Positions 1-64,000 of a DNA stretch of 64,000 nt are shown in pieces (the stretch's first letter is position 1; each line of letters opens with the position of its first letter). Location of the stretch: NCBI RefSeq assembly GCF_000215705.1, contig NC_015677.1, positions 496,001-560,000 on the forward strand, read 5' to 3'. Under the pieces are notes generated by a model. The model did no database searches. It was given only the letters and a program-made list of their open reading frames with translations, and was not told the DNA's origin. Both the position numbers and the translations under genes were made by a program. This DNA comes from Ramlibacter tataouinensis TTB310 (GTDB lineage Bacteria; Pseudomonadota; Gammaproteobacteria; Burkholderiales; Burkholderiaceae_C).

Positions 1-846
1 CGGCCCAGCCCCGGCGCCTCCAAGGACGCGATCCAGTTCCACTACGACGTCGGCAACGACTTCTACCACCTGTGGCTGGATGAAACAAAGACCTACACCT
101 GTGCGCTCTGGAACGAGGGCGACGACATCGCCGCGGCACAAAAGCGCAAGCTCGACCATCACATCACCGAGGCCAAGGCGCCGGGCGTGGCGCGCGCGCT
201 GGACATCGGATGCGGCTGGGGACCCTGCCTGCGGCGCATGGTGGAGACCCATGGCGTCCAACACGCGGTGGGCCTCACGCTCAGCCAGGCGCAGGCCGAC
301 TACGTGAAGTCGCTGGGTAATCCGGGGATCGAAATCCGGGTGGAAAGCTGGTTCGATCACGAGCCTACCGCGCCTTATGACGCCATCATCTCCATCGGCG
401 CCTTCGAGCACTTCGCCCGGCCGGACGTCGCGCTGGCCGAGAAGATCGACGGTTACCGGGCCTTCTTCGACCGCTGCCGGCGCTGGCTGCGGCCCGGCGG
501 GCGGCTGTCCCTGCAGACCATCGTGTACGAGAATTCCGACCGCGCCGACCTGAGCCCCTTCATCCTGGAGCGAATCTGGCCGGAAACCGACCTGCCGCGG
601 CTGGCCGACATCTGCACCGCCGTGGAACGCAAGTTCGAGGTGGTACGCCTGCACAACGACCGCCAGGGCTACGTACGCACCTGCGCCGAGTGGGTGCGGC
701 AGCTGGGCGTACACCGGGACAAGATCGTCTCCACGGTCGGCCTGGACACGTACGAGCGTTACGTGCACTGGCTCAAGCTCTCCATGGTCGGGTTCCACAC
801 CGGCACCATGGGCCTGCTGCGGATCACGTTCCAGCGGATCGACTGA
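1..846 (+). CDS. Cyclopropane-fatty-acid-synthase-like SAM methyltransferase (5' end cut off)
   Basis: The frame is open from base 1 to the TGA at 844-846, so 281 codons are visible and only the N-terminus is missing. The early stretch HYDVGNDFYHLWLDE followed by TYTCALW matches the start of the cyclopropane/mycolic-acid methyltransferase family. The SAM-binding motif LDIGCGWGP begins near codon 65, and IGAFEHF carries the glutamate that sits in the family's active site. Family members transfer a methyl group from SAM onto an acyl-chain double bond, usually on a phospholipid or carrier-bound acyl group. The ketosynthase gene follows after 18 bp, so the two are probably co-transcribed. I infer a tailoring step on the acyl product of this locus; a membrane-lipid role is the alternative. 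Confidence 0.85.
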   Translation, partial: RPSPGASKDAIQFHYDVGNDFYHLWLDETKTYTCALWNEGDDIAAAQKRKLDHHITEAKAPGVARALDIGCGWGPCLRRMVETHGVQHAVGLTLSQAQADYVKSLGNPGIEIRVESWFDHEPTAPYDAIISIGAFEHFARPDVALAEKIDGYRAFFDRCRRWLRPGGRLSLQTIVYENSDRADLSPFILERIWPETDLPRLADICTAVERKFEVVRLHNDRQGYVRTCAEWVRQLGVHRDKIVSTVGLDTYERYVHWLKLSMVGFHTGTMGLLRITFQRID

Positions 847-864
847 CCCGGCACCACGGCGCGC

Positions 865-2157
865 ATGTGGCCCGAACCGATCGCTGTCGTCGGCATCGGC
901 TGCCGATTCCCCAAGGCACCCGGGATCGAGCAGCTGTGGAAGCTGCTCATGGACGGGGTGGACGCGGCCGGCGTCCGCCCCCGCGCGGAATGGCTGCTTC
1001 CCTCCTATGTCGATGAGACGCACGAGCACATCCGCTGGATTCTCGATTGCCCGGGCGGCTTCATCGACCGGAATGAGCTGCCCGCCAATCTGATCCCCGA
1101 CACGCTGCCCGACGGCGGCTCGGTGCTCGATCCCCAGCAGGCGGTTTTCGTGCAGTGCGCCACCGAGGCGCTGGCCGACGCCGGGCTGGCCGATCTGCCG
1201 GTACGCGACGGCGCCGTGGTCGGCGTATGGTGCGGCGCCACCAACATCGACTACCACCGTTGGCTCTACAGCCGCGCCAGCAACATCTGCATCGCGGGCT
1301 ATGTGGGCTCGGCGATCGCCGCCATCTCCAACCGCGTGTCCAACCAGCTCAACCTGCGCGGGCCCAGCCTGACCATCGACTCGGCCTGCACGTCCGGCCT
1401 GGCGGCCGTGCACCTGGCCTGCCAGAGCCTGCTGCTGGGCGAGTCGGACTTCTGCCTGGCCGGCGGCATCAACATCATCATCAACCCGGACTCCAGCCTG
1501 ACCTTCGTCGCCAGCGGCATGTTGTCCAAGTCGGGGCGCTGCCGGGTGTTCAGCGCCGACGCCGACGGCTACATCCGCGCCGAAGGCTGCGCGGTGCTGA
1601 TGCTGGAAAGACTCAGCCAGGCGCGCGCCGCGGGACGCCGCGTCCACGGGCTGATCCTGGGCTCGGCGCTCAACCACACGGGCGAAAGCGCGGGCATCAG
1701 CATGCCGCGCGCCTCTGCCCAGGTGGATCTGATCCGGCGGGCGCATGCCGCCGCCGGCGTCACGGCCGCCCAGGTCCAGTACGTGGAGGCACACGCGGTG
1801 GGCACGCCGCTGGGCGACATGACGGAACTCGCCTCGCTGGAACAGGTATTCGCCGAACGCGCAGGCGGTGGCGGTGGCAAGGTGACGGTCGGCTCGCTCA
1901 AGACCAACTTCGGCCATTGCGAAGCGGCGTCCGGCCTGGCCGGCCTGCTCAAGGGCTTGTGCATCGCGAGGCACCGCAAGATACCGCCCAACCTGCACTT
2001 CAACGACATCAACCCGCGTTCGCGCAAGAGCGGGCGCGTCCTGCACATTCCGCTGGAGGCCATGGACGCGGGGGCCGGGCGGGTCATCGCCGGCGTCTCC
2101 ACCTTCGGGGCCACCGGCGCCAACGGCCACATGATCGTGGCCGCCGATGCGTCCTGA
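865..2157 (+). CDS. Stand-alone PKS-type beta-ketoacyl synthase
   Basis: A 430-residue thiolase-fold condensing enzyme. It opens with EPIAVVGIGCRFP, a polyketide-synthase KS signature. The nucleophile is Cys175 in DSACTSG. The two histidines are His310 in VEAHAVGT and His351 in KTNFGHCEAA, so the Cys-His-His triad is intact. The first histidine motif departs from the usual HGTGT. No acyltransferase, reductase or carrier domain is attached: the protein ends right after the KS fold, so it must work in trans with a separate carrier protein such as the one at 15074-15304. The thioesterase gene starts 25 bp after its stop. The ATG at 865 is the first start before the conserved motif, and it lacks a clear Shine-Dalgarno sequence. 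Confidence 0.9.
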   Translation: MWPEPIAVVGIGCRFPKAPGIEQLWKLLMDGVDAAGVRPRAEWLLPSYVDETHEHIRWILDCPGGFIDRNELPANLIPDTLPDGGSVLDPQQAVFVQCATEALADAGLADLPVRDGAVVGVWCGATNIDYHRWLYSRASNICIAGYVGSAIAAISNRVSNQLNLRGPSLTIDSACTSGLAAVHLACQSLLLGESDFCLAGGINIIINPDSSLTFVASGMLSKSGRCRVFSADADGYIRAEGCAVLMLERLSQARAAGRRVHGLILGSALNHTGESAGISMPRASAQVDLIRRAHAAAGVTAAQVQYVEAHAVGTPLGDMTELASLEQVFAERAGGGGGKVTVGSLKTNFGHCEAASGLAGLLKGLCIARHRKIPPNLHFNDINPRSRKSGRVLHIPLEAMDAGAGRVIAGVSTFGATGANGHMIVAADAS

Positions 2158-2182
2158 AAGACATCAAGCGAGGAAAGAACCG

Positions 2183-2716
2183 ATGAACCAGCAGACCGAT
2201 CGGCGCGAGGAAATCCTGAATGCAACGAGAACCCGCACCTTCACCTGGGAGGATCCGCACAAGCTGTTCGGCATCGCCCGCACCATGAGCGGCTTGGAAC
2301 TGATGCGCAAGATGATGGGGGGCGAGATTCGCCTGCCGCCCATCATGGAACTGGTCGACTTCCGCCTTCGCCGCGTGGATCCCGGCGAGGTGGATTTCGT
2401 GTTCATGCCGCAGGAGTTCCACTTCAGCCCGATCGGCACGGTGCACGGCGGGATCGCCTGCACGCTGCTGGATTCCGCGATGAGCTGCGGGGTCTACGCG
2501 GCGATCCCGGCCGGCGCGGCGTTTACCACGCTGCAGTTGAACGTGAACCTGATCCGGCCGATCACGCTGGAAAGCGGCGAGCTGCGCTGCGAGGGCAAGG
2601 TCGCCCATCTCGGCGCGCGCACCGCCACCGCCGAGGCCCGCCTGGTGGACTCCGGGGGCAGGCTTTACGCCCACAGCTCCACCACCTGCATGATCTTCCC
2701 GGCGACGTCCAAGTAG
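2183..2716 (+). CDS. PaaI-type hotdog-fold thioesterase
   Basis: A 177-residue acyl thioesterase of the PaaI/uncharacterised-domain-1 type. The core FSPIGTVHGGIACTLLDSAM (about residues 75-94) is the hotdog helix with its HGG turn. The strands ending in the ASSTCMIF-like C-terminus complete the single hotdog domain. I chose ATG 2183 over an in-frame ATG at 2147, because 2183 has GAGGAAAG just upstream whereas 2147 overlaps the end of the ketosynthase gene. Such enzymes hydrolyse acyl-CoA or acyl-carrier thioesters. Between a ketosynthase and a fatty-acyl-AMP ligase it is likely to release or edit the acyl intermediate. The exact substrate cannot be read from the sequence. Confidence 0.85.
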   Translation: MNQQTDRREEILNATRTRTFTWEDPHKLFGIARTMSGLELMRKMMGGEIRLPPIMELVDFRLRRVDPGEVDFVFMPQEFHFSPIGTVHGGIACTLLDSAMSCGVYAAIPAGAAFTTLQLNVNLIRPITLESGELRCEGKVAHLGARTATAEARLVDSGGRLYAHSSTTCMIFPATSK

Positions 2717-2762
2717 CCGGCGCCGCCGCGCCGGCCACACAGCCGCAGCACACGACAGCACC

Positions 2763-4538
2763 ATGGAGACCCTCGTCGCGCCGCCGACCAGCCGCACCGG
2801 CGAAGCCACGATCCTGGAGGTGTTGCTGCGGCATGCCGCCTCGACGCCCGACCGTGTCGCCTTCCGCTTCCTGGCAGGCGGCGACGTGGAGTCCGACAGC
2901 GTCACCTTCGGCCAACTGGCCGACCAGACGCGGGCCTTGGCGCTCAGCCTGCATGCGTCCGAGGAAATGGGCGCCTGCGTGCTGCTGCTGCTCGATTCGG
3001 GCCTGGCCTTCATCAAGGCCATGTTCGCCTGCATGTACGCCGGCCTGGTGCCGGTGGCGGTGGATCTGCCGCGGCCGAACCGACCCACCGACCGGCTGGA
3101 AGCCATCGTGCGCCATTCGGGCTGCCGCGCCCTCATCACCAGCAAGGCCGACCTGCCGCGCGTGGAGAAGCTGATCGTCGCGGTGCCGGCGCTCGCCGCG
3201 CTGGAATGCCACCTGGTCGACACCGCAACCGCCGGCCCGATCGCGGGGACGGCGCTGCCGCGTCCGGCGGCAGGGCACGCCGCCTTCATCCAGTACACGT
3301 CGGGCTCGACCAGCACGCCCAGGGGTGTCGTGGTCACGCACGGCAACCTGATGTCCAACCAGGTGCAGATCAAGTCCGCGTTCGAGCACGACGAACACAC
3401 GAAATTCTGCGGCTGGCTGCCCATGTTCCACGACATGGGGCTGATCGGCAACGTGCTGCATCCGCTCTACCTGGGCATCGAGTGCACGCTCATGCCGCCC
3501 GCCGCCTTCGTGCAGCGGCCACTGCGCTGGCTGGACGCGATCTCCAGGTACGGCGCCACCACCGCGGGCGGCCCGAACTTCGCGTATGACCACTGCGTGA
3601 GCCGGATCGCGGAGGCCGAGATCGACAGGCTTGATCTCTCCGGCTGGCGTGCCGCCTTCAGCGGCGCCGAGGCGGTGCGCGCTTCGACGCTGCGGGAATT
3701 CGCGCGCAAGTTCGCGCGCGCCGGCTTCGACCCCACTGCCTTCCTGCCGTGCTACGGGCTGGCGGAAGCCACGCTGCTGGCGGCTGGCCATTCGCGCTTC
3801 GGGCGCGCCGAGCCTGTCGTGCTGCGCGTGGACCGCGCGCAGCTGGAACAAGGCCGCCTCCGGTGCGCCGACCCGGCGGCCGGTGCCGCGGCCGGCGTCG
3901 AACTGGTGTCCAACGGCCCGCCCGCCCCCGATCAGACCATCTTCATCGTCGATCCTGCGACCGTCCAGCCATGCGCTGCGGGCGAGATCGGCGAGATCTG
4001 GCTGGCCGGCCCCAACGTCTCGGCCCGCTATGCGCACGACGCCGAGCGCACCCAGAGCGTCCTGCACGCCCGGCTGCCCGGCTGCGAGCAGCGGTTTGTG
4101 GCCACGGGCGACTTGGGCACGCTCTGGAGCGGGGAACTGCTGGTGGTGGGGCGGCGGAAGAATCTGATCATCGTGCGCGGCCGCAAGATCCATGCGGAGG
4201 ACCTGGAGCACCTGGTCGGCCGCAGCCACGAACTGTTCCAGCGCAACCGTTGCGCCGCATTCGCCGTGCAGGCCGACGCCGCCGGTGAGGAATCCGTGGT
4301 GATCGTGCAGGAAGCCGTGCGCCGCCCGCGCAGCGAGGCCGAGGTGCGGCAAGCGCTGGCCGGCGCGCTCGACCTGATCGCGGAGCATTTCGACCTCGTG
4401 CCGCTCGACATGGTGCTGGTGCTGCCAGGCACCATCCCGGTCACCACCAGCGGCAAGATCCGGCACGCGCCCTTGCGCAGGGCCTATCTGGCCGGCGAGA
4501 TCATGCCGGCACCGGTGCGCGAAGGGTCGGCGGGCTGA
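2763..4538 (+). CDS. Fatty-acyl-AMP ligase (FAAL-type ANL enzyme)
   Basis: A 591-residue ANL-superfamily adenylating enzyme. The order is A3 loop YTSGSTSTPRGVVVTHGNL, WLPMFHDMGLIG (typical of the FAAL/PKS-loading branch), A5 YGLAEATL, A7 ATGDLG, and hinge RKNLIIVRGRKI. The C-terminal lysine is in TTSGKIRH. The length and the HDMGLIG motif favour a FAAL, which makes an acyl-adenylate and hands the acyl group to a carrier protein rather than to CoA. It is the last gene of the rightward operon and ends 46 bp before the converging acyl-CoA dehydrogenase gene. I infer that it supplies the starter fatty acid for the locus, probably to the ACP at 15074-15304. Confidence 0.9.
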   Translation: METLVAPPTSRTGEATILEVLLRHAASTPDRVAFRFLAGGDVESDSVTFGQLADQTRALALSLHASEEMGACVLLLLDSGLAFIKAMFACMYAGLVPVAVDLPRPNRPTDRLEAIVRHSGCRALITSKADLPRVEKLIVAVPALAALECHLVDTATAGPIAGTALPRPAAGHAAFIQYTSGSTSTPRGVVVTHGNLMSNQVQIKSAFEHDEHTKFCGWLPMFHDMGLIGNVLHPLYLGIECTLMPPAAFVQRPLRWLDAISRYGATTAGGPNFAYDHCVSRIAEAEIDRLDLSGWRAAFSGAEAVRASTLREFARKFARAGFDPTAFLPCYGLAEATLLAAGHSRFGRAEPVVLRVDRAQLEQGRLRCADPAAGAAAGVELVSNGPPAPDQTIFIVDPATVQPCAAGEIGEIWLAGPNVSARYAHDAERTQSVLHARLPGCEQRFVATGDLGTLWSGELLVVGRRKNLIIVRGRKIHAEDLEHLVGRSHELFQRNRCAAFAVQADAAGEESVVIVQEAVRRPRSEAEVRQALAGALDLIAEHFDLVPLDMVLVLPGTIPVTTSGKIRHAPLRRAYLAGEIMPAPVREGSAG

Positions 4539-4584
4539 AGTGTCCTGCGTTAGCGGTGGGGTAAGCGCACGGCAATGCCGGCGC

Positions 4585-5775
4585 TCAGATCGAGAAGGCC
4601 GAGATGCCGGTCTGCGCGTGGCCGAGGACCAGCGCGTTGACGTCGCTGGTGCCTTCATAGGTGTTGAGGGCCTCCAGGTTGCACATGTGCCGCATCACCG
4701 AGTAGGCGTCCGACATGCCGTTGCCCCCCAGCATGTCACGCGCCGTGCGCGCGATGTCCAACGCCTTGCCGCACGCATTGCGCTTGAGCATGGCAATGGC
4801 TTCGGCCGGCAACCGTCCCTGGTCCAGCAGGCGCCCGGCCTGCAGCGCGGCCGCCAGTCCCAGCGCGATCTCGGTCTGCATGTCCGCCAGCTTCTTTTGC
4901 ACCAGCTGGTTGGCTGCAAGTGGCCGGCCGAACTGGCGGCGCTGCAGCACGTAGCCCCGCGCCTCGTGCCAGACGGCGGTGGCCGCGCCCATGGCGCCCC
5001 AGCACAGGCCATAGCGCGCCTTGTTGATGCAGGCCAGCGGCCCGCGCATGCCTGCCGCGTCCCCGAGCACCTGGAAGGGCGGGACGAGCACCTCGTCCAT
5101 CACCACATCGCCGGTGGCGGAGGCGCGCAGGCCCAGCTTGCCCGTGATGGCGGCGGTGGACAGGCCCGGCATGCCGCGCTCCAGGATGAAGCCGCGGATC
5201 ATCGCCGGCGTTCCGGCCTTGGCCCAGATCACGAACAGGTCCGCGATCGGCGCGTTGCTGATCCAGGTCTTGCGGCCGGACAGCACGAAGCCATCTCCGT
5301 GCGGGCGCGCGGTGCTGGCCAGGCGGCTGGGGTCGGAGCCATGATCGGGTTCGGTCAGGCCGAAGCAGCCGATGGCCTCGCCCGCGGCCAGGCGCGGCAG
5401 GTAGCGGTCCTTCTGCGCTTGGCTGCCGAAGCGGTGGATGGCGTGCATCACCAGGTTGGACTGCGAGCTGACCATGGTGTGGAAGGCGGAATCCACGCGT
5501 TCCAGCTCGAAGCCGATCAGGCCGGCGCACACGCTGTTCATGCCAGCGCAGCCCCAGCCCTGGATGGTGGCGCCCAGCAGCCCCATGCCGCCGAACTGCA
5601 GGAACAGCTCGCGTGGCGTGGTCTCGCTGCGGTACAGCTCGCGCACGCGCGCAGCCAGCTCGCCCGCCGCGAACCTGCGCAGCGCCGCCTGCAGCGCGCG
5701 CTCTTCCTCGGTCAGCTGCTCCTCGATGCGCAGCAGATCCTCCCAGCAAGCGCGCGGATGGTCCTGCGGTTGCAT
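4585..5775 (-). CDS. Acyl-CoA dehydrogenase, glutaryl-CoA-dehydrogenase-like
   Basis: A 396-residue flavin-dependent acyl dehydrogenase. FGLTEPDHGSDPS and RKTWISNAPIADLFVIWAK line the FAD and substrate sites. The catalytic glutamate is Glu374 in TYEGTSDVNALVLG, close to the glutaryl-CoA dehydrogenase C-terminus. The enzyme removes two hydrogens at C2-C3 of an acyl thioester and passes electrons to an electron-transfer flavoprotein. It is the last gene of the leftward operon; its start lies 32 bp after the hydrolase stop. In this setting it may desaturate a carrier-bound intermediate, giving an alkene that the cyclopropane-type methyltransferase could use. Whether it also decarboxylates, as glutaryl-CoA dehydrogenase does, cannot be judged here. 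Confidence 0.88.
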   Translation of the reverse strand: MQPQDHPRACWEDLLRIEEQLTEEERALQAALRRFAAGELAARVRELYRSETTPRELFLQFGGMGLLGATIQGWGCAGMNSVCAGLIGFELERVDSAFHTMVSSQSNLVMHAIHRFGSQAQKDRYLPRLAAGEAIGCFGLTEPDHGSDPSRLASTARPHGDGFVLSGRKTWISNAPIADLFVIWAKAGTPAMIRGFILERGMPGLSTAAITGKLGLRASATGDVVMDEVLVPPFQVLGDAAGMRGPLACINKARYGLCWGAMGAATAVWHEARGYVLQRRQFGRPLAANQLVQKKLADMQTEIALGLAAALQAGRLLDQGRLPAEAIAMLKRNACGKALDIARTARDMLGGNGMSDAYSVMRHMCNLEALNTYEGTSDVNALVLGHAQTGISAFSI

Positions 5776-5807
5776 TCAGTGCGTCCCGCGGGCGGCGTGC
5801 GCGCGGC

Positions 5808-6707
5808 TCACGCCGCATCCCCGTGCTGCTGCGGCTCGCGCCGGCCCTGCCGCAGGAAGTCCACCACCCGGCGCACCACCGGCTCGGCCCGCAGGATCTT
5901 GCGATGGCCGTAGCCCTCGGTCATGAACAGCTGCGCGCCGGGCCAGCTGCGGTGCACCGCGCGACCCTCGTGCGGCAGCACGAAGTCGTCGTCCGCATCC
6001 TGCACCACGAGGCCCTTGACGTGCGGAAGGCGCGCCACGATCTGCTCGATGGAAAAACGGTTCCACACGTCGGGAAAGTCACGTGCCAGCTGCTGCTTGA
6101 ACAGCTCGCCTGGCGCCTTGGGCACGCCCAGGCGCTTCTCGACCTTCTGGTAGACCGCTTCCATGTTCTGCGGCGGAGCGATCAGCGCGATGCGCTCGAC
6201 CGCGATGTCCTCCAGCGCAACCAGGGCGAACGAGCCCCCCATGGAGTGGGCGACGATGGCGTACAGGCTGCCGGCCTGGCGCGCCACCTCGGCCACCATC
6301 TGGCTGATGATCACGCCGTTGGTCTGCCGGCCCGCCGACTCGCCATGGCCGTGGGCGTCGAAGGTGAGCACGCGGAACCCGGCCTCCACCAGCGGCTTGA
6401 AGAAGGCCATCATCTGCGTGCCCCGGCCGTCCCAGCCGTGCACCAGCAGCACCGCCGGTCCGCGGCCCTGCGCATACAGCTTGTAGCCGACGCCGTTGAC
6501 GCGGAACTCGCTGACCTCGGCCTCCCGCTTGAAAGCCAGCTCGCGTGCGGAGGGGCGGTGCCGGATCGGATGGCACCACAGCCAGTACAGCAGCCGGCTC
6601 GCCAGCCGCGTGCTCAGCGCGTTGGTGGCCCGCAGCACCATGCCCAGGAGGCGGAAGATGCGGTCTTCGGCGGTGACCGCCGGCTGGGTTGCTGTATTCG
6701 AAGTCAT
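5808..6707 (-). CDS. Alpha/beta hydrolase
   Basis: A 299-residue alpha/beta-hydrolase. LLVHGWDGRGTQM forms the oxyanion-hole strand (about 83-95), AHSMGGSFAL carries the nucleophilic serine, VVQDADDDFVLP the acid, and GYGHRKIL the histidine. The family hydrolyses esters, thioesters or amides. No signal peptide is evident, so the protein is probably cytoplasmic. It lies 3 bp after the KASIII-like gene and 32 bp before the acyl-CoA dehydrogenase gene on the same strand. A chain-releasing thioesterase or a product-editing esterase is plausible. Confidence 0.85.
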   Translation of the reverse strand: MTSNTATQPAVTAEDRIFRLLGMVLRATNALSTRLASRLLYWLWCHPIRHRPSARELAFKREAEVSEFRVNGVGYKLYAQGRGPAVLLVHGWDGRGTQMMAFFKPLVEAGFRVLTFDAHGHGESAGRQTNGVIISQMVAEVARQAGSLYAIVAHSMGGSFALVALEDIAVERIALIAPPQNMEAVYQKVEKRLGVPKAPGELFKQQLARDFPDVWNRFSIEQIVARLPHVKGLVVQDADDDFVLPHEGRAVHRSWPGAQLFMTEGYGHRKILRAEPVVRRVVDFLRQGRREPQQHGDAA

Positions 6708-6710
6708 TGG

Positions 6711-7805
6711 TTACATGCGCTGGACCACGACACTGCCGGCGGAATAGCCGGCGCCAAAGGAACAAAGGACGCCCACGGAGCCGCTTCGCAGATCGTCGCG
6801 GAATCGGTGGAAGACGGCAAGCGCGCCGGCGGCTGCCAGGTTGCCGTGCTCGGCGAGGATGCTGGGAGCGCGGCGCTCGTCCATGGGGCGGCCGAACAGC
6901 TTCTCGCAGATCAGCTTGTTGATGTGGGCATTGGCCTGGTGCAGCCAGACGCGCTGTACATCGCCCGGCTGGATCGCCAGCCGGCCCAGATGCTCCAGGA
7001 TGTGGCCGCTCGCCAGCGGCACCACGTCGCGCATCACCTTCACGCCGTTCTGGCGGAAGGTCGCGGGTTCCGTGGCCTCGTCGATGCAGCGCGAGAGGAA
7101 GCCGAAGTCGTTTCGGATCGCGTTGGAGAAGCGGGTGTGCCGCGCGTGCCCCAGGATGCGGAAGCTGCAGGCGGCGGTCACGCGGTCCGCCGCCTGCAGC
7201 ACCACCGCGGCCGCGCCATCGCCGAAGATGAAATGCGAGGTCCGGTCGCGGAAGTCCACCTGCGCGGTGGCGAGTTCCGGGATCACCACCAGCGCGCTGT
7301 CCACGCTGCCCGCGACGATGGCGTCGGCCGCGATCGCGATGGCGAAGGTGGCGCAGGAACAGGCGGCGCTGATGTCGAAGGCGCATGCGTCCTGGGCGCC
7401 CAGCGCCTGCTGCAGCTCGATCGCGATGGCGGGGTAGGCGCGCTCCAGCGCAGTGGCGCCGGCGATCACCATCCCCAGCCGGGCCGGCTCGAGCCCGGCC
7501 GCCGCCAGCGCCTGTCGCGCCGCGTGCGCGCCGATCTCGGCCTGCATCGACAACTCGGTCGCCGCCCGCCGTGCCAGCCGCGGCCGCATGCGATCCACGT
7601 CCAGGATGCCGTCCTTGTCGATCACCCGGCGGCTGCGGATGCCCGAGGCCTTGACGATGGGGGTGGCGTCGGCATAGGGCCGCTCGCCGCCTGCGCCGCG
7701 TCGCTTCAGGAAGGTGTTGTACGAGTCCACCAGCTCCTCGTTGGTGATTTCATGCGCGGGGTGAAACACCCCGCTGCCGCTGATGACCGCCTGTGGCCCT
7801 GCCAA
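6711..7805 (-). CDS. KASIII-like 3-oxoacyl-ACP synthase
   Basis: A FabH-family condensing enzyme of about 364 residues. Numbered from the TTG at 7805, the triad is Cys149 (SAACSC), His289 (WLHQANAHI) and Asn322 (EHGNL), all intact. The frame stays open to an ATG at 7895, but that extension lies inside the end of the upstream FG-GAP gene (stop at 7825-7827) and reads as unrelated low-complexity sequence. I therefore prefer the TTG just before the conserved AVISGSGVFHP; the start is uncertain. KASIII enzymes condense an acyl thioester with malonyl-ACP or join two acyl units. A second condensing enzyme beside the PKS-type KS suggests a starter-forming or head-to-head condensation step. Confidence 0.87.
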   Translation of the reverse strand: MAGPQAVISGSGVFHPAHEITNEELVDSYNTFLKRRGAGGERPYADATPIVKASGIRSRRVIDKDGILDVDRMRPRLARRAATELSMQAEIGAHAARQALAAAGLEPARLGMVIAGATALERAYPAIAIELQQALGAQDACAFDISAACSCATFAIAIAADAIVAGSVDSALVVIPELATAQVDFRDRTSHFIFGDGAAAVVLQAADRVTAACSFRILGHARHTRFSNAIRNDFGFLSRCIDEATEPATFRQNGVKVMRDVVPLASGHILEHLGRLAIQPGDVQRVWLHQANAHINKLICEKLFGRPMDERRAPSILAEHGNLAAAGALAVFHRFRDDLRSGSVGVLCSFGAGYSAGSVVVQRM

Positions 7806-7824
7806 TTGCCTGGCGCCGGTCGCA

Positions 7825-10476
7825 TCAGTTGCAGGCCACGACGCCCGAGCGGCGGTCGACGCACACGTCGGTGTTGCGCACGCCGTTGAATGCATAGGTC
7901 CTTGGCGCCGCGTCGCCCGACGGCCAGCGTACCTGCAGCGAGCGCAGCGTGCCCTCGCCCAGGCCGACGATCAGGGTGTCGTGCGCCGAGCAGGTGGCGC
8001 CACCCTGGGTGGCGCGCACGGTACGCATCACGTTGCCGTTGACCAGCACCTCGGCGCCGACCGCATGGATATTCTTGCCGGTGTCGTCGCGCAGCTTCAC
8101 CTTGACCCAGTTGCTGGGGTTCTGCTTCCTGCCGTTCTGGTTGATATAGAGCGTGGTCAACCCGGGCTCATAGGTGGTGGGCGCCTTGGAGAGCTTGTTG
8201 ACGGGCGGCACGGCCAGCGGCTTGCCCAGCACATTCACCTTGAGGTTGCGCGCATCGGGCGAATTCGAGGTGTATCCGCCGATGTGCGTGACCAGAATAT
8301 CGCCGAAACCGTCGTTGTTCAGGTCGGCGGACATCACGCACATCGCCTGCTCGTGCAGCCGGTAGATGTCCATTGCCTTGCCGCCGGAGGAATCGAGGCC
8401 GTAGCCTTCGTACGATCCCGTGTCGCCTACGTACACGTAGTCGCGCTTGTGCCAGCCCGAGCCGGGTGAGGGCCGGCGCGGCGGATTGTGGTCGTAATCC
8501 ATGTGCCGGATGTCCAGCAGCCGGTACTCCAGCGTACGGTCGCGGAAATGGATGTTGCCGGGGCTGCTGATGTTCTCCAGGAAGCGGCCCGGCCCGCCGG
8601 CCATGTCGCCGAAATTGTCGCCGCCGCGGCCCAGGCCGCCGGCGAAATACAGGTCCAGCTTGCCGCGGTTGTCGGCGTCGAACATGGCCACGTTGTAGGC
8701 GAACTCCAGGCCCGCCAGCGTCGTGGCGAACTTGCGCTTGTCCACCTGCTCACGGTACTCGGGCAGCACGTTGGCCTTGTTCAGCTGGTCGGGCGGCAGC
8801 ACGGTGGAATAGTCCACCTTCGCCAGATCCGAGCGCAGCTCGACGCCGCGCCGGGCGTCCCAGGCCAGGATCGCGTTGCTCAGGTTGTTGACGCCGTGCG
8901 CGTAGGCCATGTTGGACGCCGTGGTGATCGTGGTCTCCTTCTCGTCCTTGATCAACAGGCGCGTGTTGCGGGTCGACATGACCTGGCTGCCGCAGTTGGT
9001 GACCACCGCCTGCTCCCTGCCGCTGCCGTCCAGGTCGCCGGCGGCCATGCCCATCCAGCAGCCCTCGTAGGCCAGATCGTTGAATTTCTTCTCGTACTTG
9101 AAGCCCTTGCCGGCCATGTTCCTGTACACGCGGAACCGGTTGCCCTGGTCCGTGGAGACCACCAGGTCGGACCAGCCGTCCTTGTCGTAGTCCATGAAGA
9201 GCGCCGCCCAGCTGTGGTCGGCCGGCTCGCCCACCTGCTTGCCCTGGTAGATGTCCAGGGAGTTCTGCTCCTTCCTGCCGGCGCCCGGCCGGTAGGAATA
9301 GCTCTCCACGGCGCCGGCCTTGTGCACACCCGCCAGGTCGTCGTCGGCGACGTCGACGAAGGCGAGTTCGCCGCTCTCCACGAGCATGTTCTTGTAGAGC
9401 TGTCGCCGGTTGCCGGCGAAGTGGTCGCGCGTGAAGCCGGTGAAGTCGGGATCGATGAAATTGGCCACCACGATGTCCAGGTCGCCGTCGCGGTCGAAGT
9501 CGAACACCTCGGCGCTGACGGAAGCCCACTTGCCGCCCAGGCCCGTGCGCTCGGTCGCATCCTCCCACTCGGGAATGCCGTTGCCGTTCTTGTCGCCCAG
9601 GTTCAGCAGCATGGAGTTGCGGCCTTCGGGCTCCAGCTTGCCGTTGACGTCGACCATCTTGTTCAGGCCGTCCTCCATTCCCAGCCCTGCGGACAGGAAG
9701 GACGGCGCCTTGGCCAGCACCGCGCGCGAACTGGACTCGCGGCCCAGGTTGGTGCCCGCCGGGTAGATGCGCCAGGCGTAGTCGTCGTTCTGGAACGGCA
9801 GGCCGAAGTGGCCATTCAACACCAGGATGTCCATCCTGCCGTCGCCGTTCACGTCCGCGCAGGCCGCGCCCCAGCCGATGCGGCCCTCGCCGTCGTCGGG
9901 CTCGTCCACGCTGGCGCGTGGCTTGTACTTGCCCTCGAACACCAGCTCGCCTTCCATGCGGACGCGATCGGCGCCCGGCTGCTTGAGCAACTGCTGCACC
10001 GACTTGAACATCGGGCTGCCGTCCTTGTCGTTGCCCTGGTTGATGAGCAGGCCGTTGGGCCGCGGCTTGAAGCGCTCGGTGCCCACCGTGTGGCCCGGCG
10101 TGGGCTTGGCCACGGTGCGCTGGATGTTGGGGAAGAACAGGTCCAGCCTGCCGTCGCCGTTGACGTCGCAGGCGGTGGCCCCGCGGAACCAGGCGGTGTT
10201 GAACTCGCGGTGCTCGGCCAGCTCGCCCAGGTTCTCCAGCTTGACGAAGGGCATCACGTCGCTCGCCACCTCGATGCGGTCGGGCACCGGCAGCGCGGCG
10301 CCCGCGAGCCAGGCCTTGGTCTGCGTGGTCTCGCTCATGAGGCCGGCGCGCATCAGCAGCAGCTCGCCCATGATCTTGACCTTGATCGGGTCGCTGTAGT
10401 ACTTCCAGTAGCCGAACCCGGCTGCGGCCAGCAGGAGCACCAGCAGGCTCGAGGCGGCGATCTTCAAGGCTTTCAT
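7825..10476 (-). CDS. Secreted FG-GAP/VCBS-repeat protein with C-terminal ASPIC/UnbV domain
   Basis: An 883-residue protein with an N-terminal membrane segment (about residues 6-27, LLVLLLAAAGFGYW), so it is secreted or anchored facing the periplasm. At least seven calcium-type loops follow across residues 100-720, including DVNGDGRLDLFF, DVNGDGRMDILV, DFDRDGDLDIVV, DYDKDGWSDLVV and DLNNDGFGDILV, as in a beta-propeller. The last 80 residues (VGAEVLVNG, TQGGATCSAHD, LQVRWPSG) match the ASPIC/UnbV domain of CRTAC1-like proteins. UnbV proteins are conserved in enediyne warhead clusters, with no settled function. The gene begins 11 bp after the unknown membrane-anchored gene, so the two are probably translated together. 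Role inferred: an extracytoplasmic partner of this biosynthetic locus. Confidence 0.85.
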   Translation of the reverse strand: MKALKIAASSLLVLLLAAAGFGYWKYYSDPIKVKIMGELLLMRAGLMSETTQTKAWLAGAALPVPDRIEVASDVMPFVKLENLGELAEHREFNTAWFRGATACDVNGDGRLDLFFPNIQRTVAKPTPGHTVGTERFKPRPNGLLINQGNDKDGSPMFKSVQQLLKQPGADRVRMEGELVFEGKYKPRASVDEPDDGEGRIGWGAACADVNGDGRMDILVLNGHFGLPFQNDDYAWRIYPAGTNLGRESSSRAVLAKAPSFLSAGLGMEDGLNKMVDVNGKLEPEGRNSMLLNLGDKNGNGIPEWEDATERTGLGGKWASVSAEVFDFDRDGDLDIVVANFIDPDFTGFTRDHFAGNRRQLYKNMLVESGELAFVDVADDDLAGVHKAGAVESYSYRPGAGRKEQNSLDIYQGKQVGEPADHSWAALFMDYDKDGWSDLVVSTDQGNRFRVYRNMAGKGFKYEKKFNDLAYEGCWMGMAAGDLDGSGREQAVVTNCGSQVMSTRNTRLLIKDEKETTITTASNMAYAHGVNNLSNAILAWDARRGVELRSDLAKVDYSTVLPPDQLNKANVLPEYREQVDKRKFATTLAGLEFAYNVAMFDADNRGKLDLYFAGGLGRGGDNFGDMAGGPGRFLENISSPGNIHFRDRTLEYRLLDIRHMDYDHNPPRRPSPGSGWHKRDYVYVGDTGSYEGYGLDSSGGKAMDIYRLHEQAMCVMSADLNNDGFGDILVTHIGGYTSNSPDARNLKVNVLGKPLAVPPVNKLSKAPTTYEPGLTTLYINQNGRKQNPSNWVKVKLRDDTGKNIHAVGAEVLVNGNVMRTVRATQGGATCSAHDTLIVGLGEGTLRSLQVRWPSGDAAPRTYAFNGVRNTDVCVDRRSGVVACN

Positions 10477-10487
10477 GGCATGTCTCC

Positions 10488-12131
10488 TCAGATGATGTTC
10501 ACGTCTTCGTACGAGCGAAAGAGTGGCGGCTGGTAGGCGGACGAACTCGCGCGCAGCTTCTGCGCGAGCGGCTCCGTGATCTCCACCTCCAGCTCGAGCA
10601 GGTCCAGGATGCGTTCATAGGCCACGAAGGTCACGCGCAGGAAGGTGCGCTCGCCCCTGGTGAACACACGCAGCGCCATCTGCTCGACGCCGCCTTCGTG
10701 GTTGTTCTCCAGCCGCCACTGGCCGTCGCGCCAGACGGTCTGGTAGCCGTAGTGCGGCACCGGTCCGTCCTTCAGGCGCAGGTGACGCCGCTCGGCGAAC
10801 TCCGCGGGCGGGTTGACCCCGACGCCGAACGAGGGCAGCAGGTAGTCCTCCTGATCGACCAGCAGCGCCAGCGGGATGTTGCCCATCACGATGCGGCGCT
10901 GGCGGTCCTTGGCATAGACCGAGATCTCCAGGAACTCATCGCCCGCCGCGGCCGGCTTGCCGTCGCGGAACCGGGTGAGCGGCTTGACCGACCTGACCTC
11001 CACGTCCTCCCAGAACGGGTCGAACGGGATGGTTTTCTTCTCGTCGCCGCTGTAGATGCCCGGATTGACGAACTTGCGCGTGCTGAAGATGTCGCCCGCC
11101 TCCAGGTCGGCGAAGGTCTTGGCGTCGATGGTGTTGGCCGCGCCGAACAGGCTGAAGCCGCGTGTCACCTCGAAGTATTTGTTCTGCGACTTCTGGCGCG
11201 ATTCCTGGCTGGAATAGCTGCCGATCTGCTTGCCGGCCGACACCTTGGCCTTTCCCTGGAACAGCAAGGGCCCCTCGGTGCGCAGCCGGCCCAGGTCCGC
11301 CGGCACCGAGGTGATGTCGCCGCGGTACTTCAGGGCGGAAATGATCTCGCGGTCCGGCAGGTCGATGCCGTTGGCGCGGCGGATCATTTCCGCGTACACC
11401 GGCCAGGGCATGTTGAACCAGGCGTGGTACATCTCGCCGACCGCGTCGGTCGCCGACAGCTCCCACAGTCCCGCCTTCAGGCAGTTGTTGGTGATGCTGA
11501 AGCGCTTCGGCCTGGCGAGCTTGTTGGGCACGATGGCGCCGCCCTGGCCGGTCGTGTAGTCCTCTTCGCCGCCGGCGTTCAAGAAGGGCCTGGGCAGGTC
11601 GTTGAAGTAGGCAAGGGTGCTGTTCCTGGCCTGGTACGCCAGCATCAGCCCGTTACGGCCGAATTCGGCGAGCATCAGGTTGGCGCGGTCGAAGTCGTCC
11701 AGCCCGCCCGGCGCGGTGGCGTAGGGCAGGATGGGCACCATCTGGTAGGCGTCCAGGTTCTCGAGGTTCACCGTCTTGCCGCCGTCCGGGGAGGCGATCT
11801 GCAGCGAGAAGCGCGTCCCCTCGGGCGCCAGCTGGATCTTCGGTATGCGCGTCAACTCATCCAGCACCGAGGAATAGCGGTTCACCGATTGCGTGGACGG
11901 ATTGATGGGGCCGCCCCTCGCGTCGCGGTGCTCCATGTTGAGATTGAGCGGGATGTTCTCCAGCGGCTCGGCCGTCCACAGCCTCCAGCCCAGCCCGGCC
12001 GCGGCCGCCAGCACCAGGACGCACACGCCCCGCACGACCGGACGGCGCCGCCAGCCAGGTGCGGCGCCGAATCCGGGCGTTGCCAGTCCTTGCGGCGCTT
12101 GGGCGGCACCTAACGACTCGTAGACTTGCAT
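10488..12131 (-). CDS. Unrecognised membrane-anchored protein of the acyl locus
   Basis: A 547-residue protein that I cannot place in a family. The ATG at 12131 has GAGGAGAA directly upstream. One hydrophobic segment (about residues 32-48, VCVLVLAAAAGLGW) follows a short Arg-rich stretch, so it is a single-span protein with some 500 residues outside the cytoplasm. The exported part is polar and rich in aromatic residues, with few cysteines and no repeat I can see. The start lies 22 bp inside the end of the methyltransferase gene and the stop 11 bp before the UnbV-type gene. The tight coupling suggests that it works with the UnbV-type protein at the membrane. No function is assigned. Confidence 0.75.
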   Translation of the reverse strand: MQVYESLGAAQAPQGLATPGFGAAPGWRRRPVVRGVCVLVLAAAAGLGWRLWTAEPLENIPLNLNMEHRDARGGPINPSTQSVNRYSSVLDELTRIPKIQLAPEGTRFSLQIASPDGGKTVNLENLDAYQMVPILPYATAPGGLDDFDRANLMLAEFGRNGLMLAYQARNSTLAYFNDLPRPFLNAGGEEDYTTGQGGAIVPNKLARPKRFSITNNCLKAGLWELSATDAVGEMYHAWFNMPWPVYAEMIRRANGIDLPDREIISALKYRGDITSVPADLGRLRTEGPLLFQGKAKVSAGKQIGSYSSQESRQKSQNKYFEVTRGFSLFGAANTIDAKTFADLEAGDIFSTRKFVNPGIYSGDEKKTIPFDPFWEDVEVRSVKPLTRFRDGKPAAAGDEFLEISVYAKDRQRRIVMGNIPLALLVDQEDYLLPSFGVGVNPPAEFAERRHLRLKDGPVPHYGYQTVWRDGQWRLENNHEGGVEQMALRVFTRGERTFLRVTFVAYERILDLLELEVEITEPLAQKLRASSSAYQPPLFRSYEDVNII

Positions 12132-12982
12132 GGGGTTCTCCTCGCGAAAAGACTGGTGGCTGTCAGCAGGAAATAGCCAAGCACCTGCTCGGACCACAGG
12201 GATTCCAGAACGTGGGTGGCCGCGACGAAGTCGGCCCAGGCGGGCTCGCCGATCAGCCGCACGACCGTGTCGCGATGCGTGGCGGCGTTGGCCCGCCACC
12301 GCACGAAGGTGGGCGCGGTCGCGGCGGTCAGGTCCAGCATCTCGACCTGGTCGAAGCCCGCGCTGCGCGCCTGGCTCGCGTACAACGCGGGCGGGCGCAT
12401 CAACGCCCGGCCAAACACGCGGGCGAGCAACAGGAACTCGTCGCGCCGCGCGATCACCTCGGCAAGGGCCAGCTCGCGCGTTTGCACGACATCGCACAGC
12501 ACCACCTGGCCGCCGGGCTTGAGCACGCGCCGCAGCTCGGTGAAAAGCCTGCGTTTGTCCAGCATCAGGTGCGACGACTCCATCACCCACGCGGCCTCGA
12601 AGCTCTGGTCGGCAAAAGCCATGGCCTGGGCATCACCCAGCTCGAAATGCAACAAGCCCGCGAGATCGCCGGGAACGGTCGCGCGAGCGATGTCGATGCA
12701 GGCGGTGCTGGGCGAGATGCCGGCCACCGCGCAGCCCAGGCGCCGCGCGAGCGCCTGCGCCGGCGCGCCGGTGCCACAACCCACGTCCAGCACGCGCGTG
12801 CCCGGACCGATACCGCGCAGGCGCTCCAGCATGCGTGCGGTGAGCGATCCGGTCGCGTGCTCCAGGCTCTCGCCGCCGGACTCGAAATACCCGTAGTGCA
12901 GGCTGCTGCCGAGCAGATATCCCCAGGCCCGGGCCACGGCGTCGTAGTGGCGGGCGCTGTTGACGCGGCACGCCTCTAGCAC
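12110..12982 (-). CDS. SAM-dependent methyltransferase
   Basis: A 290-residue class I methyltransferase with GTG start at 12982. That start overlaps the end of the FabG-like gene (stop 12976-12978). Motif I is VLDVGCGTGAPAQALA (about residues 63-78), then GISPSTACIDIAR and a post-II region LKPGGQVVLCDVV. The N-terminal AWGYLLGSSLHYGYFESG resembles small-molecule and sterol C-methyltransferases of the UbiE/Erg6 group. It is the second methyltransferase of the locus. Its 22-bp overlap with the next gene points to translational coupling. Likely role: O- or C-methylation of the acyl product. The acceptor is unknown. Confidence 0.85.
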   Translation of the reverse strand: MLEACRVNSARHYDAVARAWGYLLGSSLHYGYFESGGESLEHATGSLTARMLERLRGIGPGTRVLDVGCGTGAPAQALARRLGCAVAGISPSTACIDIARATVPGDLAGLLHFELGDAQAMAFADQSFEAAWVMESSHLMLDKRRLFTELRRVLKPGGQVVLCDVVQTRELALAEVIARRDEFLLLARVFGRALMRPPALYASQARSAGFDQVEMLDLTAATAPTFVRWRANAATHRDTVVRLIGEPAWADFVAATHVLESLWSEQVLGYFLLTATSLFARRTPCKSTSR

Positions 12983-13719
12983 GTGAGGCCTCCGTCGATC
13001 ACCAGCACCTGGCCCGTGATGAAGCCGCCGGCCGGCGAGGCCAGCAGGTCCAGCGCGCCCACCACGTCTTTCACCGTCCCCAGGCGGCCCAGCGGGGTGC
13101 GGCGCTCGATCTGGCGCAGCTGTTTGTCGTCCAGGGACTGGCTCATCTCGGTGCGCAGGAAACCCGGCGCGACCGAGTTCACCGTGATGCCCCTGGAGCC
13201 CAGCTCGCGCGCCAGCGCGCGCGTGTACCCGTCCAGCGCTGCCTTGGAAGCGCCGTAAACCGAGAGCCCCCGATAGCCCGAAGTGCCGACGATGGAGCTG
13301 ATGTTGACGATGCGGCCAAAGCCGGCGGCGAGCATCATGCGCGAGACCTCGCGCGTCAGGCGCAGGGTGCCTTTGATGTTGAGATCGACCACCGCGTCGA
13401 TGTCCTCGTCGTTGAACAGCGCGACCACGCCTGCGAGCGCTATGCCCGCGTTGTTGACCAGCAGGCTGACCGGGCCGAACCGCTGCGCCGCCGCCCGCAC
13501 GAACCGCTTGCAGTCCCCGTCCTTGACGAGGTCCAGCTCCTCGAAGAAGAAGCTGTCGGGATGGCGCTGCTGCAAGGCGCGCGCCGCGTCGGTGGTGCGG
13601 CGGCTGAAACTCGCGACCTTGTGGCCCCCCGCCAGCAAGTGCTCGACGATGCCCAGGCCGAGGCCGCGCCCGCCGCCGCTGACGACGGCGATGTGGCGGT
13701 CGGGTGGGGTGCCGTTCAT
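12976..13719 (-). CDS. Short-chain dehydrogenase/reductase, FabG-like
   Basis: A 247-residue SDR. The cofactor motif SGGGRGLGLG is near residue 15 and NNAG near residue 90. The catalytic Ser-Tyr-Lys set appears in NISSIVG and YGASKAA, and PGFLRTEM follows, as in 3-oxoacyl-ACP reductases. ATG 13719 overlaps the stop of the upstream ANL ligase by 4 bp. It probably reduces the 3-keto group made by one of the two condensing enzymes, using NADPH. No dehydratase or enoyl reductase gene is present in the visible locus, so full reduction would need housekeeping enzymes. Confidence 0.9.
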   Translation of the reverse strand: MNGTPPDRHIAVVSGGGRGLGLGIVEHLLAGGHKVASFSRRTTDAARALQQRHPDSFFFEELDLVKDGDCKRFVRAAAQRFGPVSLLVNNAGIALAGVVALFNDEDIDAVVDLNIKGTLRLTREVSRMMLAAGFGRIVNISSIVGTSGYRGLSVYGASKAALDGYTRALARELGSRGITVNSVAPGFLRTEMSQSLDDKQLRQIERRTPLGRLGTVKDVVGALDLLASPAGGFITGQVLVIDGGLTC

Positions 13720-15059
13720 GCCGCCGCCCGTCGCGCCAGCTTCATGTTGGCGGTTTCGAGGGCGTCCACATAGACGATCTGCCGCGGCCGCGCGTGCCGC
13801 CCGAGGACGCTGCAGGCGGCCCGGATGCGCGGCTCCACCTCTTCTGGCAGATGGCCTCGATGCAGGACCACGCGCAGCCGCACGATCTGCCCGGTCATGG
13901 GGTTGGGACGGCCCTCGGCGATCGCGGTCGCCACGCCCGGTAGCGGGTTCACCAGAGCCTCGATCTGCTGCGGGTAGACCTTCATGCCGCCGACGTTGAT
14001 CGTCTCCGACTTGCGCCCGAGGAACAGCACCCTTTCGGCCGTGCGCTCGACGAGATCGCCGGTGGCGCGGTAGTGCGTGGCCGGGCCCGAACCCTGGCGT
14101 ACGTGCAACTCGCGGTTCACGATCCGCAGCAGGGCGCCACCTTGCGCCTGCGGGTCGAAAAGCGAAAGCGGTAGGCCGGCGCGGCAGTCCTTGACCGAAA
14201 CCACCGAACCCAGCTCGGTCGACGCATAGACCTGCGAGATGCTGACGCCGGGGTACAGGGCCGCGATGCGGTCCAGCACTTCCTGCGTGACGACCTCGCC
14301 GCCCAGCGTGACGTGGCGCAGCGTGACGATGGGTGATGCGCAGGCCGGCGAGACGAAGGCGGCGCGCCAGAAAGTGGGAGTGCTGCTGATGTGCGTGGCA
14401 CCCTCCCTGCTTGCCGCCGCCCACATCGCCGGAACCTGGGCGCAGGCGGGCACGATCAGCACCTCCCCATGAACGAGCGCATGCAGCAGCACCTGAATGC
14501 CTGCGAAGTGCGCCAGGCCATAGGCAAGCAGCCAGCGCCGAGGCCCGGCCGGTGGGCTGACGCGCACGGCCGCGACCAGGTCGCGCCAACGCAGGTCGAT
14601 GGCCTTGGACTGTCCCGTCGTGCCGGAACTCAGGATACGGATGCCGCTATCCGGTGCCGCCGGAAGTTCCAGCAGCCTCGCATCGGCTGCGCAGGCCGGA
14701 TCCAGCGCGAGCGCGCGGTCGCCGAATGCGTCCGAAAGCCCGGGCTGCGCCGCCGCATCGCACAGAACGGCCTGGCACTCCATGCGCGCCGCCAACCGCT
14801 GCAGCTCCTGCCGCGGCAGGCTGTCACTCAGTATCACCGCCGATGCGTCCAGGCGAGAAACGGCCGCGAGTGCCGCCACCATGCGGCCAGACGGCACCAT
14901 GCACAGACCGAAACGCTTGTGGCCGGCCCGGTGCAGCTGGAGCGCCCATGCATCGGCCAGCGCGCACAAGCGGGCGGCCGGCCACGGCCCTTCGTGCGCT
15001 ATCAGCGCGGGCTCGTCGGGCGCGCGGGCGGCGAGGTCGGAAAGAAGGGCGTACAGCAT
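13716..15059 (-). CDS. Small ANL-superfamily acyl/aryl-acid ligase
   Basis: A 447-residue adenylating enzyme, about 100 residues shorter than most acyl-CoA synthetases. The core motifs are present: ILSSGTTGQSKAI (A3), QVYASTELGSV (A5), HYRATGDLV (A7), GRKSETINVGGMKVYPQQIE (A8), and a C-terminal lysine in ETANMKLAR (A10). The shortness falls in the N-terminal subdomain. It sits between the ACP gene (14 bp downstream of the ACP stop) and the FabG-like gene, so loading an acid onto that ACP is the simplest reading. With the FAAL this gives the locus two separate activating enzymes, perhaps for two acyl or acid building blocks. Confidence 0.85.
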   Translation of the reverse strand: MLYALLSDLAARAPDEPALIAHEGPWPAARLCALADAWALQLHRAGHKRFGLCMVPSGRMVAALAAVSRLDASAVILSDSLPRQELQRLAARMECQAVLCDAAAQPGLSDAFGDRALALDPACAADARLLELPAAPDSGIRILSSGTTGQSKAIDLRWRDLVAAVRVSPPAGPRRWLLAYGLAHFAGIQVLLHALVHGEVLIVPACAQVPAMWAAASREGATHISSTPTFWRAAFVSPACASPIVTLRHVTLGGEVVTQEVLDRIAALYPGVSISQVYASTELGSVVSVKDCRAGLPLSLFDPQAQGGALLRIVNRELHVRQGSGPATHYRATGDLVERTAERVLFLGRKSETINVGGMKVYPQQIEALVNPLPGVATAIAEGRPNPMTGQIVRLRVVLHRGHLPEEVEPRIRAACSVLGRHARPRQIVYVDALETANMKLARRAAA

Positions 15060-15073
15060 CGTGCTCCTGCCTC

Positions 15074-15304
15074 TCAGGCATAGAAGTCCAGCAGATCGCG
15101 AACGCGCGCGGGATACTGGCCCTGGGTATACGGATCACGGCCAAACTGCTGTTCCAGGTTGGCCGAGAATTCGGCGACCGTCAGCGAGTCGAATCCGAGA
15201 TCCTCGTCCTGGATGAAGGATTCGTCGGTGATGCCGATGTCCTGGCGGCCCTGCTCCTCGAGTAGCTTGTGGATGATCTGATAGATGACGTCGCGGTTGC
15301 TCAC
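15074..15304 (-). CDS. Acyl carrier protein
   Basis: A 76-residue stand-alone carrier protein. The phosphopantetheine attachment site is Ser40 in EDLGFDSLTVAEF. A four-helix length, an acidic second helix and an aromatic C-terminus fit the ACP family. I chose GTG 15304 because GGGAGG lies four bases upstream; the longer open frame above it is GC-driven and carries no ACP-like sequence. It is the first gene of the leftward operon and would carry the chain between the FAAL, the ANL ligase, both condensing enzymes and the reductase. No phosphopantetheinyl transferase gene lies in the window, so a housekeeping one is presumably used. Confidence 0.9.
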   Translation of the reverse strand: MSNRDVIYQIIHKLLEEQGRQDIGITDESFIQDEDLGFDSLTVAEFSANLEQQFGRDPYTQGQYPARVRDLLDFYA

Positions 15305-15564
15305 ATGGCCTCCCAAGCCGCTCGCAACGGCTGGCGCGACACCAGACCACGAGCGACGCAAAGCGCGAGGCACCCGCGTCGATTCGACGGGCTCCCCGAT
15401 CAAATAACGGTCGAGCTGCGCCAGGCGCGTGACATCACCTGGCGGCAAGTGACAGGGCCCGCGTCTCCAGTGGGCCGCATTCTGTAGCCTCCTTTTACGC
15501 TTGATCGGTGTCTTTATCGGAGTTGATCCGTATGCTGCTTTCATTGCAACAGGGAGATGAAAGT
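15305..15564. promoter_or_regulatory. Divergent control region between the ACP operon and its regulator
   Basis: These 260 bp separate the leftward ACP operon from the rightward regulator gene and must hold both promoters. The clearest operator candidate is the perfect 13-bp palindrome CGTCGATTCGACG at 15377-15389, on the ACP side. A comparatively AT-rich patch (about 15490-15545) lies nearer the regulator, with the related pair TTGATCGG and TTGATCCG. I could not fix -35 and -10 hexamers with confidence. Confidence 0.55.
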
Positions 15565-16215
15565 ATGCGAACGCTCGATTCGCCGGATGCGGCTGTCCTC
15601 TATAAATACCCGCGGGTTCTGGCGCTGCTTGAAGTTTTCATGGCGCGCCCGGCAACACTGTCCGCGGTCGCCGGCCAGGCTCACATTCCTCTTGCCTCGG
15701 CGCATCGCATGGTCGAACGCCTGATCTCGATCGGTGCGCTCGAAGTGGCGGGGATGATCGAACGCGGTGGCCGCGCGATGAAGCTCTACCAAGTCACCGC
15801 GCCTGCGTTCTTCGTCCCGTCCACCATCGAACGCGAGTGCCTGCCGGATGAAGTGGTGCGTCGCACGCTTGACTCTCACCTGGACGAACAGGTTCCGGGG
15901 CTGATGAAGGCCGCCCGCGAGGCGCTGGGCGACTCCGCCGCATCTGAATGGGGCATGGTCGTCTACGCTGATCGGCACGGGCATCTGGTGGCGCGGCCCG
16001 ACTTCAAGCAGGGTCGCACGCCCAGGCTGCTGGACGACAACAGCCCGGCCTACCTGAACTTCTACCTGGACGACTTGCGCCTGAATGTCTGCGACGCCAA
16101 GAGGCTGCAGCGCGAGCTGGTCGATCTGCTCAAGCGCTACAAGTGCGTAGAACCCGGCTCGGGCACCTACACGCTGTCGGTCATCATGGCGCCCATGGTC
16201 GCCAGGCGCCGATAA
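15565..16215 (+). CDS. Winged-helix transcriptional regulator of the acyl locus
   Basis: A 216-residue predicted DNA-binding protein. ATG 15565 is preceded by AGGGAGATGAAAGT. The N-terminal third reads as a winged helix-turn-helix (LSAVAGQAHIPLASAHRMVERL, about residues 33-54, then a GALEV wing), similar to ArsR/IclR-type folds. The remaining 130 residues lack a ligand-binding domain that I recognise. It is divergent from the ACP gene with a 260-bp shared control region, the usual layout for a pathway-specific regulator. Whether it activates or represses cannot be read here. Confidence 0.75.
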   Translation: MRTLDSPDAAVLYKYPRVLALLEVFMARPATLSAVAGQAHIPLASAHRMVERLISIGALEVAGMIERGGRAMKLYQVTAPAFFVPSTIERECLPDEVVRRTLDSHLDEQVPGLMKAAREALGDSAASEWGMVVYADRHGHLVARPDFKQGRTPRLLDDNSPAYLNFYLDDLRLNVCDAKRLQRELVDLLKRYKCVEPGSGTYTLSVIMAPMVARRR

Positions 16216-16255
16216 GCGCGTGCCTCCAGCGCGCTGTGTTCTAGCGTAAGGTCGC

Positions 16256-16636
16256 TCAGCCGGCGTCGAACGCCGCCCGCAGCCACTCGATGCGCCCGGC
16301 CTCCACCGCCACCACGTCGAAGCGGCAGGGCGGCGGCGCGGGCAGCCGCATCAGGAAATGCCGGGCTGCGAATACGATGCGGCGCTGTTTGGTGCCGCCC
16401 ACGCTGGCGGCGGCGCCGCCGAAGGCCCGGCCGGCGCGCCGGCGCACCTCGACGAAGACCAGGGTGCCGTCGGGCTCGCGCATCACCAGGTCGACCTCGC
16501 CGCCGCCGCGGTGCGGCGTCCGATAATTGCGCGTGACCAGCCGCAGCCCGGCCGCGCGCAGGTGCGCCAGCGCGCGGTCTTCCGCCGCGTCGCCCGCCGC
16601 CTTGGTCGTGCCAACCGCCTTCCCCGGGAGCTCCAT
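16256..16636 (-). CDS. yraN: YraN/UPF0102 family protein
   Basis: A 126-residue protein with the nuclease-like core of the UPF0102 family: AEDRALAHLRAAGL, then GGEVDLVMRE and LVFVEVRRRAG. These carry the acidic and basic residues of the restriction-endonuclease-like fold. The biochemical role of the family is not settled. Its ATG (16634-16636 read leftward) overlaps the ATG of rsmI on the other strand, so the two genes share a CATG tetranucleotide. Its SD-like GAGAAGAGG lies inside the first codons of rsmI. The pairing of yraN with rsmI is common in proteobacteria. Confidence 0.9.
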   Translation of the reverse strand: MELPGKAVGTTKAAGDAAEDRALAHLRAAGLRLVTRNYRTPHRGGGEVDLVMREPDGTLVFVEVRRRAGRAFGGAAASVGGTKQRRIVFAARHFLMRLPAPPPCRFDVVAVEAGRIEWLRAAFDAG

Positions 16637-17567
16637 GAGTGCCTCTTCTCCGGCTCTGTCCTCGCCGCCGTTCGCTTCCGCCCTGAGGGCCGCGCGCGAG
16701 GCGGCCGGTGCGCAGCATTATCCGCAGGGCGCGCTGTACGTCGTTGCCACGCCCATCGGCAACGTCGCCGACCTGAGCCTGCGGGCCCTGCACGTGCTGG
16801 CCCTGGCCGACGCCGTCGCCTGCGAGGACACGCGCCACACCCAGGCCCTGCTGCGCGCCTGCGGCCTGGATCGCCCGGCCGCGCAGATGATCGCCGTGCA
16901 CCAGCACAACGAGGCCGAGGCGGCGCAGCAGGTGGTCCAGCGGCTGCGCCAGGGCCAGCGCATCGCCTATGCCAGCGACGCCGGCACGCCGGCCGTCAGC
17001 GACCCGGGCGCGCGCCTGGCGGCGGCGGCGCACCAGGCCGGCCTGCGGGTCGTGCCCCTGCCGGGCGCCAGCAGCGTGACCGCGGTGCTCAGCGTGGCCG
17101 GCGCGGTGGCCGACGACGGCGGCTTCGTGTTCGAAGGTTTCCTGCCCGCCAAGGCCGGCGAGCGCGACGCGCGCGTGCAGGCGCTGGCGCAGGAGCCGCG
17201 CGCCGTGGTGCTGCTGGAGGCGCCGCACCGCATCGCCACGCTGGCCCAGGCGCTGGCGCCGCTGGGCGCGCGGCCGCTGACCGTCGGCCGCGAGCTCACC
17301 AAGCAGTTCGAGCAGGTGGCCGTGATGGCGTGCGAGGCCTTCGCCGGCTGGCTGGCGGCGGACGCGGTGCGCAGCAAGGGCGAGTTCGCGCTGGTGCTGC
17401 ATCCCTGGTCCCAGGCGCAGGCGGCGGAGTCCGGCGAAAAGCTGCTCGCGCTGCTGGTCAAGGAGCTGCCGCTCAAGACCGCCGTGCGCATCGCGGCCGA
17501 GGCGAGCGGCGGGTCGCGCAATGTCTTGTACGAGCTGGCGCTTCGCATGAAGAAAGACAGCGACTGA
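16635..17567 (+). CDS. rsmI: 16S rRNA (cytidine-1402 2'-O) methyltransferase
   Basis: A 310-residue tetrapyrrole-methylase-fold enzyme. ALYVVATPIGNVADLSLRAL and ACEDTRHTQALL near the N-terminus, then YASDAGTPAVSDPG and LPGASSVTAVLS, are the RsmI motifs. It 2'-O-methylates C1402 of 16S rRNA with SAM. The first 33 residues before the core are an Ala/Ser-rich extension. ATG 16635 is supported by CGGGAG just upstream and by the tight divergent arrangement with yraN. It converges on priA with a 68-bp gap that contains no convincing terminator. Confidence 0.95.
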   Translation: MSASSPALSSPPFASALRAAREAAGAQHYPQGALYVVATPIGNVADLSLRALHVLALADAVACEDTRHTQALLRACGLDRPAAQMIAVHQHNEAEAAQQVVQRLRQGQRIAYASDAGTPAVSDPGARLAAAAHQAGLRVVPLPGASSVTAVLSVAGAVADDGGFVFEGFLPAKAGERDARVQALAQEPRAVVLLEAPHRIATLAQALAPLGARPLTVGRELTKQFEQVAVMACEAFAGWLAADAVRSKGEFALVLHPWSQAQAAESGEKLLALLVKELPLKTAVRIAAEASGGSRNVLYELALRMKKDSD

Positions 17568-17635
17568 GGAGCGAAGGCGGTCGCGGTTGCGGTCAAGCCG
17601 GATCCGGACGGCGGGTGGCCGACGCAGGCGCCGAA

Positions 17636-19684
17636 TCAGACCGCCAGCGGATCCACGTCCACCGCCCAGCGGATCAGGCCCTTCTCGCGCAGCGACAGCA
17701 GCACCGGCTGCCAGGCCGACAGGAAACGCTGCAGCGCCGCGCGCGAGGTGCTTTCCGCCAGCAGCTGGGCCCGCTCGACGTTGGCCACTCGCTGCACCGC
17801 CATCGGAACGGCCGAGTAAAGGACCACGTGCTCCGCCCCTTCCAGGCCCGGGGCCGCCTCGCGCGCGGCGTTCAGGAAAGCCTGGGCCGCCTCCTGGGTG
17901 CGCGCCTCGGCCCGCAGCAGCGCCTGGTAGGCGAAGGGCGGCATGCCGGCCTGTTCGCGCTCCTGGAGCTGCTGCGCGGCGAACGCCGCAAAGTCGTGCC
18001 GCCGCAGCGCCGCGAACAGCGGGTGCGCCGGATGCCAGGTCTGCACCCACATCTCGCTGGCCGCCGCCTGCGCGGCGTCGCGGCCGGCGCGGCCGGCGGC
18101 CTGCATCAGCAGGGCGAACAGCCGCTCGGGCGCGCGGAAGTCGGCGGAGAAGAGGGCGCTGTCGGGGTTGAGCGCCGCCACCAGGGTGATGCGGCGGAAG
18201 TCGTGGCCCTTGGTCACCATCTGCGTGCCCACCAGCACGTCGACCTCGCCGCCATGCACCTGGGCCAGCTGCGCTTCCAGCGTGCCCTTGTGCCGGGTGG
18301 TGTCGGCGTCGATGCGGACGATGCGAACCGCGCCGCCGTCGGGCCGCCGCACGCCGGCCAGCAGCTCGCCCAGGTGCTCCTCCAGCCGCTCGGTGCCGCG
18401 GCCGAGCGGCGCAATGTCCAGGTTGCCGCACAGCGGGCAGGCGCGCGGCACCCGTTCGGTGAAGCCGCAGTGGTGGCAGCGCAGGGTGCGGTCGATCTTG
18501 TGGAACACACGGTAGGCGCTGCAGTGCGGGCAGTCGCTCTTCCAGTCGCAGGCGGTGCAGGCCAGCACCGGCGCGTAGCCGCGGCGGTTGAGGAACAGCA
18601 TCGACTGCTCGCCGCGGGCGATGCGCTCGGCCATCGCCTCCAGCAGCGGCGGCGACAGCACGGCTTTCTTGGGCTGGTGGTTCATGTCCACCACCCGCAC
18701 CCGCGGCAGGGCGCCGGCGCCGATGCGCTCGGGCATGGCCAGCCGCCGGTAGCGGCCGCGCTCGCCGGCCTGCCAGCTCTCCAGCGAGGGCGTGGCCGAC
18801 CCCAGCACCACGGTGGCGCCCTCCAGCCGGCCGCGGTAGACCGCCAGGTCGCGCGCCGAGTAGCGCGCGCCTTCCTGCTGCTTGTAGCTGGGGTCGTGCT
18901 CCTCGTCCACCACGATCAGGCGCAGCCGCGGCAGCGAGGCGAACACGCCCATGCGGGTGCCCAGCACGATGCGCGCGGCGCCGGCGTGCGCCGCCAGCCA
19001 GTGCCGCAGCCGCTGCGGGTGGGTCAGGCCGCTGTGCAGCGCCACCACCTGCTCGGCGCCGAAGCGCGCGACGAACAGCGATTGCAGCTGCGGGGTCAGG
19101 TTGATCTCCGGCACCAGCACCAGGGCCTGGGCCCCGGGGTCGCGCTCCAGCAGGTCCTGCACCGCGCGCAGGTAGACCTCGGTCTTGCCGCTGCCGGTGG
19201 CGCCATGCAGCAGGAACGGGCCGGGGCCGGCCTGCAGCTGCGCCAGCGCCTGTTGCTGCTGCTGCGTGAGGGCGGGGGCGCCCGCCGCCTGGGCGGTGGC
19301 CGGCAGGTCCGGCGCCACCCGTTTCAGCCGGCGCGCCAGCTGCACGGCGTTCAGGCCGCGCAGCTGCACCGGCAGGGCCGCCAGCGCGACCTCGCCGGGG
19401 CTGCGCTGGTAGTAGCCGGCGGCGAAGCCGACCAGCCGCCGCCAGGCCGCCGGCAGCGGCGCCACGCCTTCCAGCACGCCGGCGATGGGCTTCTCGGCCA
19501 AGTCGGCCGGCGGCGGAGCAGCCGCGGGGTCCGCGTCCCACACCACCCCCAGCACCTCGCGCCGGCCCAGGGGCACGCGGACCAGCGTGCCAGGTGCAAG
19601 CGGCAACTCACTCAGGTAGCTCAACGGTCCGACCACGGTGCTGTGGGCCGGCGTGGCGACGATGACGGCCAGTCGGTGCGGCAT
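17636..19684 (-). CDS. priA: Primosomal protein N' (replication restart helicase PriA)
   Basis: A 682-residue superfamily 2 helicase. Walker A is HGATGSGKTEVY, Walker B is VVDEEHDPSYKQ, and the zinc-binding block runs CTACDWKSDCPHC to CHHCGF and CPLCGN. Helicase motifs GTQMVTKGHDF and AGRAGRD follow. It reloads the replisome at stalled forks. ATG 19684 is the natural start. The upstream 359 bp include a perfect DnaA-box match about 95 bp before the start and an AT-rich TTAA repeat 46 bp before it. The sequence looks complete. Confidence 0.95.
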   Translation of the reverse strand: MPHRLAVIVATPAHSTVVGPLSYLSELPLAPGTLVRVPLGRREVLGVVWDADPAAAPPPADLAEKPIAGVLEGVAPLPAAWRRLVGFAAGYYQRSPGEVALAALPVQLRGLNAVQLARRLKRVAPDLPATAQAAGAPALTQQQQQALAQLQAGPGPFLLHGATGSGKTEVYLRAVQDLLERDPGAQALVLVPEINLTPQLQSLFVARFGAEQVVALHSGLTHPQRLRHWLAAHAGAARIVLGTRMGVFASLPRLRLIVVDEEHDPSYKQQEGARYSARDLAVYRGRLEGATVVLGSATPSLESWQAGERGRYRRLAMPERIGAGALPRVRVVDMNHQPKKAVLSPPLLEAMAERIARGEQSMLFLNRRGYAPVLACTACDWKSDCPHCSAYRVFHKIDRTLRCHHCGFTERVPRACPLCGNLDIAPLGRGTERLEEHLGELLAGVRRPDGGAVRIVRIDADTTRHKGTLEAQLAQVHGGEVDVLVGTQMVTKGHDFRRITLVAALNPDSALFSADFRAPERLFALLMQAAGRAGRDAAQAAASEMWVQTWHPAHPLFAALRRHDFAAFAAQQLQEREQAGMPPFAYQALLRAEARTQEAAQAFLNAAREAAPGLEGAEHVVLYSAVPMAVQRVANVERAQLLAESTSRAALQRFLSAWQPVLLSLREKGLIRWAVDVDPLAV

Positions 19685-19778
19685 GGTAGCTCTGCTTAGC
19701 CGCCGAACTTCAGGCGGTTTGCAGGTTTCGGTCTTAAGTCTTTGATTTAAGCCGGCTTTGTCAGCCGTCCCGAGTTTC

Positions 19779-19787
19779 TGTGGATAA
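19779..19787 (-). promoter_or_regulatory. DnaA box (perfect TTATCCACA)
   Basis: On the minus strand this reads TTATCCACA, identical to the strong DnaA-box consensus. A related CTATCAACA lies 11 bp before it. It is about 95 bp upstream of the priA start. Confidence 0.6.
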
Positions 19788-19966
19788 CTTTGTTGATAGA
19801 CCGCGGCCGGCCGGGCCCAAGGCCTGAAAAATCAAGGGTTTGACTGCATTGCCCGCAAAAAGGGCACCGAGGGAAATTCAGCAAAATCAAGCACTTACGG
19901 CAGCTATGGCTTTTGTAGCGCGGCTGCCGGGCGGCGCCGTGACCTTGTGCCCCGCAACATGGTTTT

Positions 19967-19975
19967 TGTGCATAA
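19967..19975 (-). promoter_or_regulatory. DnaA-box match (TTATGCACA)
   Basis: On the minus strand this reads TTATGCACA, which fits the relaxed consensus TTWTNCACA. It has the same orientation as the perfect box 188 bp away. Alone it would be unremarkable; the pairing within one AT-rich gap is what makes it notable. Confidence 0.45.
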
Positions 19976-20029
19976 GTCAAGCCGTGCGGCGCGGCATTTC
20001 CCAGCGGCCCACTTCGGGATGTCCCTGAT

Positions 20030-20049
20030 GCCTGACCGCCGGGTCAGGC
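20030..20049 (-). terminator. Hairpin at the end of hemE
   Basis: GCCTGACC and GGTCAGGC form an 8-bp stem with a four-base loop. It overlaps the hemE stop codon (20044-20046). No T-run follows on the minus strand, so it is a weak or Rho-assisted terminator at best, or an mRNA 3'-end stabiliser. Confidence 0.4.
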
Positions 20050-21144
20050 GCTGGTGCGGCCGCGCTGGCGCCGCGAATGGGCGTGGACGGCATCGACGAG
20101 TACTTTCACATGCTCGGGCGGGGTGTGCTGGCTGATGCCGTGGCCCAGGTTGAAGACATGGCTGGGACCCGTGCCGCCCCCGGTGTGGGGGGGGCCGAAG
20201 CTGTCGAGCACGGCCCGGACTTCGGCCTCGATGCGTTCCGGCGGGGCGAACAGCACGTTCGGGTCCAGGTTGCCCTGCAGCGCCTTGGACCCGCCCACCA
20301 GCTGCCGGGCGCGAGCCAGGTTCACCGTCCAGTCCACGCCCAGGACCTCGCAGTCCAGCTGGCCCATGGCCTCCAGCCACAGCCCGCCGCCCTTGGTGAA
20401 GACGATGCGCGGGATGGGCTGGCCCTCGTGCTCGCGCTTGAGCTGGGCCAGCACGCGGCGGGTGTAGTCCAGGCTGAAGCGCTGGAAAGCGCCGTCGGCC
20501 AGCACGCCGCCCCAGCTGTCGAACAGCATCACGGCCTGGGCGCCGGCCTCGACCTGCGCGTTCAGGTAGGCCGCCACCGCATCGGCGTTGACCGCCAGGA
20601 TGCGGTGCATCAGGTCGGGCCGGCCGTACAGCATGCTCTTGACCAGGCGGTAATCCTGCGAGCCGGCGCCCTCCACCATGTAGCAAGCCAGGGTCCAGGG
20701 GCTGCCGGAGAAGCCGATCAGCGGCACGCGGCCGTCCAGGGCCCGGCGGATCGAGGCGACGGCGTCGAACACGTAGCGCAGCCGCTCCATGCCGGGCACG
20801 GCCAGGGCCGCCACCGCCGCCTCGTCACGCACCGGCGAGGCGAAGCGCGGCCCCTCGCCGTTGGCGAAGCTCAGGCCCAGCCCCATGGCGTCGGGCACGG
20901 TGAGGATGTCCGAGAACAGGATGGCCGCGTCCAGCTCGTAGCGCTCCAGCGGCTGCAGGGTCACCTCGGTGGCGTAGTCCACGTTCGTGGCCAGGCCCAT
21001 GAAGCTGCCGGCGCGCGCGCGGGTGGCGCGGTACTCGGGCAGGTAGCGGCCGGCCTGGCGCATCAGCCACACCGGCGTGTGCGGCGTGGCCAGGCGATGG
21101 CAGGCGCGCAGGAAACTGTCGTTCTTCAGCGGAGCGAAACTCAT
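20044..21144 (-). CDS. hemE: Uroporphyrinogen decarboxylase
   Basis: A 366-residue enzyme of haem biosynthesis that removes four carboxyl groups from uroporphyrinogen III to give coproporphyrinogen III. Hallmarks are [16 protein letters not shown] (about residues 24-39), [19 protein letters not shown] with the key aspartate, [17 protein letters not shown] and the C-terminal [18 protein letters not shown] 21144 precedes the typical [12 protein letters not shown] start. The upstream gene is divergent (start 21196), leaving 51 bp for two promoters. It is followed by the 359-bp gap before priA. Confidence 0.96.
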
Positions 21145-21195
21145 GGCGGGATTGTCGCAGGCGCCTTCCGCCGCCACGGTGCGACACTGCCGTTC

Positions 21196-22293
21196 ATGAG
21201 CGATACGTTCGAGCAGGCCAAAACCTTTTTCCTGCAGGGCCTGCACCACTACCAGCAAGGCCGCTTCGAGCAGGCCCAGACCCAGTTCGAGGCCTCGCTG
21301 GCGCTGCTGCCGGGACGGCCGTCCACGCTGGCCAACCTGGGCGCTTGCCGGGTGCAGCTGGGCCGCCACGACGAGGCGGTGGCCCTGCTGGACGAGGCGC
21401 TGGCGCAGGAGCCGGGCGACGCGGGCGCCTGGGGCCACCGCGCCACGGCGCTGGCCGAACTGGGCCGGCTGGAGCAGGCGCTGGACAGCGTGGACCGGTC
21501 CCTGGCGCTGGAGCCGCGTTCCGGCCGCGGCTGGGGCCTGCGCGGCAACCTGCTCAAGGACCTGGGCCGCCCCGACGAGGCCATCGCCGCCTTCGAGCAG
21601 GCCGTCGCGCTGGGCCACGAGGTCGACCTGCACCGCTACTTCCTGGCCGGCCTGCGCGGCCAGGCGGCGGCGCCCGCGCCGCCGCGCGCCTATGTGGAGC
21701 TGCTGTTCGACGGCTATGCCGACGGTTTCGACCAGCACCTGGTGCGGCGCCTGGGCTACCGCGCGCCCGAGGTGCTGGCGCAGCCGCTGCGCGCCGCGGG
21801 CGGCGGCGCGGTGGACAGCGCGCTGGACCTGGGCTGCGGCACCGGCCTGTGCGCGCCGCTGCTGCGGCCGCTGGCGCGCCGCCTCACCGGCGTGGACCTG
21901 TCGGCCGGCATGCTGGCGCGCGCGCGCACGCTGGGCCTGTACGACGAGCTGGTGCAAGCCGATCTGGCCGAGCACCTGCAGGCCACCGGGGCGCGGCATG
22001 ACCTGGTGGTGGCGGCGGACGTGTTCGTCTACGTCGGCGCGCTGGGCGCCGTGTTCGCCGGCGCCGCCCGCGTGCTGCGGCCCGGCGGGGTGTTCGCCTT
22101 CTCGGTGGAGGAAGCCACCGGCGGTGCCGAGCTGGAGCTGCGGCCCAGCCTGCGCTACGCGCATGCCGAGGGCGGGTTGCGCCGCCTGGCCGCGACCCAC
22201 GGCTTCGAGGTCATGCGCGCGCTGCGCCAGCCTATCCGCCACGAGCAGGGCCATCCCATCGCGGGCCTGTACCTCTGGCTCACCAAAGGCTGA
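21196..22293 (+). CDS. TPR-repeat SAM-dependent methyltransferase
   Basis: A 365-residue two-part protein. Residues 5-145 contain at least four tetratricopeptide repeats, with periodic A..LDEAL...P pairs, which suggest a protein-binding surface. Residues about 165-320 are a class I methyltransferase: [15 protein letters not shown], then [14 protein letters not shown] (motif I) and [14 protein letters not shown] (post-motif). This TPR-methyltransferase architecture is widespread in proteobacteria. I know of no established substrate, and a protein substrate recruited by the TPRs is a guess. ATG 21196 starts the repeats cleanly; the frame is open far upstream but antisense to hemE. Confidence 0.85.
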
Positions 22294-22418
22294 GCTTCAG
22301 CTGCCTGAACCAGTCCGCTCCATTTGCTGACACACCGTCACCAGGATTGTCTTTAAGCTTCGCAGCCCGAGCGTGGCCGGCTCCGCTCGACCGCGCCTGA
22401 CGAACAAGGAGAAGCTTT
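22294..22418 (+). promoter_or_regulatory. Leader of the GH2-galT-galK operon
   Basis: A 125-bp gap with AAGGAG at 22406-22411, which supports the TTG start at 22419. A candidate promoter is TTGCTG followed by TCTTTAAG around 22325-22355. No operator palindrome was obvious. Confidence 0.35.
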
Positions 22419-24200
22419 TTGGATTTCGGCTACCCGCGCCCGCAACTGCAACGCGCGCAGTGGATATCCCTCAACGGCACCTGGCGTTTCTGCTACGACG
22501 ACGCCGGGCAACTGCAGAACCCGGCCCAGATCGAGCGCTGGCCGCTGGAGATCACGGTCCCCTTTCCCCCGGAGTCCAAGGCCAGCGGCATCGGCGACCA
22601 GGGCTTCCACAAGACGGTGTGGTACCAGCGCGAGGTCGACCTCAAGCCCGGCAACGACCGCGTCATCCTGCGCTTCGGCGCGGTGGACTACTCGGCGCGC
22701 GTCTGGGTCAATGGCAGCCTGGCCGCCACCCACGAGGGCGGCCACACGCCTTTCTCCGCCGACATCACCCACATGCTGGACCCGTCGGGCCGGCAGGTCA
22801 TCACCGTGCGCGCCGAGGACGACCCGCAGGAGCTGACCAAGCCGCGCGGCAAGCAGGACTGGCAGCTGGAGCCGCATTCGCTCTGGTACCCGCGCACCAC
22901 CGGCATCTGGCAGACGGTGTGGATGGAGCGCGTGCCGCGCACCTACGTCGACAAGATCCGCTGGACCCCGCGCGTGGAGGGCTTTTCCATCGGCTTCGAG
23001 GCGCGCCTGGGGGGCGACCGGGCCGAGGACCTGTCCATGGAGCTGATCCTGCGCCACGAGGACCGGCTGCTCGCACGCGACCGCTACCGCGTGGTCGACG
23101 GCGAGGTCGACCGCTCGATCGCGCTGTCCGACCCCGGCATCGACGATTTCCGGAACGAGCTGCTGTGGAGCCCCGAGCGGCCCACGCTGCTGGACGCCAC
23201 GGTGCGGCTGATGCAGGGCGATCGGGTCATCGACGAGTTCACCTCGTACACCGCGCTGCGCTCGGTCAAGACCCTGCGCGACCGCTTCATGCTCAATGGC
23301 CGCCCCTACGTGCTGCGCCTGGTGCTGGACCAGGGCTACTGGCCCGACACCCTGCTGGCCTCGCCCGGCGACGACGCACTGCGGCGCGACGTGGAGCTGG
23401 CCAAGGCGATGGGCTTCAACGGCGTGCGCAAGCACCAGAAGGTCGAGGATCCGCGCTACCTCTACTGGGCCGACAAGCTGGGCCTGATGGTCTGGGGCGA
23501 GATGCCCTCGGCCTACCGCTTCACCCGCACCGCCATCAAGCGCACCATGCGCGAATGGTCCGAGGTGATCGACCGCGACTACAGCCACCCCTGCGTCATC
23601 GTCTGGGTGCCGTTCAACGAGTCCTGGGGCGTGCCCGAGCTCACCTCGGTGCAGAGCCAGCGGCATGCGGTGGAGGCGCTCTACCACTTCACCAAGACGC
23701 TGGACGCCACGCGGCCGGTGATCGGCAACGACGGCTGGGAGTCCAGCGCCACCGACATCATCGGCATCCACGACTACGACGCCAACACCGAGCACATCCG
23801 CCAGCGCTACGGCGCGGAGATCCAGCCCGAGCAGCTGTTCGACCGGCGCCGGCCAGGCGGCCGCATCCTCACGCTGGACGGCTACCCGCACCGCGGCCAG
23901 CCCATCGTGCTCACCGAGTTCGGCGGCATCGCCTTCCAGCGGCACGCCGACCCGGCGGTGAAGAAGACCTGGGGCTACACCCGCGCCGACACCGAGGAGG
24001 ACTTCGCCCGGCTCTACGAGGGGCTGCTGCGCACGGTGATCCACACGGCCCTGTTCAGCGGCTTCTGCTACACGCAGTTCGCCGACACCTTCCAGGAGGC
24101 CAACGGCCTGCTGTACGCCGACCGCACGCCCAAGGTGCCGCTGGAGCGCATCAAGGCCGTGACCAGCCTGTCGCGCACCTACATCCCCGGGGGCGTCTAG
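22419..24200 (+). CDS. Glycoside hydrolase family 2 (beta-galactosidase/glucuronidase type)
   Basis: A 593-residue GH2 enzyme without a signal peptide. An N-terminal jelly-roll sugar-binding domain (SLNGTWRF near residue 15, VWYQREV, VWVNGSLAATHEGGHTPF) precedes an immunoglobulin-like domain and the TIM barrel. The acid/base is Glu401 in VPFNESWG and the nucleophile Glu500 in LTEFGGIAF. The start is TTG, chosen because AAGGAG lies 8 bp upstream and no ATG fits. The galT gene begins 2 bp after its stop. The context suggests release of galactose from a beta-galactoside, although GH2 also includes glucuronidases and mannosidases. Confidence 0.9.
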   Translation: MDFGYPRPQLQRAQWISLNGTWRFCYDDAGQLQNPAQIERWPLEITVPFPPESKASGIGDQGFHKTVWYQREVDLKPGNDRVILRFGAVDYSARVWVNGSLAATHEGGHTPFSADITHMLDPSGRQVITVRAEDDPQELTKPRGKQDWQLEPHSLWYPRTTGIWQTVWMERVPRTYVDKIRWTPRVEGFSIGFEARLGGDRAEDLSMELILRHEDRLLARDRYRVVDGEVDRSIALSDPGIDDFRNELLWSPERPTLLDATVRLMQGDRVIDEFTSYTALRSVKTLRDRFMLNGRPYVLRLVLDQGYWPDTLLASPGDDALRRDVELAKAMGFNGVRKHQKVEDPRYLYWADKLGLMVWGEMPSAYRFTRTAIKRTMREWSEVIDRDYSHPCVIVWVPFNESWGVPELTSVQSQRHAVEALYHFTKTLDATRPVIGNDGWESSATDIIGIHDYDANTEHIRQRYGAEIQPEQLFDRRRPGGRILTLDGYPHRGQPIVLTEFGGIAFQRHADPAVKKTWGYTRADTEEDFARLYEGLLRTVIHTALFSGFCYTQFADTFQEANGLLYADRTPKVPLERIKAVTSLSRTYIPGGV

Positions 24201-24201
24201 C

Positions 24202-25289
<1,088 letters not shown>

Positions 25290-25290
<1 letters not shown>

Positions 25291-26351
25291 TGGCGGCCAG
25301 CTTCGAAGAGGCTTTCGGCGCCGCGCCGCAGGCGCGCGCCGAGGCGCCCGGCCGGGTCAATCTGCTGGGCGACCACACCGACTACAACGACGGCTTCGTG
25401 CTGCCCGCGGCGATCCCGCAGCGCACCCGCGTGGCCATGCGGCGCAACGGCGGTGCCGATTTCGCGCTGCATGCGGCCGAGCTGGGCCACGGCGCGCGCT
25501 TCGGCCTGGACGCGCCGCCCACCGAGCAGTTCGCGCGCTATGTCTACGGCTGCCTGCGCCTGGTGCAGGATGAAGGCGCGCAGGTCCCCGGCCTGGACAT
25601 CCATGTGGCCTCCGACGTGCCCATGGGCGTGGGACTGTCCTCCAGCGCGGCTCTGGAGGTGGCGACGCTGCGCTGCCTGCGCGAGCTGCTGGGCTTGGGC
25701 GTAGACGACGTGCGCATCGCCCAGCTGGGCCAGCGCGCCGAGATCGAGTACGCCGGCGTGAACGTCGGCATCCTGGACCAGATGGCCTCCAGCCTGGCCT
25801 CCACCGAGCGCGCGCTGTTCCTGGACACGCGCAGCCTGGAGCGGCGCCCGGTGCCGCTGCCGGCCGGCGGCCAGGTGCTGGTGCTGGATTCGGGTGCGCC
25901 GCGCAGCCTGGCGGCCAGCGGCTACAACCAGCGCCGCGCCGAGTGCGAACAGGCGGCCCGGGCCCTGGGCCTGGCGTCGCTGCGCGACGTCCCCGATCTG
26001 GCGGCCCTGGAGGGCCTGCCCGAGCTGCTGCGCCGCCGCGCACGCCATGTGTTCACCGAGAACCGGCGCGTGCTGCAGGCCGTCGAGGGCATCGCTGCCG
26101 CGGCTTTCGGCGCGCTGATGAACGAGTCGCACGCCAGCCTGCGCGACGACTACGAGTCCTCCGCGCCCGAGGTGGACCGCCTGCAGGCGCTCCTGCAGCG
26201 GCATCCCCGGGTGCATGGCGCGCGCATCACCGGTGGCGGCTTCGGCGGCGCCTGCGTGGCGCTGGTGCGCGCGGACAGCGCATCCCAGGTCGCGGCCGAC
26301 GTGCTCGCCGCCTTCGGGCCGCAGGGCCGGCAGCTGGTGCCCATGCCCTGA
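25290..26351 (+). CDS. galK: Galactokinase
   Basis: A 353-residue GHMP kinase that phosphorylates galactose at C1 with ATP. The galactokinase signature [19 protein letters not shown] is at about 22-40, the ATP loop [11 protein letters not shown] near 112, and the C-terminal motif [17 protein letters not shown] near 310. The conserved aspartate is in [11 protein letters not shown]. It is about 30 residues shorter than E. coli GalK, with no motif lost. ATG 25290 overlaps the galT stop. It converges on the GH1-RmlD fusion gene with only 19 bp between. Confidence 0.94.
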
Positions 26352-26370
26352 GCGGGCACGGGCACGGGCC

Positions 26371-28646
26371 TCAGGCCGTCTCGGCGGTGGACCGGGACAG
26401 GGCGTCCAGCAGCGGGGGCTCGTCCGTGCAGCCCAGCGTGCGGGCCGGTTCGGCCAGGGTCTGCGACGAGGCCAGCGCCGACAGGTAGCGCTCCAGGCCG
26501 CTTTCCAGGGCGGGCATGAGCTGGCCGCGTTCGCTGGCCAGCGGTGCGTAGCGCGGCCGCGGCGCGACCTGTCCCAGCTCGGCGCCCGGGCAGGGCTGGA
26601 CCAGGCCGGTGGGCAGTCCCGCGGCCTGCGCCGCCAGCTGCGCGAAGCCGGCCCAGCTCACGGCGCCGCGGTTGGCCAGGTGCCAGATGCCGCGCTCGCC
26701 GTCGATCAGCAGGTCCAGCGAGGCCTGCACCAGGTCGGGCACGTAGGTGGGCGAGACGAACTGGTCCGACGCCGCACGCCAGGGCTCGCCGCGCTGCAGC
26801 GCCTCCAGCGCCAGCGTCACGAAGTTGTGCCGGTCCCAGGGGCCGAAGAAGGCAGCGGTGCGGATCACCAGCGCGGCCGGGTCCTGGACCAGCATGCGGC
26901 GCTCGGCCTCCAGCTTGCTGCGGCCGTAGGCGTTGAGCGGCGCCGGCACATCGGACTCGACGTAGGCCGAACCCTTGCGCCCATCGAACACCAGGTCGCT
27001 GGAAAAGCCCATGTGGCGCACGCCGCGCCGGGCGCAGGCGGCCGCCAGCACGGCGGGGCCGTGCACGTTGTCGCGCCAGTGGCGCGGCTCGTGCTCGGCA
27101 TCGTCGACCCGCACGAAGCCGGCGGTGTTCACCACCGCCCAGGGCTGCCAGCGCTCCAGCGCCGCCTCCACCGAGGCGGGATCGCCGATGTCCATCTCGG
27201 CGCGCGACAGCAGCCGGTAGGGCAGGCCGCGCAGCTCGCACAGGCGCGCATAGGCGCGGCCCAGCGTGCCGGTGGCGCCGGTGATCAGCAGCGGCCGGCC
27301 CGTGACCGGCAGGGCCTGCAGCTCGCCATGGCAGGGATAGGCCAGGCGCAGCTCGCGCTGCCACCAGCCGGGGCCGGCCAGCACCGGGCTGTCGGGCGCC
27401 TGGCCGGCGGCCAGCTGGCGCGCCAGGCGGGCCAGGGCCGTGGGCCGCGGCGTCGCGGGCGTGCCGTCGGCCGCGGGGCCGGCGCTCACGTCCCACAGGC
27501 CGGGCTCGTAGTGGCCGGCGTCGCGCGTGACCAGGCTGTCCCAGTCGTAGGTGCCGAAGGCGGCCCAGACGGTGACGGCGCGCAGGTCCAGGCCCTCTTC
27601 ACGCAGCGCCTGGGCGCAGGCCCAGGTCTGGTGCAGCCAGCGCAGCTGCTCCTCGCGGCTGCAGCCCAGGTGCACCTCGGTGACGGCCATGGGCAGGCGG
27701 TAGCGCTCCCAGGCCTCGCGCAGCCTGGCGCGAAAGCCGCCCAGGTGGGCGCCGTGGATGCGCAGGGTCTCGACATCGACGTAGCGGTCGCGGCCGTTGC
27801 CGCCATGCAGGGCCTCGGGGTAGCGCTCCAGCCGGTCGTCCAGGAAGCGCTCGCTGGTCACGTAGGCGTTGATGCCCAGCAGGTCGGGCGGGCAGGGCGC
27901 CTGCACCAGCGCCAGCAGCTCCTCCTCGCTGGCGCCGTTACGCACCAGGTAGCCCCACAGCGGATGGCCGCGGTCCACCTTGCCGCACAGCAGGTCGAAG
28001 CTCAGCCAGCGGCGCACGTTCTCGAAGTCCGCCTGGTACTGCAGCCGCGGCGAGTTGCAGGTGGTGAAGCCCAGGTCGTCGGTCTGCACCAGCTGGGCGC
28101 GCGGGTTGACCTCGCGCACCGCGCGCATCGCGGCCACCGTGCCCTGGATCTCGCCGAGCAGCGCGCGCACGAATGCGGCGTCATCGCGGCCATGCGGGTA
28201 CCAGTGGCCGTACAGCCCGGCGAAGCGCGCCGTGGTCAGCGGCTCGTTCACCGGCGTCCAGGCGTCGACCTGCGGGTAGCGCTGCGCCACGGCGCAGGCA
28301 TAGGCGGCCAGCAGCCTGGGGAAATCCGGGTCCAGCAGGTGCGTGTGGCGCGGCCCGCTGCCATGGTGCAGCAGGCCGACGATGGGGGCGACGCCCAGGT
28401 CGGCCATGCGGGCCATGCGCTGGTCGGCCCAGCGCCAGTCGGCATCCTCCAGCGCGCCGGGCGCCGTGCGTTCCCACAGCAGGGGAAAGCGGATGCGCCG
28501 CACGCCCAGGCCGGCCAGCCGGTCCAGGTCGTCCAGCCGGTGGGCGAAGCCGTTGCGCTCGATCTGGTCGAAGAAGCGGTCGCCGACGCGGTTGACGGTG
28601 CACTCCGGCCCCGCCCACAGCTGCAGCGGTGTCGTCCTGCGGCCCG

Positions 28647-28650
<4 letters not shown>
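26371..28650 (-). CDS. Fusion: GH1 glycosidase-like domain + RmlD-like sugar-nucleotide reductase
   Basis: A 759-residue two-domain protein. Residues about 8-410 resemble glycoside hydrolase family 1: Glu136 in TPVNEPLTT is the expected acid/base and Glu325 in AVTEVHLG the expected nucleophile. Residues about 454-740 are an RmlD-type extended SDR, with LLITGATGTLGRAYARL for NAD(P), FSSDLVFDG, and Tyr575/Lys579 in AYGRSKLEAE. The family reduces dTDP-4-keto-6-deoxysugars. The ATG overlaps the stop of the mutase gene by 4 bp. No rmlA, rmlB or rmlC is visible, so a rhamnose role is only a family guess. It may make or trim an envelope sugar linked to galactofuranose. Confidence 0.85.
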
Positions 28651-29852
<1,202 letters not shown>

Positions 29853-30056
29853 CTGCGTGCTCCTTGATGTCGCAAAACGTCGCGTTCATGCGGCCGGCAC
29901 GCCAGGCCGCGGTTGCCCACGTCAGCAAAGGGCAAACGCTGTGCCTGGCATCAGCAGAAGAGGCAGGCTTGCGACTCCCAGGCCGCGCGAGCGGCTCCCT
30001 CCGAATCCGTGGGTGTTCGCCGGAGCCCTGCCAGCCAAAGTGCTGGCGGCCCCGTC
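29853..30056. promoter_or_regulatory. Gap between the redoxin gene and glf
   Basis: These 204 bp contain the glf promoter and the 3' end of the redoxin transcript. GCCAGC/GCTGGC (30030-30047) is a 6-bp stem with a six-base loop just past the redoxin stop, without a T-run. No small gene is supported. Confidence 0.35.
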
Positions 30057-30662
30057 TCAGCTCTTATATTTGACCGAGCAGCCGTAGGGCCGTGTCGTCG
30101 AAACGCTGAGGGGCTTGCCGGACAAGGCCTCACCCAGGCCCTGGCGCACGTAGTTGGTCGCGCGCGGGATGTCCTGGGCATTGGCCGAGGGGATGCTGTC
30201 GATGCCGCCCGCGTAGACCAGCCGTCCCTGCGGGTCGACGATGTACAGGTGCGGCGTGGTGCGCGCGCCGTAAGACTTGCCCACGGTGCCTTCCTCGTCC
30301 ATCAGCACGGCGGTCGGCGCGGCCTTGCGCTCCTGCTTCCAGGCCATGAGCTTGGCCGGCTCCAGCCAGTCGCCGCTGTCCCGGGCCGTCGAGTTGACCG
30401 ACAGCCAGACCACGCCCTGGTCGGTGGCGGCCTTCTGCGTGGCCGGCATGTTGCCGCTGTTGTAGTGCTTCTGGACGAAGGGGCAGCCGGGGTTGGTCCA
30501 CTCCAGCACCACGTGCTTGCCGCGGAAATCGCTGAGCCTGACGGTCTTGCCGGCGGCATCCTTGAGCGTGAACTCGGGCGCGGGCTGGCCCACGGTGGCG
30601 GCGGCCTGGGCGGTGGCGGCCAGGGCGGTGAGGGAGGCGGCGATCAGGGTACGGCGCAGCAT
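30057..30662 (-). CDS. Exported single-cysteine redoxin (AhpC/TSA-like)
   Basis: A 201-residue exported thioredoxin-fold protein. The signal peptide is MLRRTLIAASLTALAATAQA. The redoxin core runs APEFTLKDAAGKTVRLSDFRGKHVVLEW, then Cys60 in TNPGCPF, where thioredoxins would have CxxC. A second cysteine is near the C-terminus in PYGCSVKY. This pattern fits a peroxiredoxin-like periplasmic protein reduced by a partner. The gene starts 15 bp after the DsbD-like transporter gene, which would be that partner. A comparable ScsB-peroxiredoxin pair has been described in Caulobacter; the same role here is inferred. Confidence 0.85.
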   Translation of the reverse strand: MLRRTLIAASLTALAATAQAAATVGQPAPEFTLKDAAGKTVRLSDFRGKHVVLEWTNPGCPFVQKHYNSGNMPATQKAATDQGVVWLSVNSTARDSGDWLEPAKLMAWKQERKAAPTAVLMDEEGTVGKSYGARTTPHLYIVDPQGRLVYAGGIDSIPSANAQDIPRATNYVRQGLGEALSGKPLSVSTTRPYGCSVKYKS

Positions 30663-30677
30663 GGGCAGGCTCCTTGT

Positions 30678-32822
30678 TTACAGGTTGGCGATCACGGAAC
30701 GGACTTCCTCCACCCCCAGCACCTCGGACAGCACCACCGGCGGGCTGCCCTTCTTGTAGACCACGTACACCGGCACGCCGCTGCGGCCCAGCCTGGCCAG
30801 CGCGGCGGTGATGGCCGCATCGCGCCGGGTCCAGTCGGCACGCAGCAGCGCGACGTTCTTGGCGCTGAAGTCGGCCAGCACGTCCTCGCGCGCCAGCGTG
30901 GTCTTCTTGTTGTACTGGCAGGTCACGCACCAGGCGGCGGTGAAGTCCACGAACACCGGCTGGCCGGCGGCCAGCAGCTCGTCCACCCGCGCGGGCGACC
31001 AGGGCTGCCAGCGCTCGCCGGCGGCGCCCGCCACGGCACCCGCCGCCGGCGCGGCCTGGATGACATTCGGGCCGGCGGCCCAGGCCAGCAGGGCGAAGGC
31101 GGCCAGCGAGACGGCGGCCAGCGCCGTCCGTGCGCGGCCGCGCAGGCCCAGCGTCCACACGATGAAGCTCAACGCCACCAGCAGCCCCAGCAGCGCACCG
31201 GCCCCGTCGATGCCGCTCTGCTGGCCCAGCACCCACACCAGCCAGGCCACGGTGGCGAACATGGGAAAGGCCATCAGCCGGCGGAAGGTGTCCATCCACG
31301 GACCCGGCCGCGGCAGCCGCCGCGCCAGCGCCGGCAGCCAGCTGGCCGCCAGGTAGGGCAGGGCCATGCCCACGCCCAGCGCGGCAAAGACGGCCAGGGC
31401 CTGCGCCGGCGGCAGCGCCACCGCCAGGCCCAGCGAGGCGCCCATGAAGGGCGCGGTGCAGGGCGAGGCGATGGCCACCGCCAGCACGCCCGACAGGAAG
31501 GCATCGCCGGCAGGATGCCGGCTCTGCAGCGTCGCCAGGCGCGAGGGCAGGAAGCTGCCGAACTCGAACACGCCCGCCAAGTTCAGGCCGATCAGCGTGA
31601 ACAACGCCGCCAAGGCCGCCACAACGGCCGGCGACTGCAGCTGGAAGCCCCAGCCCAGCTGCTCGCCGGCCGCGCGCAGCGCCAGCATTGCCGCGCCCAG
31701 CGCCAGGAAGGACAGCACCACGCCGGCGGTGTAGGCCAGCCCGCCGAGCCGGCGCTGTTCGCCGCCATGCTGGGCGAAGCCCACCACCTTGATGGCCAGC
31801 ACCGGGAACACGCAAGGCATGAGGTTGAGGATCAGCCCGCCGAGCAGGGCACCCAGCAGCGCCGCTCCCAGGGTGAGCGAGGACGCGGGCGTCGGCGCCG
31901 CGGCGGACAAGGCGGCGTTGTCGCGCAGCGCGGCCTGCAGGGCGGGCGGGACGGCCGCGGGCGCCGCCGTGGCCGGCCAGCGGTCCTGCACCTGGACCTC
32001 GGCGCGCCAGCCCTGGCCCCCGTGCGCGAGCACCACGGGCATGGCCGCGGGGCTCTGGCTGCGCTGGGGCGACAGCGGCACGGCCGCGGTCCAGGTGGCA
32101 CCCTGCCATGCCTGGGTCCAGGCGCCGGCGGTCTGGATCACCTCGCCGGTTTCGGGGAAGAACTCCAGCTGGCGGCCCTGCAGCGCCGCCGGCAGCCCGG
32201 CCACCGCGAAGCGCAGCGTGTCACCGTCGATCCGCACCGTGCTGCCGGCCGGCAGCGGCTGCGGCTGCGCCTCGAAGCTGGCCTGGAACGCCGCGCCGTG
32301 CAGCGCCGTGGTGCTGTTCAGCGGCAGCTGCAGCGCGAACTCGCCGTCCTCGGGGATGCACTCCTTCTTGCACACCAGCCAGCTGGCCTTGAGCCGGATG
32401 TCCAGCGCGCTGGCCAGCGGGCCCGGCTTGAAATCGGGCGCGATGGCCAGCGGCACCGGCAGCAGCACCGTGCCCTCGTAGCCGTAGTTCGCCAGGTTGC
32501 CCAGGGGGATCTTGCGCGGGACCGGCCAGGCGATGTCGCCGGCCAGCACGCCCGCAGGCAGTGTCCATTCCAGCTGGGTGGGCAGGCCCGAATCGCCGGA
32601 GTTCTTCCAGTAGGTGTGCCACTCGGGCTGGTGGGCCAGCTGCAGGCCCACCCACACGGTCTTGCCGGGGCCCACCCCGTCCGGCGCATGGGCCATCAGC
32701 TCGGCCCGCACGCGCTCGGTGGTCACCGTGGCGCGGGGGCTGTTCTGGGCCCAGGCCTGCGCCAGCAACGCACAGCCTGCTACCAGAAGCAGAGCGAAGA
32801 GAAAGCGGTGTGAAATCCTCAC
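30678..32822 (-). CDS. DsbD/ScsB-type thiol:disulfide electron transporter
   Basis: A 714-residue inner-membrane protein. The signal peptide (FLFALLLVAGCALLAQAWA) leads into a periplasmic domain with CKKEC (near residue 158). About eight membrane spans follow; the first holds LMPCVFPVLAIK and a later one CTAPFMG, the two membrane cysteines. The periplasmic thioredoxin domain has Cys632-Val-Thr-Cys635. The long N-terminal domain is closer to ScsB than to classic DsbD. It carries electrons from cytoplasmic thioredoxin to periplasmic proteins, probably the redoxin encoded 15 bp downstream. GTG 32822 overlaps the stop of the AlaX-like gene by 4 bp. Confidence 0.9.
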   Translation of the reverse strand: MRISHRFLFALLLVAGCALLAQAWAQNSPRATVTTERVRAELMAHAPDGVGPGKTVWVGLQLAHQPEWHTYWKNSGDSGLPTQLEWTLPAGVLAGDIAWPVPRKIPLGNLANYGYEGTVLLPVPLAIAPDFKPGPLASALDIRLKASWLVCKKECIPEDGEFALQLPLNSTTALHGAAFQASFEAQPQPLPAGSTVRIDGDTLRFAVAGLPAALQGRQLEFFPETGEVIQTAGAWTQAWQGATWTAAVPLSPQRSQSPAAMPVVLAHGGQGWRAEVQVQDRWPATAAPAAVPPALQAALRDNAALSAAAPTPASSLTLGAALLGALLGGLILNLMPCVFPVLAIKVVGFAQHGGEQRRLGGLAYTAGVVLSFLALGAAMLALRAAGEQLGWGFQLQSPAVVAALAALFTLIGLNLAGVFEFGSFLPSRLATLQSRHPAGDAFLSGVLAVAIASPCTAPFMGASLGLAVALPPAQALAVFAALGVGMALPYLAASWLPALARRLPRPGPWMDTFRRLMAFPMFATVAWLVWVLGQQSGIDGAGALLGLLVALSFIVWTLGLRGRARTALAAVSLAAFALLAWAAGPNVIQAAPAAGAVAGAAGERWQPWSPARVDELLAAGQPVFVDFTAAWCVTCQYNKKTTLAREDVLADFSAKNVALLRADWTRRDAAITAALARLGRSGVPVYVVYKKGSPPVVLSEVLGVEEVRSVIANL

Positions 32823-33586
32823 GGGTGTCGGAGCGCGACCGTGGCGCCAAGTTCCGCAAAGCCCAGCACCACCCGCCGGGTGCTTGCCGACTTCTTCTCG
32901 ATCCTGGTGACCACGACGCTGCCGATCTCGGCCGTGTTGGCCACGTGGGTGCCGCCGCAGGGCTGGAAATCGATGGCGTCACCGATGCGGATGGTGCGTA
33001 TGCGGCCCGTGCCGCGCGGCGGCTGCACCGACATGCTCTTGACCAGCGCCGGGTTGGCGTCCAGTTCCTGGTCCGTGATCGCGCCCACCACCACCGGGTG
33101 GGCCGCGGCGACCAGCCGCGCGATGCCCTCGGTGAGCGCTTCCTTGTCCAGCGGATCCGTCATGTGGAAGTCCAGCCGCGCGTACTCGGGGGTGATGGAG
33201 CAGCCGTTGACCGGCTGCGGCACCAGGTGGCACAGCAGGTGGGTGGTGGTATGGAAGCGCATCAGCCGGTGCCTGCGATCCCAGGCGATGCGCGCCGTCA
33301 CCGCATCGCCCGGCTTCAGCCCGGCCAGCGCCTGCGCCTGGCCGGCCGCGGGCAGGTGGCAGATCTCGTCCGTCGGCTCGCCCTGGGCGTTCCTGCCCTT
33401 GCGGGTGTCGGCGACGGCGATCTCGCGGCCGTCGGCCAGCACCAGCACGCCGCTGTCGCCGGCCTGGCCGCCGCCTTGCGGGTAGAACACGGTACGGTCC
33501 AGCACGATGCCGGCCTCGCCCAGGGCCACCACGGCGGCGGTGCACTCGCGCAGGTAGCCATCCTCACGGAACAGGTCTTGGGTCAT
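32819..33586 (-). CDS. Alanyl-tRNA editing protein (AlaX type)
   Basis: A 255-residue free-standing editing domain related to AlaRS. The zinc ligands are intact: His112 and His116 in HTTTHLLCH, Cys210 and His214 in CGGTHV. The N-terminal [15 protein letters not shown] is the AlaX-type glycine-rich segment. It deacylates Ser- or Gly-tRNA(Ala). ATG 33586 is the first start before the family sequence; the open frame above it is antisense to the next gene. Its stop overlaps the transporter start, giving an operon of editing protein, ScsB-like transporter and redoxin. No functional link between them is obvious. Confidence 0.92.
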
Positions 33587-33644
33587 GCCCCGATTCTGGC
33601 GGTTCTGGCCTACAGTCCGCCACACCCGACCCGAGACTGCCCGC

Positions 33645-34958
33645 ATGGAATCACGACGCCCCTCCTCCCTGGCCTTTGCCGTCGCCAGCGCGCTGCTGGC
33701 GGGCTGCGGCGACATCTCGCGGCTGCCCGAGGGCGCGGCCGTCGGTCCCACGCCGCAGCTGCCGGCGCCAACCACCCGCCTGATCCCCACGGTGAACGTG
33801 GCGCCGGCCCAGGGCTGGCCGGGCGGCGGCCAGCCGGTCGCGGCCGCGGGCTGGCGGGTGACGGCGCTGGTGCGCGGCCTGGCGCACCCGCGCTGGCTGC
33901 ACGTGCTGCCCAACGGCGACGTGCTGGTGGCCGAGAGCAACAAGCCCGCGCCGCCGCCCGGCCAGGAGCCGCGCGGCTTCAAGGCCTGGGCCGCCCGGCT
34001 GGTGATGAAGCGCGCCGGCGCCGGCGTGCCCAGCGCCGACCGCATCAGCCTGCTGCGCGACGCCGATGGCGACGGCGTGGCCGAAACGCGCACGGTGTTC
34101 CTGGACGGCCTGCACTCGCCCTTCGGCATGGCGCTGGTGGGCAGCCAGCTCTACATCGCCAATGCCGATGCCGTGGTGCGGGTGCCTTACACGCCCGGCG
34201 ACACGCGCGCCGGCGCCGCGCCGGTGAAGGTCGCCGACCTGCCCGCGGGCCTGAACCACCACTGGACCAAGAACATCCTGGCCAGCCGCGACGGCCGCAC
34301 GCTGTACGCCACCGTCGGCTCCAACAGCAACGTCGGCGAGAACGGCCTGGCCGCGGAGGAGGGCCGCGCCGCCATCTGGGCGATCGACCTCGCCAGCGGC
34401 AACAAGCGGCTGTTCGCCACCGGCCTGCGCAACCCCAACGGCCTGGCCTGGGAGCCGCGGACCGGCGCCTTGTGGGCCGTGGTCAACGAGCGCGACGAGC
34501 TGGGCAGCGACCTGGTGCCCGACTACCTGACATCGGTGCGCGAGGGCGGCTTCTACGGCTGGCCCTGGTTCTACTGGGGCAGTCGGGCCGATGCCCGCGC
34601 GCCCGGCAGCGCGCCGCAGCAGCCCGTGCTCACGCCCGACTACGCGCTGGGCAACCACGTGGCGCCGCTGGGCCTGGCGTTCAGCGACGGCCGCCTGCCC
34701 GCGCCCTTCGACAGCGGCGCCTTCGTCGGCAACCACGGTTCCTGGAACCGGCGGCCGCTGTCGGGCTACAACGTGGTCTTCGTGCCGTTCGCGCAGGGGC
34801 GCCCCTCCGGCGCGCCGCGCGACTTCCTCACCGGGTTCCTGAGCCCGCAGGGCGACGCCTGGGGGCGGCCGGTGGGCGTGGCGCTCGACGGCAGGGGCGG
34901 CGTGCTGGTGGCCGACGACGTGGGCAACACGGTCTGGCGCGTGGCCCCGGCGCGCTGA
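33645..34958 (+). CDS. PQQ-type sorbosone/glucose dehydrogenase-like lipoprotein
   Basis: A 437-residue beta-propeller protein. The N-terminus ends in the lipobox LLAGC (Cys21), so it should be a lipoprotein. The body matches the L-sorbosone dehydrogenase group: [61 protein letters not shown] and GNHGSWNR. Such proteins are predicted to oxidise sugars or aldehydes with PQQ, but many lack a proven cofactor. ATG 33645 lies 29 bp after a TACAGT -10-like sequence. It is divergent from the AlaX operon with a 58-bp gap. Confidence 0.87.
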
Positions 34959-35075
34959 TCGCGGTTCAGCCGTGTAACGGACGACACCTCTTCTTACATT
35001 GCGTACGCAAGCCGGCATCAGGTTCCTACACTGCAAAACACAGCAGCACCTCGTTACGTGCTGCATGGAGGTGCC
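34959..35075 (+). promoter_or_regulatory. Promoter and leader of the esterase-like gene
   Basis: A perfect 12-bp palindrome TTGCGTACGCAA (34999-35010) lies upstream of a TACACT -10-like sequence (35027-35032). GCAGCAC/GTGCTGC (35043-35064) forms a 7-bp stem ending just before the GGAGGT ribosome-binding site, so it could affect initiation. No matching regulator is encoded next door. Confidence 0.45.
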
Positions 35076-36197
35076 ATGAGAACAGTGCAAGCATTGCAAT
35101 GCGCGGCGGCCATGATGGCCGGCGCGCTGTGGGTGTCGGCCGCGAGCGCCGCGCCGGGGGACGGGCCGTCTGCGCGGACGGCGACCACCATCGCGCAAAG
35201 CGGCAGCGGCGCCGCGGCGCAGCCCAAGGCCGCCGCGAAGGCCAAGCCCGCTGCGGCAGCCTCCAAGGACGGCGCCAGCAAGGCCGCCGTCCGGCCTGCC
35301 TCCAAACCCAAGGCGGCCCCGCGGACCGCCGCCAAGCCGCGCGCGCCGGTCAAGCGCCCGACGGCCAGGACCGCCGCGCCGGCAGCCGCCGCCCTGGCGG
35401 CCAAGGCCGCGCCGGCCTGGAGCGATACCGAGAGCCGCCTCACGCGGCCCGGCGACCATCCCTTCACCATCGCCCACGGCGGCCTGGCGCGCAGCTACCG
35501 CGTGAACCTGCCTGCCGGCTACCACCCGGCGACGCCGGCGCCGCTGCTGGTGCTGCTGCAGGGTGCCTCGCGCGAATCCGCCCGCGACATCCAGGACCTG
35601 GCGCGGCAGGCACAGGCCCAGGGCTTCATCACCGTGTTCCCGCAGGGCGCCGCGCGCGGCCTGGACGGCAAGGCCCTGGTCAAGGCGGCCTGGAACGCGG
35701 ACCGCGAACCGGCGGCCGACGACGTGGGCTTCGTCATGCAGGCGGTGGCCAACGTGTTCCGGCAGGCCAGCATCGACCGCGAGCGCATCTACGCGGCCGG
35801 CCTGGGCGAGGCGGCCGCCATGGCCTGGCGGCTGGCCTGCGACAAGCCCGACATCTTTACCGCGGTGGTGGGCATCGGCGCGGCGCAGCCTGCCGGGCCG
35901 TGCTCGCCCAGCCTCCCCGTCTCCGTGCTGCATTTCCAGGCGGGCGACCCCTTGCCCGGCGCCGCTCCCGGCACGCGGGATCCCGCCGCGCAGTGGGCCC
36001 AGCTGAACGGATGCAGCGCCGCCCCGCGCCGCATCCTGGACATCGGCGCGGACTACTGCGAAAGCTATGGCTGGTGCCGCGGCCAGGCCGAGGTCCAGCG
36101 TTGCGTGGCCGGCAGCGATGGCGAGTCCCCGGCCAAGGGCGGCGCCCTGACCATCTCGGCCACGGACCGGATGTGGGACTTCCTCGGGCGGCGCTGA
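35076..36197 (+). CDS. Exported PHB-depolymerase/esterase-fold protein lacking the catalytic serine
   Basis: A 373-residue protein with a signal peptide (AAAMMAGALWVSAASA), a low-complexity Ala/Lys/Pro linker (about residues 30-115), and a domain like the LpqC/PHB-depolymerase esterases: YRVNLPAGYHP, PLLVLLQGASRES and DDVGFVMQAVANVFRQASID. At the nucleophile position the usual GxSxG reads GLGEA, with Gly244 in place of serine. The late His-Trp-Pro segment is also missing. The fold is conserved but the triad is not, so it is probably not a classical esterase. It may bind a cell-wall or storage polymer, a role the basic linker would suit. ATG 35076 has GGAGGT upstream. Confidence 0.8.
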   Translation: MRTVQALQCAAAMMAGALWVSAASAAPGDGPSARTATTIAQSGSGAAAQPKAAAKAKPAAAASKDGASKAAVRPASKPKAAPRTAAKPRAPVKRPTARTAAPAAAALAAKAAPAWSDTESRLTRPGDHPFTIAHGGLARSYRVNLPAGYHPATPAPLLVLLQGASRESARDIQDLARQAQAQGFITVFPQGAARGLDGKALVKAAWNADREPAADDVGFVMQAVANVFRQASIDRERIYAAGLGEAAAMAWRLACDKPDIFTAVVGIGAAQPAGPCSPSLPVSVLHFQAGDPLPGAAPGTRDPAAQWAQLNGCSAAPRRILDIGADYCESYGWCRGQAEVQRCVAGSDGESPAKGGALTISATDRMWDFLGRR

Positions 36198-36208
36198 ACG
36201 AGCGGCCG

Positions 36209-36391
36209 CTAGCAGAGCTTGGGCCGGCCGTCGCGCTCGTACTGCACCGTCACGCCGCTGGGGAACTGCAGGTAGCGCACGCCTTCCACGCAGGCCACCG
36301 AGTAGCCCGTGAGGTTGGCCGTGACCTTGCGGTCGAACCAGCCGCAGCCGGCCAGTGCCATGGCCAGCACCATCACCACCAACTTGTTCAT
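36209..36391 (-). CDS. Small lipoprotein
   Basis: A complete 60-residue lipoprotein precursor. The N-terminus MNKLVVMVLAMALAGC has a lipobox LAGC (Cys16). The mature part is about 44 residues with GWFDRKV, VACVEGV and QFPSGVTVQYERDG, plus two further cysteines (Cys34 and the last residue) that could form a disulfide. The clean lipobox and compact fold-like sequence argue that it is a real gene. Its function is unknown. It converges on the esterase-like gene with an 11-bp gap and lies 73 bp before the ftsH stop. Confidence 0.75.
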   Translation of the reverse strand: MNKLVVMVLAMALAGCGWFDRKVTANLTGYSVACVEGVRYLQFPSGVTVQYERDGRPKLC

Positions 36392-36464
36392 CGCCGCCTC
36401 GCTGTGTTGCCGTCGTTGCCGCCGTTCTAAGGCAAGTGCGGCCGCCGCGGCGTAGGCCGGACCC

Positions 36465-38483
36465 TCAGGTCCCTTGTCGCAACGGCGCCCCTTCCAGCTG
36501 CGGCGCGGGCGGCAGGCCGGTGACCCGCAGGATCTCCTCCTCCGACAGCGTCTCCTGGTTCAGCAGCGCCCTCACCAGCGCGTCCAGCGCCGGCCGGTGC
36601 TCGCGCAGCCGCCGCTGGGCCTCCTCGTGGCAGCCCTGGATGATGCGCTGCACCTCCGCATCCACCAGCGCCGCGGTCTGCTCGCTGAACGGCTTGTCGC
36701 CGCCCACGCCGGCCGCGGTGCCGAGGAAGCGGTTCTCGCGCGGCGCGAGCTGCACCATGCCGACCGCGTCGCTCATGCCCCAGCGCGTGACCATGCTGCG
36801 CGCCAGCTGGGTGGCCTGCTCGATGTCGTTCTCCGCGCCGGTGGTCCGGGTGCCGTACACCACCTCCTCGGCGGCGCGGCCGCCCAGCATGCCGATGATG
36901 CGGGCGCGCAGGTAGGCCTCGGGGTAGTTGTAGCGGTCGGTCTGCGGCCGCTGGTAGGTGACGCCCAGCGCCTGGCCGCGCGGCACGATGCTCACGCGGT
37001 GCACCGGGTCGGCGCCCGGCACCACCAGGCCCAGGATGGCATGGCCGCCCTCGTGGTAGGCGATGCGCTCGCGGTCCTGCGGCGACAGCAGCAGCGGCCG
37101 CTCCGGGCCCAGCACGATCTTCTCCAGCGCATCCAGGAAGTCCTTGTGCGCCACCGCGGCCTCGTTGCGGCGCGCGGCCAGCAGCGCGGCCTCGTTCACC
37201 AGGTTCTGCAGGTCCGCGCCCGAGAAGCCCGGCGTGGCCTGGGCCAGCTCCTCCAGCCGCACGTCGCCGGCCAGCGGGACCTTGCGCACGTGCACGCGCA
37301 GGATGGCCTCGCGGCCGGCCTTGTCCGGCAGGTTGACCACCACGCGCCGGTCGAAGCGGCCCGGCCGCAGCAGCGCGCGGTCCAGCACGTCGGGCGTGTT
37401 GGTGGCCGCCAGCACGATGATCCCTTCGCGGCCGGAGAAGCCGTCCATCTCGGTGAGGATCTGCTGCAGCGTCTGCTCCTGCTCGCTGTGGCCGCCGCCG
37501 AAGGCGATGCCGCCGCGCGCGCGGCCGATGGCGTCGATCTCGTCGATGAAGATGATGGCCGGCGCGCTCTCGCGCGCCTGCTTGAACAGGTCACGCACGC
37601 GGGCCGCGCCCACGCCCACGATCATCTCCACGAACTCGGCCGCGCTCATCGAGAAGAAGGGCACGCCCGCCTCGCCGGCCACCGCCTTGGCCAGCAGCGT
37701 CTTGCCGGTGCCCGGCGAGCCGATCAGCAGCACGCCCTTGGGCGCGGTGCCGCCCAGGCGCGTGTACTTGTCGGGCGCCTTGAGGAAATCGACGATCTCC
37801 ACCAGTTCGGCTTCGGCCTCGTCGATGCCGGCCACGTCGTTGAAGGTGATCCGGTTGGCGGGGTCGCCCGCGTCGTAGCGCTTGGCCTTGCTGCGGCCGA
37901 TGCCGAACATGCCGCCCATGCCGCCGACCCCGCCGCCCTGCGCCGCGCGGCGGTACATCCAGACGTAGAAGCCGATGATGAGCAGCGCCGGGCCGAAGTA
38001 CAGCAGCGTGGTCCATAGCCCGCCCTGCTGGATCGGCACCGCGCTGATCTCCACGCCGTGGCGGATCAGGAAGTCCTCCAGGCCGCGGTCGAAGAAGGCC
38101 GGCAGCTCGGTGTTGAAGTAGGCCGAGGTGCGCGGTGGCGGCAGCAGCCGGCGGTCCAGCGTGGTCGGGCGCGGCGGCTGGCCGGCCTGCTTGACCTCCT
38201 CGGGCGTGGGCCAGGTGACGGGCTGCTTGAAGCGGCCTTCGATCGTGGTGCCGCGGCTGTACAGGGCGGTGACGTTGCCCGCCGCCACCTGCTGGCGGAA
38301 CTCGGTGTACGGCACGGTGACCGGCTGCTCCCCGGGGAACAGGAAGCGCATCAGCAGGTAGTTGACCAGGAACAGCAGCGCGAACAGCCCCAGCGCCTTG
38401 CGCGGCGGCAGGCGGCTGCCCAGCGGATTCGGCTTGGTGCCCGGCGGGACGGTGGGCTTGGCGGGGTTCTGCGAAGCGTTCAT
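36465..38483 (-). CDS. ftsH: ATP-dependent zinc metalloprotease FtsH (likely paralogue)
   Basis: A 672-residue membrane AAA+ protease. Two membrane spans (about 30-50 and 158-176) flank a periplasmic domain. Walker A is GSPGTGKT (255-262), Walker [10 protein letters not shown], and the zinc site HEGGH (477-481). It degrades unfolded or regulatory membrane proteins. The Pro-rich N-terminal tail and the broader periplasmic segment ([19 protein letters not shown]) differ from the FtsH that accompanies rrmJ and folP in this group, so I suspect a second copy. ATG 38483 has no strong Shine-Dalgarno; two strong hairpins lie just upstream. Confidence 0.92.
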
Positions 38484-38506
38484 GGCGCGATCATGCGCAA
38501 GCCTTA

Positions 38507-38563
38507 CCGCGGCTGAGCGTCAGCCGCGGGCGCGACCGCGCGCCGGGCGGTGCCGCCCGGCGC
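38507..38563. terminator. Two tandem strong hairpins between ftsH and the small secreted protein gene
   Basis: The first is CCGCGGCTGA/TCAGCCGCGG (38507-38529, perfect 10-bp stem, three-base loop). The second is an 11-bp stem starting GCGCCGGGCGG (38540-38563, two-base spacer). They lie after the small protein's stop and before ftsH on the same strand. Neither has a T-run. They could end or stabilise the small protein's mRNA, or limit read-through into ftsH. Confidence 0.5.
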
Positions 38564-38577
38564 CCAGCGAGCTGCGC

Positions 38578-39009
38578 TCAGCGCTGGCCCTGCTGCCGGC
38601 GCCAGCTGCCGTAGGCGTCGTCCATGCGCTGGCGGCGGCTGTCGTCCGCTCCGGCGCCGGCGGTCCTGCCGTCGGCCGGGCCCGCGCCCATGGTGCCGAG
38701 CTCGCCACTGCCGCCGCCACTGCGCTGGGCCTGCTGGGGCGCCGGCGGTAGGCGGTTTTCGAGGGCCTGCCCGGTGCTGCGCATCCTGTCTGCGCCGCGG
38801 CGCGCGACGTTGCCCGTCGCGCTGGCAGCGCGCTGGGCACCGCGCTTGGTGGCCTGGCCGGCACGCTTGGCGCCTTGCACGCCCTTGTCGACGACTCCAC
38901 CCGCGGTGGTGCGCTGGCCGGCAGCCTGGCTGCCGCTGTCGCGGGTCTGGGCGATGGCGGAGCCGCCGAAGGCAAGGGCGGCGGCGATCAGGATCGGTGA
39001 CAACTTCAT
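38578..39009 (-). CDS. Small exported Ala/Arg/Gln-rich protein
   Basis: A 143-residue protein of unknown function. ATG 39009 has AAGGAG seven bases upstream. The signal peptide is MKLSPILIAAALAFGGSAIAQ. The mature part is low-complexity and basic, with repeated KRAG, KRGAQRAA and RRGAD patches (about residues 45-80), then a Gly/Ala stretch and a charged tail DDSRRQRMDDAYGSWRR. There is no cysteine and no recognisable domain. The gene is monocistronic or the first of a unit with ftsH, separated from it by two strong hairpins. Confidence 0.65.
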   Translation of the reverse strand: MKLSPILIAAALAFGGSAIAQTRDSGSQAAGQRTTAGGVVDKGVQGAKRAGQATKRGAQRAASATGNVARRGADRMRSTGQALENRLPPAPQQAQRSGGGSGELGTMGAGPADGRTAGAGADDSRRQRMDDAYGSWRRQQGQR

Positions 39010-39189
39010 GGCGACTCCTTGAAAGACTCGGGTTCGGATGCTTCCATCAGAACGCCGACGGCGCATCCGGGCTGTCGGAGCCGGCAGCAAAAGCGTGTCG
39101 GGCGGTGGCGCGCCGGTCGGGCTGCGGATGGGCCAGGGCGCAACGCGGGCGGGCTCACGGCCCCGTGCAGCGGCGATCCTCCTGCGCGC
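39010..39189. promoter_or_regulatory. 180-bp gap upstream of the small secreted protein
   Basis: The gap must hold the leftward promoter of the small protein gene and the end of the lrp-like transcript. Apart from the AAGGAG ribosome-binding site I see no clear element or small gene. Confidence 0.3.
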
Positions 39190-39654
39190 TCATGCCGGCA
39201 GCGGCAGCGCCGTCTTGTAGCGCACCTGCTTGAGCGCGAAGCTGGAGCGGATCTTCTCGATGCCGGGGATGGGCGTCAGCTGGTTCAGGATGAAGCGCTC
39301 CAGTGCGGCGATGTCGGCCAGCGCCACGCGGATCAGGTAGTCGCTGTCGCCGGTCATCAGGTAGCACTCCATCACCTCGTCGTGCTCGGCGATGCGGCGC
39401 TCGAACTCGGCCAGCGAGCCGCGCGACTGCTCCTTCAGGCTGATGGAGATGAACACGTTCAAGCCCAGGCCCACGGCCTTGGGGTCGGCCAGCGCCACAT
39501 AGCGCTGGATCACGCCCGCCGCCTGCAGGGCCTTGACGCGGGCCAGGCAGGGCGAGGGCGACAGGTGCACCCGCCGCGCCAGCTCCACGTTGCTCAGGGA
39601 ACCGTCCTGCTGCAGCTCGGCCAGGATGCGCAGGTCGATGCTGTCCAGTTGCAT
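39190..39654 (-). CDS. Lrp/AsnC family transcriptional regulator
   Basis: A 154-residue feast/famine regulator. The N-terminal helix-turn-helix is [20 protein letters not shown] through [21 protein letters not shown] (about residues 3-45), followed by the RAM ligand-binding domain with SISLKEQS and [14 protein letters not shown]. Such proteins sense amino acids and often control an adjacent, divergent catabolic gene. Here the divergent gene encodes a 2-oxoacid dehydrogenase E1, a layout like mdeR-mdeB in methionine catabolism of Pseudomonas. ATG 39654 is the natural start. Confidence 0.92.
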
Positions 39655-39774
39655 GGAATGCTGTAGATGAAGAAGTTGACGGCAGATCGTGCTGCCATGC
39701 AGTGTATCCGTCCGCTTTTCGATACCCCATGCCGGCCCGCTTTGCCTACAGTGCGAGCTGGAGACAAGCACCCC
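39655..39774. promoter_or_regulatory. Divergent promoter region between the Lrp regulator and the E1 gene
   Basis: 120 bp with a TTGACG (39676-39681) that could serve as a rightward -35, the inverted repeat GGCAG/CTGCC (39681-39696) as a regulator-site candidate, and TACAGT (39747-39752) as a -10-like hexamer close to the E1 start. Confidence 0.4.
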
Positions 39775-42408
39775 ATGACCGACCACAGCATCACCCGCTT
39801 CCTGTTGGCCGACGGCCGCAACGACACCGATCCCACCGAAACCGCCGAATGGCGCGACGCGCTGCTGTCGCTGGTGGCGGTCCAGGGCCCGGCACGGGCC
39901 CGCCATATCCTGGACGAGCTGGCGGCGCTGGCGCGCGGCCCGCACATCGCCTGGTCGCCCGAGCTGGTCACGCCCTACGTCAACACCATCCCGGTGGACC
40001 GGCAGCCGGTGTTCCCCGGCGACCTGGCCATCGAGGAGAAGCTGGCCTCGCTGATGCGCTGGAACGCGCTGGCCCTGGTGGCCCGGGCCAACGCCGCCTA
40101 CGGCGAGCTGGGCGGCCACATCGCCAGCTACGCCAGCGCCGCCGACCTGTTCGAGGTGGGCTTCAACCATTTCTTCCGGGCCGGCAACCCCGCCCACGGC
40201 GGCGACCTGGTGTTCTTCCAGCCGCACAGCGCGCCGGGCGTGTACGCGCGGGCCTTCCTCGAGGGGCGCCTGACGCAGCAGGACCTGGCGCATTACCGCC
40301 AGGAGATCACCGCGCCCCAGCACGGCGCCCGCGGCCTCTCCAGCTACCCGCATCCCTGGCTGATGCCGGACTTCTGGCAGTTCCCCACCGGCTCCATGGG
40401 CCTGGGGCCGATCAGCTCGATCTACCACGCGCGCTTCATGCGCTACCTCACGCACCGCAACCTGCTCGACTGCGGCGCCCGCAAGGTCTGGGGCGTGTTC
40501 GGCGACGGCGAGATGGACGAGCCCGAGAGCATGAGCGCGCTCACCCTGGCCTCGCGCGAGAAGCTGGACAACCTGGTGTGGGTGGTCAACTGCAACCTGC
40601 AGCGGCTGGACGGCCCGGTGCGCGGCAACGGCCGCATCGTCGACGAGCTGGAAAAGCTGTTCCGCGGCGCAGGCTGGAACGTGGTCAAGCTGCTGTGGGG
40701 CAGCGACTGGGACGGCCTGTTCGCGCGCGATGCCCAGGGCGCGCTGCTGCGCGCCTTCGCGCACACGGTGGACGGGCAGATGCAGACCTTCGCCGCCAAG
40801 GACGGCCGCTTCAACCGCGACAACTTCTTCGGCCAGAACGAGCAGCTGCAGCGGCTGGCCCAGGGCATGACCGACGAGCAGATCGACCGGCTCAAGCGCG
40901 GCGGCCACGACCTGGTGAAGATCCACGCCGCCTACGCCGCGGCGGCGGCGCACGAGGGCCAGCCCACGGTGATCCTGGCCCACACCAAGAAGGGCTACGG
41001 CATGGGCACGGCCGGCCAGGGCCGCATGACCACGCACAGCCAGAAGAAGCTGGACGAGGCGGCGCTGCTGGAATTCCGCAACCGCTTCAACCTGCCGCTG
41101 TCGGACGAGCAGGCCCGCAACCTGGAGTTCTTCAAGCCGGCCGAGGACAGCGCGGAGATGCGCTACCTGCACCAGCGCCGGGCCGCGCTGGGCGGCCACA
41201 TGCCCCGGCGCGAGTCGGCCTCGCCCGTGCTGCCGGTGCCGCAGCTCGCCTCCTATGCGCAGTTCGCCACCCAGGCCGGCGGCAAGGAGATGTCGACCAC
41301 CATGGCCTTCGTGCGCCTGCTGGGCAACCTGCTGAAGGACCCGCAGCTGGGGCCGCGCATCGTGCCCATCGTGGCCGACGAGGCCCGCACCTTCGGCATG
41401 GCCAACCTGTTCAAGCAGGTGGGCATCTACTCCAGCGTGGGCCAGCGCTACGAGCCGGAGGACATCGGCTCGGTGCTGTCCTACCGCGAGGCGCTGGACG
41501 GCCAGATCCTGGAGGAGGGCATCAGCGAGGCCGGCGCCATCGCCAGCTGGACGGCCGCGGCCACCAGCTACAGCGTGCACGGCTTTCCCATGCTGCCGTT
41601 CTACATCTACTACTCGATGTTCGGCTTCCAGCGCGTGGGCGACGCGATCTGGGCGGCGGCCGACCAGCGGGCGCGCGGCTTCCTGCTGGGCGCGACCTCG
41701 GGCCGCACCACGCTGGGCGGCGAGGGCCTGCAGCACCAGGACGGCAGCAGCCACCTGGTGGCGGCCACCATCCCCAACTGCAAGGCCTGGGACCCGGCCT
41801 TCGCCGGCGAGATGGCGGTGATCGTCGACCACGGCATGCACGAGATGCTGGTGGAGCAGCAGGACGTCTTCCACTACATCACGCTGATGAACGAGAACTA
41901 CGCCCAGCCGGACCTGCCGGAAGGAGCGCAAGAAGGCATCATCCGCGGCTGCTACCGGTTCGCCGGCTACCCGCCCGCGGCTCCCGGCGCGCCGGCCGGA
42001 GACACGGTGACGCTGCTCGGCTCGGGCGCCATCCTCACCGAGGTGATCCGCGCGGCGCAGCAGCTGGCCGCCGAAGGCATCGCCTGCGAGGTCTACAGCG
42101 TGACCAGCTGGAGCGAGCTGGCGCGCGACGGCATCGCCTGCGAGCAGCGCGCGCTGCGCGGCGAGGCCCACACCGAGCCCTACCTGCGCGGCCTGCTGGC
42201 GGCAGGGCGCGGGCCCATCGTGGCCGCCACCGACTACGTGCGCGCCGTGCCCGAGCAGGTGCGCGCCTTCCTGCCGGAGGGCCGCCGCTACCTCACCCTG
42301 GGCACCGACGGCTTCGGGCGCAGCGACACCCGGGCAGCGCTGCGGGCGTTCTTCGGGGTGGATGCGGCCCACATCGCGCGGGCGGCGCGGCACGCGCTGG
42401 GACGCTAG
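39775..42408 (+). CDS. Homodimeric 2-oxoacid dehydrogenase E1 (AceE/MdeB-like)
   Basis: An 877-residue thiamine-diphosphate enzyme of the homodimeric pyruvate dehydrogenase E1 family. It has the cofactor motif [12 protein letters not shown], the N-terminal [14 protein letters not shown], and the later [32 protein letters not shown] and [14 protein letters not shown]. It decarboxylates a 2-oxoacid and passes the acyl group to a lipoyl E2. No E2 or E3 gene follows; the next gene is the LacI-type regulator. A lone E1 divergent from an Lrp regulator matches MdeB, a 2-oxobutyrate-preferring E1. It may borrow E2 and E3 from the main complex. ATG 39775 starts the family sequence. Confidence 0.92.
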
Positions 42409-42438
42409 CCAGCGCTCGGCCGTACCGCTACCATCGGC

Positions 42439-42452
42439 TGAAACTGGTTTCA
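42439..42452. promoter_or_regulatory. PtxS-like operator in front of the LacI regulator gene
   Basis: TGAAACTGGTTTCA differs from the known PtxS site TGAAACCGGTTTCA by one central base, and the flanking C and G extend the palindrome to 16 bp. It ends 9 bp before the regulator ATG, as expected for autoregulation. Confidence 0.75.
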
Positions 42453-42461
42453 GTTCAGCCC

Positions 42462-43520
42462 ATGCCTGCACCTGCCGTTCCGTCCTTGCCGCCTGCCGCC
42501 CCCGACGCGGGCCTGCGCGCCACCATCGCCGACGTTGCCCGGCGCGCCGGGGTCTCCAAGGCCACGGTCTCGCGCTTCCTGAACCGGCGCGACGAGCTGC
42601 TGACGCCGGAGATCGCGCGCCGGGTGGAGGCGGCCATCGCCGAGCTGGGCTACTCGCCCAGCCCCATGGCCCAGGCCCTCAAGCGCGGGCGCTCGCGCCT
42701 GATCGGCCTGGTGGTGGCCGACGTGACCAACCCGTTCTCGGTGGCCGTGCTGCGCGGCGCCGAGAAGGCCTGCCAGCAGGCCGGCTACCTGCTGATGCTG
42801 TTCAACCTGGGCGACGACGCCGACCGCGAACGCGACGCCATCGAGGCGCTGGTGGCCTACCAGGTCGAAGGCCTGATCCTCAACACCCTGGGCCGCGACG
42901 AGCGGGCGGTGGCCGCCGCCGCGCGCAGCGGCCGGCCGGTGGTGCTGGTGGACCGCCGCCACGCCGAGATGCAGGCCGACTTCGTTTCGCTGGACAACGC
43001 CGGCGCGGTGCGGCTGGCAGCCCGGCACCTGGTGGACGCCGGCTGGGACGAGCTGCTGTTCGTCAGCGAGCCGGTGGCCGGGGTCAGCTCGCGCCAGGAG
43101 CGCGAGGCGGCGTTCCGCGCCTTCGTGGCGGATGCCGCGGGCATCGCCGGCCGCAGCGTCGAGTCCTGGGCGGGCGGCGCCGAGGCGCTGGCCCAGGCGC
43201 TGCGCGACCTGCGCGCCCGGGGACGGCGGCCCGCCGTGCTGGCCAGCAATGCGGTGGTCACCCTGCGCGTGGCCGAGGCGGTGGCGGCGCTGGGCTGGCG
43301 CTTCGGCGGCGACCTGGGCTTCGTCGGCATCGACGAGACCGAATGGGCGCCGCTGGTGGGCCCGGGCCTGAGCACCGTGGCCCAGCCCACCGACGCGCTG
43401 GGGCGGCTGGCCACGGCCTGCCTGCTGGAACGCCTGCAGGGGCTGACGGTGCCGCCGCGGCAGATCCTGCTGCCGGGGCAACTGGTGGCGCGGCGCTCTT
43501 CCTTGGGCACGCAAGCCTAG
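42462..43520 (+). CDS. ptxS: LacI-family regulator, PtxS-like
   Basis: A 352-residue LacI/GalR protein. The helix-turn-helix reads [21 protein letters not shown] (about residues 21-41), followed by the hinge [14 protein letters not shown] and a periplasmic-binding-like domain. The symbol rests on three points: the operators match the PtxS site; the downstream genes are kguE, kguK and kguD homologues; and an operator lies in its own leader. In Pseudomonas, PtxS represses 2-ketogluconate genes and is relieved by 2-ketogluconate. ATG 42462 follows the operator directly. Its stop is 98 bp before the transporter operon, where two further operators flank a promoter. Confidence 0.85.
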
Positions 43521-43531
43521 GGTAAATCCGG

Positions 43532-43580
43532 ATGAAAGGCTGAAACCGGTTTCTATAATGAATCTAAGAAACCGGTTTCA
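43532..43580 (+). promoter_or_regulatory. Operon promoter flanked by two PtxS-like operators
   Basis: TATAAT at 43554-43559 with ATGAAA at 43532-43537 (16-bp spacer) gives a good sigma-70 promoter. Operator TGAAACCGGTTTCT (43541-43554) fills the spacer and touches the -10; operator AGAAACCGGTTTCA (43567-43580) covers the start of the transcript. Each matches the PtxS site at 13 of 14 positions, and the two are 26 bp apart. Binding would block RNA polymerase directly. Confidence 0.8.
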
Positions 43581-43618
43581 GTGATTCCTGCCTGATTCCT
43601 TACCGTCCCCGCTTTCCC

Positions 43619-44290
43619 TTGAACTACGACTTCCAGTTCGACGCCGTCTTCGCCGCCTGGCCTTTGTTGCTGCGCGGCACCTGGATCACGATCCAGCTCT
43701 CGCTCACGGCCACCGTGCTGGGCCTGGGCGTGGCCATCGCCTGCGCCTGGGCCAAGACCTCGGGACCGGCGCCGCTGCGCTGGGGGGTCAATGCCTACAT
43801 CGAGCTGATCCGCAACACGCCGTTCCTGGTGCAGCTGTTCTTCTTTTTCTTCGCGCTGCCCGCGCTGGGGCTGCGCTGGTCGGCCCACGCCGCGGCGCTG
43901 GTGGCCATGGTGGTCAACCTGGGCGCCTACGCCACCGAGATCATCCGCGCAGGCATCGAGTCCATCCCGCGCGGCCAGATCGAGGCCGGCCTGGCGCTCA
44001 ACCTCAAGCGCCACCAGGTGTTCCGCTTCATCGTGCTCAAGCCCGCGCTCAAGGCCATCTACCCGGCGCTCACCAGCCAGTTCATCCTGCTGATGCTGAG
44101 TTCGGCCGTGGTGTCCGCCATCTCCGCCGACGACCTGACCTCGGTGGCGGCCAACCTGCAGTCGCAGACCTTCCGCAGCTTCGAGATCTACATCGTGGTG
44201 GCCGGCATCTACCTGGCGCTGGCGCTGGCCTTCTCGGGCCTGTTCCGGCTGGTCTACCGCCTGGCCCTCAACTACCCGGACCGCCGCTGA
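43619..44290 (+). CDS. ABC transporter permease (polar-amino-acid type), first
   Basis: A 223-residue inner-membrane permease of the His/Glu/Gln/Arg type. It has about five membrane spans, the N-terminal TWITIQLSLTATVLGLGVAI, YIELIRNTPFLVQLFF (EYIRGTP-like), and the EAA loop GIESIPRGQIEAGLALNL that docks the ATPase. The start is TTG 43619; no ATG precedes the conserved sequence, and the Shine-Dalgarno is poor. Its stop overlaps the second permease ATG (TGATG). As the first gene behind the two operators, it should be induced by the regulator's sugar-acid ligand. Confidence 0.9.
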   Translation: MNYDFQFDAVFAAWPLLLRGTWITIQLSLTATVLGLGVAIACAWAKTSGPAPLRWGVNAYIELIRNTPFLVQLFFFFFALPALGLRWSAHAAALVAMVVNLGAYATEIIRAGIESIPRGQIEAGLALNLKRHQVFRFIVLKPALKAIYPALTSQFILLMLSSAVVSAISADDLTSVAANLQSQTFRSFEIYIVVAGIYLALALAFSGLFRLVYRLALNYPDRR

Positions 44291-44943
44291 TGCGCACCTT
44301 CGGCTTCCCCGAGTTCCTGTTCATCCTGGAAGCGGCCCGGTGGACCATCGGCCTGTCGCTGATGGCCTTCGTCGGCGGCGCCCTCGGCGGCCTGCTGGTG
44401 GCGCTGGCGCGCACCAGCGAGAACGGCCTGGCGCGCGCCGTCTCCACCGCCTTCGTGCAGGTGTTCCAGGGCACGCCGCTGCTGCTGCAGCTGTTCCTGA
44501 TCTTCTTCGGCGCGCCGGTGCTGGGCTGGGACGTCAACCCCTGGGTGGCCGCCGGAATCGCGCTGATCCTCAACACCAGCGCCTTCCTGGGCGAGATCTG
44601 GCGCGGCTGCATCCAGGCCATCCCGCGCGGCCAGTGGGAGGCCGCCGAGGCGCTGGGCCTGCGCTACGCGGCGCGCATGCGCGACGTGATCCTGCCGCAG
44701 GCCTTCAAGATCGCGCTGCCGCCCACCGTGGGCTACCTGGTGCAGGTGATCAAGGGGACCTCGCTGGCCGCCATCATCGGCTTTACCGAGGTCACGCGCG
44801 CCGGCCAGATCATCAACAACGCCACCTTCCAGCCGCTGGTCGTCTTCAGCGTGGTGGCCCTCATCTACTTCGCCCTGTGCTGGCCGCTGTCGCTGCTGGC
44901 CGGGCGGATGGAGCGCCGCCGGGCGGCGGCACTGGCCCGCTGA
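44290..44943 (+). CDS. ABC transporter permease (polar-amino-acid type), second
   Basis: A 217-residue permease that pairs with the one before it. It shows [37 protein letters not shown] and the EAA loop [18 protein letters not shown], then [25 protein letters not shown] 44290 overlaps the stop of the first permease, so translation is coupled. The two would form the membrane heterodimer of one importer. Sequence alone places it among amino-acid systems; the surrounding sugar-acid enzymes argue for a sugar-acid or related substrate. Confidence 0.92.
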
Positions 44944-44981
44944 GCGGGCCGGACCTTTCCCTTTTCAACGGAGACACTTCC

Positions 44982-45779
44982 ATGCACCACTTCTCCCGCC
45001 GCGCCTTCGCCGCCCTCGGCCTGGCCGCCACCGCCACCCTCGCAGCCCTGGCCGCCGCGCCCGCCTGGGCCCAGGCCCCGGAAGAGATCAGGAAGAAGGG
45101 CGAGGTCACCGTCGGCCTGCTCGTGGACTTCCCGCCCTACGGCACCACCAACGCGCAGAACCAGCCCGACGGCTACGACGCCGACGTGGCGCGCCTGCTG
45201 GGCAAGGAGTGGGGCGTCAAGGTGAACCTGATGCCGGTGACCGGACCGAACCGCATCCCCTTCCTGCTGACCAACAAGGTCGACCTGCTGATCGCCTCCC
45301 TGGCCGTGACGCCCGAGCGCGCCAAGCAGGTGCAGTTCTCCCAGCCTTATTCCGCCGCCACCATCGTGCTGTTCGGCGGGAAGAAGGCCAGCATCAAGGC
45401 GCCGGCCGACCTGAAGAACGTGCGCGTGGGTGTCGCCCGCGCCAGCACCCAGGACGTGGCGCTGACCGCGATGGCGCCCCAGGGCACGGAGATCCGCCGC
45501 TTCGACGACGACGCCTCGGCCATGCAGGCCCTGATCTCCGGCCAGGTCGACGCGATCGGCTGCTCCACCACCGTGGCCGCCCAGATCAACAAGCGCCAGC
45601 CCGGCGCCTTCGAGCCCAAGTTCGTGCTGCGCCAGCAGGAGATGGCGGTCGCCATGCGCCCCGGCCAGGAGCCGCTGCTCAAGGCCGTGAACGAGTTCGT
45701 GGCCAAGAACACGGCCAACGGCGAGCTGAACAAGCTGTACCGCAAGTGGCTGGAGACCGACCTGCCGAAGATGCAGTAA
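44982..45779 (+). CDS. ABC transporter substrate-binding protein
   Basis: A 265-residue periplasmic family-3 solute-binding protein. The N-terminus has twin arginines (HFSRRAF) before a hydrophobic stretch ending in APAWAQA, so export by Tat or Sec is possible. The mature part shows [49 protein letters not shown] and [17 protein letters not shown]. Family 3 proteins usually bind amino acids. Here the setting (PtxS-like control, KguE/K/D enzymes) suggests a carboxylated sugar such as 2-ketogluconate. ATG 44982 has ACGGAG upstream. Confidence 0.9.
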
Positions 45780-45799
45780 CGCCGCCGCGAGGAACCGCC

Positions 45800-46581
<782 letters not shown>

Positions 46582-46582
<1 letters not shown>

Positions 46583-47358
46583 TGCAGCAGGTCCTGATCT
46601 CGCTGGGTTCGTTCGGCGCGGCCGAGGTGCGCCGCCACGGCCAGCTGTGGTTCACCCGGCTGGCTCAGGCCGCCGGCGCCGACGGCGTGGAGGTGCGCGG
46701 CGAGCTGCTGAACGACGCCGGCGCCGAGCTGCCCGCCATCGCCGAGGCGGCGGCGCGCCGCGGCTCGGCCCTGGTCTATTCCAGCCCCGACGGCTTGTGG
46801 GCCGGCGACGGCTCGCTCGACGGCGCGGCCCTGGAGCGCGCGCTGCAGGCCACGCGGGCGCTGGGCGCGACGCGCCTGAAGATATCCATCGGCGGCTTCG
46901 GCGCCGCCTCGGCCGGCAGCTTCGCGCAGCTGGCGGCCGCCCTGGCCGGGCGCGGCATCGAGCTGGTGATCGAGAACGACCAGACCGTCGCCGCCGGCAC
47001 CCTGGCCGCGCTGCAGGCCTTCTTCGCCCAGGCCCAGGCCGCCGGCCTGCCGCTGGGCATGACCTTCGACATGGGCAACTGGCACTGGACCGGTGAATGC
47101 CCGCTGGAGGCGGCCCGCGCCTGCGGTCCGCGCGTCGCCTACGTGCACTGCAAGGGCGTGCAGCGCCAGCCGCACCGCTGGGTCGCGGTGCCGCTGGCCG
47201 AATCGGCCGCGCCCTGGCGCGCGGTGCTGCGCACGCTGCCGCGCGGGCTGCCCTGGGCCATCGAGTACCCGCTGCAGGGCGACGACCTGCTGGCCGTGAC
47301 GCGCGAGCAGGTCGCCCGGCTGCGCGAGGTGTCCGCCACCCTGGAGGCTGCGGCATGA
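46582..47358 (+). CDS. kguE: Sugar phosphate isomerase/epimerase, KguE-like
   Basis: A 258-residue TIM-barrel protein of the xylose-isomerase-like/AP-endonuclease-2 superfamily. Metal-site motifs appear as GVEVRGE (near residue 36), LVIENDQTV (near 131), TFDMGNWHW (near 162) and YVHCKGVQ (near 188). In the Pseudomonas kgu operon the equivalent protein is called an epimerase, and its exact reaction is not settled. The gene overlaps the ATPase at its start and the kinase gene at its end (ATGA). The symbol rests on this operon order, kguE-kguK-kguD. Confidence 0.78.
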
Positions 47359-48305
47359 GCGGCGATCACCGCTTCGACGTCGCCCTGTTCGGCGAAATGC
47401 TGCTGCTGCTGGTGGCCGACCGGCCCGGGCCGCTGGAGTCGGTGCCGTCGTTCCACAAGCGCACGGCCGGTGCCGAGACCAACGTGGCGATCGGGCTGGC
47501 GCGCGCCGGCCTGCGCGTGGGCTGGGCCAGCCGCCTGGGCACCGACTCCATGGGCCGCTACCTGCTGGGCGAGATGCGGCGCGAGGGCATCGACTGTTCC
47601 CGCGTCAGCTGCGATCCGGCGCAGCGCACGGGCTTCCAGTTCAAGGGACGGGTCACCGACGGCAGCGACCCGCCGGTGGAGTACCACCGCAAGGGCTCGG
47701 CGGCCAGCCGGATGACGCCGGCCGACATCGACGTGGACTGGCTGCTGGGCGCGCGGCACCTGCATGCCACCGGCGTGTTCCCGGCGATCTCGGCGACCGC
47801 CCTGGCGACCGCGCGCCAGGCCCTCGAGCTGATGCGCGCCGCCGGCCGCACCATCTCCTTCGATCCCAACCTGCGGCCCACGCTGTGGGCCACGCCCGAG
47901 GACATGCGGCGCGAGATCAACGCGCTGGCGTTCCAGGCCGACTGGGTGCTGCCGGGGCTGGAGGAGGGGCGCTTCCTGACCGGCGAGCGCTCGCCCGAGG
48001 CCATCGCCCGCTTCTACCGCGAGCGCGGCGCCAGCCTGGTCGCCGTCAAGCTCGGGCCCGAGGGCGCGTACTACGACGGCGAGCAGGGCAGCGGCCACGT
48101 GCCGGGCTTTCCGGTCCGGGAGGTGGTCGACACCGTGGGCGCCGGCGACGGCTTCGCGGTCGGCGTGGTCAGCGCCTTGCTGGAAGGCCGCGGCACCGCC
48201 GACGCGGTTCGCCGCGGCGCCTGGATCGGCGCGCGCGCCGTGCAGGTGCTGGGCGACACCGAGGGCCTGCCGACGCGCGCCGAACTGCAGGCGGCTGGGC
48301 TGTGA
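47355..48305 (+). CDS. kguK: PfkB-family sugar-acid kinase, KguK-like
   Basis: A 316-residue ribokinase-fold kinase. The N-terminal FGEMLLLLVAD and HKRTAGAETNVAIGLARAG, SFDPNLRPTLW in the middle, and the catalytic DTVGAGDGFAVGV near residue 260 match the 2-keto-3-deoxygluconate/2-ketogluconate kinase branch. It would phosphorylate imported 2-ketogluconate at C6. ATG 47355 overlaps the stop of kguE by 4 bp, and the reductase gene starts just after its stop. 2-Keto-3-deoxygluconate kinase is the main alternative by sequence alone. Confidence 0.85.
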   Translation: MSGDHRFDVALFGEMLLLLVADRPGPLESVPSFHKRTAGAETNVAIGLARAGLRVGWASRLGTDSMGRYLLGEMRREGIDCSRVSCDPAQRTGFQFKGRVTDGSDPPVEYHRKGSAASRMTPADIDVDWLLGARHLHATGVFPAISATALATARQALELMRAAGRTISFDPNLRPTLWATPEDMRREINALAFQADWVLPGLEEGRFLTGERSPEAIARFYRERGASLVAVKLGPEGAYYDGEQGSGHVPGFPVREVVDTVGAGDGFAVGVVSALLEGRGTADAVRRGAWIGARAVQVLGDTEGLPTRAELQAAGL

Positions 48306-48307
48306 GC

Positions 48308-49279
48308 ATGGTACGCAAGTCGGTGCTGGTGTTCCGCGAGCTGCCGCCGGACCAGCTGGCGCGCATCACCGCGGTGCACGAGGTGGTGGTGGCCAATCCG
48401 CGCAAGCCCGCCGAACGCCCGGCCTTCGAGGCCGCCTTGCCGCACGCCCACGGCCTGATCGGCTCCAGCCATCCCGTCACGCCGCAACTGCTGGCCCAGG
48501 CGTCGCAACTGGAGGTGATCTCCAGCATCTCCGTGGGCGTGGACAACTATCCGCTGGACGCGCTGCGCGAACGCGGCATCCTGCTGTGCCACACGCCGGG
48601 CGTGCTGACCGAGACCACGGCCGACACCGTGTTCGCCCTGGTGATGGCCACCAGCCGGCGCATCGTCGAGCTGGCCAACCACGTGCGCGAAGGCCGCTGG
48701 GACCGCAACATCGGCGAAGACCTGTTCGGCTGGGACGTGCACGGCAAGACCCTGGGCCTGCTGGGCTTCGGCCGCATCGGCCAGGCGGTGGCCCGGCGCG
48801 CGGCCCTGGGGTTCGGCATGCCGGTGCTCTACCACAGCCGCCGGCCGGTGGACATGCCCGAGCTCGCGGGCCGCGCCGTCCACACGCCGCTGGACCGATT
48901 GCTGGCGCAAGCCGACATCGTGGCCGCGGTGCTGCCGCTGACGCCGCAGACGCGCGGGCTCATGGGCGCGCGCGAGTTCGGGCTGATGAAGCCGGGCGCG
49001 ATCTTCGTCAACGGCGGCCGCGGCGCGACGGTGCAGGAGGACGCGCTGCTGCAGGCGCTGGACCAGGGCCGGCTGCGCGCGGCCGGCCTGGACGTGTTCG
49101 CGACCGAGCCCCTGCCGCCGGACTCGCCCCTGCGGCGCCATCCGCGCGTCACGGCGCTGCCGCACATCGGCTCGGCCACCCACGAGACGCGCCAGGCCAT
49201 GGCCGCCCTGGCGACCACCAACCTGCTGCAGGCCCTGGCGGGCCAGCGGCCGCAGGCGGTGTACGCGGGCGGCGCCTGA
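48308..49279 (+). CDS. kguD: D-2-hydroxyacid dehydrogenase, KguD/2-ketogluconate-reductase-like
   Basis: A 323-residue NAD(P)-dependent dehydrogenase. It has the Rossmann motif GLLGFGRIGQAVARR (about 150-164), VNGGRGATVQEDAL with the substrate arginine, LDVFATEPLPPDSPL with the acid, and LPHIGSAT with the catalytic histidine. The group includes 2-ketogluconate reductase (GhrB/TkrA) and KguD, which reduces 2-keto-6-phosphogluconate to 6-phosphogluconate. Behind a KguK-like kinase the latter is more likely. ATG 48308 lies 2 bp after the kinase stop; an in-frame GTG at 48302 is possible. Confidence 0.85.
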   Translation: MVRKSVLVFRELPPDQLARITAVHEVVVANPRKPAERPAFEAALPHAHGLIGSSHPVTPQLLAQASQLEVISSISVGVDNYPLDALRERGILLCHTPGVLTETTADTVFALVMATSRRIVELANHVREGRWDRNIGEDLFGWDVHGKTLGLLGFGRIGQAVARRAALGFGMPVLYHSRRPVDMPELAGRAVHTPLDRLLAQADIVAAVLPLTPQTRGLMGAREFGLMKPGAIFVNGGRGATVQEDALLQALDQGRLRAAGLDVFATEPLPPDSPLRRHPRVTALPHIGSATHETRQAMAALATTNLLQALAGQRPQAVYAGGA

Positions 49280-49298
49280 GCCCGCGTCGTCGCCTCGG

Positions 49299-49318
49299 CG
49301 CGATTGCCCATAATCGCG
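49299..49318 (+). promoter_or_regulatory. Inverted repeat/-10 region before the creatininase-family gene
   Basis: CGCGATT/AATCGCG is a perfect 7-bp inverted repeat around GCCCAT. It includes CATAAT, a likely -10. It ends four bases before the ATG at 49322, so the transcript would have an extremely short or no leader. It suggests a promoter separate from the kgu operon. Confidence 0.4.
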
Positions 49319-49321
49319 GCC

Positions 49322-50182
49322 ATGGCCACCTTCCCGCCGCCCGCCGCGCCGCTGCCCTCCCGCTTCTGGGCCGACCTGTCCACCCGCCAGTTCGCGCAGC
49401 TGCAGGCCGCGGGCCGGGCGCAGGAGGTGGTGGCGGTGCTGCCGGTGGCCGCCATCGAGCAGCACGGGCCGCACCTGCCGGTCAGCGTGGACGCCACCCT
49501 GGTCGACGGCGTCATCGCCGCCAGCCTGCCGCACCTGCCGGCCGGGTTGCCGGTGCTGTTCCTGCCCACCCAGGCGGTGGGCAAGAGCAACGAGCACATC
49601 CGCTTTCCGGGCACGCTGACGCTGTCGGCCGAGACGCTGATCCGGCTGTGGACGGAGATCGGCGAGTCGGTGGCGCGCGCCGGCGTGCGCAAGCTGGTGC
49701 TGTTCAACTCGCACGGCGGGCAGGTCAGCGTGACGGACATCGTGGCGCGCGAGCTGCGCACGCGCTGCGACCTGATCGTCTACTCCACCCACTGGTTCAC
49801 CCTGCCGCTGGGCGCGCAGGTCCATGGCCGCTTCAGCCCCGAGGAGCACCGCTTCGGCATCCACGCGGGCGACATGGAGACCTCGATGATGCTGGCGCTG
49901 CGGCCGCAGCTCGTGGCCATGGACCAGGCGCGCGACTTCAAGTCCAGCGCGCAGGAGCGGGCGGCGAAGTACCCCATCCTGGGCAACGGCAGCAGCGCCA
50001 AGCTGGGCTGGCAGATGCAGGACTACCACCCCCAGGGCGCTGCCGGCAACGCCACGCTGGCCACCGCCGACAAGGGCCGGGCGGTGGTGGAGGCCGCGGG
50101 GCGGCAGCTGGCCCTGCTGCTGCAGGAGGTCGCGCAGCTGCCGCTGTCCACCCTGGTCGAGAAGCCGGGGGGACTCGAGTGA
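49322..50182 (+). CDS. Creatininase-family amidohydrolase
   Basis: A 286-residue metal-dependent hydrolase. VAAIEQHGPHLPVSVDATL (about residues 42-60) carries the Glu-His metal ligands. KLVLFNSHGGQVSV and FGIHAGDMETSMML carry the rest of the creatininase-type site. The family contains creatininases and formamide or lactam hydrolases of cofactor pathways, so the substrate is open. It has its own -10-like inverted repeat 4 bp before the ATG and lies 42 bp after kguD. Function within the sugar-acid operon is not implied. Confidence 0.88.
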   Translation: MATFPPPAAPLPSRFWADLSTRQFAQLQAAGRAQEVVAVLPVAAIEQHGPHLPVSVDATLVDGVIAASLPHLPAGLPVLFLPTQAVGKSNEHIRFPGTLTLSAETLIRLWTEIGESVARAGVRKLVLFNSHGGQVSVTDIVARELRTRCDLIVYSTHWFTLPLGAQVHGRFSPEEHRFGIHAGDMETSMMLALRPQLVAMDQARDFKSSAQERAAKYPILGNGSSAKLGWQMQDYHPQGAAGNATLATADKGRAVVEAAGRQLALLLQEVAQLPLSTLVEKPGGLE

Positions 50183-50295
50183 GCGCTGCGCGCGCATGCG
50201 GCTGAGGCCGCGCGGCGACCGTCATTGCCGTCCTACGCCAGCTTGCGAGGGCGCCGATGGCGGCTGCGCCCGCACTCCCTAGATTGAAGGGACCA

Positions 50296-50312
50296 GGCCG
50301 GCGCCGCCGGCC
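50296..50312 (+). repeat. GC hairpin in the leader of the CBS-pair gene
   Basis: GGCCGGC/GCCGGCC forms a 7-bp stem with a three-base loop, about 25 bp before the ATG. AAGGAG follows it at 50326-50331. It may affect transcript stability. Confidence 0.35.
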
Positions 50313-50337
50313 GCAACCCCGATCCAAGGAGAAACAC

Positions 50338-50832
50338 ATGGCGACAGTGGCAGAGATCATGACGCGCGAGGTCCGCAGCATGACCCCGCAGGACACCCTG
50401 GTGCAGGCCGCCCAGGTGATGGACGAACTGAACGTGGGCGTGGTGCCGGTGTGCGAAGGCGAACGGCTGGTGGGCATGGTCACCGACCGCGACATCGTGG
50501 TGCGCGGCCTCGCGCGCGAGCTGGACCCCAAGAGCTGCAAGCTGGCCGACGTGATGAGCGGCCACGTGCGCACGGTGCGCGAGAACGACGACGTGGACGA
50601 GGTGCTCAGCGAGATGGCCACCGCGCAGATCCGCCGCATGCCGGTGGTGGACGCGCAGGAGCGGCTGGTGGGCATCGTCTCGCTCGGCGACATCGCGGCC
50701 AAGGACCCGGAGGACGAGGTGGACGTGGCGATGTCGCTGGGGGACATCTCCTCGCCGGCCGAGCCCGACCGCACAGGCACGGCGGAGCAGTCCCAGGGCA
50801 GCACTGGCCAGACCCAGGGGCAGCCGTCCTGA
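50338..50832 (+). CDS. CBS-domain pair protein
   Basis: A 164-residue protein with two CBS motifs forming one Bateman module. The first spans residues 8-58 (VAEIMTREVRSMTPQDTLVQAA to VGMVTDRDIVVRG), the second 72-125 (LADVMSGHVRTVREND to VGIVSLGDIAAK). A disordered, Ser/Gln/Gly-rich tail follows. Such modules bind adenine nucleotides and act as energy sensors; free-standing ones often respond to stress. ATG 50338 has AAGGAG upstream. A KGG stress protein lies two genes away. Confidence 0.92.
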   Translation: MATVAEIMTREVRSMTPQDTLVQAAQVMDELNVGVVPVCEGERLVGMVTDRDIVVRGLARELDPKSCKLADVMSGHVRTVRENDDVDEVLSEMATAQIRRMPVVDAQERLVGIVSLGDIAAKDPEDEVDVAMSLGDISSPAEPDRTGTAEQSQGSTGQTQGQPS

Positions 50833-50863
50833 CGGCGGATGCATGCGGCGTTAAGCTCGCCGC

Positions 50864-51895
50864 ATGCGGATTGAAACACTGCGACACAAGCTGCGCGCCC
50901 TCGGCGCGGGCCCGCTGCACGAGCAGCGAGTGTTGCGCTTGTGGTCGCAGGCGCTGCCCCAGGACAGCGGCCGGCGGCGCATAGCCGACTTCCTGCCGCG
51001 CGCCCTGCGCGAGGCGCTGCCCGCGCTCGAGCTCGAGCTGGCCGGGCTGGCGCGGCTGGCCTCGGCGCATCCGGCGGCCGACGGCTCCGAGCGCCTGCTG
51101 GTGCAACTGGCCGACGGTCAGACGGTGGAGAGCGTGCTGCTGCCGCACGGCGGCCTGTGCGTGTCCACCCAGGTGGGCTGCGCCGTCGGCTGCGTGTTCT
51201 GCATGACGGGCAAGAGCGGCCTGCTGCGCCAGCTCGGCGGCGCGGAGATCGTGGCGCAGGTGGCGCTGGCGCGGCGCCGGCGTCCGGTGGGCAAGGTGGT
51301 GTTCATGGGCATGGGCGAGCCCGCGCACAACCTTGACAACGTGCTGGAGGCGATCGAGCTGCTGGGCACGGTCGGCAACGTGGGCCACAAGAACCTGGTG
51401 TTCTCCACCGTCGGTGACATGCGGGCCTTCGAGCGCCTGCCGCAGGGACGGGTCAGGCCGGCGCTGGCGCTGTCGCTGCACACGACGCGCGCCGACCTGC
51501 GCGAGCGGCTGCTGCCGCGCGCACCGCGCATCGCACCCGACGAACTGGTGGAGCAGGGCGAGCGCTATGCCCGCGCCACCGGCTACCCCATCCAGTACCA
51601 ATGGACGCTGCTCGAGGGCATCAACGACGGCGACGACGAGCTGGACGGCATCGCCCGGCTGCTGCACGGCAAGTACGCCGTGCTCAACATGATTCCCTAC
51701 AACGCGGTGGACGGGTTGGCCTTCCGCCGCCCGTCCTGGGAGCGGGCCGCCGCCATCGCGCGCCAGCTGCACCGGCGCGGCGTGCTGACCAAGCTGCGGC
51801 AATCGGCCGGGCAGGACGTGGAGGGCGGCTGCGGCCAGCTGCGCGCCCGGGTGCAGGGCGGCGGTGCCCAGCCGGTGACCCTGGTGCGCGCCTGA
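50864..51895 (+). CDS. RlmN/Cfr-family radical SAM RNA methyltransferase (short form)
   Basis: A 343-residue radical SAM enzyme. The cluster cysteines are Cys106, Cys110 and Cys113 (GCAVGCVFC). The two extra catalytic cysteines match RlmN: Cys99, seven residues before the cluster, and Cys323 in VEGGCGQLR. GMGEPAHNLDNV and ALSLHTTRADLRERLLP are also family motifs. RlmN methylates C2 of A2503 in 23S rRNA and Cfr methylates C8. At 343 residues it is nearer Cfr in length than RlmN (about 380). A separate canonical rlmN probably exists elsewhere, making this a paralogue of unknown target. Confidence 0.87.
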   Translation: MRIETLRHKLRALGAGPLHEQRVLRLWSQALPQDSGRRRIADFLPRALREALPALELELAGLARLASAHPAADGSERLLVQLADGQTVESVLLPHGGLCVSTQVGCAVGCVFCMTGKSGLLRQLGGAEIVAQVALARRRRPVGKVVFMGMGEPAHNLDNVLEAIELLGTVGNVGHKNLVFSTVGDMRAFERLPQGRVRPALALSLHTTRADLRERLLPRAPRIAPDELVEQGERYARATGYPIQYQWTLLEGINDGDDELDGIARLLHGKYAVLNMIPYNAVDGLAFRRPSWERAAAIARQLHRRGVLTKLRQSAGQDVEGGCGQLRARVQGGGAQPVTLVRA

Positions 51896-51900
51896 CCGCG

Positions 51901-51930
51901 GCAAAGAAAAAGGGCGCCGCGGCGCCCTTG
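51901..51930 (-). terminator. Rho-independent terminator for the KGG protein gene
   Basis: AAGGGCGCC/GGCGCCCTT is a perfect 9-bp stem with a GC loop. On the minus strand it is followed by TTTCTTTGC, a good T-rich tail. It lies 28 bp after the KGG stop and also just past the radical SAM gene, so it may work in both directions, more strongly leftward. Confidence 0.8.
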
Positions 51931-51957
51931 TCTCCTCGCGCAAACGTTGCGCGTTGC

Positions 51958-52194
51958 TTACTTCTTGTTGCTGGCGTTGTTGGAGCGGTTGTTCTGGCTG
52001 CGGGCCATTCCGCCCTTGCGGCCGGCCTCGCGTGCCTCCTCCGAACTGAACTCGTGGGCCGTGCCTTTCTCGTGGGCGGCGCGTCCGCCCTGGCTGGCGA
52101 TCTCACGCTGACGCTGGGGATCCATCGAGGCGAAGCCGCGATTGGAGCTGCCGCTCTTGCCGCCTTGGTTGTTGCCCTGGTTGTTCGATGCCAT
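51958..52194 (-). CDS. KGG-repeat stress-induced protein
   Basis: A 78-residue hydrophilic protein of the general-stress KGG family (E. coli YciG/RmuE group). Repeats such as RGFASMDPQRQREIASQGG, HEFSSEEAREAGRKGG and the Asn/Gln/Ser-rich ends are typical. It is predicted to be disordered and has no catalytic residues. ATG 52194 has CAGGAGT upstream. It is a single-gene transcript with a clear terminator after the stop. Relatives are induced by desiccation, acid or stationary phase; here that is inferred. Confidence 0.88.
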   Translation of the reverse strand: MASNNQGNNQGGKSGSSNRGFASMDPQRQREIASQGGRAAHEKGTAHEFSSEEAREAGRKGGMARSQNNRSNNASNKK

Positions 52195-52357
52195 GGTGGT
52201 ACTCCTGAAAAAAGCAAAGGGTTGATGGATGGCCGGCACCGCACCGGCCATGGCTGCCATTGAGCGTTGGCCCTGTGCGCGCACTCGTCAGGGCGAGGTG
52301 AAGAGCTGTGTAGGACGGCACCTTGCCCAGTTACAAGGCACGCGGCGCCGCGTGCCT
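52195..52357 (-). promoter_or_regulatory. Leader of the KGG stress gene
   Basis: The 163-bp gap carries ATGGCCGG/CCGGCCAT (52229-52251), an 8-bp stem with a seven-base loop. On the minus strand a run of six T lies between this stem and the ribosome-binding site. The spacing is too long for a standard attenuator, but the layout is suggestive of leader control. Confidence 0.35.
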
Positions 52358-52738
52358 TCAGGGCGGGGGCAGCACGCCGTCGTTCAGACGTTGCAACAGC
52401 GCCTGCGCCTCGGGCTGCGGCCGCCCCGACGCGGCGTCGGCCTGCAGGCTCGCCAGCAGGCGTTCGACCTGCGCCGCGGACGGCAGCACCGGGCCGAAGA
52501 AGCGGGCCTGACCGGCCTGCGCCACCAGCAGCGTGGGAAAGGTCTCCACGTCCACGTCGCCCAGCGCGTCGGCTTCGTCCTCGATGTCCACCCAGGCGAA
52601 GCGCATCCCGGGCCGGGCGGCGGCGGCCTGCTCGAACGCACCGCGCCACTCGCGGCAGGTGCCGCACCACTGCGCGCACAGGCAGATCACCTGCCAGTCG
52701 GTCGGAGGGGGGGCCGCCAGGGCGCGGGTCGACTGCAT
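52358..52738 (-). CDS. Thioredoxin-fold protein (CGTC)
   Basis: A 126-residue cytoplasmic thioredoxin-like protein without a signal peptide. The redox motif is Cys25-Gly-Thr-Cys28 in CAQWCGTCREW. VDIEDEADALGDVDVETFPTLLV supplies the cis-proline strand, and the last 40 residues are an Ala/Gln-rich extension. It is slightly longer than thioredoxin. Its partner is unknown. It lies 29 bp after the hybrid kinase stop on the same strand, so it may be co-transcribed. Confidence 0.85.
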   Translation of the reverse strand: MQSTRALAAPPPTDWQVICLCAQWCGTCREWRGAFEQAAAARPGMRFAWVDIEDEADALGDVDVETFPTLLVAQAGQARFFGPVLPSAAQVERLLASLQADAASGRPQPEAQALLQRLNDGVLPPP

Positions 52739-52767
52739 GGTGATCGCAGTTTAACGACGCGCCCCGC

Positions 52768-54990
<2,223 letters not shown>

Positions 54991-54993
54991 CAG

Positions 54994-55482
54994 CTACTCC
55001 AGCACGATGGCCTTGAGCTGCCAGATCGACCGCTGGTAGTAGCGCGTGTTGCGCAACTGCGGCCATTGGTCGAACGGGTAGATCACGAACAGCGGGCCAC
55101 GCTCGCGCACCGCGATCGGCTTGTCGTCGATCAGATGGGCCACCACCACGTCGTACTGCTTCGCGTCCGAGGCAGGGATGGCGATCCGGTAGTCGTTGAG
55201 CGCGCTGGCCTGCAGCACGGTGCCGCGCGATTCCACCTGCTTCAGCAGATCGCGCAGCAGGGGGCCGGTGAATTTCTGCGGCCCCGGCACCCAGGGGGTG
55301 TGGGTGGTGAAACTGTGCTGCGGCAGCCGTTGCAGCGCGGCCAGGTCAAACTGCGCGGGCAGGCCGGAGCCCGTCTTGCCCGAAATGGTCAGCAGTGCAC
55401 GTGGATTGGCGGCATGCGCGGGCAGGGCAGCCAGGCCAAGCAGCGTCAGGCACTGGCGTCGACGAAGGGAGAGAGAGTTCAT
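54994..55482 (-). CDS. Exported molybdopterin-oxidoreductase-fold protein, probable sensor partner
   Basis: A 162-residue periplasmic protein. The signal peptide is LRRRQCLTLLGLAALPAHA. The rest resembles the sulfite-oxidase/molybdopterin-binding fold: LLTISGKTG, FDLAALQRLPQHSFTTHTPWV, FTGPLLRDLLKQV and FVIYPFDQWPQLRN. Its only cysteine is in the signal peptide, so the cysteine that binds molybdenum in true enzymes is missing. I infer a binding rather than catalytic role. It lies 3 bp upstream of the hybrid kinase gene, which suggests that it is the kinase's ligand-binding partner. Confidence 0.82.
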   Translation of the reverse strand: MNSLSLRRRQCLTLLGLAALPAHAANPRALLTISGKTGSGLPAQFDLAALQRLPQHSFTTHTPWVPGPQKFTGPLLRDLLKQVESRGTVLQASALNDYRIAIPASDAKQYDVVVAHLIDDKPIAVRERGPLFVIYPFDQWPQLRNTRYYQRSIWQLKAIVLE

Positions 55483-55558
55483 GAGTCACACGCAATGCGT
55501 GACAGATTGAATCACGGACGCGGCCGTTGGTCTTAAGGTGTTTGCTTAAAGCGCGTGG
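55483..55558 (-). promoter_or_regulatory. Promoter region of the sensor-partner/hybrid-kinase operon
   Basis: It holds the 13-bp palindrome CACGCAATGCGTG (55489-55501), just before the start codon, and an AT-rich TTAAG repeat (55531-55550). The latter resembles the element in front of priA at nearly the same distance from the start codon. Confidence 0.45.
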
Positions 55559-56230
55559 TCAGGCGTAGGTCACCCAATCGGTGCAGGGCGGCGTCTCCAG
55601 GTGCGGGACGCCGTTGTAGCTCACCAGCATGTGGCGCTTGGGCGTGAAGGCGAACTCGGTGACCGCGGTATTGCGCATGCGCAGGTTCAGCTCGATGGTG
55701 ACCTCCGGCCGCAGGCCCAGCACATGGCCCACGGCGGTGGAGATCGGCCCGCCGCTGCTGACGATCAGCACCGTCTGGCCGTAGTGGCTGGCGCGCACGT
55801 GGTCCAGGGCGCCGGTCACGCCGGCGGCGAAGTCCGCGTAGCGGGGCATCCCGCGCGGGCTGGCGCTGCCGGCCATCCACTGCGCCAGCCCGTCGCGCAG
55901 CAGGCGGAAGTGGTGACGCGCCATCTCGGGCGTGGTGGGCCGCTCCAGCGGACCGGGGTGGACGGCCGCGATCACGGACTCGCTGTCGTATTCGTTCAGG
56001 CCTTCCCAGGACAGGTGCTCGCCGGCCTGGTTCATTCCTTGCAGGATGCCGGCCAGGGTCTGCTTGTGGCGCCGCAGCGTGCCGGCGATCAGCCCGTCGA
56101 AGCGCAGGCCGCGGGCGGCGAAGTGCTCGCCCAGCCGCACGCTCTGGCGCAGGCCCATCTCGCTGAGCTGGTCGTAATCGTCGGCGCCGAAGGACGCCTG
56201 CCCGTGGCGCACGAGGTAGAGGGTTCCCAT
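55559..56230 (-). CDS. Histidine phosphatase family protein
   Basis: A 223-residue phosphoglycerate-mutase-like phosphatase. The catalytic RHG motif is at residues 8-10 (YLVRHGQASFGADDYDQLSEMG). The second histidine region is VLIVSSGGPIS, where the usual SHG reads SSG, so the second catalytic histidine appears substituted. LIAGTLRRHKQT supplies the usual arginine. The family acts on small phosphates, peptides or nucleotides; the change makes activity uncertain. It is divergent from the orphan binding protein and lies 76 bp upstream of the sensor operon on the same strand. Confidence 0.85.
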   Translation of the reverse strand: MGTLYLVRHGQASFGADDYDQLSEMGLRQSVRLGEHFAARGLRFDGLIAGTLRRHKQTLAGILQGMNQAGEHLSWEGLNEYDSESVIAAVHPGPLERPTTPEMARHHFRLLRDGLAQWMAGSASPRGMPRYADFAAGVTGALDHVRASHYGQTVLIVSSGGPISTAVGHVLGLRPEVTIELNLRMRNTAVTEFAFTPKRHMLVSYNGVPHLETPPCTDWVTYA

Positions 56231-56413
56231 GAGGGCGATTCTGGCGGGGGCCGCGCCGCGCCGGCGGTCCCTTGGGCGACTGCCTGGCTGGCGCGGCGCC
56301 CTCCGGGTTTATGGCAGGCAGGCTCTCTGGACAGCGGCCCTACACTGCGCTGGCCCGGCGCTTGCGTGCCGGATGCCTTTCCCTGTGTTGTTCAACCCCT
56401 CCGAGGAGTTTCG
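56231..56413 (+). promoter_or_regulatory. Leader of the orphan amino-acid-binding protein
   Basis: A 183-bp divergent gap. TACACT at 56341-56346, preceded by CCC, is a -10-like hexamer, and GAGGAG (56403-56408) is the ribosome-binding site. No palindromic operator stands out. Confidence 0.35.
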
Positions 56414-57298
56414 ATGAGATCCAAGACCTTGACCATGCTGGCGCTGGCCCTGGCCGCGATGGGCCTGCAGGCCCATGCGGACACGCTCAAGAAGGTGGCC
56501 GACAGCGGCAAGATCACCCTGGCCTACCGCGAGTCGTCGGTGCCGTTCAGCTACCTGGCCGGCAGCGGCCAGCCGGTGGGCATCTCGGTGGAGATCGCCA
56601 ACGCCGTGGCGGCCGAGGTCAAGCGCCGCACCAACAAGCCCAACCTCGAGGTGGCCTGGCAGGCGGTGACCTCGCAGAACCGCATCCCGCTGCTGGTCAA
56701 CGGCACCATCGACCTGGAGTGCGGCTCCACCACCAACAACAGCACGCGCGCCAAGGACGTGGCCTTCGCCGTCAACCATTTCTACACCGGCACCCGCTTG
56801 CTGACCAAGAAGACCTCGGGCATCAAGAATTACGCCGACCTGGCCGGCAAGACCGTGGCCAGCACCACCGGCACCACCAATGCGCAGGTCATGCGCAAGT
56901 ACAACGAGGAGAAGAACCTCGGCATCAACCTGATCCTGGGCAAGGACCATTCCGACTCCATGCTGCTGGTGGACGCCGGCCGCGCGGTGGCCTTCGCGAT
57001 GGACGACATCCTGCTGTACGGCCTGGTGGCGACGGCCAAGAACCCGGCTGACTGGGCGGTGGTGGGCGACTCGCTGCAGGTCGAACCCTATGCCTGCATG
57101 CTGCGCAAGGACGATCCCCAGTTCAAGCAGCTGGTGGACGGCGTGATCGGCAAGATGATGAAAAGCGGCGAGTTCGAGAAGCTCTATGCCAAGTGGTTCA
57201 CCTCGCCCATCCCGCCGAACAACGTCAACCTGCAGCTGCCCATGGCGCCCGAGCTCAAGCAGAACCTCAAGGACCTGAGCGACAAGCCGGCCACCTGA
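56414..57298 (+). CDS. Amino-acid ABC transporter substrate-binding protein (GltI-like, orphan)
   Basis: A 294-residue periplasmic family-3 binding protein. The signal peptide is SKTLTMLALALAAMGLQAHA. The mature part has ITLAYRESSVPFSYL, PVGISVEIANAVAAEVKRR, GTIDLECGSTTNNSTRAKDVAF and KSGEFEKLYAKWFTSPIPP, closest to the glutamate/aspartate-binding protein GltI. No permease or ATPase genes are adjacent, so it must feed a transporter encoded elsewhere. ATG 56414 has GAGGAG upstream. It converges on the threonine-dehydratase-like gene with a hairpin over its stop codon. Confidence 0.92.
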   Translation: MRSKTLTMLALALAAMGLQAHADTLKKVADSGKITLAYRESSVPFSYLAGSGQPVGISVEIANAVAAEVKRRTNKPNLEVAWQAVTSQNRIPLLVNGTIDLECGSTTNNSTRAKDVAFAVNHFYTGTRLLTKKTSGIKNYADLAGKTVASTTGTTNAQVMRKYNEEKNLGINLILGKDHSDSMLLVDAGRAVAFAMDDILLYGLVATAKNPADWAVVGDSLQVEPYACMLRKDDPQFKQLVDGVIGKMMKSGEFEKLYAKWFTSPIPPNNVNLQLPMAPELKQNLKDLSDKPAT

Positions 57299-57305
57299 GG
57301 CCGGC
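57286..57305 (+). terminator. Hairpin over the stop of the orphan binding protein
   Basis: GCCGGCC/GGCCGGC makes a 7-bp stem around the six bases containing the TGA. It sits between two convergent genes and has no T-run. Confidence 0.45.
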
Positions 57306-57309
57306 GCCC

Positions 57310-58281
57310 TCAACCGGCGGCGGCCAGCACGCGGGCGAACACCGCGCTGTCCACGTTGCCGCCGGTCAGCGCGACGCCCACGCTGCGGCCCTGCCAGCGC
57401 TCGCGCTGGCTCACGGCGGCCGCCAGCCCGGCGGCGCCGGCGCCCTCGGCCACGTTGTGCGTGTCGGCGAACAGGATGCGCATGGCCTGGCCCACCTCCT
57501 CGTCGGTCACGGCCACCACGTCCTCGGCCTCGCGCAGCACCACCTCCAGCGATTCGGCGTCGGCGATGCGGCAAGCCATGCCGTCGGCCAGCACGGTGCC
57601 CACCGGCGCCTCGACCACGCGGCCGGCCCGGAACGAGTCGAGGAAGGTGGTGGCATGCGCCGACACCACGCCCACCAGGCGCGAGCGCGCGCCGGTGTGG
57701 GCGCGGGCCGCGGCCGCCGCGCAGAAGCCCGAGCCCTGGCCGATGGGAACGAACACCACCTCCGGCTCCTGGCCGCGGGCGAAGCTCTCGAAGAACTCCA
57801 CCCAGTAGCTCATGACGCCCAGGATCAGGTCGCGGTGCAGCGAAGGCACCATGTGCAGCCCGTGCTCGGCCGCCAGGGCCATGGCGTGCTCGCGCGCGGC
57901 CTGGAAATCCTCGCCATGCTCGACGAGCTCCGCGCCCAGCGCGCGCATCGCGGCGTTCTTTTCCACCGAGTTGCCACGCGGCACCACGATGGTGGCGGCC
58001 AGCCCGTGCCGGCGGGCTGCCAGGCCCACCGACTGGCCGTGGTTGCCGCGGGTGGCGCTGATCACGCCGCGCAACCCCGGCTGGGCGCGGGCCAGCCGCT
58101 CGAAGTAGGTGAGCCCGCCGCGCACCTTGAAGGCGCCGGCCGGCGTGTGGTTCTCGTGCTTGACCCACACCGTCAGCCCCAGCCGCTGGCGCAGCAGCGG
58201 CCAGGCGTACTGCGGCGTGGGCGGCATCAGGCCATGGACGGTGCGGCGCGCGGCCTCGACGTCCTCGCGGCTGAATCTCAT
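57310..58281 (-). CDS. Threonine-dehydratase-like PLP enzyme
   Basis: A 323-residue fold-type II PLP enzyme. The cofactor lysine is Lys52 in PAGAFKVRGG. SATRGNHGQSVGLAAR and VPIGQGSGFCAAA are typical of the threonine/serine dehydratase family, with VGVALTGGNVD at the end. It lacks the C-terminal regulatory domain of biosynthetic IlvA, as do catabolic and hydroxyaspartate-type enzymes. ATG 58281 overlaps the stop of the LysE-type exporter gene by 4 bp. It is the last gene of the amino-acid run. The likely reaction is deamination of a hydroxy-amino acid; the substrate is not certain. Confidence 0.87.
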   Translation of the reverse strand: MRFSREDVEAARRTVHGLMPPTPQYAWPLLRQRLGLTVWVKHENHTPAGAFKVRGGLTYFERLARAQPGLRGVISATRGNHGQSVGLAARRHGLAATIVVPRGNSVEKNAAMRALGAELVEHGEDFQAAREHAMALAAEHGLHMVPSLHRDLILGVMSYWVEFFESFARGQEPEVVFVPIGQGSGFCAAAAARAHTGARSRLVGVVSAHATTFLDSFRAGRVVEAPVGTVLADGMACRIADAESLEVVLREAEDVVAVTDEEVGQAMRILFADTHNVAEGAGAAGLAAAVSQRERWQGRSVGVALTGGNVDSAVFARVLAAAG

Positions 58282-58913
58282 GGCTGCTTCTCCGTCAGGG
58301 CGATGCGCACGGCCAGCCCGGCCAGCACCGCGCCCATCACATAGCGCTGGGCGCGCAGCCAGCCCTGGCTGCGCGAGAGGAAAGAGGTGAGCCCGGCCGC
58401 GCCCAGGATCACCGCGCCGTTCACCAGGGCACTGGCGGTGATCTGGACCGCGCCCAGCTGCAGGCCTTGCAGAAGCACGCTGCCACGCTGCGGATCGAGG
58501 AACTGCGGCAGGAAGGACAGGCTGAACATGGCCACCTTGGGGTTGAGCACATTGGTGATGAAGCCCATGCGCAGCAGCTTGCCCGTGCCGTGCGGTGGCA
58601 GTACGCGCGGCGCGAACGGCGCCGTGCCGCCCGGCCGCACCGCCTGCCAGGCCAGCCACAGCAGGTAGGCCGCGCCGGCCAGCTTGATGGCACCGAAGGC
58701 GAACGGCACGGCCAGCAGCAGCGCCGTCAATCCCAGTGCCGCGCCCAGCAGGTGCACGATGAACCCGAACAGCACGCCGGCCAGCGAGACCAGGCCGGCG
58801 CGCCGGCCTTGGCACAGCGTGCGCGAGACGCAATAGACCATGTTGGGCCCGGGCGTGAGCGCCATGGCTCCAGTGGCGAGGGCGAACCAGCCGAGTTCGT
58901 GCCAGGTGAGCAT
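58278..58913 (-). CDS. LysE-family amino-acid exporter (first)
   Basis: A 211-residue membrane protein with about six spans. The family signature is ALTPGPNMVYCVSRTLCQGRRAG near residue 18, followed by FITNVLNPKVAMFSLSFLPQFLDP (about 120-143). LysE/RhtB proteins export amino acids such as lysine, threonine or homoserine lactone. Its start overlaps the VOC gene stop by one base and its stop overlaps the dehydratase start. The pairing with a dehydratase suggests disposal of an excess amino acid by export and deamination. Confidence 0.9.
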   Translation of the reverse strand: MLTWHELGWFALATGAMALTPGPNMVYCVSRTLCQGRRAGLVSLAGVLFGFIVHLLGAALGLTALLLAVPFAFGAIKLAGAAYLLWLAWQAVRPGGTAPFAPRVLPPHGTGKLLRMGFITNVLNPKVAMFSLSFLPQFLDPQRGSVLLQGLQLGAVQITASALVNGAVILGAAGLTSFLSRSQGWLRAQRYVMGAVLAGLAVRIALTEKQP

Positions 58914-59599
58914 CAGAGGCCTTTCGATTCCAGCCGCACGCGCCCGTGCGGGGTGAGCAGGGTGGCGCACAGGTTGGGCAGGCCCTCGCGCAGCTCGACC
59001 CCGCGCAGCTCGATGGCCTCGTAGGCGCGGCGCAGCGCGGCCGCCTGCGGGTGCGTCACGGCCAGCGACTGCAGGCGCAGGCCCGACTCGGGCAGGGCCG
59101 GCGCCGGGTGGGTGTCGCCCCATTCGATCAGCGTGGGCAGCGCGCCGTCGCACAGGCGCTGGCCGTCGGCGCGCAGGGCGATGCGCCAGCGCAGCAGGCC
59201 GCGCGGCGTCATGCGCGAGGCCTCGGCCACCTCGCCGCGGTCCATGCCCTGCGCCCGCAGCGCGGCGACACCTGCGTGCACGTCGGGCACGCGGGCGACG
59301 AAGTGGACCAGCTGTGGACCCTGGTCGGCGATGCGGGTGCGCAAGGCGTCCGAGTCCATGTCGAACCAGCGCCGGCCGGGCCGGCGTGCCGCCGGGTCGG
59401 CGCCGGGATTGACGGCGATGATCTCCAGGTAGGCGCAGGGGTAGTCCACCGTCGCGATGCGCAGCAGCCGGTTGTGCGTGCCCATCAGCGGATGCTCGCC
59501 GCCCGGGCCCGGGGTGGCGCCCAGCGTGGCCTCGCACCAGGCGACGCCCTGGTCCAGGCTGGCGGCCACCACGACCAGGTGATCGAGCCGTGCCGTCAT
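58913..59599 (-). CDS. VOC-superfamily (glyoxalase-like domain) protein
   Basis: A 228-residue protein. DHLVVVAASLDQGVAWCEATLG begins the first beta-alpha-beta-beta-beta unit and LVHFVARVPDVHAGVAALRAQG the second (about residues 95-116). The N-terminal His7 and a late glutamate could bind metal. Glyoxalase-like VOC proteins of this length (DUF4394/Glyoxalase_3-like) have no fixed reaction. It begins 1 bp before the PhzF stop region and ends within the LysE start, so it is translated as part of the operon. Confidence 0.82.
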   Translation of the reverse strand: MTARLDHLVVVAASLDQGVAWCEATLGATPGPGGEHPLMGTHNRLLRIATVDYPCAYLEIIAVNPGADPAARRPGRRWFDMDSDALRTRIADQGPQLVHFVARVPDVHAGVAALRAQGMDRGEVAEASRMTPRGLLRWRIALRADGQRLCDGALPTLIEWGDTHPAPALPESGLRLQSLAVTHPQAAALRRAYEAIELRGVELREGLPNLCATLLTPHGRVRLESKGL

Positions 59600-59600
59600 C

Positions 59601-60464
59601 TCACAGCCTCACCGTGCCGTCCACGCAGGTGACGCTGGCGCCGCCGATCCAGACCGTGTCGCCCTCACGCTCCACGTGGACCCGGCCAGCCCGAGCCAGC
59701 GCGGTGCCCTGGGCCGCGACGTAGCGCTCGGGCGCGAGGCCGGCGCCGATCAGCCACTGGGCGATGCCGGCATTCAGGCTGCCGGTGACCGGGTCCTCGG
59801 CCATGCCGTTGTTGCCGGGGAAAAAGGCGCGCACCTCGAAGGCGCAGTCGTCCGCCGCGCCGCGCGCGCCGACCACGCCCACCTTGCCCCTCGGACCCAC
59901 GACGCCCACGTCCAGGCCGGCCAGCACCGCGGCGTCCGGCTTGAGCGCCAGCACCTGCTCGGCCGAGCCCAGCATCACGCCGCGCCATTTCGGCCCGTTG
60001 TCGCACCAGGCGTGCGCCACGATGTCGGCGCGCGCCACGCCCAGGCCGCGGGCGATCAGCGCCAGATCCGCCTCGTCCAGGGGACCGCTGCGCAGCAGGG
60101 GAGGTGCGGCGAAGGCCAGGCGTTCGCCATCGCGGCGGATGCGCACCAGCCCCACGCCGCATTCCTGCACCACGTGCTCGCCGCGCGGCCGGCCGCCGGC
60201 CTGCAGCCAGGCATGGCAGCTGCCCAGCGTGGGATGGCCGGCGAAGGGCAGCTCGCGGCCCGGGCAGAAGATGCGCACCCGGTAGTCGGCGCCGGGCTGC
60301 GTGGGCGGCAGCAGGAAGGTGGCCTCGGACAGGTTGGTCCAGTTGGTGAAGCGCTGCATCTGCTCGGTCGACAGGCCGGTGCCGTCCAGCACCACGGCCA
60401 GCGGGTTGCCGAGGTAGGGCACGGCGGTGAAGACGTCGACTTGCTTGAAGGGGCGCAGGTTCAT
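59601..60464 (-). CDS. PhzF-family isomerase/epimerase
   Basis: A 287-residue protein of the PhzF/diaminopimelate-epimerase fold. QVDVFTAVPYLGNPLAVVLDG starts the first half. Glu47 in NLSEATFLLPP matches the catalytic glutamate of PhzF. PGRELPFAGHPTLGSCHAWL and the later EDPVTGSLNAGIAQWL are the anion-binding motifs. No other phenazine genes are present, so it is not phenazine biosynthesis; most PhzF homologues have unknown substrates. ATG 60464 follows the GST stop by 11 bp. Confidence 0.9.
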   Translation of the reverse strand: MNLRPFKQVDVFTAVPYLGNPLAVVLDGTGLSTEQMQRFTNWTNLSEATFLLPPTQPGADYRVRIFCPGRELPFAGHPTLGSCHAWLQAGGRPRGEHVVQECGVGLVRIRRDGERLAFAAPPLLRSGPLDEADLALIARGLGVARADIVAHAWCDNGPKWRGVMLGSAEQVLALKPDAAVLAGLDVGVVGPRGKVGVVGARGAADDCAFEVRAFFPGNNGMAEDPVTGSLNAGIAQWLIGAGLAPERYVAAQGTALARAGRVHVEREGDTVWIGGASVTCVDGTVRL

Positions 60465-60475
60465 GGGGGTGTCTC

Positions 60476-61096
60476 TCAGGAAAGCGCGAGGTCCAGGACG
60501 CCGCGCGCAGCCGGCAGGCCGGCGACGCCGGCGTACCAGCGGTCCAGGTGCGGGCGCGGGCGGTGCGCCAGCGGCAGGCCGCGCCAGCGGTGCAGCTCGC
60601 AGGCGATGGGGATGTCGGCCATGGTGAAGGCGGCACCGGCCATGAAGGCCTGGCCGGCCAGGTGGGCGTCCAGCAGGTCCAGCAGCGGCTCGGTCGCGGC
60701 CACGGAAGCGTCGACCTGATCCTGCCGGCGCTGCGGCGCCGGCGTGCGCACCAGCTGGAGGAAGGCCTCGCGGCCGGCGCGGTTCAGCGTGGTCTGCTGC
60801 CAGTCCATCCAGCGCTCGGCGTCGAAGCGCGCCGGCAAGGCCTCGGGATACAGACGGCCCGGCGCGTGGCGGGCCGCCAGGTAGCGCACGATCACGTTGG
60901 ATTCCCACAGCAGGAAGCCCTCGTCGTCCACCAGCGGCACCAGGCCATTGGGGTTGCGCGCCCGGTAGGCCGGCGTGCCGACGACGCCGAACTCGCCGCC
61001 GGCGTCGATGCGCTCGAACGGCAGCCCAAGCCACTGCACGGCCAGCACCACCTTGCGCACGTTGATGGACGACAGCCGGCCCCAGATGCGCAGCAT
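60476..61096 (-). CDS. Glutathione S-transferase
   Basis: A 206-residue cytosolic GST. The N-terminal thioredoxin-like half has IWGRLSSINVRKVVLAVQWLGLPFE with Ser9/Ser10 as the candidate catalytic serine, GLVPLVDDEGFLLWESNVIVRYLA for the glutathione site, and an all-helical C-terminal half with AFTMADIPIACELHRW. It conjugates or reduces electrophiles with glutathione. ATG 61096 lies 2 bp after the aminotransferase stop. Its role in this amino-acid run is not evident. Confidence 0.92.
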   Translation of the reverse strand: MLRIWGRLSSINVRKVVLAVQWLGLPFERIDAGGEFGVVGTPAYRARNPNGLVPLVDDEGFLLWESNVIVRYLAARHAPGRLYPEALPARFDAERWMDWQQTTLNRAGREAFLQLVRTPAPQRRQDQVDASVAATEPLLDLLDAHLAGQAFMAGAAFTMADIPIACELHRWRGLPLAHRPRPHLDRWYAGVAGLPAARGVLDLALS

Positions 61097-61098
61097 GG

Positions 61099-62319
61099 TC
61101 AACCCTGGCGCTGTTCGCGGATGGTCGCAGCCAGCGCGGCGATGCCGGCGTCGATCTGCCCGCGGCTGGCGGTGACGAAGGACAGGCGCAGGGACCTGGC
61201 GGCTTCCGGCCCATCGGGCCCGCCGGCGAAGAAGGGGGCGCCCGGGACGAAGGCCACGCCCTTGTCCACCGCCCGCGGCAGCAGCCGGGCGGCATCCATG
61301 CCCTCGGGCAGCCGCGCCCACAGGAACATGCCGCCGGCAGGCTGGTTCCATTCGACGCCCAGGCCGGCCATCTCGCGCGACAGGGCAGCCAGCATCGCGT
61401 CGCGCTGCGCCTGGTAGAGGGCGCGGATGGTGGGCACGTGCCGGTCCAGGAAGCCGTCCTGCATCACCTGCGCCACCAGGCGCTGGTTGAGGCCGGGGCT
61501 GTGCAGGTCGGCGGCCTGCTTGGCCTGCAGCAGCTTGGGGTACAGGGCGGGCGGCGCCACCAGGAAGCCCAGGCGCAGGCCGGGCGCCAGCACCTTGGAG
61601 AACGAGCCCAGGTAGAGGCAGCCCTCGGGGTGGCGGGCGGCCAGCGGCGCCGGCGGCGGCACGTCGAACCACAGCTCGCCGTAGGGGTTGTCCTCGACCA
61701 GGGGCAGGCCCAGCGCGGCGGCGGTCTGGACGACGGCGGCGCGGCGCGCTTCGCTCATGGTGCGGCCGGTGGGGTTCTGGAAATTGGGCAGCAGGTAGGC
61801 GAAGCGCGCAGGCGCCTCGCGCTGGGCCCGGGCCAGGTCGTCGACCGCGATGCCCTGGGCGTCGCTGGCCACGCCCACGACCTCGGGCTCCATGGGGGCG
61901 AACGCCTGCAGCGCACCCAGGTAGGTCGGCGTCTCCACCAGGATGCGCGAGCCGGCGTCCACCAGCACCTTGGCCACCAGGTCCAGGCCCTGCTGCGATC
62001 CGGTGGTGATCAGCACCTGGGCCGGATCCACCCGCCAGGGCAGCCCGGCGGCGACCATCTCGCGCAAGGGACCGTAACCCTCGCTGGCGGCGTACTGCAG
62101 GGCGGCCCGGCCGTCGTCCTGGAGCACGCGCTCGCAGGCCGCCTGGAACTCGGCCACGGGGAAGGTGCTGGGCGAAGGCAGGCCGCCGGCGAAGCTGATC
62201 ACGCCCGGCCGCTCGGTGAGCTTGAGCAGCTCCCGGATCACCGAGGGGTTCATGCGTTCGGCGCGGCGCGCCAGCGTCCAGGCGGTGGCGGGCGCGGTGG
62301 GCAGGTCGTTCAGCTTCAT
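61099..62319 (-). CDS. PLP-dependent aminotransferase (2-aminoadipate/LysN-like)
   Basis: A 406-residue fold-type I aminotransferase. The PLP lysine is Lys242 in GSFSKVLAPGLRLGF. ISFAGGLPSPSTFP, ALQYAASEGYGPLREMVA, LPNFQNPTGRTMS and VEDNPYGEL match the LysN/MocR-aminotransferase group, which transaminates 2-aminoadipate, aromatic or branched amino acids. No GntR domain is attached. ATG 62319 starts 33 bp after the EamA exporter stop. With LysE and EamA exporters around, a role in amino-acid breakdown or detoxification is likely. Confidence 0.9.
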   Translation of the reverse strand: MKLNDLPTAPATAWTLARRAERMNPSVIRELLKLTERPGVISFAGGLPSPSTFPVAEFQAACERVLQDDGRAALQYAASEGYGPLREMVAAGLPWRVDPAQVLITTGSQQGLDLVAKVLVDAGSRILVETPTYLGALQAFAPMEPEVVGVASDAQGIAVDDLARAQREAPARFAYLLPNFQNPTGRTMSEARRAAVVQTAAALGLPLVEDNPYGELWFDVPPPAPLAARHPEGCLYLGSFSKVLAPGLRLGFLVAPPALYPKLLQAKQAADLHSPGLNQRLVAQVMQDGFLDRHVPTIRALYQAQRDAMLAALSREMAGLGVEWNQPAGGMFLWARLPEGMDAARLLPRAVDKGVAFVPGAPFFAGGPDGPEAARSLRLSFVTASRGQIDAGIAALAATIREQRQG

Positions 62320-62352
62320 GGCGGGATTCCTCTGTCTGGGCGAATGCAGCGC

Positions 62353-63252
62353 TCAGGCCGCGCGGGGACGCACCGGCATGCGCTTGCCGATGAACACGGT
62401 GGCGATGACGGCGACGGCGAAGCCCAGCGTCACTGCATCCAGCCGTTCGCCCAGCAGGGGCACGGCGAACAGCATGCTCAGGAAGGGCTGGACCAACTGC
62501 ACCTGGCTCACGCGCACCGTGCCGCCCAGGGCCAGGCCGCGGTACCAGGCGAAGAAGCCCAGCCACATCGAGAAGACGGCCACGTAGGCGAAGCCCCACC
62601 AGGCCGGCGCCGGCAGCGGCGTCTGCGGCCGGGTCGACCAGGCGGCGGGCAGCGTCAGCGGCAGCGCGATGAGCAGCGCCCAGCAGATCACGTGCTCGGC
62701 CCGCATGCGCTGCGACAGGCGCGCGCCCCAGCCGTAGCCGATGGCGGCGCAGGCCATGGCGGCCAGCAGCAGCGCGTCGGCGGGATGCAGCGACAGGCCG
62801 CTGGTGCCCGAGCGCAGCAGGGCGAACAGCACCACCAGCACGCTGCCCAGCGCGGCGCAGGCCCAGAAGCCGGCAGACGGGCGCTGGCGGTGCAGCCAGG
62901 CACCGACCGCGGCGGTGGCCAGCGGCAGCACGCCCACGATCACGCTGGCGTGCACCGCTTCGACGTGGCGCATGGCGATCGAGGTGAAGAGCGGAAAGCC
63001 GAACACCACGCCCGCGGAGGTGATGGCCAGCGGCCACCAGTCCTCGCGCCGCGGCCAGGGCGCGCGGGTGGCCAGCAGGAAGCCGGCCGACAGCAGGGCC
63101 GCCACCACGGCGCGGCCCAGGGCGATGAACACGCCCGACATCTGCGGCGCCTCGGGCGTGCCCACGGCCAGCCGGGTCATGGGCAGCGTGAGCGCGAAGA
63201 TGGCCACGCCCAGCAGGCCCAGCCAGAGGCCGCGGATCTCGTCGCTTCTCAT
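62353..63252 (-). CDS. EamA/DMT-family exporter
   Basis: A 299-residue membrane protein with about ten spans in two EamA halves. The first half contains GVAIFALTLPMTRLAV and VGVLPLATAAVGAW; the second contains QVQLVQPFLSMLFAVPLLGERL, the typical EamA end. Family members export amino acids and metabolites such as cysteine or threonine. ATG 63252 overlaps the stop of the upstream LysE-type gene by 4 bp; an in-frame upstream start would only add unrelated Ala/Gly sequence. Confidence 0.9.
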   Translation of the reverse strand: MRSDEIRGLWLGLLGVAIFALTLPMTRLAVGTPEAPQMSGVFIALGRAVVAALLSAGFLLATRAPWPRREDWWPLAITSAGVVFGFPLFTSIAMRHVEAVHASVIVGVLPLATAAVGAWLHRQRPSAGFWACAALGSVLVVLFALLRSGTSGLSLHPADALLLAAMACAAIGYGWGARLSQRMRAEHVICWALLIALPLTLPAAWSTRPQTPLPAPAWWGFAYVAVFSMWLGFFAWYRGLALGGTVRVSQVQLVQPFLSMLFAVPLLGERLDAVTLGFAVAVIATVFIGKRMPVRPRAA

Positions 63253-63863
63253 ACCGTGAGCATCCAGGCGGCGGTGAGCGCCAGCACCAGCGCCAGCGCG
63301 CGGTTGAACCACAGCAGGCGCCGGCCCCGCGCCAGGAAGCCGCGCAGCATGGAGCCGGCCAGGGCGTAGAGGAAGTTGCTGCTGAAGGCGAAGCCGATCA
63401 TCAGCAGGCAGATCAGGGCCAGGCGCTCACCCGGGTTGGGCGCCGGCTGGCCGCCGGCGTTGACCACCCAGCCCGCGGTGAGCGTCAGCGCCAGCATCCA
63501 GGCCTTGATGTTGAGGAACTGCAGGCCCACGCCCTGGGCGAAGCCGATGTCCAGCCGCCGCTCGTCCACCCGTGCCAGCTCGCCGGCGCCAGCCAGCTTC
63601 CAGGCCATCCACAGCATGTAGGCCACGCCTGCCAGCTTGACGGCCCAGCGCAGCGGCGGCAGGCCGGTGACCAGCGCGCCCAGCCCCAGGCCGCTGGCCA
63701 GCATTAGCAGGGTCCAGCCGGCCGGCACGGCCAGGCAGAAGCGCAGCGCGCGCCGCAGGCCGTGGTTGGCTGCCAGCGCGGTGGACAGCGTGGTGTTGGG
63801 CCCCGGCGAGAAACTCATCGCCGTGCAGAACACCAGCAGCGCCGCGAGTTCGCTGGCGGTCAT
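63249..63863 (-). CDS. LysE-family amino-acid exporter (second)
   Basis: A 204-residue LysE/RhtB protein with about six spans. MSFSPGPNTTLSTALAANHGLRR (about residues 16-38) is the family signature and FLNIKAWMLALTLTAGWVV the later one. It differs clearly from the LysE copy at 58278-58913, so this is not a recent duplication. It is the first gene of the leftward run and sits behind the control region at the right edge. Its stop overlaps the EamA gene start. Confidence 0.9.
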   Translation of the reverse strand: MTASELAALLVFCTAMSFSPGPNTTLSTALAANHGLRRALRFCLAVPAGWTLLMLASGLGLGALVTGLPPLRWAVKLAGVAYMLWMAWKLAGAGELARVDERRLDIGFAQGVGLQFLNIKAWMLALTLTAGWVVNAGGQPAPNPGERLALICLLMIGFAFSSNFLYALAGSMLRGFLARGRRLLWFNRALALVLALTAAWMLTV

Positions 63864-63991
63864 GGCAGGCGCCTGGATTGCGGTTTCATGCCGGCCACTG
63901 TAATCTGCGCCACCAGTACACCACCAGTACAGTTGGCCAGATCAGTTGGACATCTGTACCGGTCGCCAGGGCAGTACACGAAGGGCGCGCC
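63864..63991. promoter_or_regulatory. Repeat-rich control region ahead of the amino-acid export run
   Basis: ACCAGTACA occurs twice in direct repeat 11 bp apart (63912-63920 and 63923-63931). CTGTACCGGT (63954-63963) is an inverted near-copy of ACCAGTACAG, and CAGTAC recurs at 63972-63977. Direct plus inverted copies with helical spacing look like sites for a dimeric regulator, plausibly a MocR/GntR-aminotransferase type encoded to the right. Confidence 0.55.
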
Positions 63992-64000
63992 ATGCTGATG
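63992..64000 (+). CDS. Possible start of a divergent gene (cut by the window edge)
   Basis: ATG 63992 has GAAGGG about seven bases upstream, and three codons are visible. Its position, divergent from the exporter run across a repeat-rich gap, suggests a regulator, but nothing in the sequence proves it. Confidence 0.25.

Follow-up and report, generated by a model that had tools for sequence, protein, structure and literature searches.

A D550-UnbV gene pair associated with enediyne-type loci lies within an acyl locus of Ramlibacter tataouinensis TTB310

What does a locus with its own carrier protein, two activating enzymes and two condensing enzymes make, and do its two operons work together? 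We addressed this question in a window of 64,000 nucleotides from R. tataouinensis TTB310 (contig NC_015677.1, positions 496,001 to 560,000), to which all coordinates refer. The right operon, on the + strand, opens outside the window with a 324-aa FA_desaturase (-1343 to -369; PF00487, E 5.6e-22) and continues with a CMAS/CFA-type SAM methyltransferase (1 to 846, its start at -23 outside the window; PF02353, E 3.8e-56). The locus had previously been placed from base 1, but this methyltransferase begins 24 bases before the window and the desaturase precedes it. A stand-alone PKS-type ketosynthase (KS) without an AT follows (865 to 2157; PF00109/PF02801), with Cys/His/His motifs found by script as ACTSG, HAVGTP and GH. 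In our tree it grouped with stand-alone KSs and not within the enediyne clade. The operon is completed by a hotdog thioesterase (2147 to 2716, alternative start 2183; PF03061, E 2.2e-13; TIGR00369 over cut-off) and a fatty acyl-AMP ligase (FAAL, 2763 to 4538; PF00501). The closest solved structure to the FAAL was 7r7g, named a polyketide synthase (E 5.5e-129), and the next ones included the AMP ligases FadD23 and FadD32.

The left operon, on the - strand, carries an acyl carrier protein (ACP, 15074 to 15304, GTG start at 15304; PF00550, E 4.3e-05; GFDSL with Ser40), a small 447-aa ANL ligase (13716 to 15059; PF00501/PF13193), a FabG-like SDR ketoreductase (12976 to 13719; PF13561, TIGR01830 below its cut-off; motif YGASK) and a SAM methyltransferase (12110 to 12982; PF08241, E 8.3e-21). 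P-loops were found by script in both ligases. Next come D550, a 547-aa protein with no Pfam family and a predicted membrane helix at residues 32-52 (10488 to 12131), and UnbV, an 883-aa protein with an FG-GAP beta-propeller, an ASPIC/UnbV domain and a predicted N-terminal membrane helix (7825 to 10476). UnbV_ASPIC scored over its cut-off in this UnbV, yet the protein is only 22% identical to the enediyne cassette protein E4. The remaining genes encode a KASIII-like synthase of the PRK07515 family (6711 to 7895; NF005703, 426 bits, cut-off 304), an alpha/beta hydrolase (5808 to 6707; PF12697, motif HSMGG) and an acyl-CoA/acyl-ACP dehydrogenase (4585 to 5775; PF02771/PF00441/PF02770). The KASIII-like synthase has the motifs AACS, HQANAH and HGN by script, and its solved relatives include 3led and 5yzu; its family match begins at residue 35, so that the real start possibly lies inside 6711 to 7895. 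The + strand also encodes a divergently oriented regulator whose HTH is of the IclR type (15508 to 16215; PF09339, E 1.7e-06).

The first-pass annotation had described an acyl/polyketide-type locus, and the gene families agree. Every gene it named was recovered by ORF listing with Pfam and NCBIfam scans, and its overlaps of 4 bp (ANL/SDR), 7 bp (SDR/methyltransferase) and 22 bp (methyltransferase/D550) were reproduced from ORF coordinates, using ATG starts for the SDR and D550. The catalytic motifs of the KS, the KASIII-like synthase, the ACP (Ser40), the SDR, both ligases and the hydrolase were seen by script. Among the 14 window genes scanned, AT, DH and transporter families were absent as claimed, and the sole family with an enoyl reductase title, PF13561, was that of the FabG-like SDR. 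The inventory was right in what it listed, but it omitted D550 and mentioned UnbV only among proposed checks. A conserved neighborhood, which it had named as support, was seen in part: D550 and the ANL ligase appear linked in relatives, but the whole set is not conserved in 27 distant D550 loci. Across these loci only the D550-UnbV pair was constant, and a KS or PKS was detected nearby in 10. We regard D550 as the most telling gene of the locus.

The locus forms an island of about 17.5 kb, bordered by yraN on one side and a gmhA-type SIS gene on the other (same-contig reading, Pfam). The host core gene yraN (UPF0102, PF02021; 16256 to 16636, - strand) marks the right border. In other genomes of the genus, the SIS gene of the left border lay at most 1.5 kb from yraN in 14 of 19 loci. 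Scans for the island's key gene covered 60 genomes of the genus, 200 of the family and 399 of the order, and each returned R. tataouinensis TTB310 as the sole carrier; one island-related scan scored 4 candidates per genome. The island is rare, looks made for the synthesis of a fatty-acid-like product and was probably acquired.

A word-limited search of 5.8 billion proteins returned 20 D550 proteins, including that of the window, and a genome scan gave 27 D550 loci in at least six phyla. Pfam matched none of 19 members at 0.001; NADase_transloc, which reached E 0.028 in one of the 19, was taken as chance. The AF2 model of D550 has a pLDDT of 85.9, and its best PDB match by sequence had E 0.59. 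D550 as a remote DUF1702, E4 or E10 was rejected on sub-threshold HMM scores (E over 1) and, for DUF1702, an hhalign probability of 0.1; the E5 HMM listed no score. The D550 of planctomycete locus L026 found no match by tblastn at 1e-5 in a plasmid collection that includes actinobacterial cassettes, and 7 pattern hits in viral contigs contained no true relative. Among the literature matches listed, neither D550 nor its pairing with UnbV in acyl loci was described. D550 belongs to an undescribed protein family. Its members start with a hydrophobic stretch, directly followed by a cysteine in 19 of 25 proteins by eye and conforming to the strict lipobox pattern in 5 of 25 (L015 and L032 excluded). 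Named flavobacterial carriers are Flavivirga jejuensis KACC 14158 and Aquimarina acroporae D1M17.

UnbV adjoins D550 in 25 of the 27 loci; of the other two, L019 ends with its contig and L032 has a partial D550. One locus (L022) has a 65-aa opposite-strand ORF called between the two genes, and in another (L025) they are divergent. When a module was defined as a D550 homologue adjoining a long UnbV, the window locus contained one. Distance matrices of the two proteins correlated at r 0.94 over 22 pairs, left after exclusion of L015, L032 and of pairs that were short or partial, and none of 2000 permutations was equally high. An apparent D550-UnbV fusion in L015 (1384-aa ORF) was discarded, its first ~500 residues being a wrong-frame reading across D550. 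All seven UnbVs inspected have an N-terminal hydrophobic stretch. D550 and UnbV, each with a predicted N-terminal anchor, may form a physical complex, which would face the extracytoplasmic side of the membrane.

The company of this pair in other genomes was informative. L026 carries DUF1702-E4-E5-PKSE-TE-UnbV-D550 in a single run (tblastn, L100/L101), with identities to a Streptomyces cassette of 41% (DUF1702), 42% (E4), 52% (E5) and 48% (PKSE); it contains the complete enediyne cassette, E3-E4-E5-PKSE-E10, in order. Three flavobacterial loci (L028, L030 and L034) show the order DUF1702-D550-UnbV-PKSE-TE, in which the pair occupies the expected E4-E5 position while DUF1702 and E10 are present. 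Their PKSEs are about 34.6% identical over most of their length and lack a C-terminal PPTase-like part, and a genome search found no E5 in these three genomes. In L033, UnbV-D550-PKSE was observed, with a PKSE of 45% identity that retains the C-terminal domain. The KSs of all five loci fall within the reference PKSE clade with support 100/99. DUF1702 (E3-type, PF08012) scored over cut-off in 11 of 26 D550 genomes, one match being a fragment of 53 positions where a contig ends and one weak (E 4e-6), compared with 2 of 296 control genomes, all from the order of L030 and including its own as one of the two. The search for PKSE, an iterative synthase of the domain order KS-AT-ACP-KR-DH-PPTase, matched 16 of 27 genomes given at E 1e-60, some only via other PKSs, and the E5 search (E 1e-5) matched 6 of 28, one weakly; L032, from the same MAG as L026, was left out of these scans. 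The R. tataouinensis genome gave no PKSE match at E 1e-60, no match to E5, an RnfD-like membrane protein, at E 1e-5, and no PF08012, for which 14 controls in the same scan were silent too. Because its genome lacks PKSE, E5 and DUF1702, the window locus is not an enediyne cluster.

This association could in principle be hitchhiking, with D550-UnbV a general surface lipoprotein pair that travels on natural-product islands and, in the window, is unconnected with the acyl genes. Consistent with this, 17 of the 27 D550 loci, among them Saprospiraceae and Myxococcales, had no KS or PKS detected nearby, and a histidine kinase or a redox protein is among the neighbors there. However, the DUF1702 enrichment over controls, the exact placing of the pair with DUF1702 on one side and PKSE on the other in three loci, the fact that D550 overlaps the window's methyltransferase gene, and the ANL linkage on four other contigs all argue against it, and we consider hitchhiking improbable.

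Whether the two operons belong together was approached through their relatives. Homologues of D550 and the ANL ligase occurred on four contigs of 28639, 157172, 8370 and 16679 bases, where equal size was read as the same contig. Apart from the window's own, no KS homologue (best 120 of 525) lay on a contig of any length listed for D550. Two unrelated operons may stand side by side, each with its own acyl product: desaturase, CMAS, KS, thioesterase and FAAL on the right; ACP, ANL ligase, SDR, methyltransferase, D550, UnbV, KASIII, hydrolase and dehydrogenase on the left. The convergent layout fits such a division, as do the KS relatives (47-90% identity among the matches listed), which sit on contigs sized unlike those of D550 relatives; one of them is named Mesorhizobium, a genus that appears in no name among the D550 hits and loci, though most D550 proteins are nameless. 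The missing KS-D550 linkage counts for little, because the contigs are short. Moreover, both operons lie within one island from yraN to the SIS gene, and each lacks a part that the other carries: an ACP is missing from the right one and a FAAL from the left. We find separate operons possible but unlikely, and infer that both may serve one pathway.

Our preferred reading, which we hold at about even odds (roughly 0.5), is that the locus combines a pathway for ACP-bound acyl chains with a D550-UnbV module that lies outside the cytoplasm and is otherwise used with enediyne-type synthases. Judged by enzyme families, the FAAL or the small ligase would load a desaturated or methylated fatty acid, giving an ACP-bound chain in the cytoplasm. 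The KS and KASIII could extend this chain using host malonyl-ACP, the FabG-like enzyme would reduce it, the acyl-CoA dehydrogenase would dehydrogenate it, and the thioesterase or hydrolase would free it. The lipophilic product could then reach membrane-anchored, extracytoplasmic UnbV, with its CRTAC1-fold propeller, and D550. D550-UnbV, which recurs with enediyne-type synthases, probably acts on unsaturated acyl chains as E4/E5 act in the enediyne cassette. Alternatively, the pair may perform no chain chemistry and instead bind, export or neutralize a lipophilic product outside the membrane, for self-protection or as a carrier. Such a role is compatible with the lack of a transporter gene seen in the cluster, although we judge it rather unlikely. 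In a bolder reading, D550-UnbV could be a second, undescribed way to carry out late enediyne-type chemistry. As a two-protein enzyme acting outside the cytoplasm, it would replace E4-E5 in Bacteroidota, be added to the full cassette in Planctomycetota and be joined here to a FAAL/ACP/desaturase pathway for an acetylenic or otherwise highly unsaturated lipid without an enediyne synthase. This proposal is speculative and we regard it as doubtful.

How cassette proteins convert a polyene into the enediyne core is a long-standing question. To our knowledge, E4 and E5 have no assigned roles, and earlier work on enediynes reportedly dealt with a diiodotetrayne intermediate. If D550-UnbV naturally stands in for E4-E5, it would offer a comparison open to gene removal in the named flavobacterial strains. 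As a rare pair present in at least six phyla, D550-UnbV could also serve to pinpoint unsaturated metabolites that have so far gone unseen outside Actinomycetota.

Comparison with known systems places the locus outside the classes tested, enediyne and aryl polyene, as the first-pass annotation had suspected. The enediyne PKS cassette is listed as E10/E/E5/E4/E3 in PMC5181780, and PMC10308959 states that enediyne-type KSs are known outside Actinomycetota but that no such compounds had been reported there. Like this cassette, the locus has a protein of UnbV/CRTAC1 type whose N-terminus is predicted to anchor it in the membrane, and D550-UnbV lies inside or beside such cassettes in other phyla; unlike it, the window UnbV has 883 aa and low identity to E4. 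The hotdog thioesterase matches TIGR00369/PF03061, whereas the E10-position thioesterase of L030 matches PF13279. Polyyne or terminal-alkyne clusters combine a FAAL and an ACP with several desaturases. The locus shares the FAAL, the stand-alone ACP, a hydrolase and a desaturase, but only a single one of the latter, and it adds a KS, KASIII, SDR, methyltransferases and D550-UnbV. Aryl polyene clusters carry a dehydratase and paired FabF-type KSs. With these and the dialkylresorcinol clusters the locus has in common a PRK07515 KASIII-like synthase, KS, ACP, SDR and methyltransferase, but no aromatase or dehydratase family was present among the window genes scanned, and there is one KS and one KASIII. 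Compared with CRTAC1 (cartilage acidic protein 1) and bacterial ASPIC/UnbV proteins, the window UnbV is longer, carries a predicted membrane helix and is genetically linked to D550.

The window lies at 496001–560000 on the single 4.07-Mb contig of G000, the genome of Ramlibacter tataouinensis TTB310. ORF listing and family scans recovered all genes named in the first-pass annotation. Its gene overlaps of 4, 7 and 22 bp were borne out by ORF coordinates, and those active-site motifs examined in the translated genes were all intact. The rightward operon begins upstream of base 1, beyond the window's edge, and encodes a desaturase (PF00487 with three His boxes; −1343..−369 in window numbering), a CMAS-type methyltransferase (−23..846), the KS, a thioesterase and the FAAL. 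The leftward operon runs ACP, ANL ligase, SDR, methyltransferase, D550 (10488–12131, minus strand; 547 aa), UnbV (7825–10476, minus strand; 883 aa), KASIII-like synthase, hydrolase and acyl-CoA dehydrogenase, with the regulator gene divergent from it.

The block of both operons is an island, bordered by yraN on one side and on the other by a SIS-domain gene (PF13580), which we take to be gmhA. Among 21 genomes of the genus searched, 20 including G000 carry yraN; in the other genomes, the SIS gene lies within 1.5 kb of yraN in 14 of 19 loci and was not detected in that flank in five. D550 was found in 1 of 60 genus genomes, 1 of 200 family genomes and 1 of 399 order genomes, samples that may overlap, and the carrier was G000 each time. 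Of 399 family genomes, with four candidates scored in each, the 398 besides G000 yielded no close relative of the window KS; the next-best matches were 38–43% identical and were domains within larger frames. G000 itself encodes a second PKS-type KS (G000:C1:3243073-3244347), 38% identical to the window KS, inside a 2135-aa open frame.

Twelve short KS proteins (P0142–P0153, 372–430 aa) are 47–90% identical to the window KS, none has an AT domain by Pfam annotation, and one of these stand-alone relatives is named Mesorhizobium. In a 43-row KS tree, seven of them and the window KS form an eight-row clade (support 100/100). A single pathway for both operons is only putative, because the KS relatives lie on no listed contig matching those of D550 relatives in size. 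Homologues of the ANL ligase and D550 share four other contigs, presumed identical from their equal size.

The reference enediyne cassette, from a Streptomyces plasmid, comprises two DUF1702 proteins (E3), a CRTAC1-family protein (E4), E5 (annotated as an enediyne biosynthesis protein), a type I PKS (PKSE) and a thioesterase; the assignment of letters to proteins is partly our assumption. In a Phycisphaeraceae locus (L026), counterparts of these cassette genes (identity to the reference: DUF1702 41%, E4 42%, E5 52% and PKSE 48%) and a thioesterase are followed by UnbV and D550, with every gene on the same strand. An Acidobacteriota locus (L033) reads UnbV-D550-PKSE, with PKSE identity of 45% across 1,907 residues including the C-terminal domain. 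Three Flavobacteriaceae loci (L028, L030, L034) read DUF1702-D550-UnbV-PKSE-thioesterase; here the pair occupies the position of E4-E5, and genome-wide homology searches found no E5 in these genomes. The KSs of these five loci group with the reference PKSEs (support 100/99). In L023, L031 and L029, the pair stands alongside DUF1702 and a PKS of another type. From this placement we favour a finishing role for the pair, acting on the molecule, over a possible role in protecting the cell.

PKSE-like proteins, defined by at least 42% identity over 900 residues or at least 35% across most of the protein, occur in 7 of 26 D550 genomes (G858, G856, G864, G865, G862, G860, G845). PMC5181780, source of the letters E10/E/E5/E4/E3, gives 33–69% identity between known enediyne cassettes. 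DUF1702 is present in 11 of the 26, one a fragment and one a weak match, and in 2 of 296 control genomes from L030's order. One of those two is the L030 genome itself. The other, G944 (order of Flavivirga), has a complete E3-E4-E5-PKSE-TE cassette (G944:C1:4003000-4022000; PKSE 33%), and D550 is absent from the 19 kb read around it, so the pair is an option and not a fixed cassette part. For 17 of the 27 D550 loci, the surrounding stretch retrieved yielded neither a KS nor a PKS; for some of these, cassette genes lie on a different contig of the same genome (E3-E4-E5 and PKSE-TE for L013, E4-E5-PKSE for L024, DUF1702 for L009).

In six Saprospiraceae loci (L012, L016, L018–L021), genes for a histidine kinase (HisKA/HATPase in L012 and L016) and for a 150-aa protein (no Pfam match in L012) lie immediately upstream of D550 in divergent orientation, as at L012:8243-9614. 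In Myxococcales (L011:7625-9166, L014:568-2091, L015:7541-9034), a divergent FAD and 4Fe-4S oxidoreductase, domain-scanned in L011 and L015, adjoins D550 and is a possible electron donor. In an Opitutales locus (L025:4377-11473), an ACP and two single KSs adjoin UnbV, with D550 divergent; its ORF 75–1502 is, by eye, a candidate carotenoid oxygenase, and an E5 homologue lies elsewhere in that genome, outside the stretch fetched. A Kiritimatiellae locus (L010:11483-18870) has two UnbV copies, each called in several frames.

In the proposed finishing role, cytoplasmic enzymes would assemble and modify an ACP-bound chain in a putative order of reactions, and the chain would be released before encountering the pair. 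D550 and UnbV, as a putative complex, anchored and probably facing outward from the membrane, would then meet it. No description of the pair was found among the papers listed in the literature searched, which mostly lay outside subscription journals.

Genome-wide searches found no DUF1702, PKSE or E5 anywhere in G000. Given this and the place of its KS in the stand-alone group, the window locus does not count as an enediyne cluster; it and some enediyne clusters have at most one kind of part in common.
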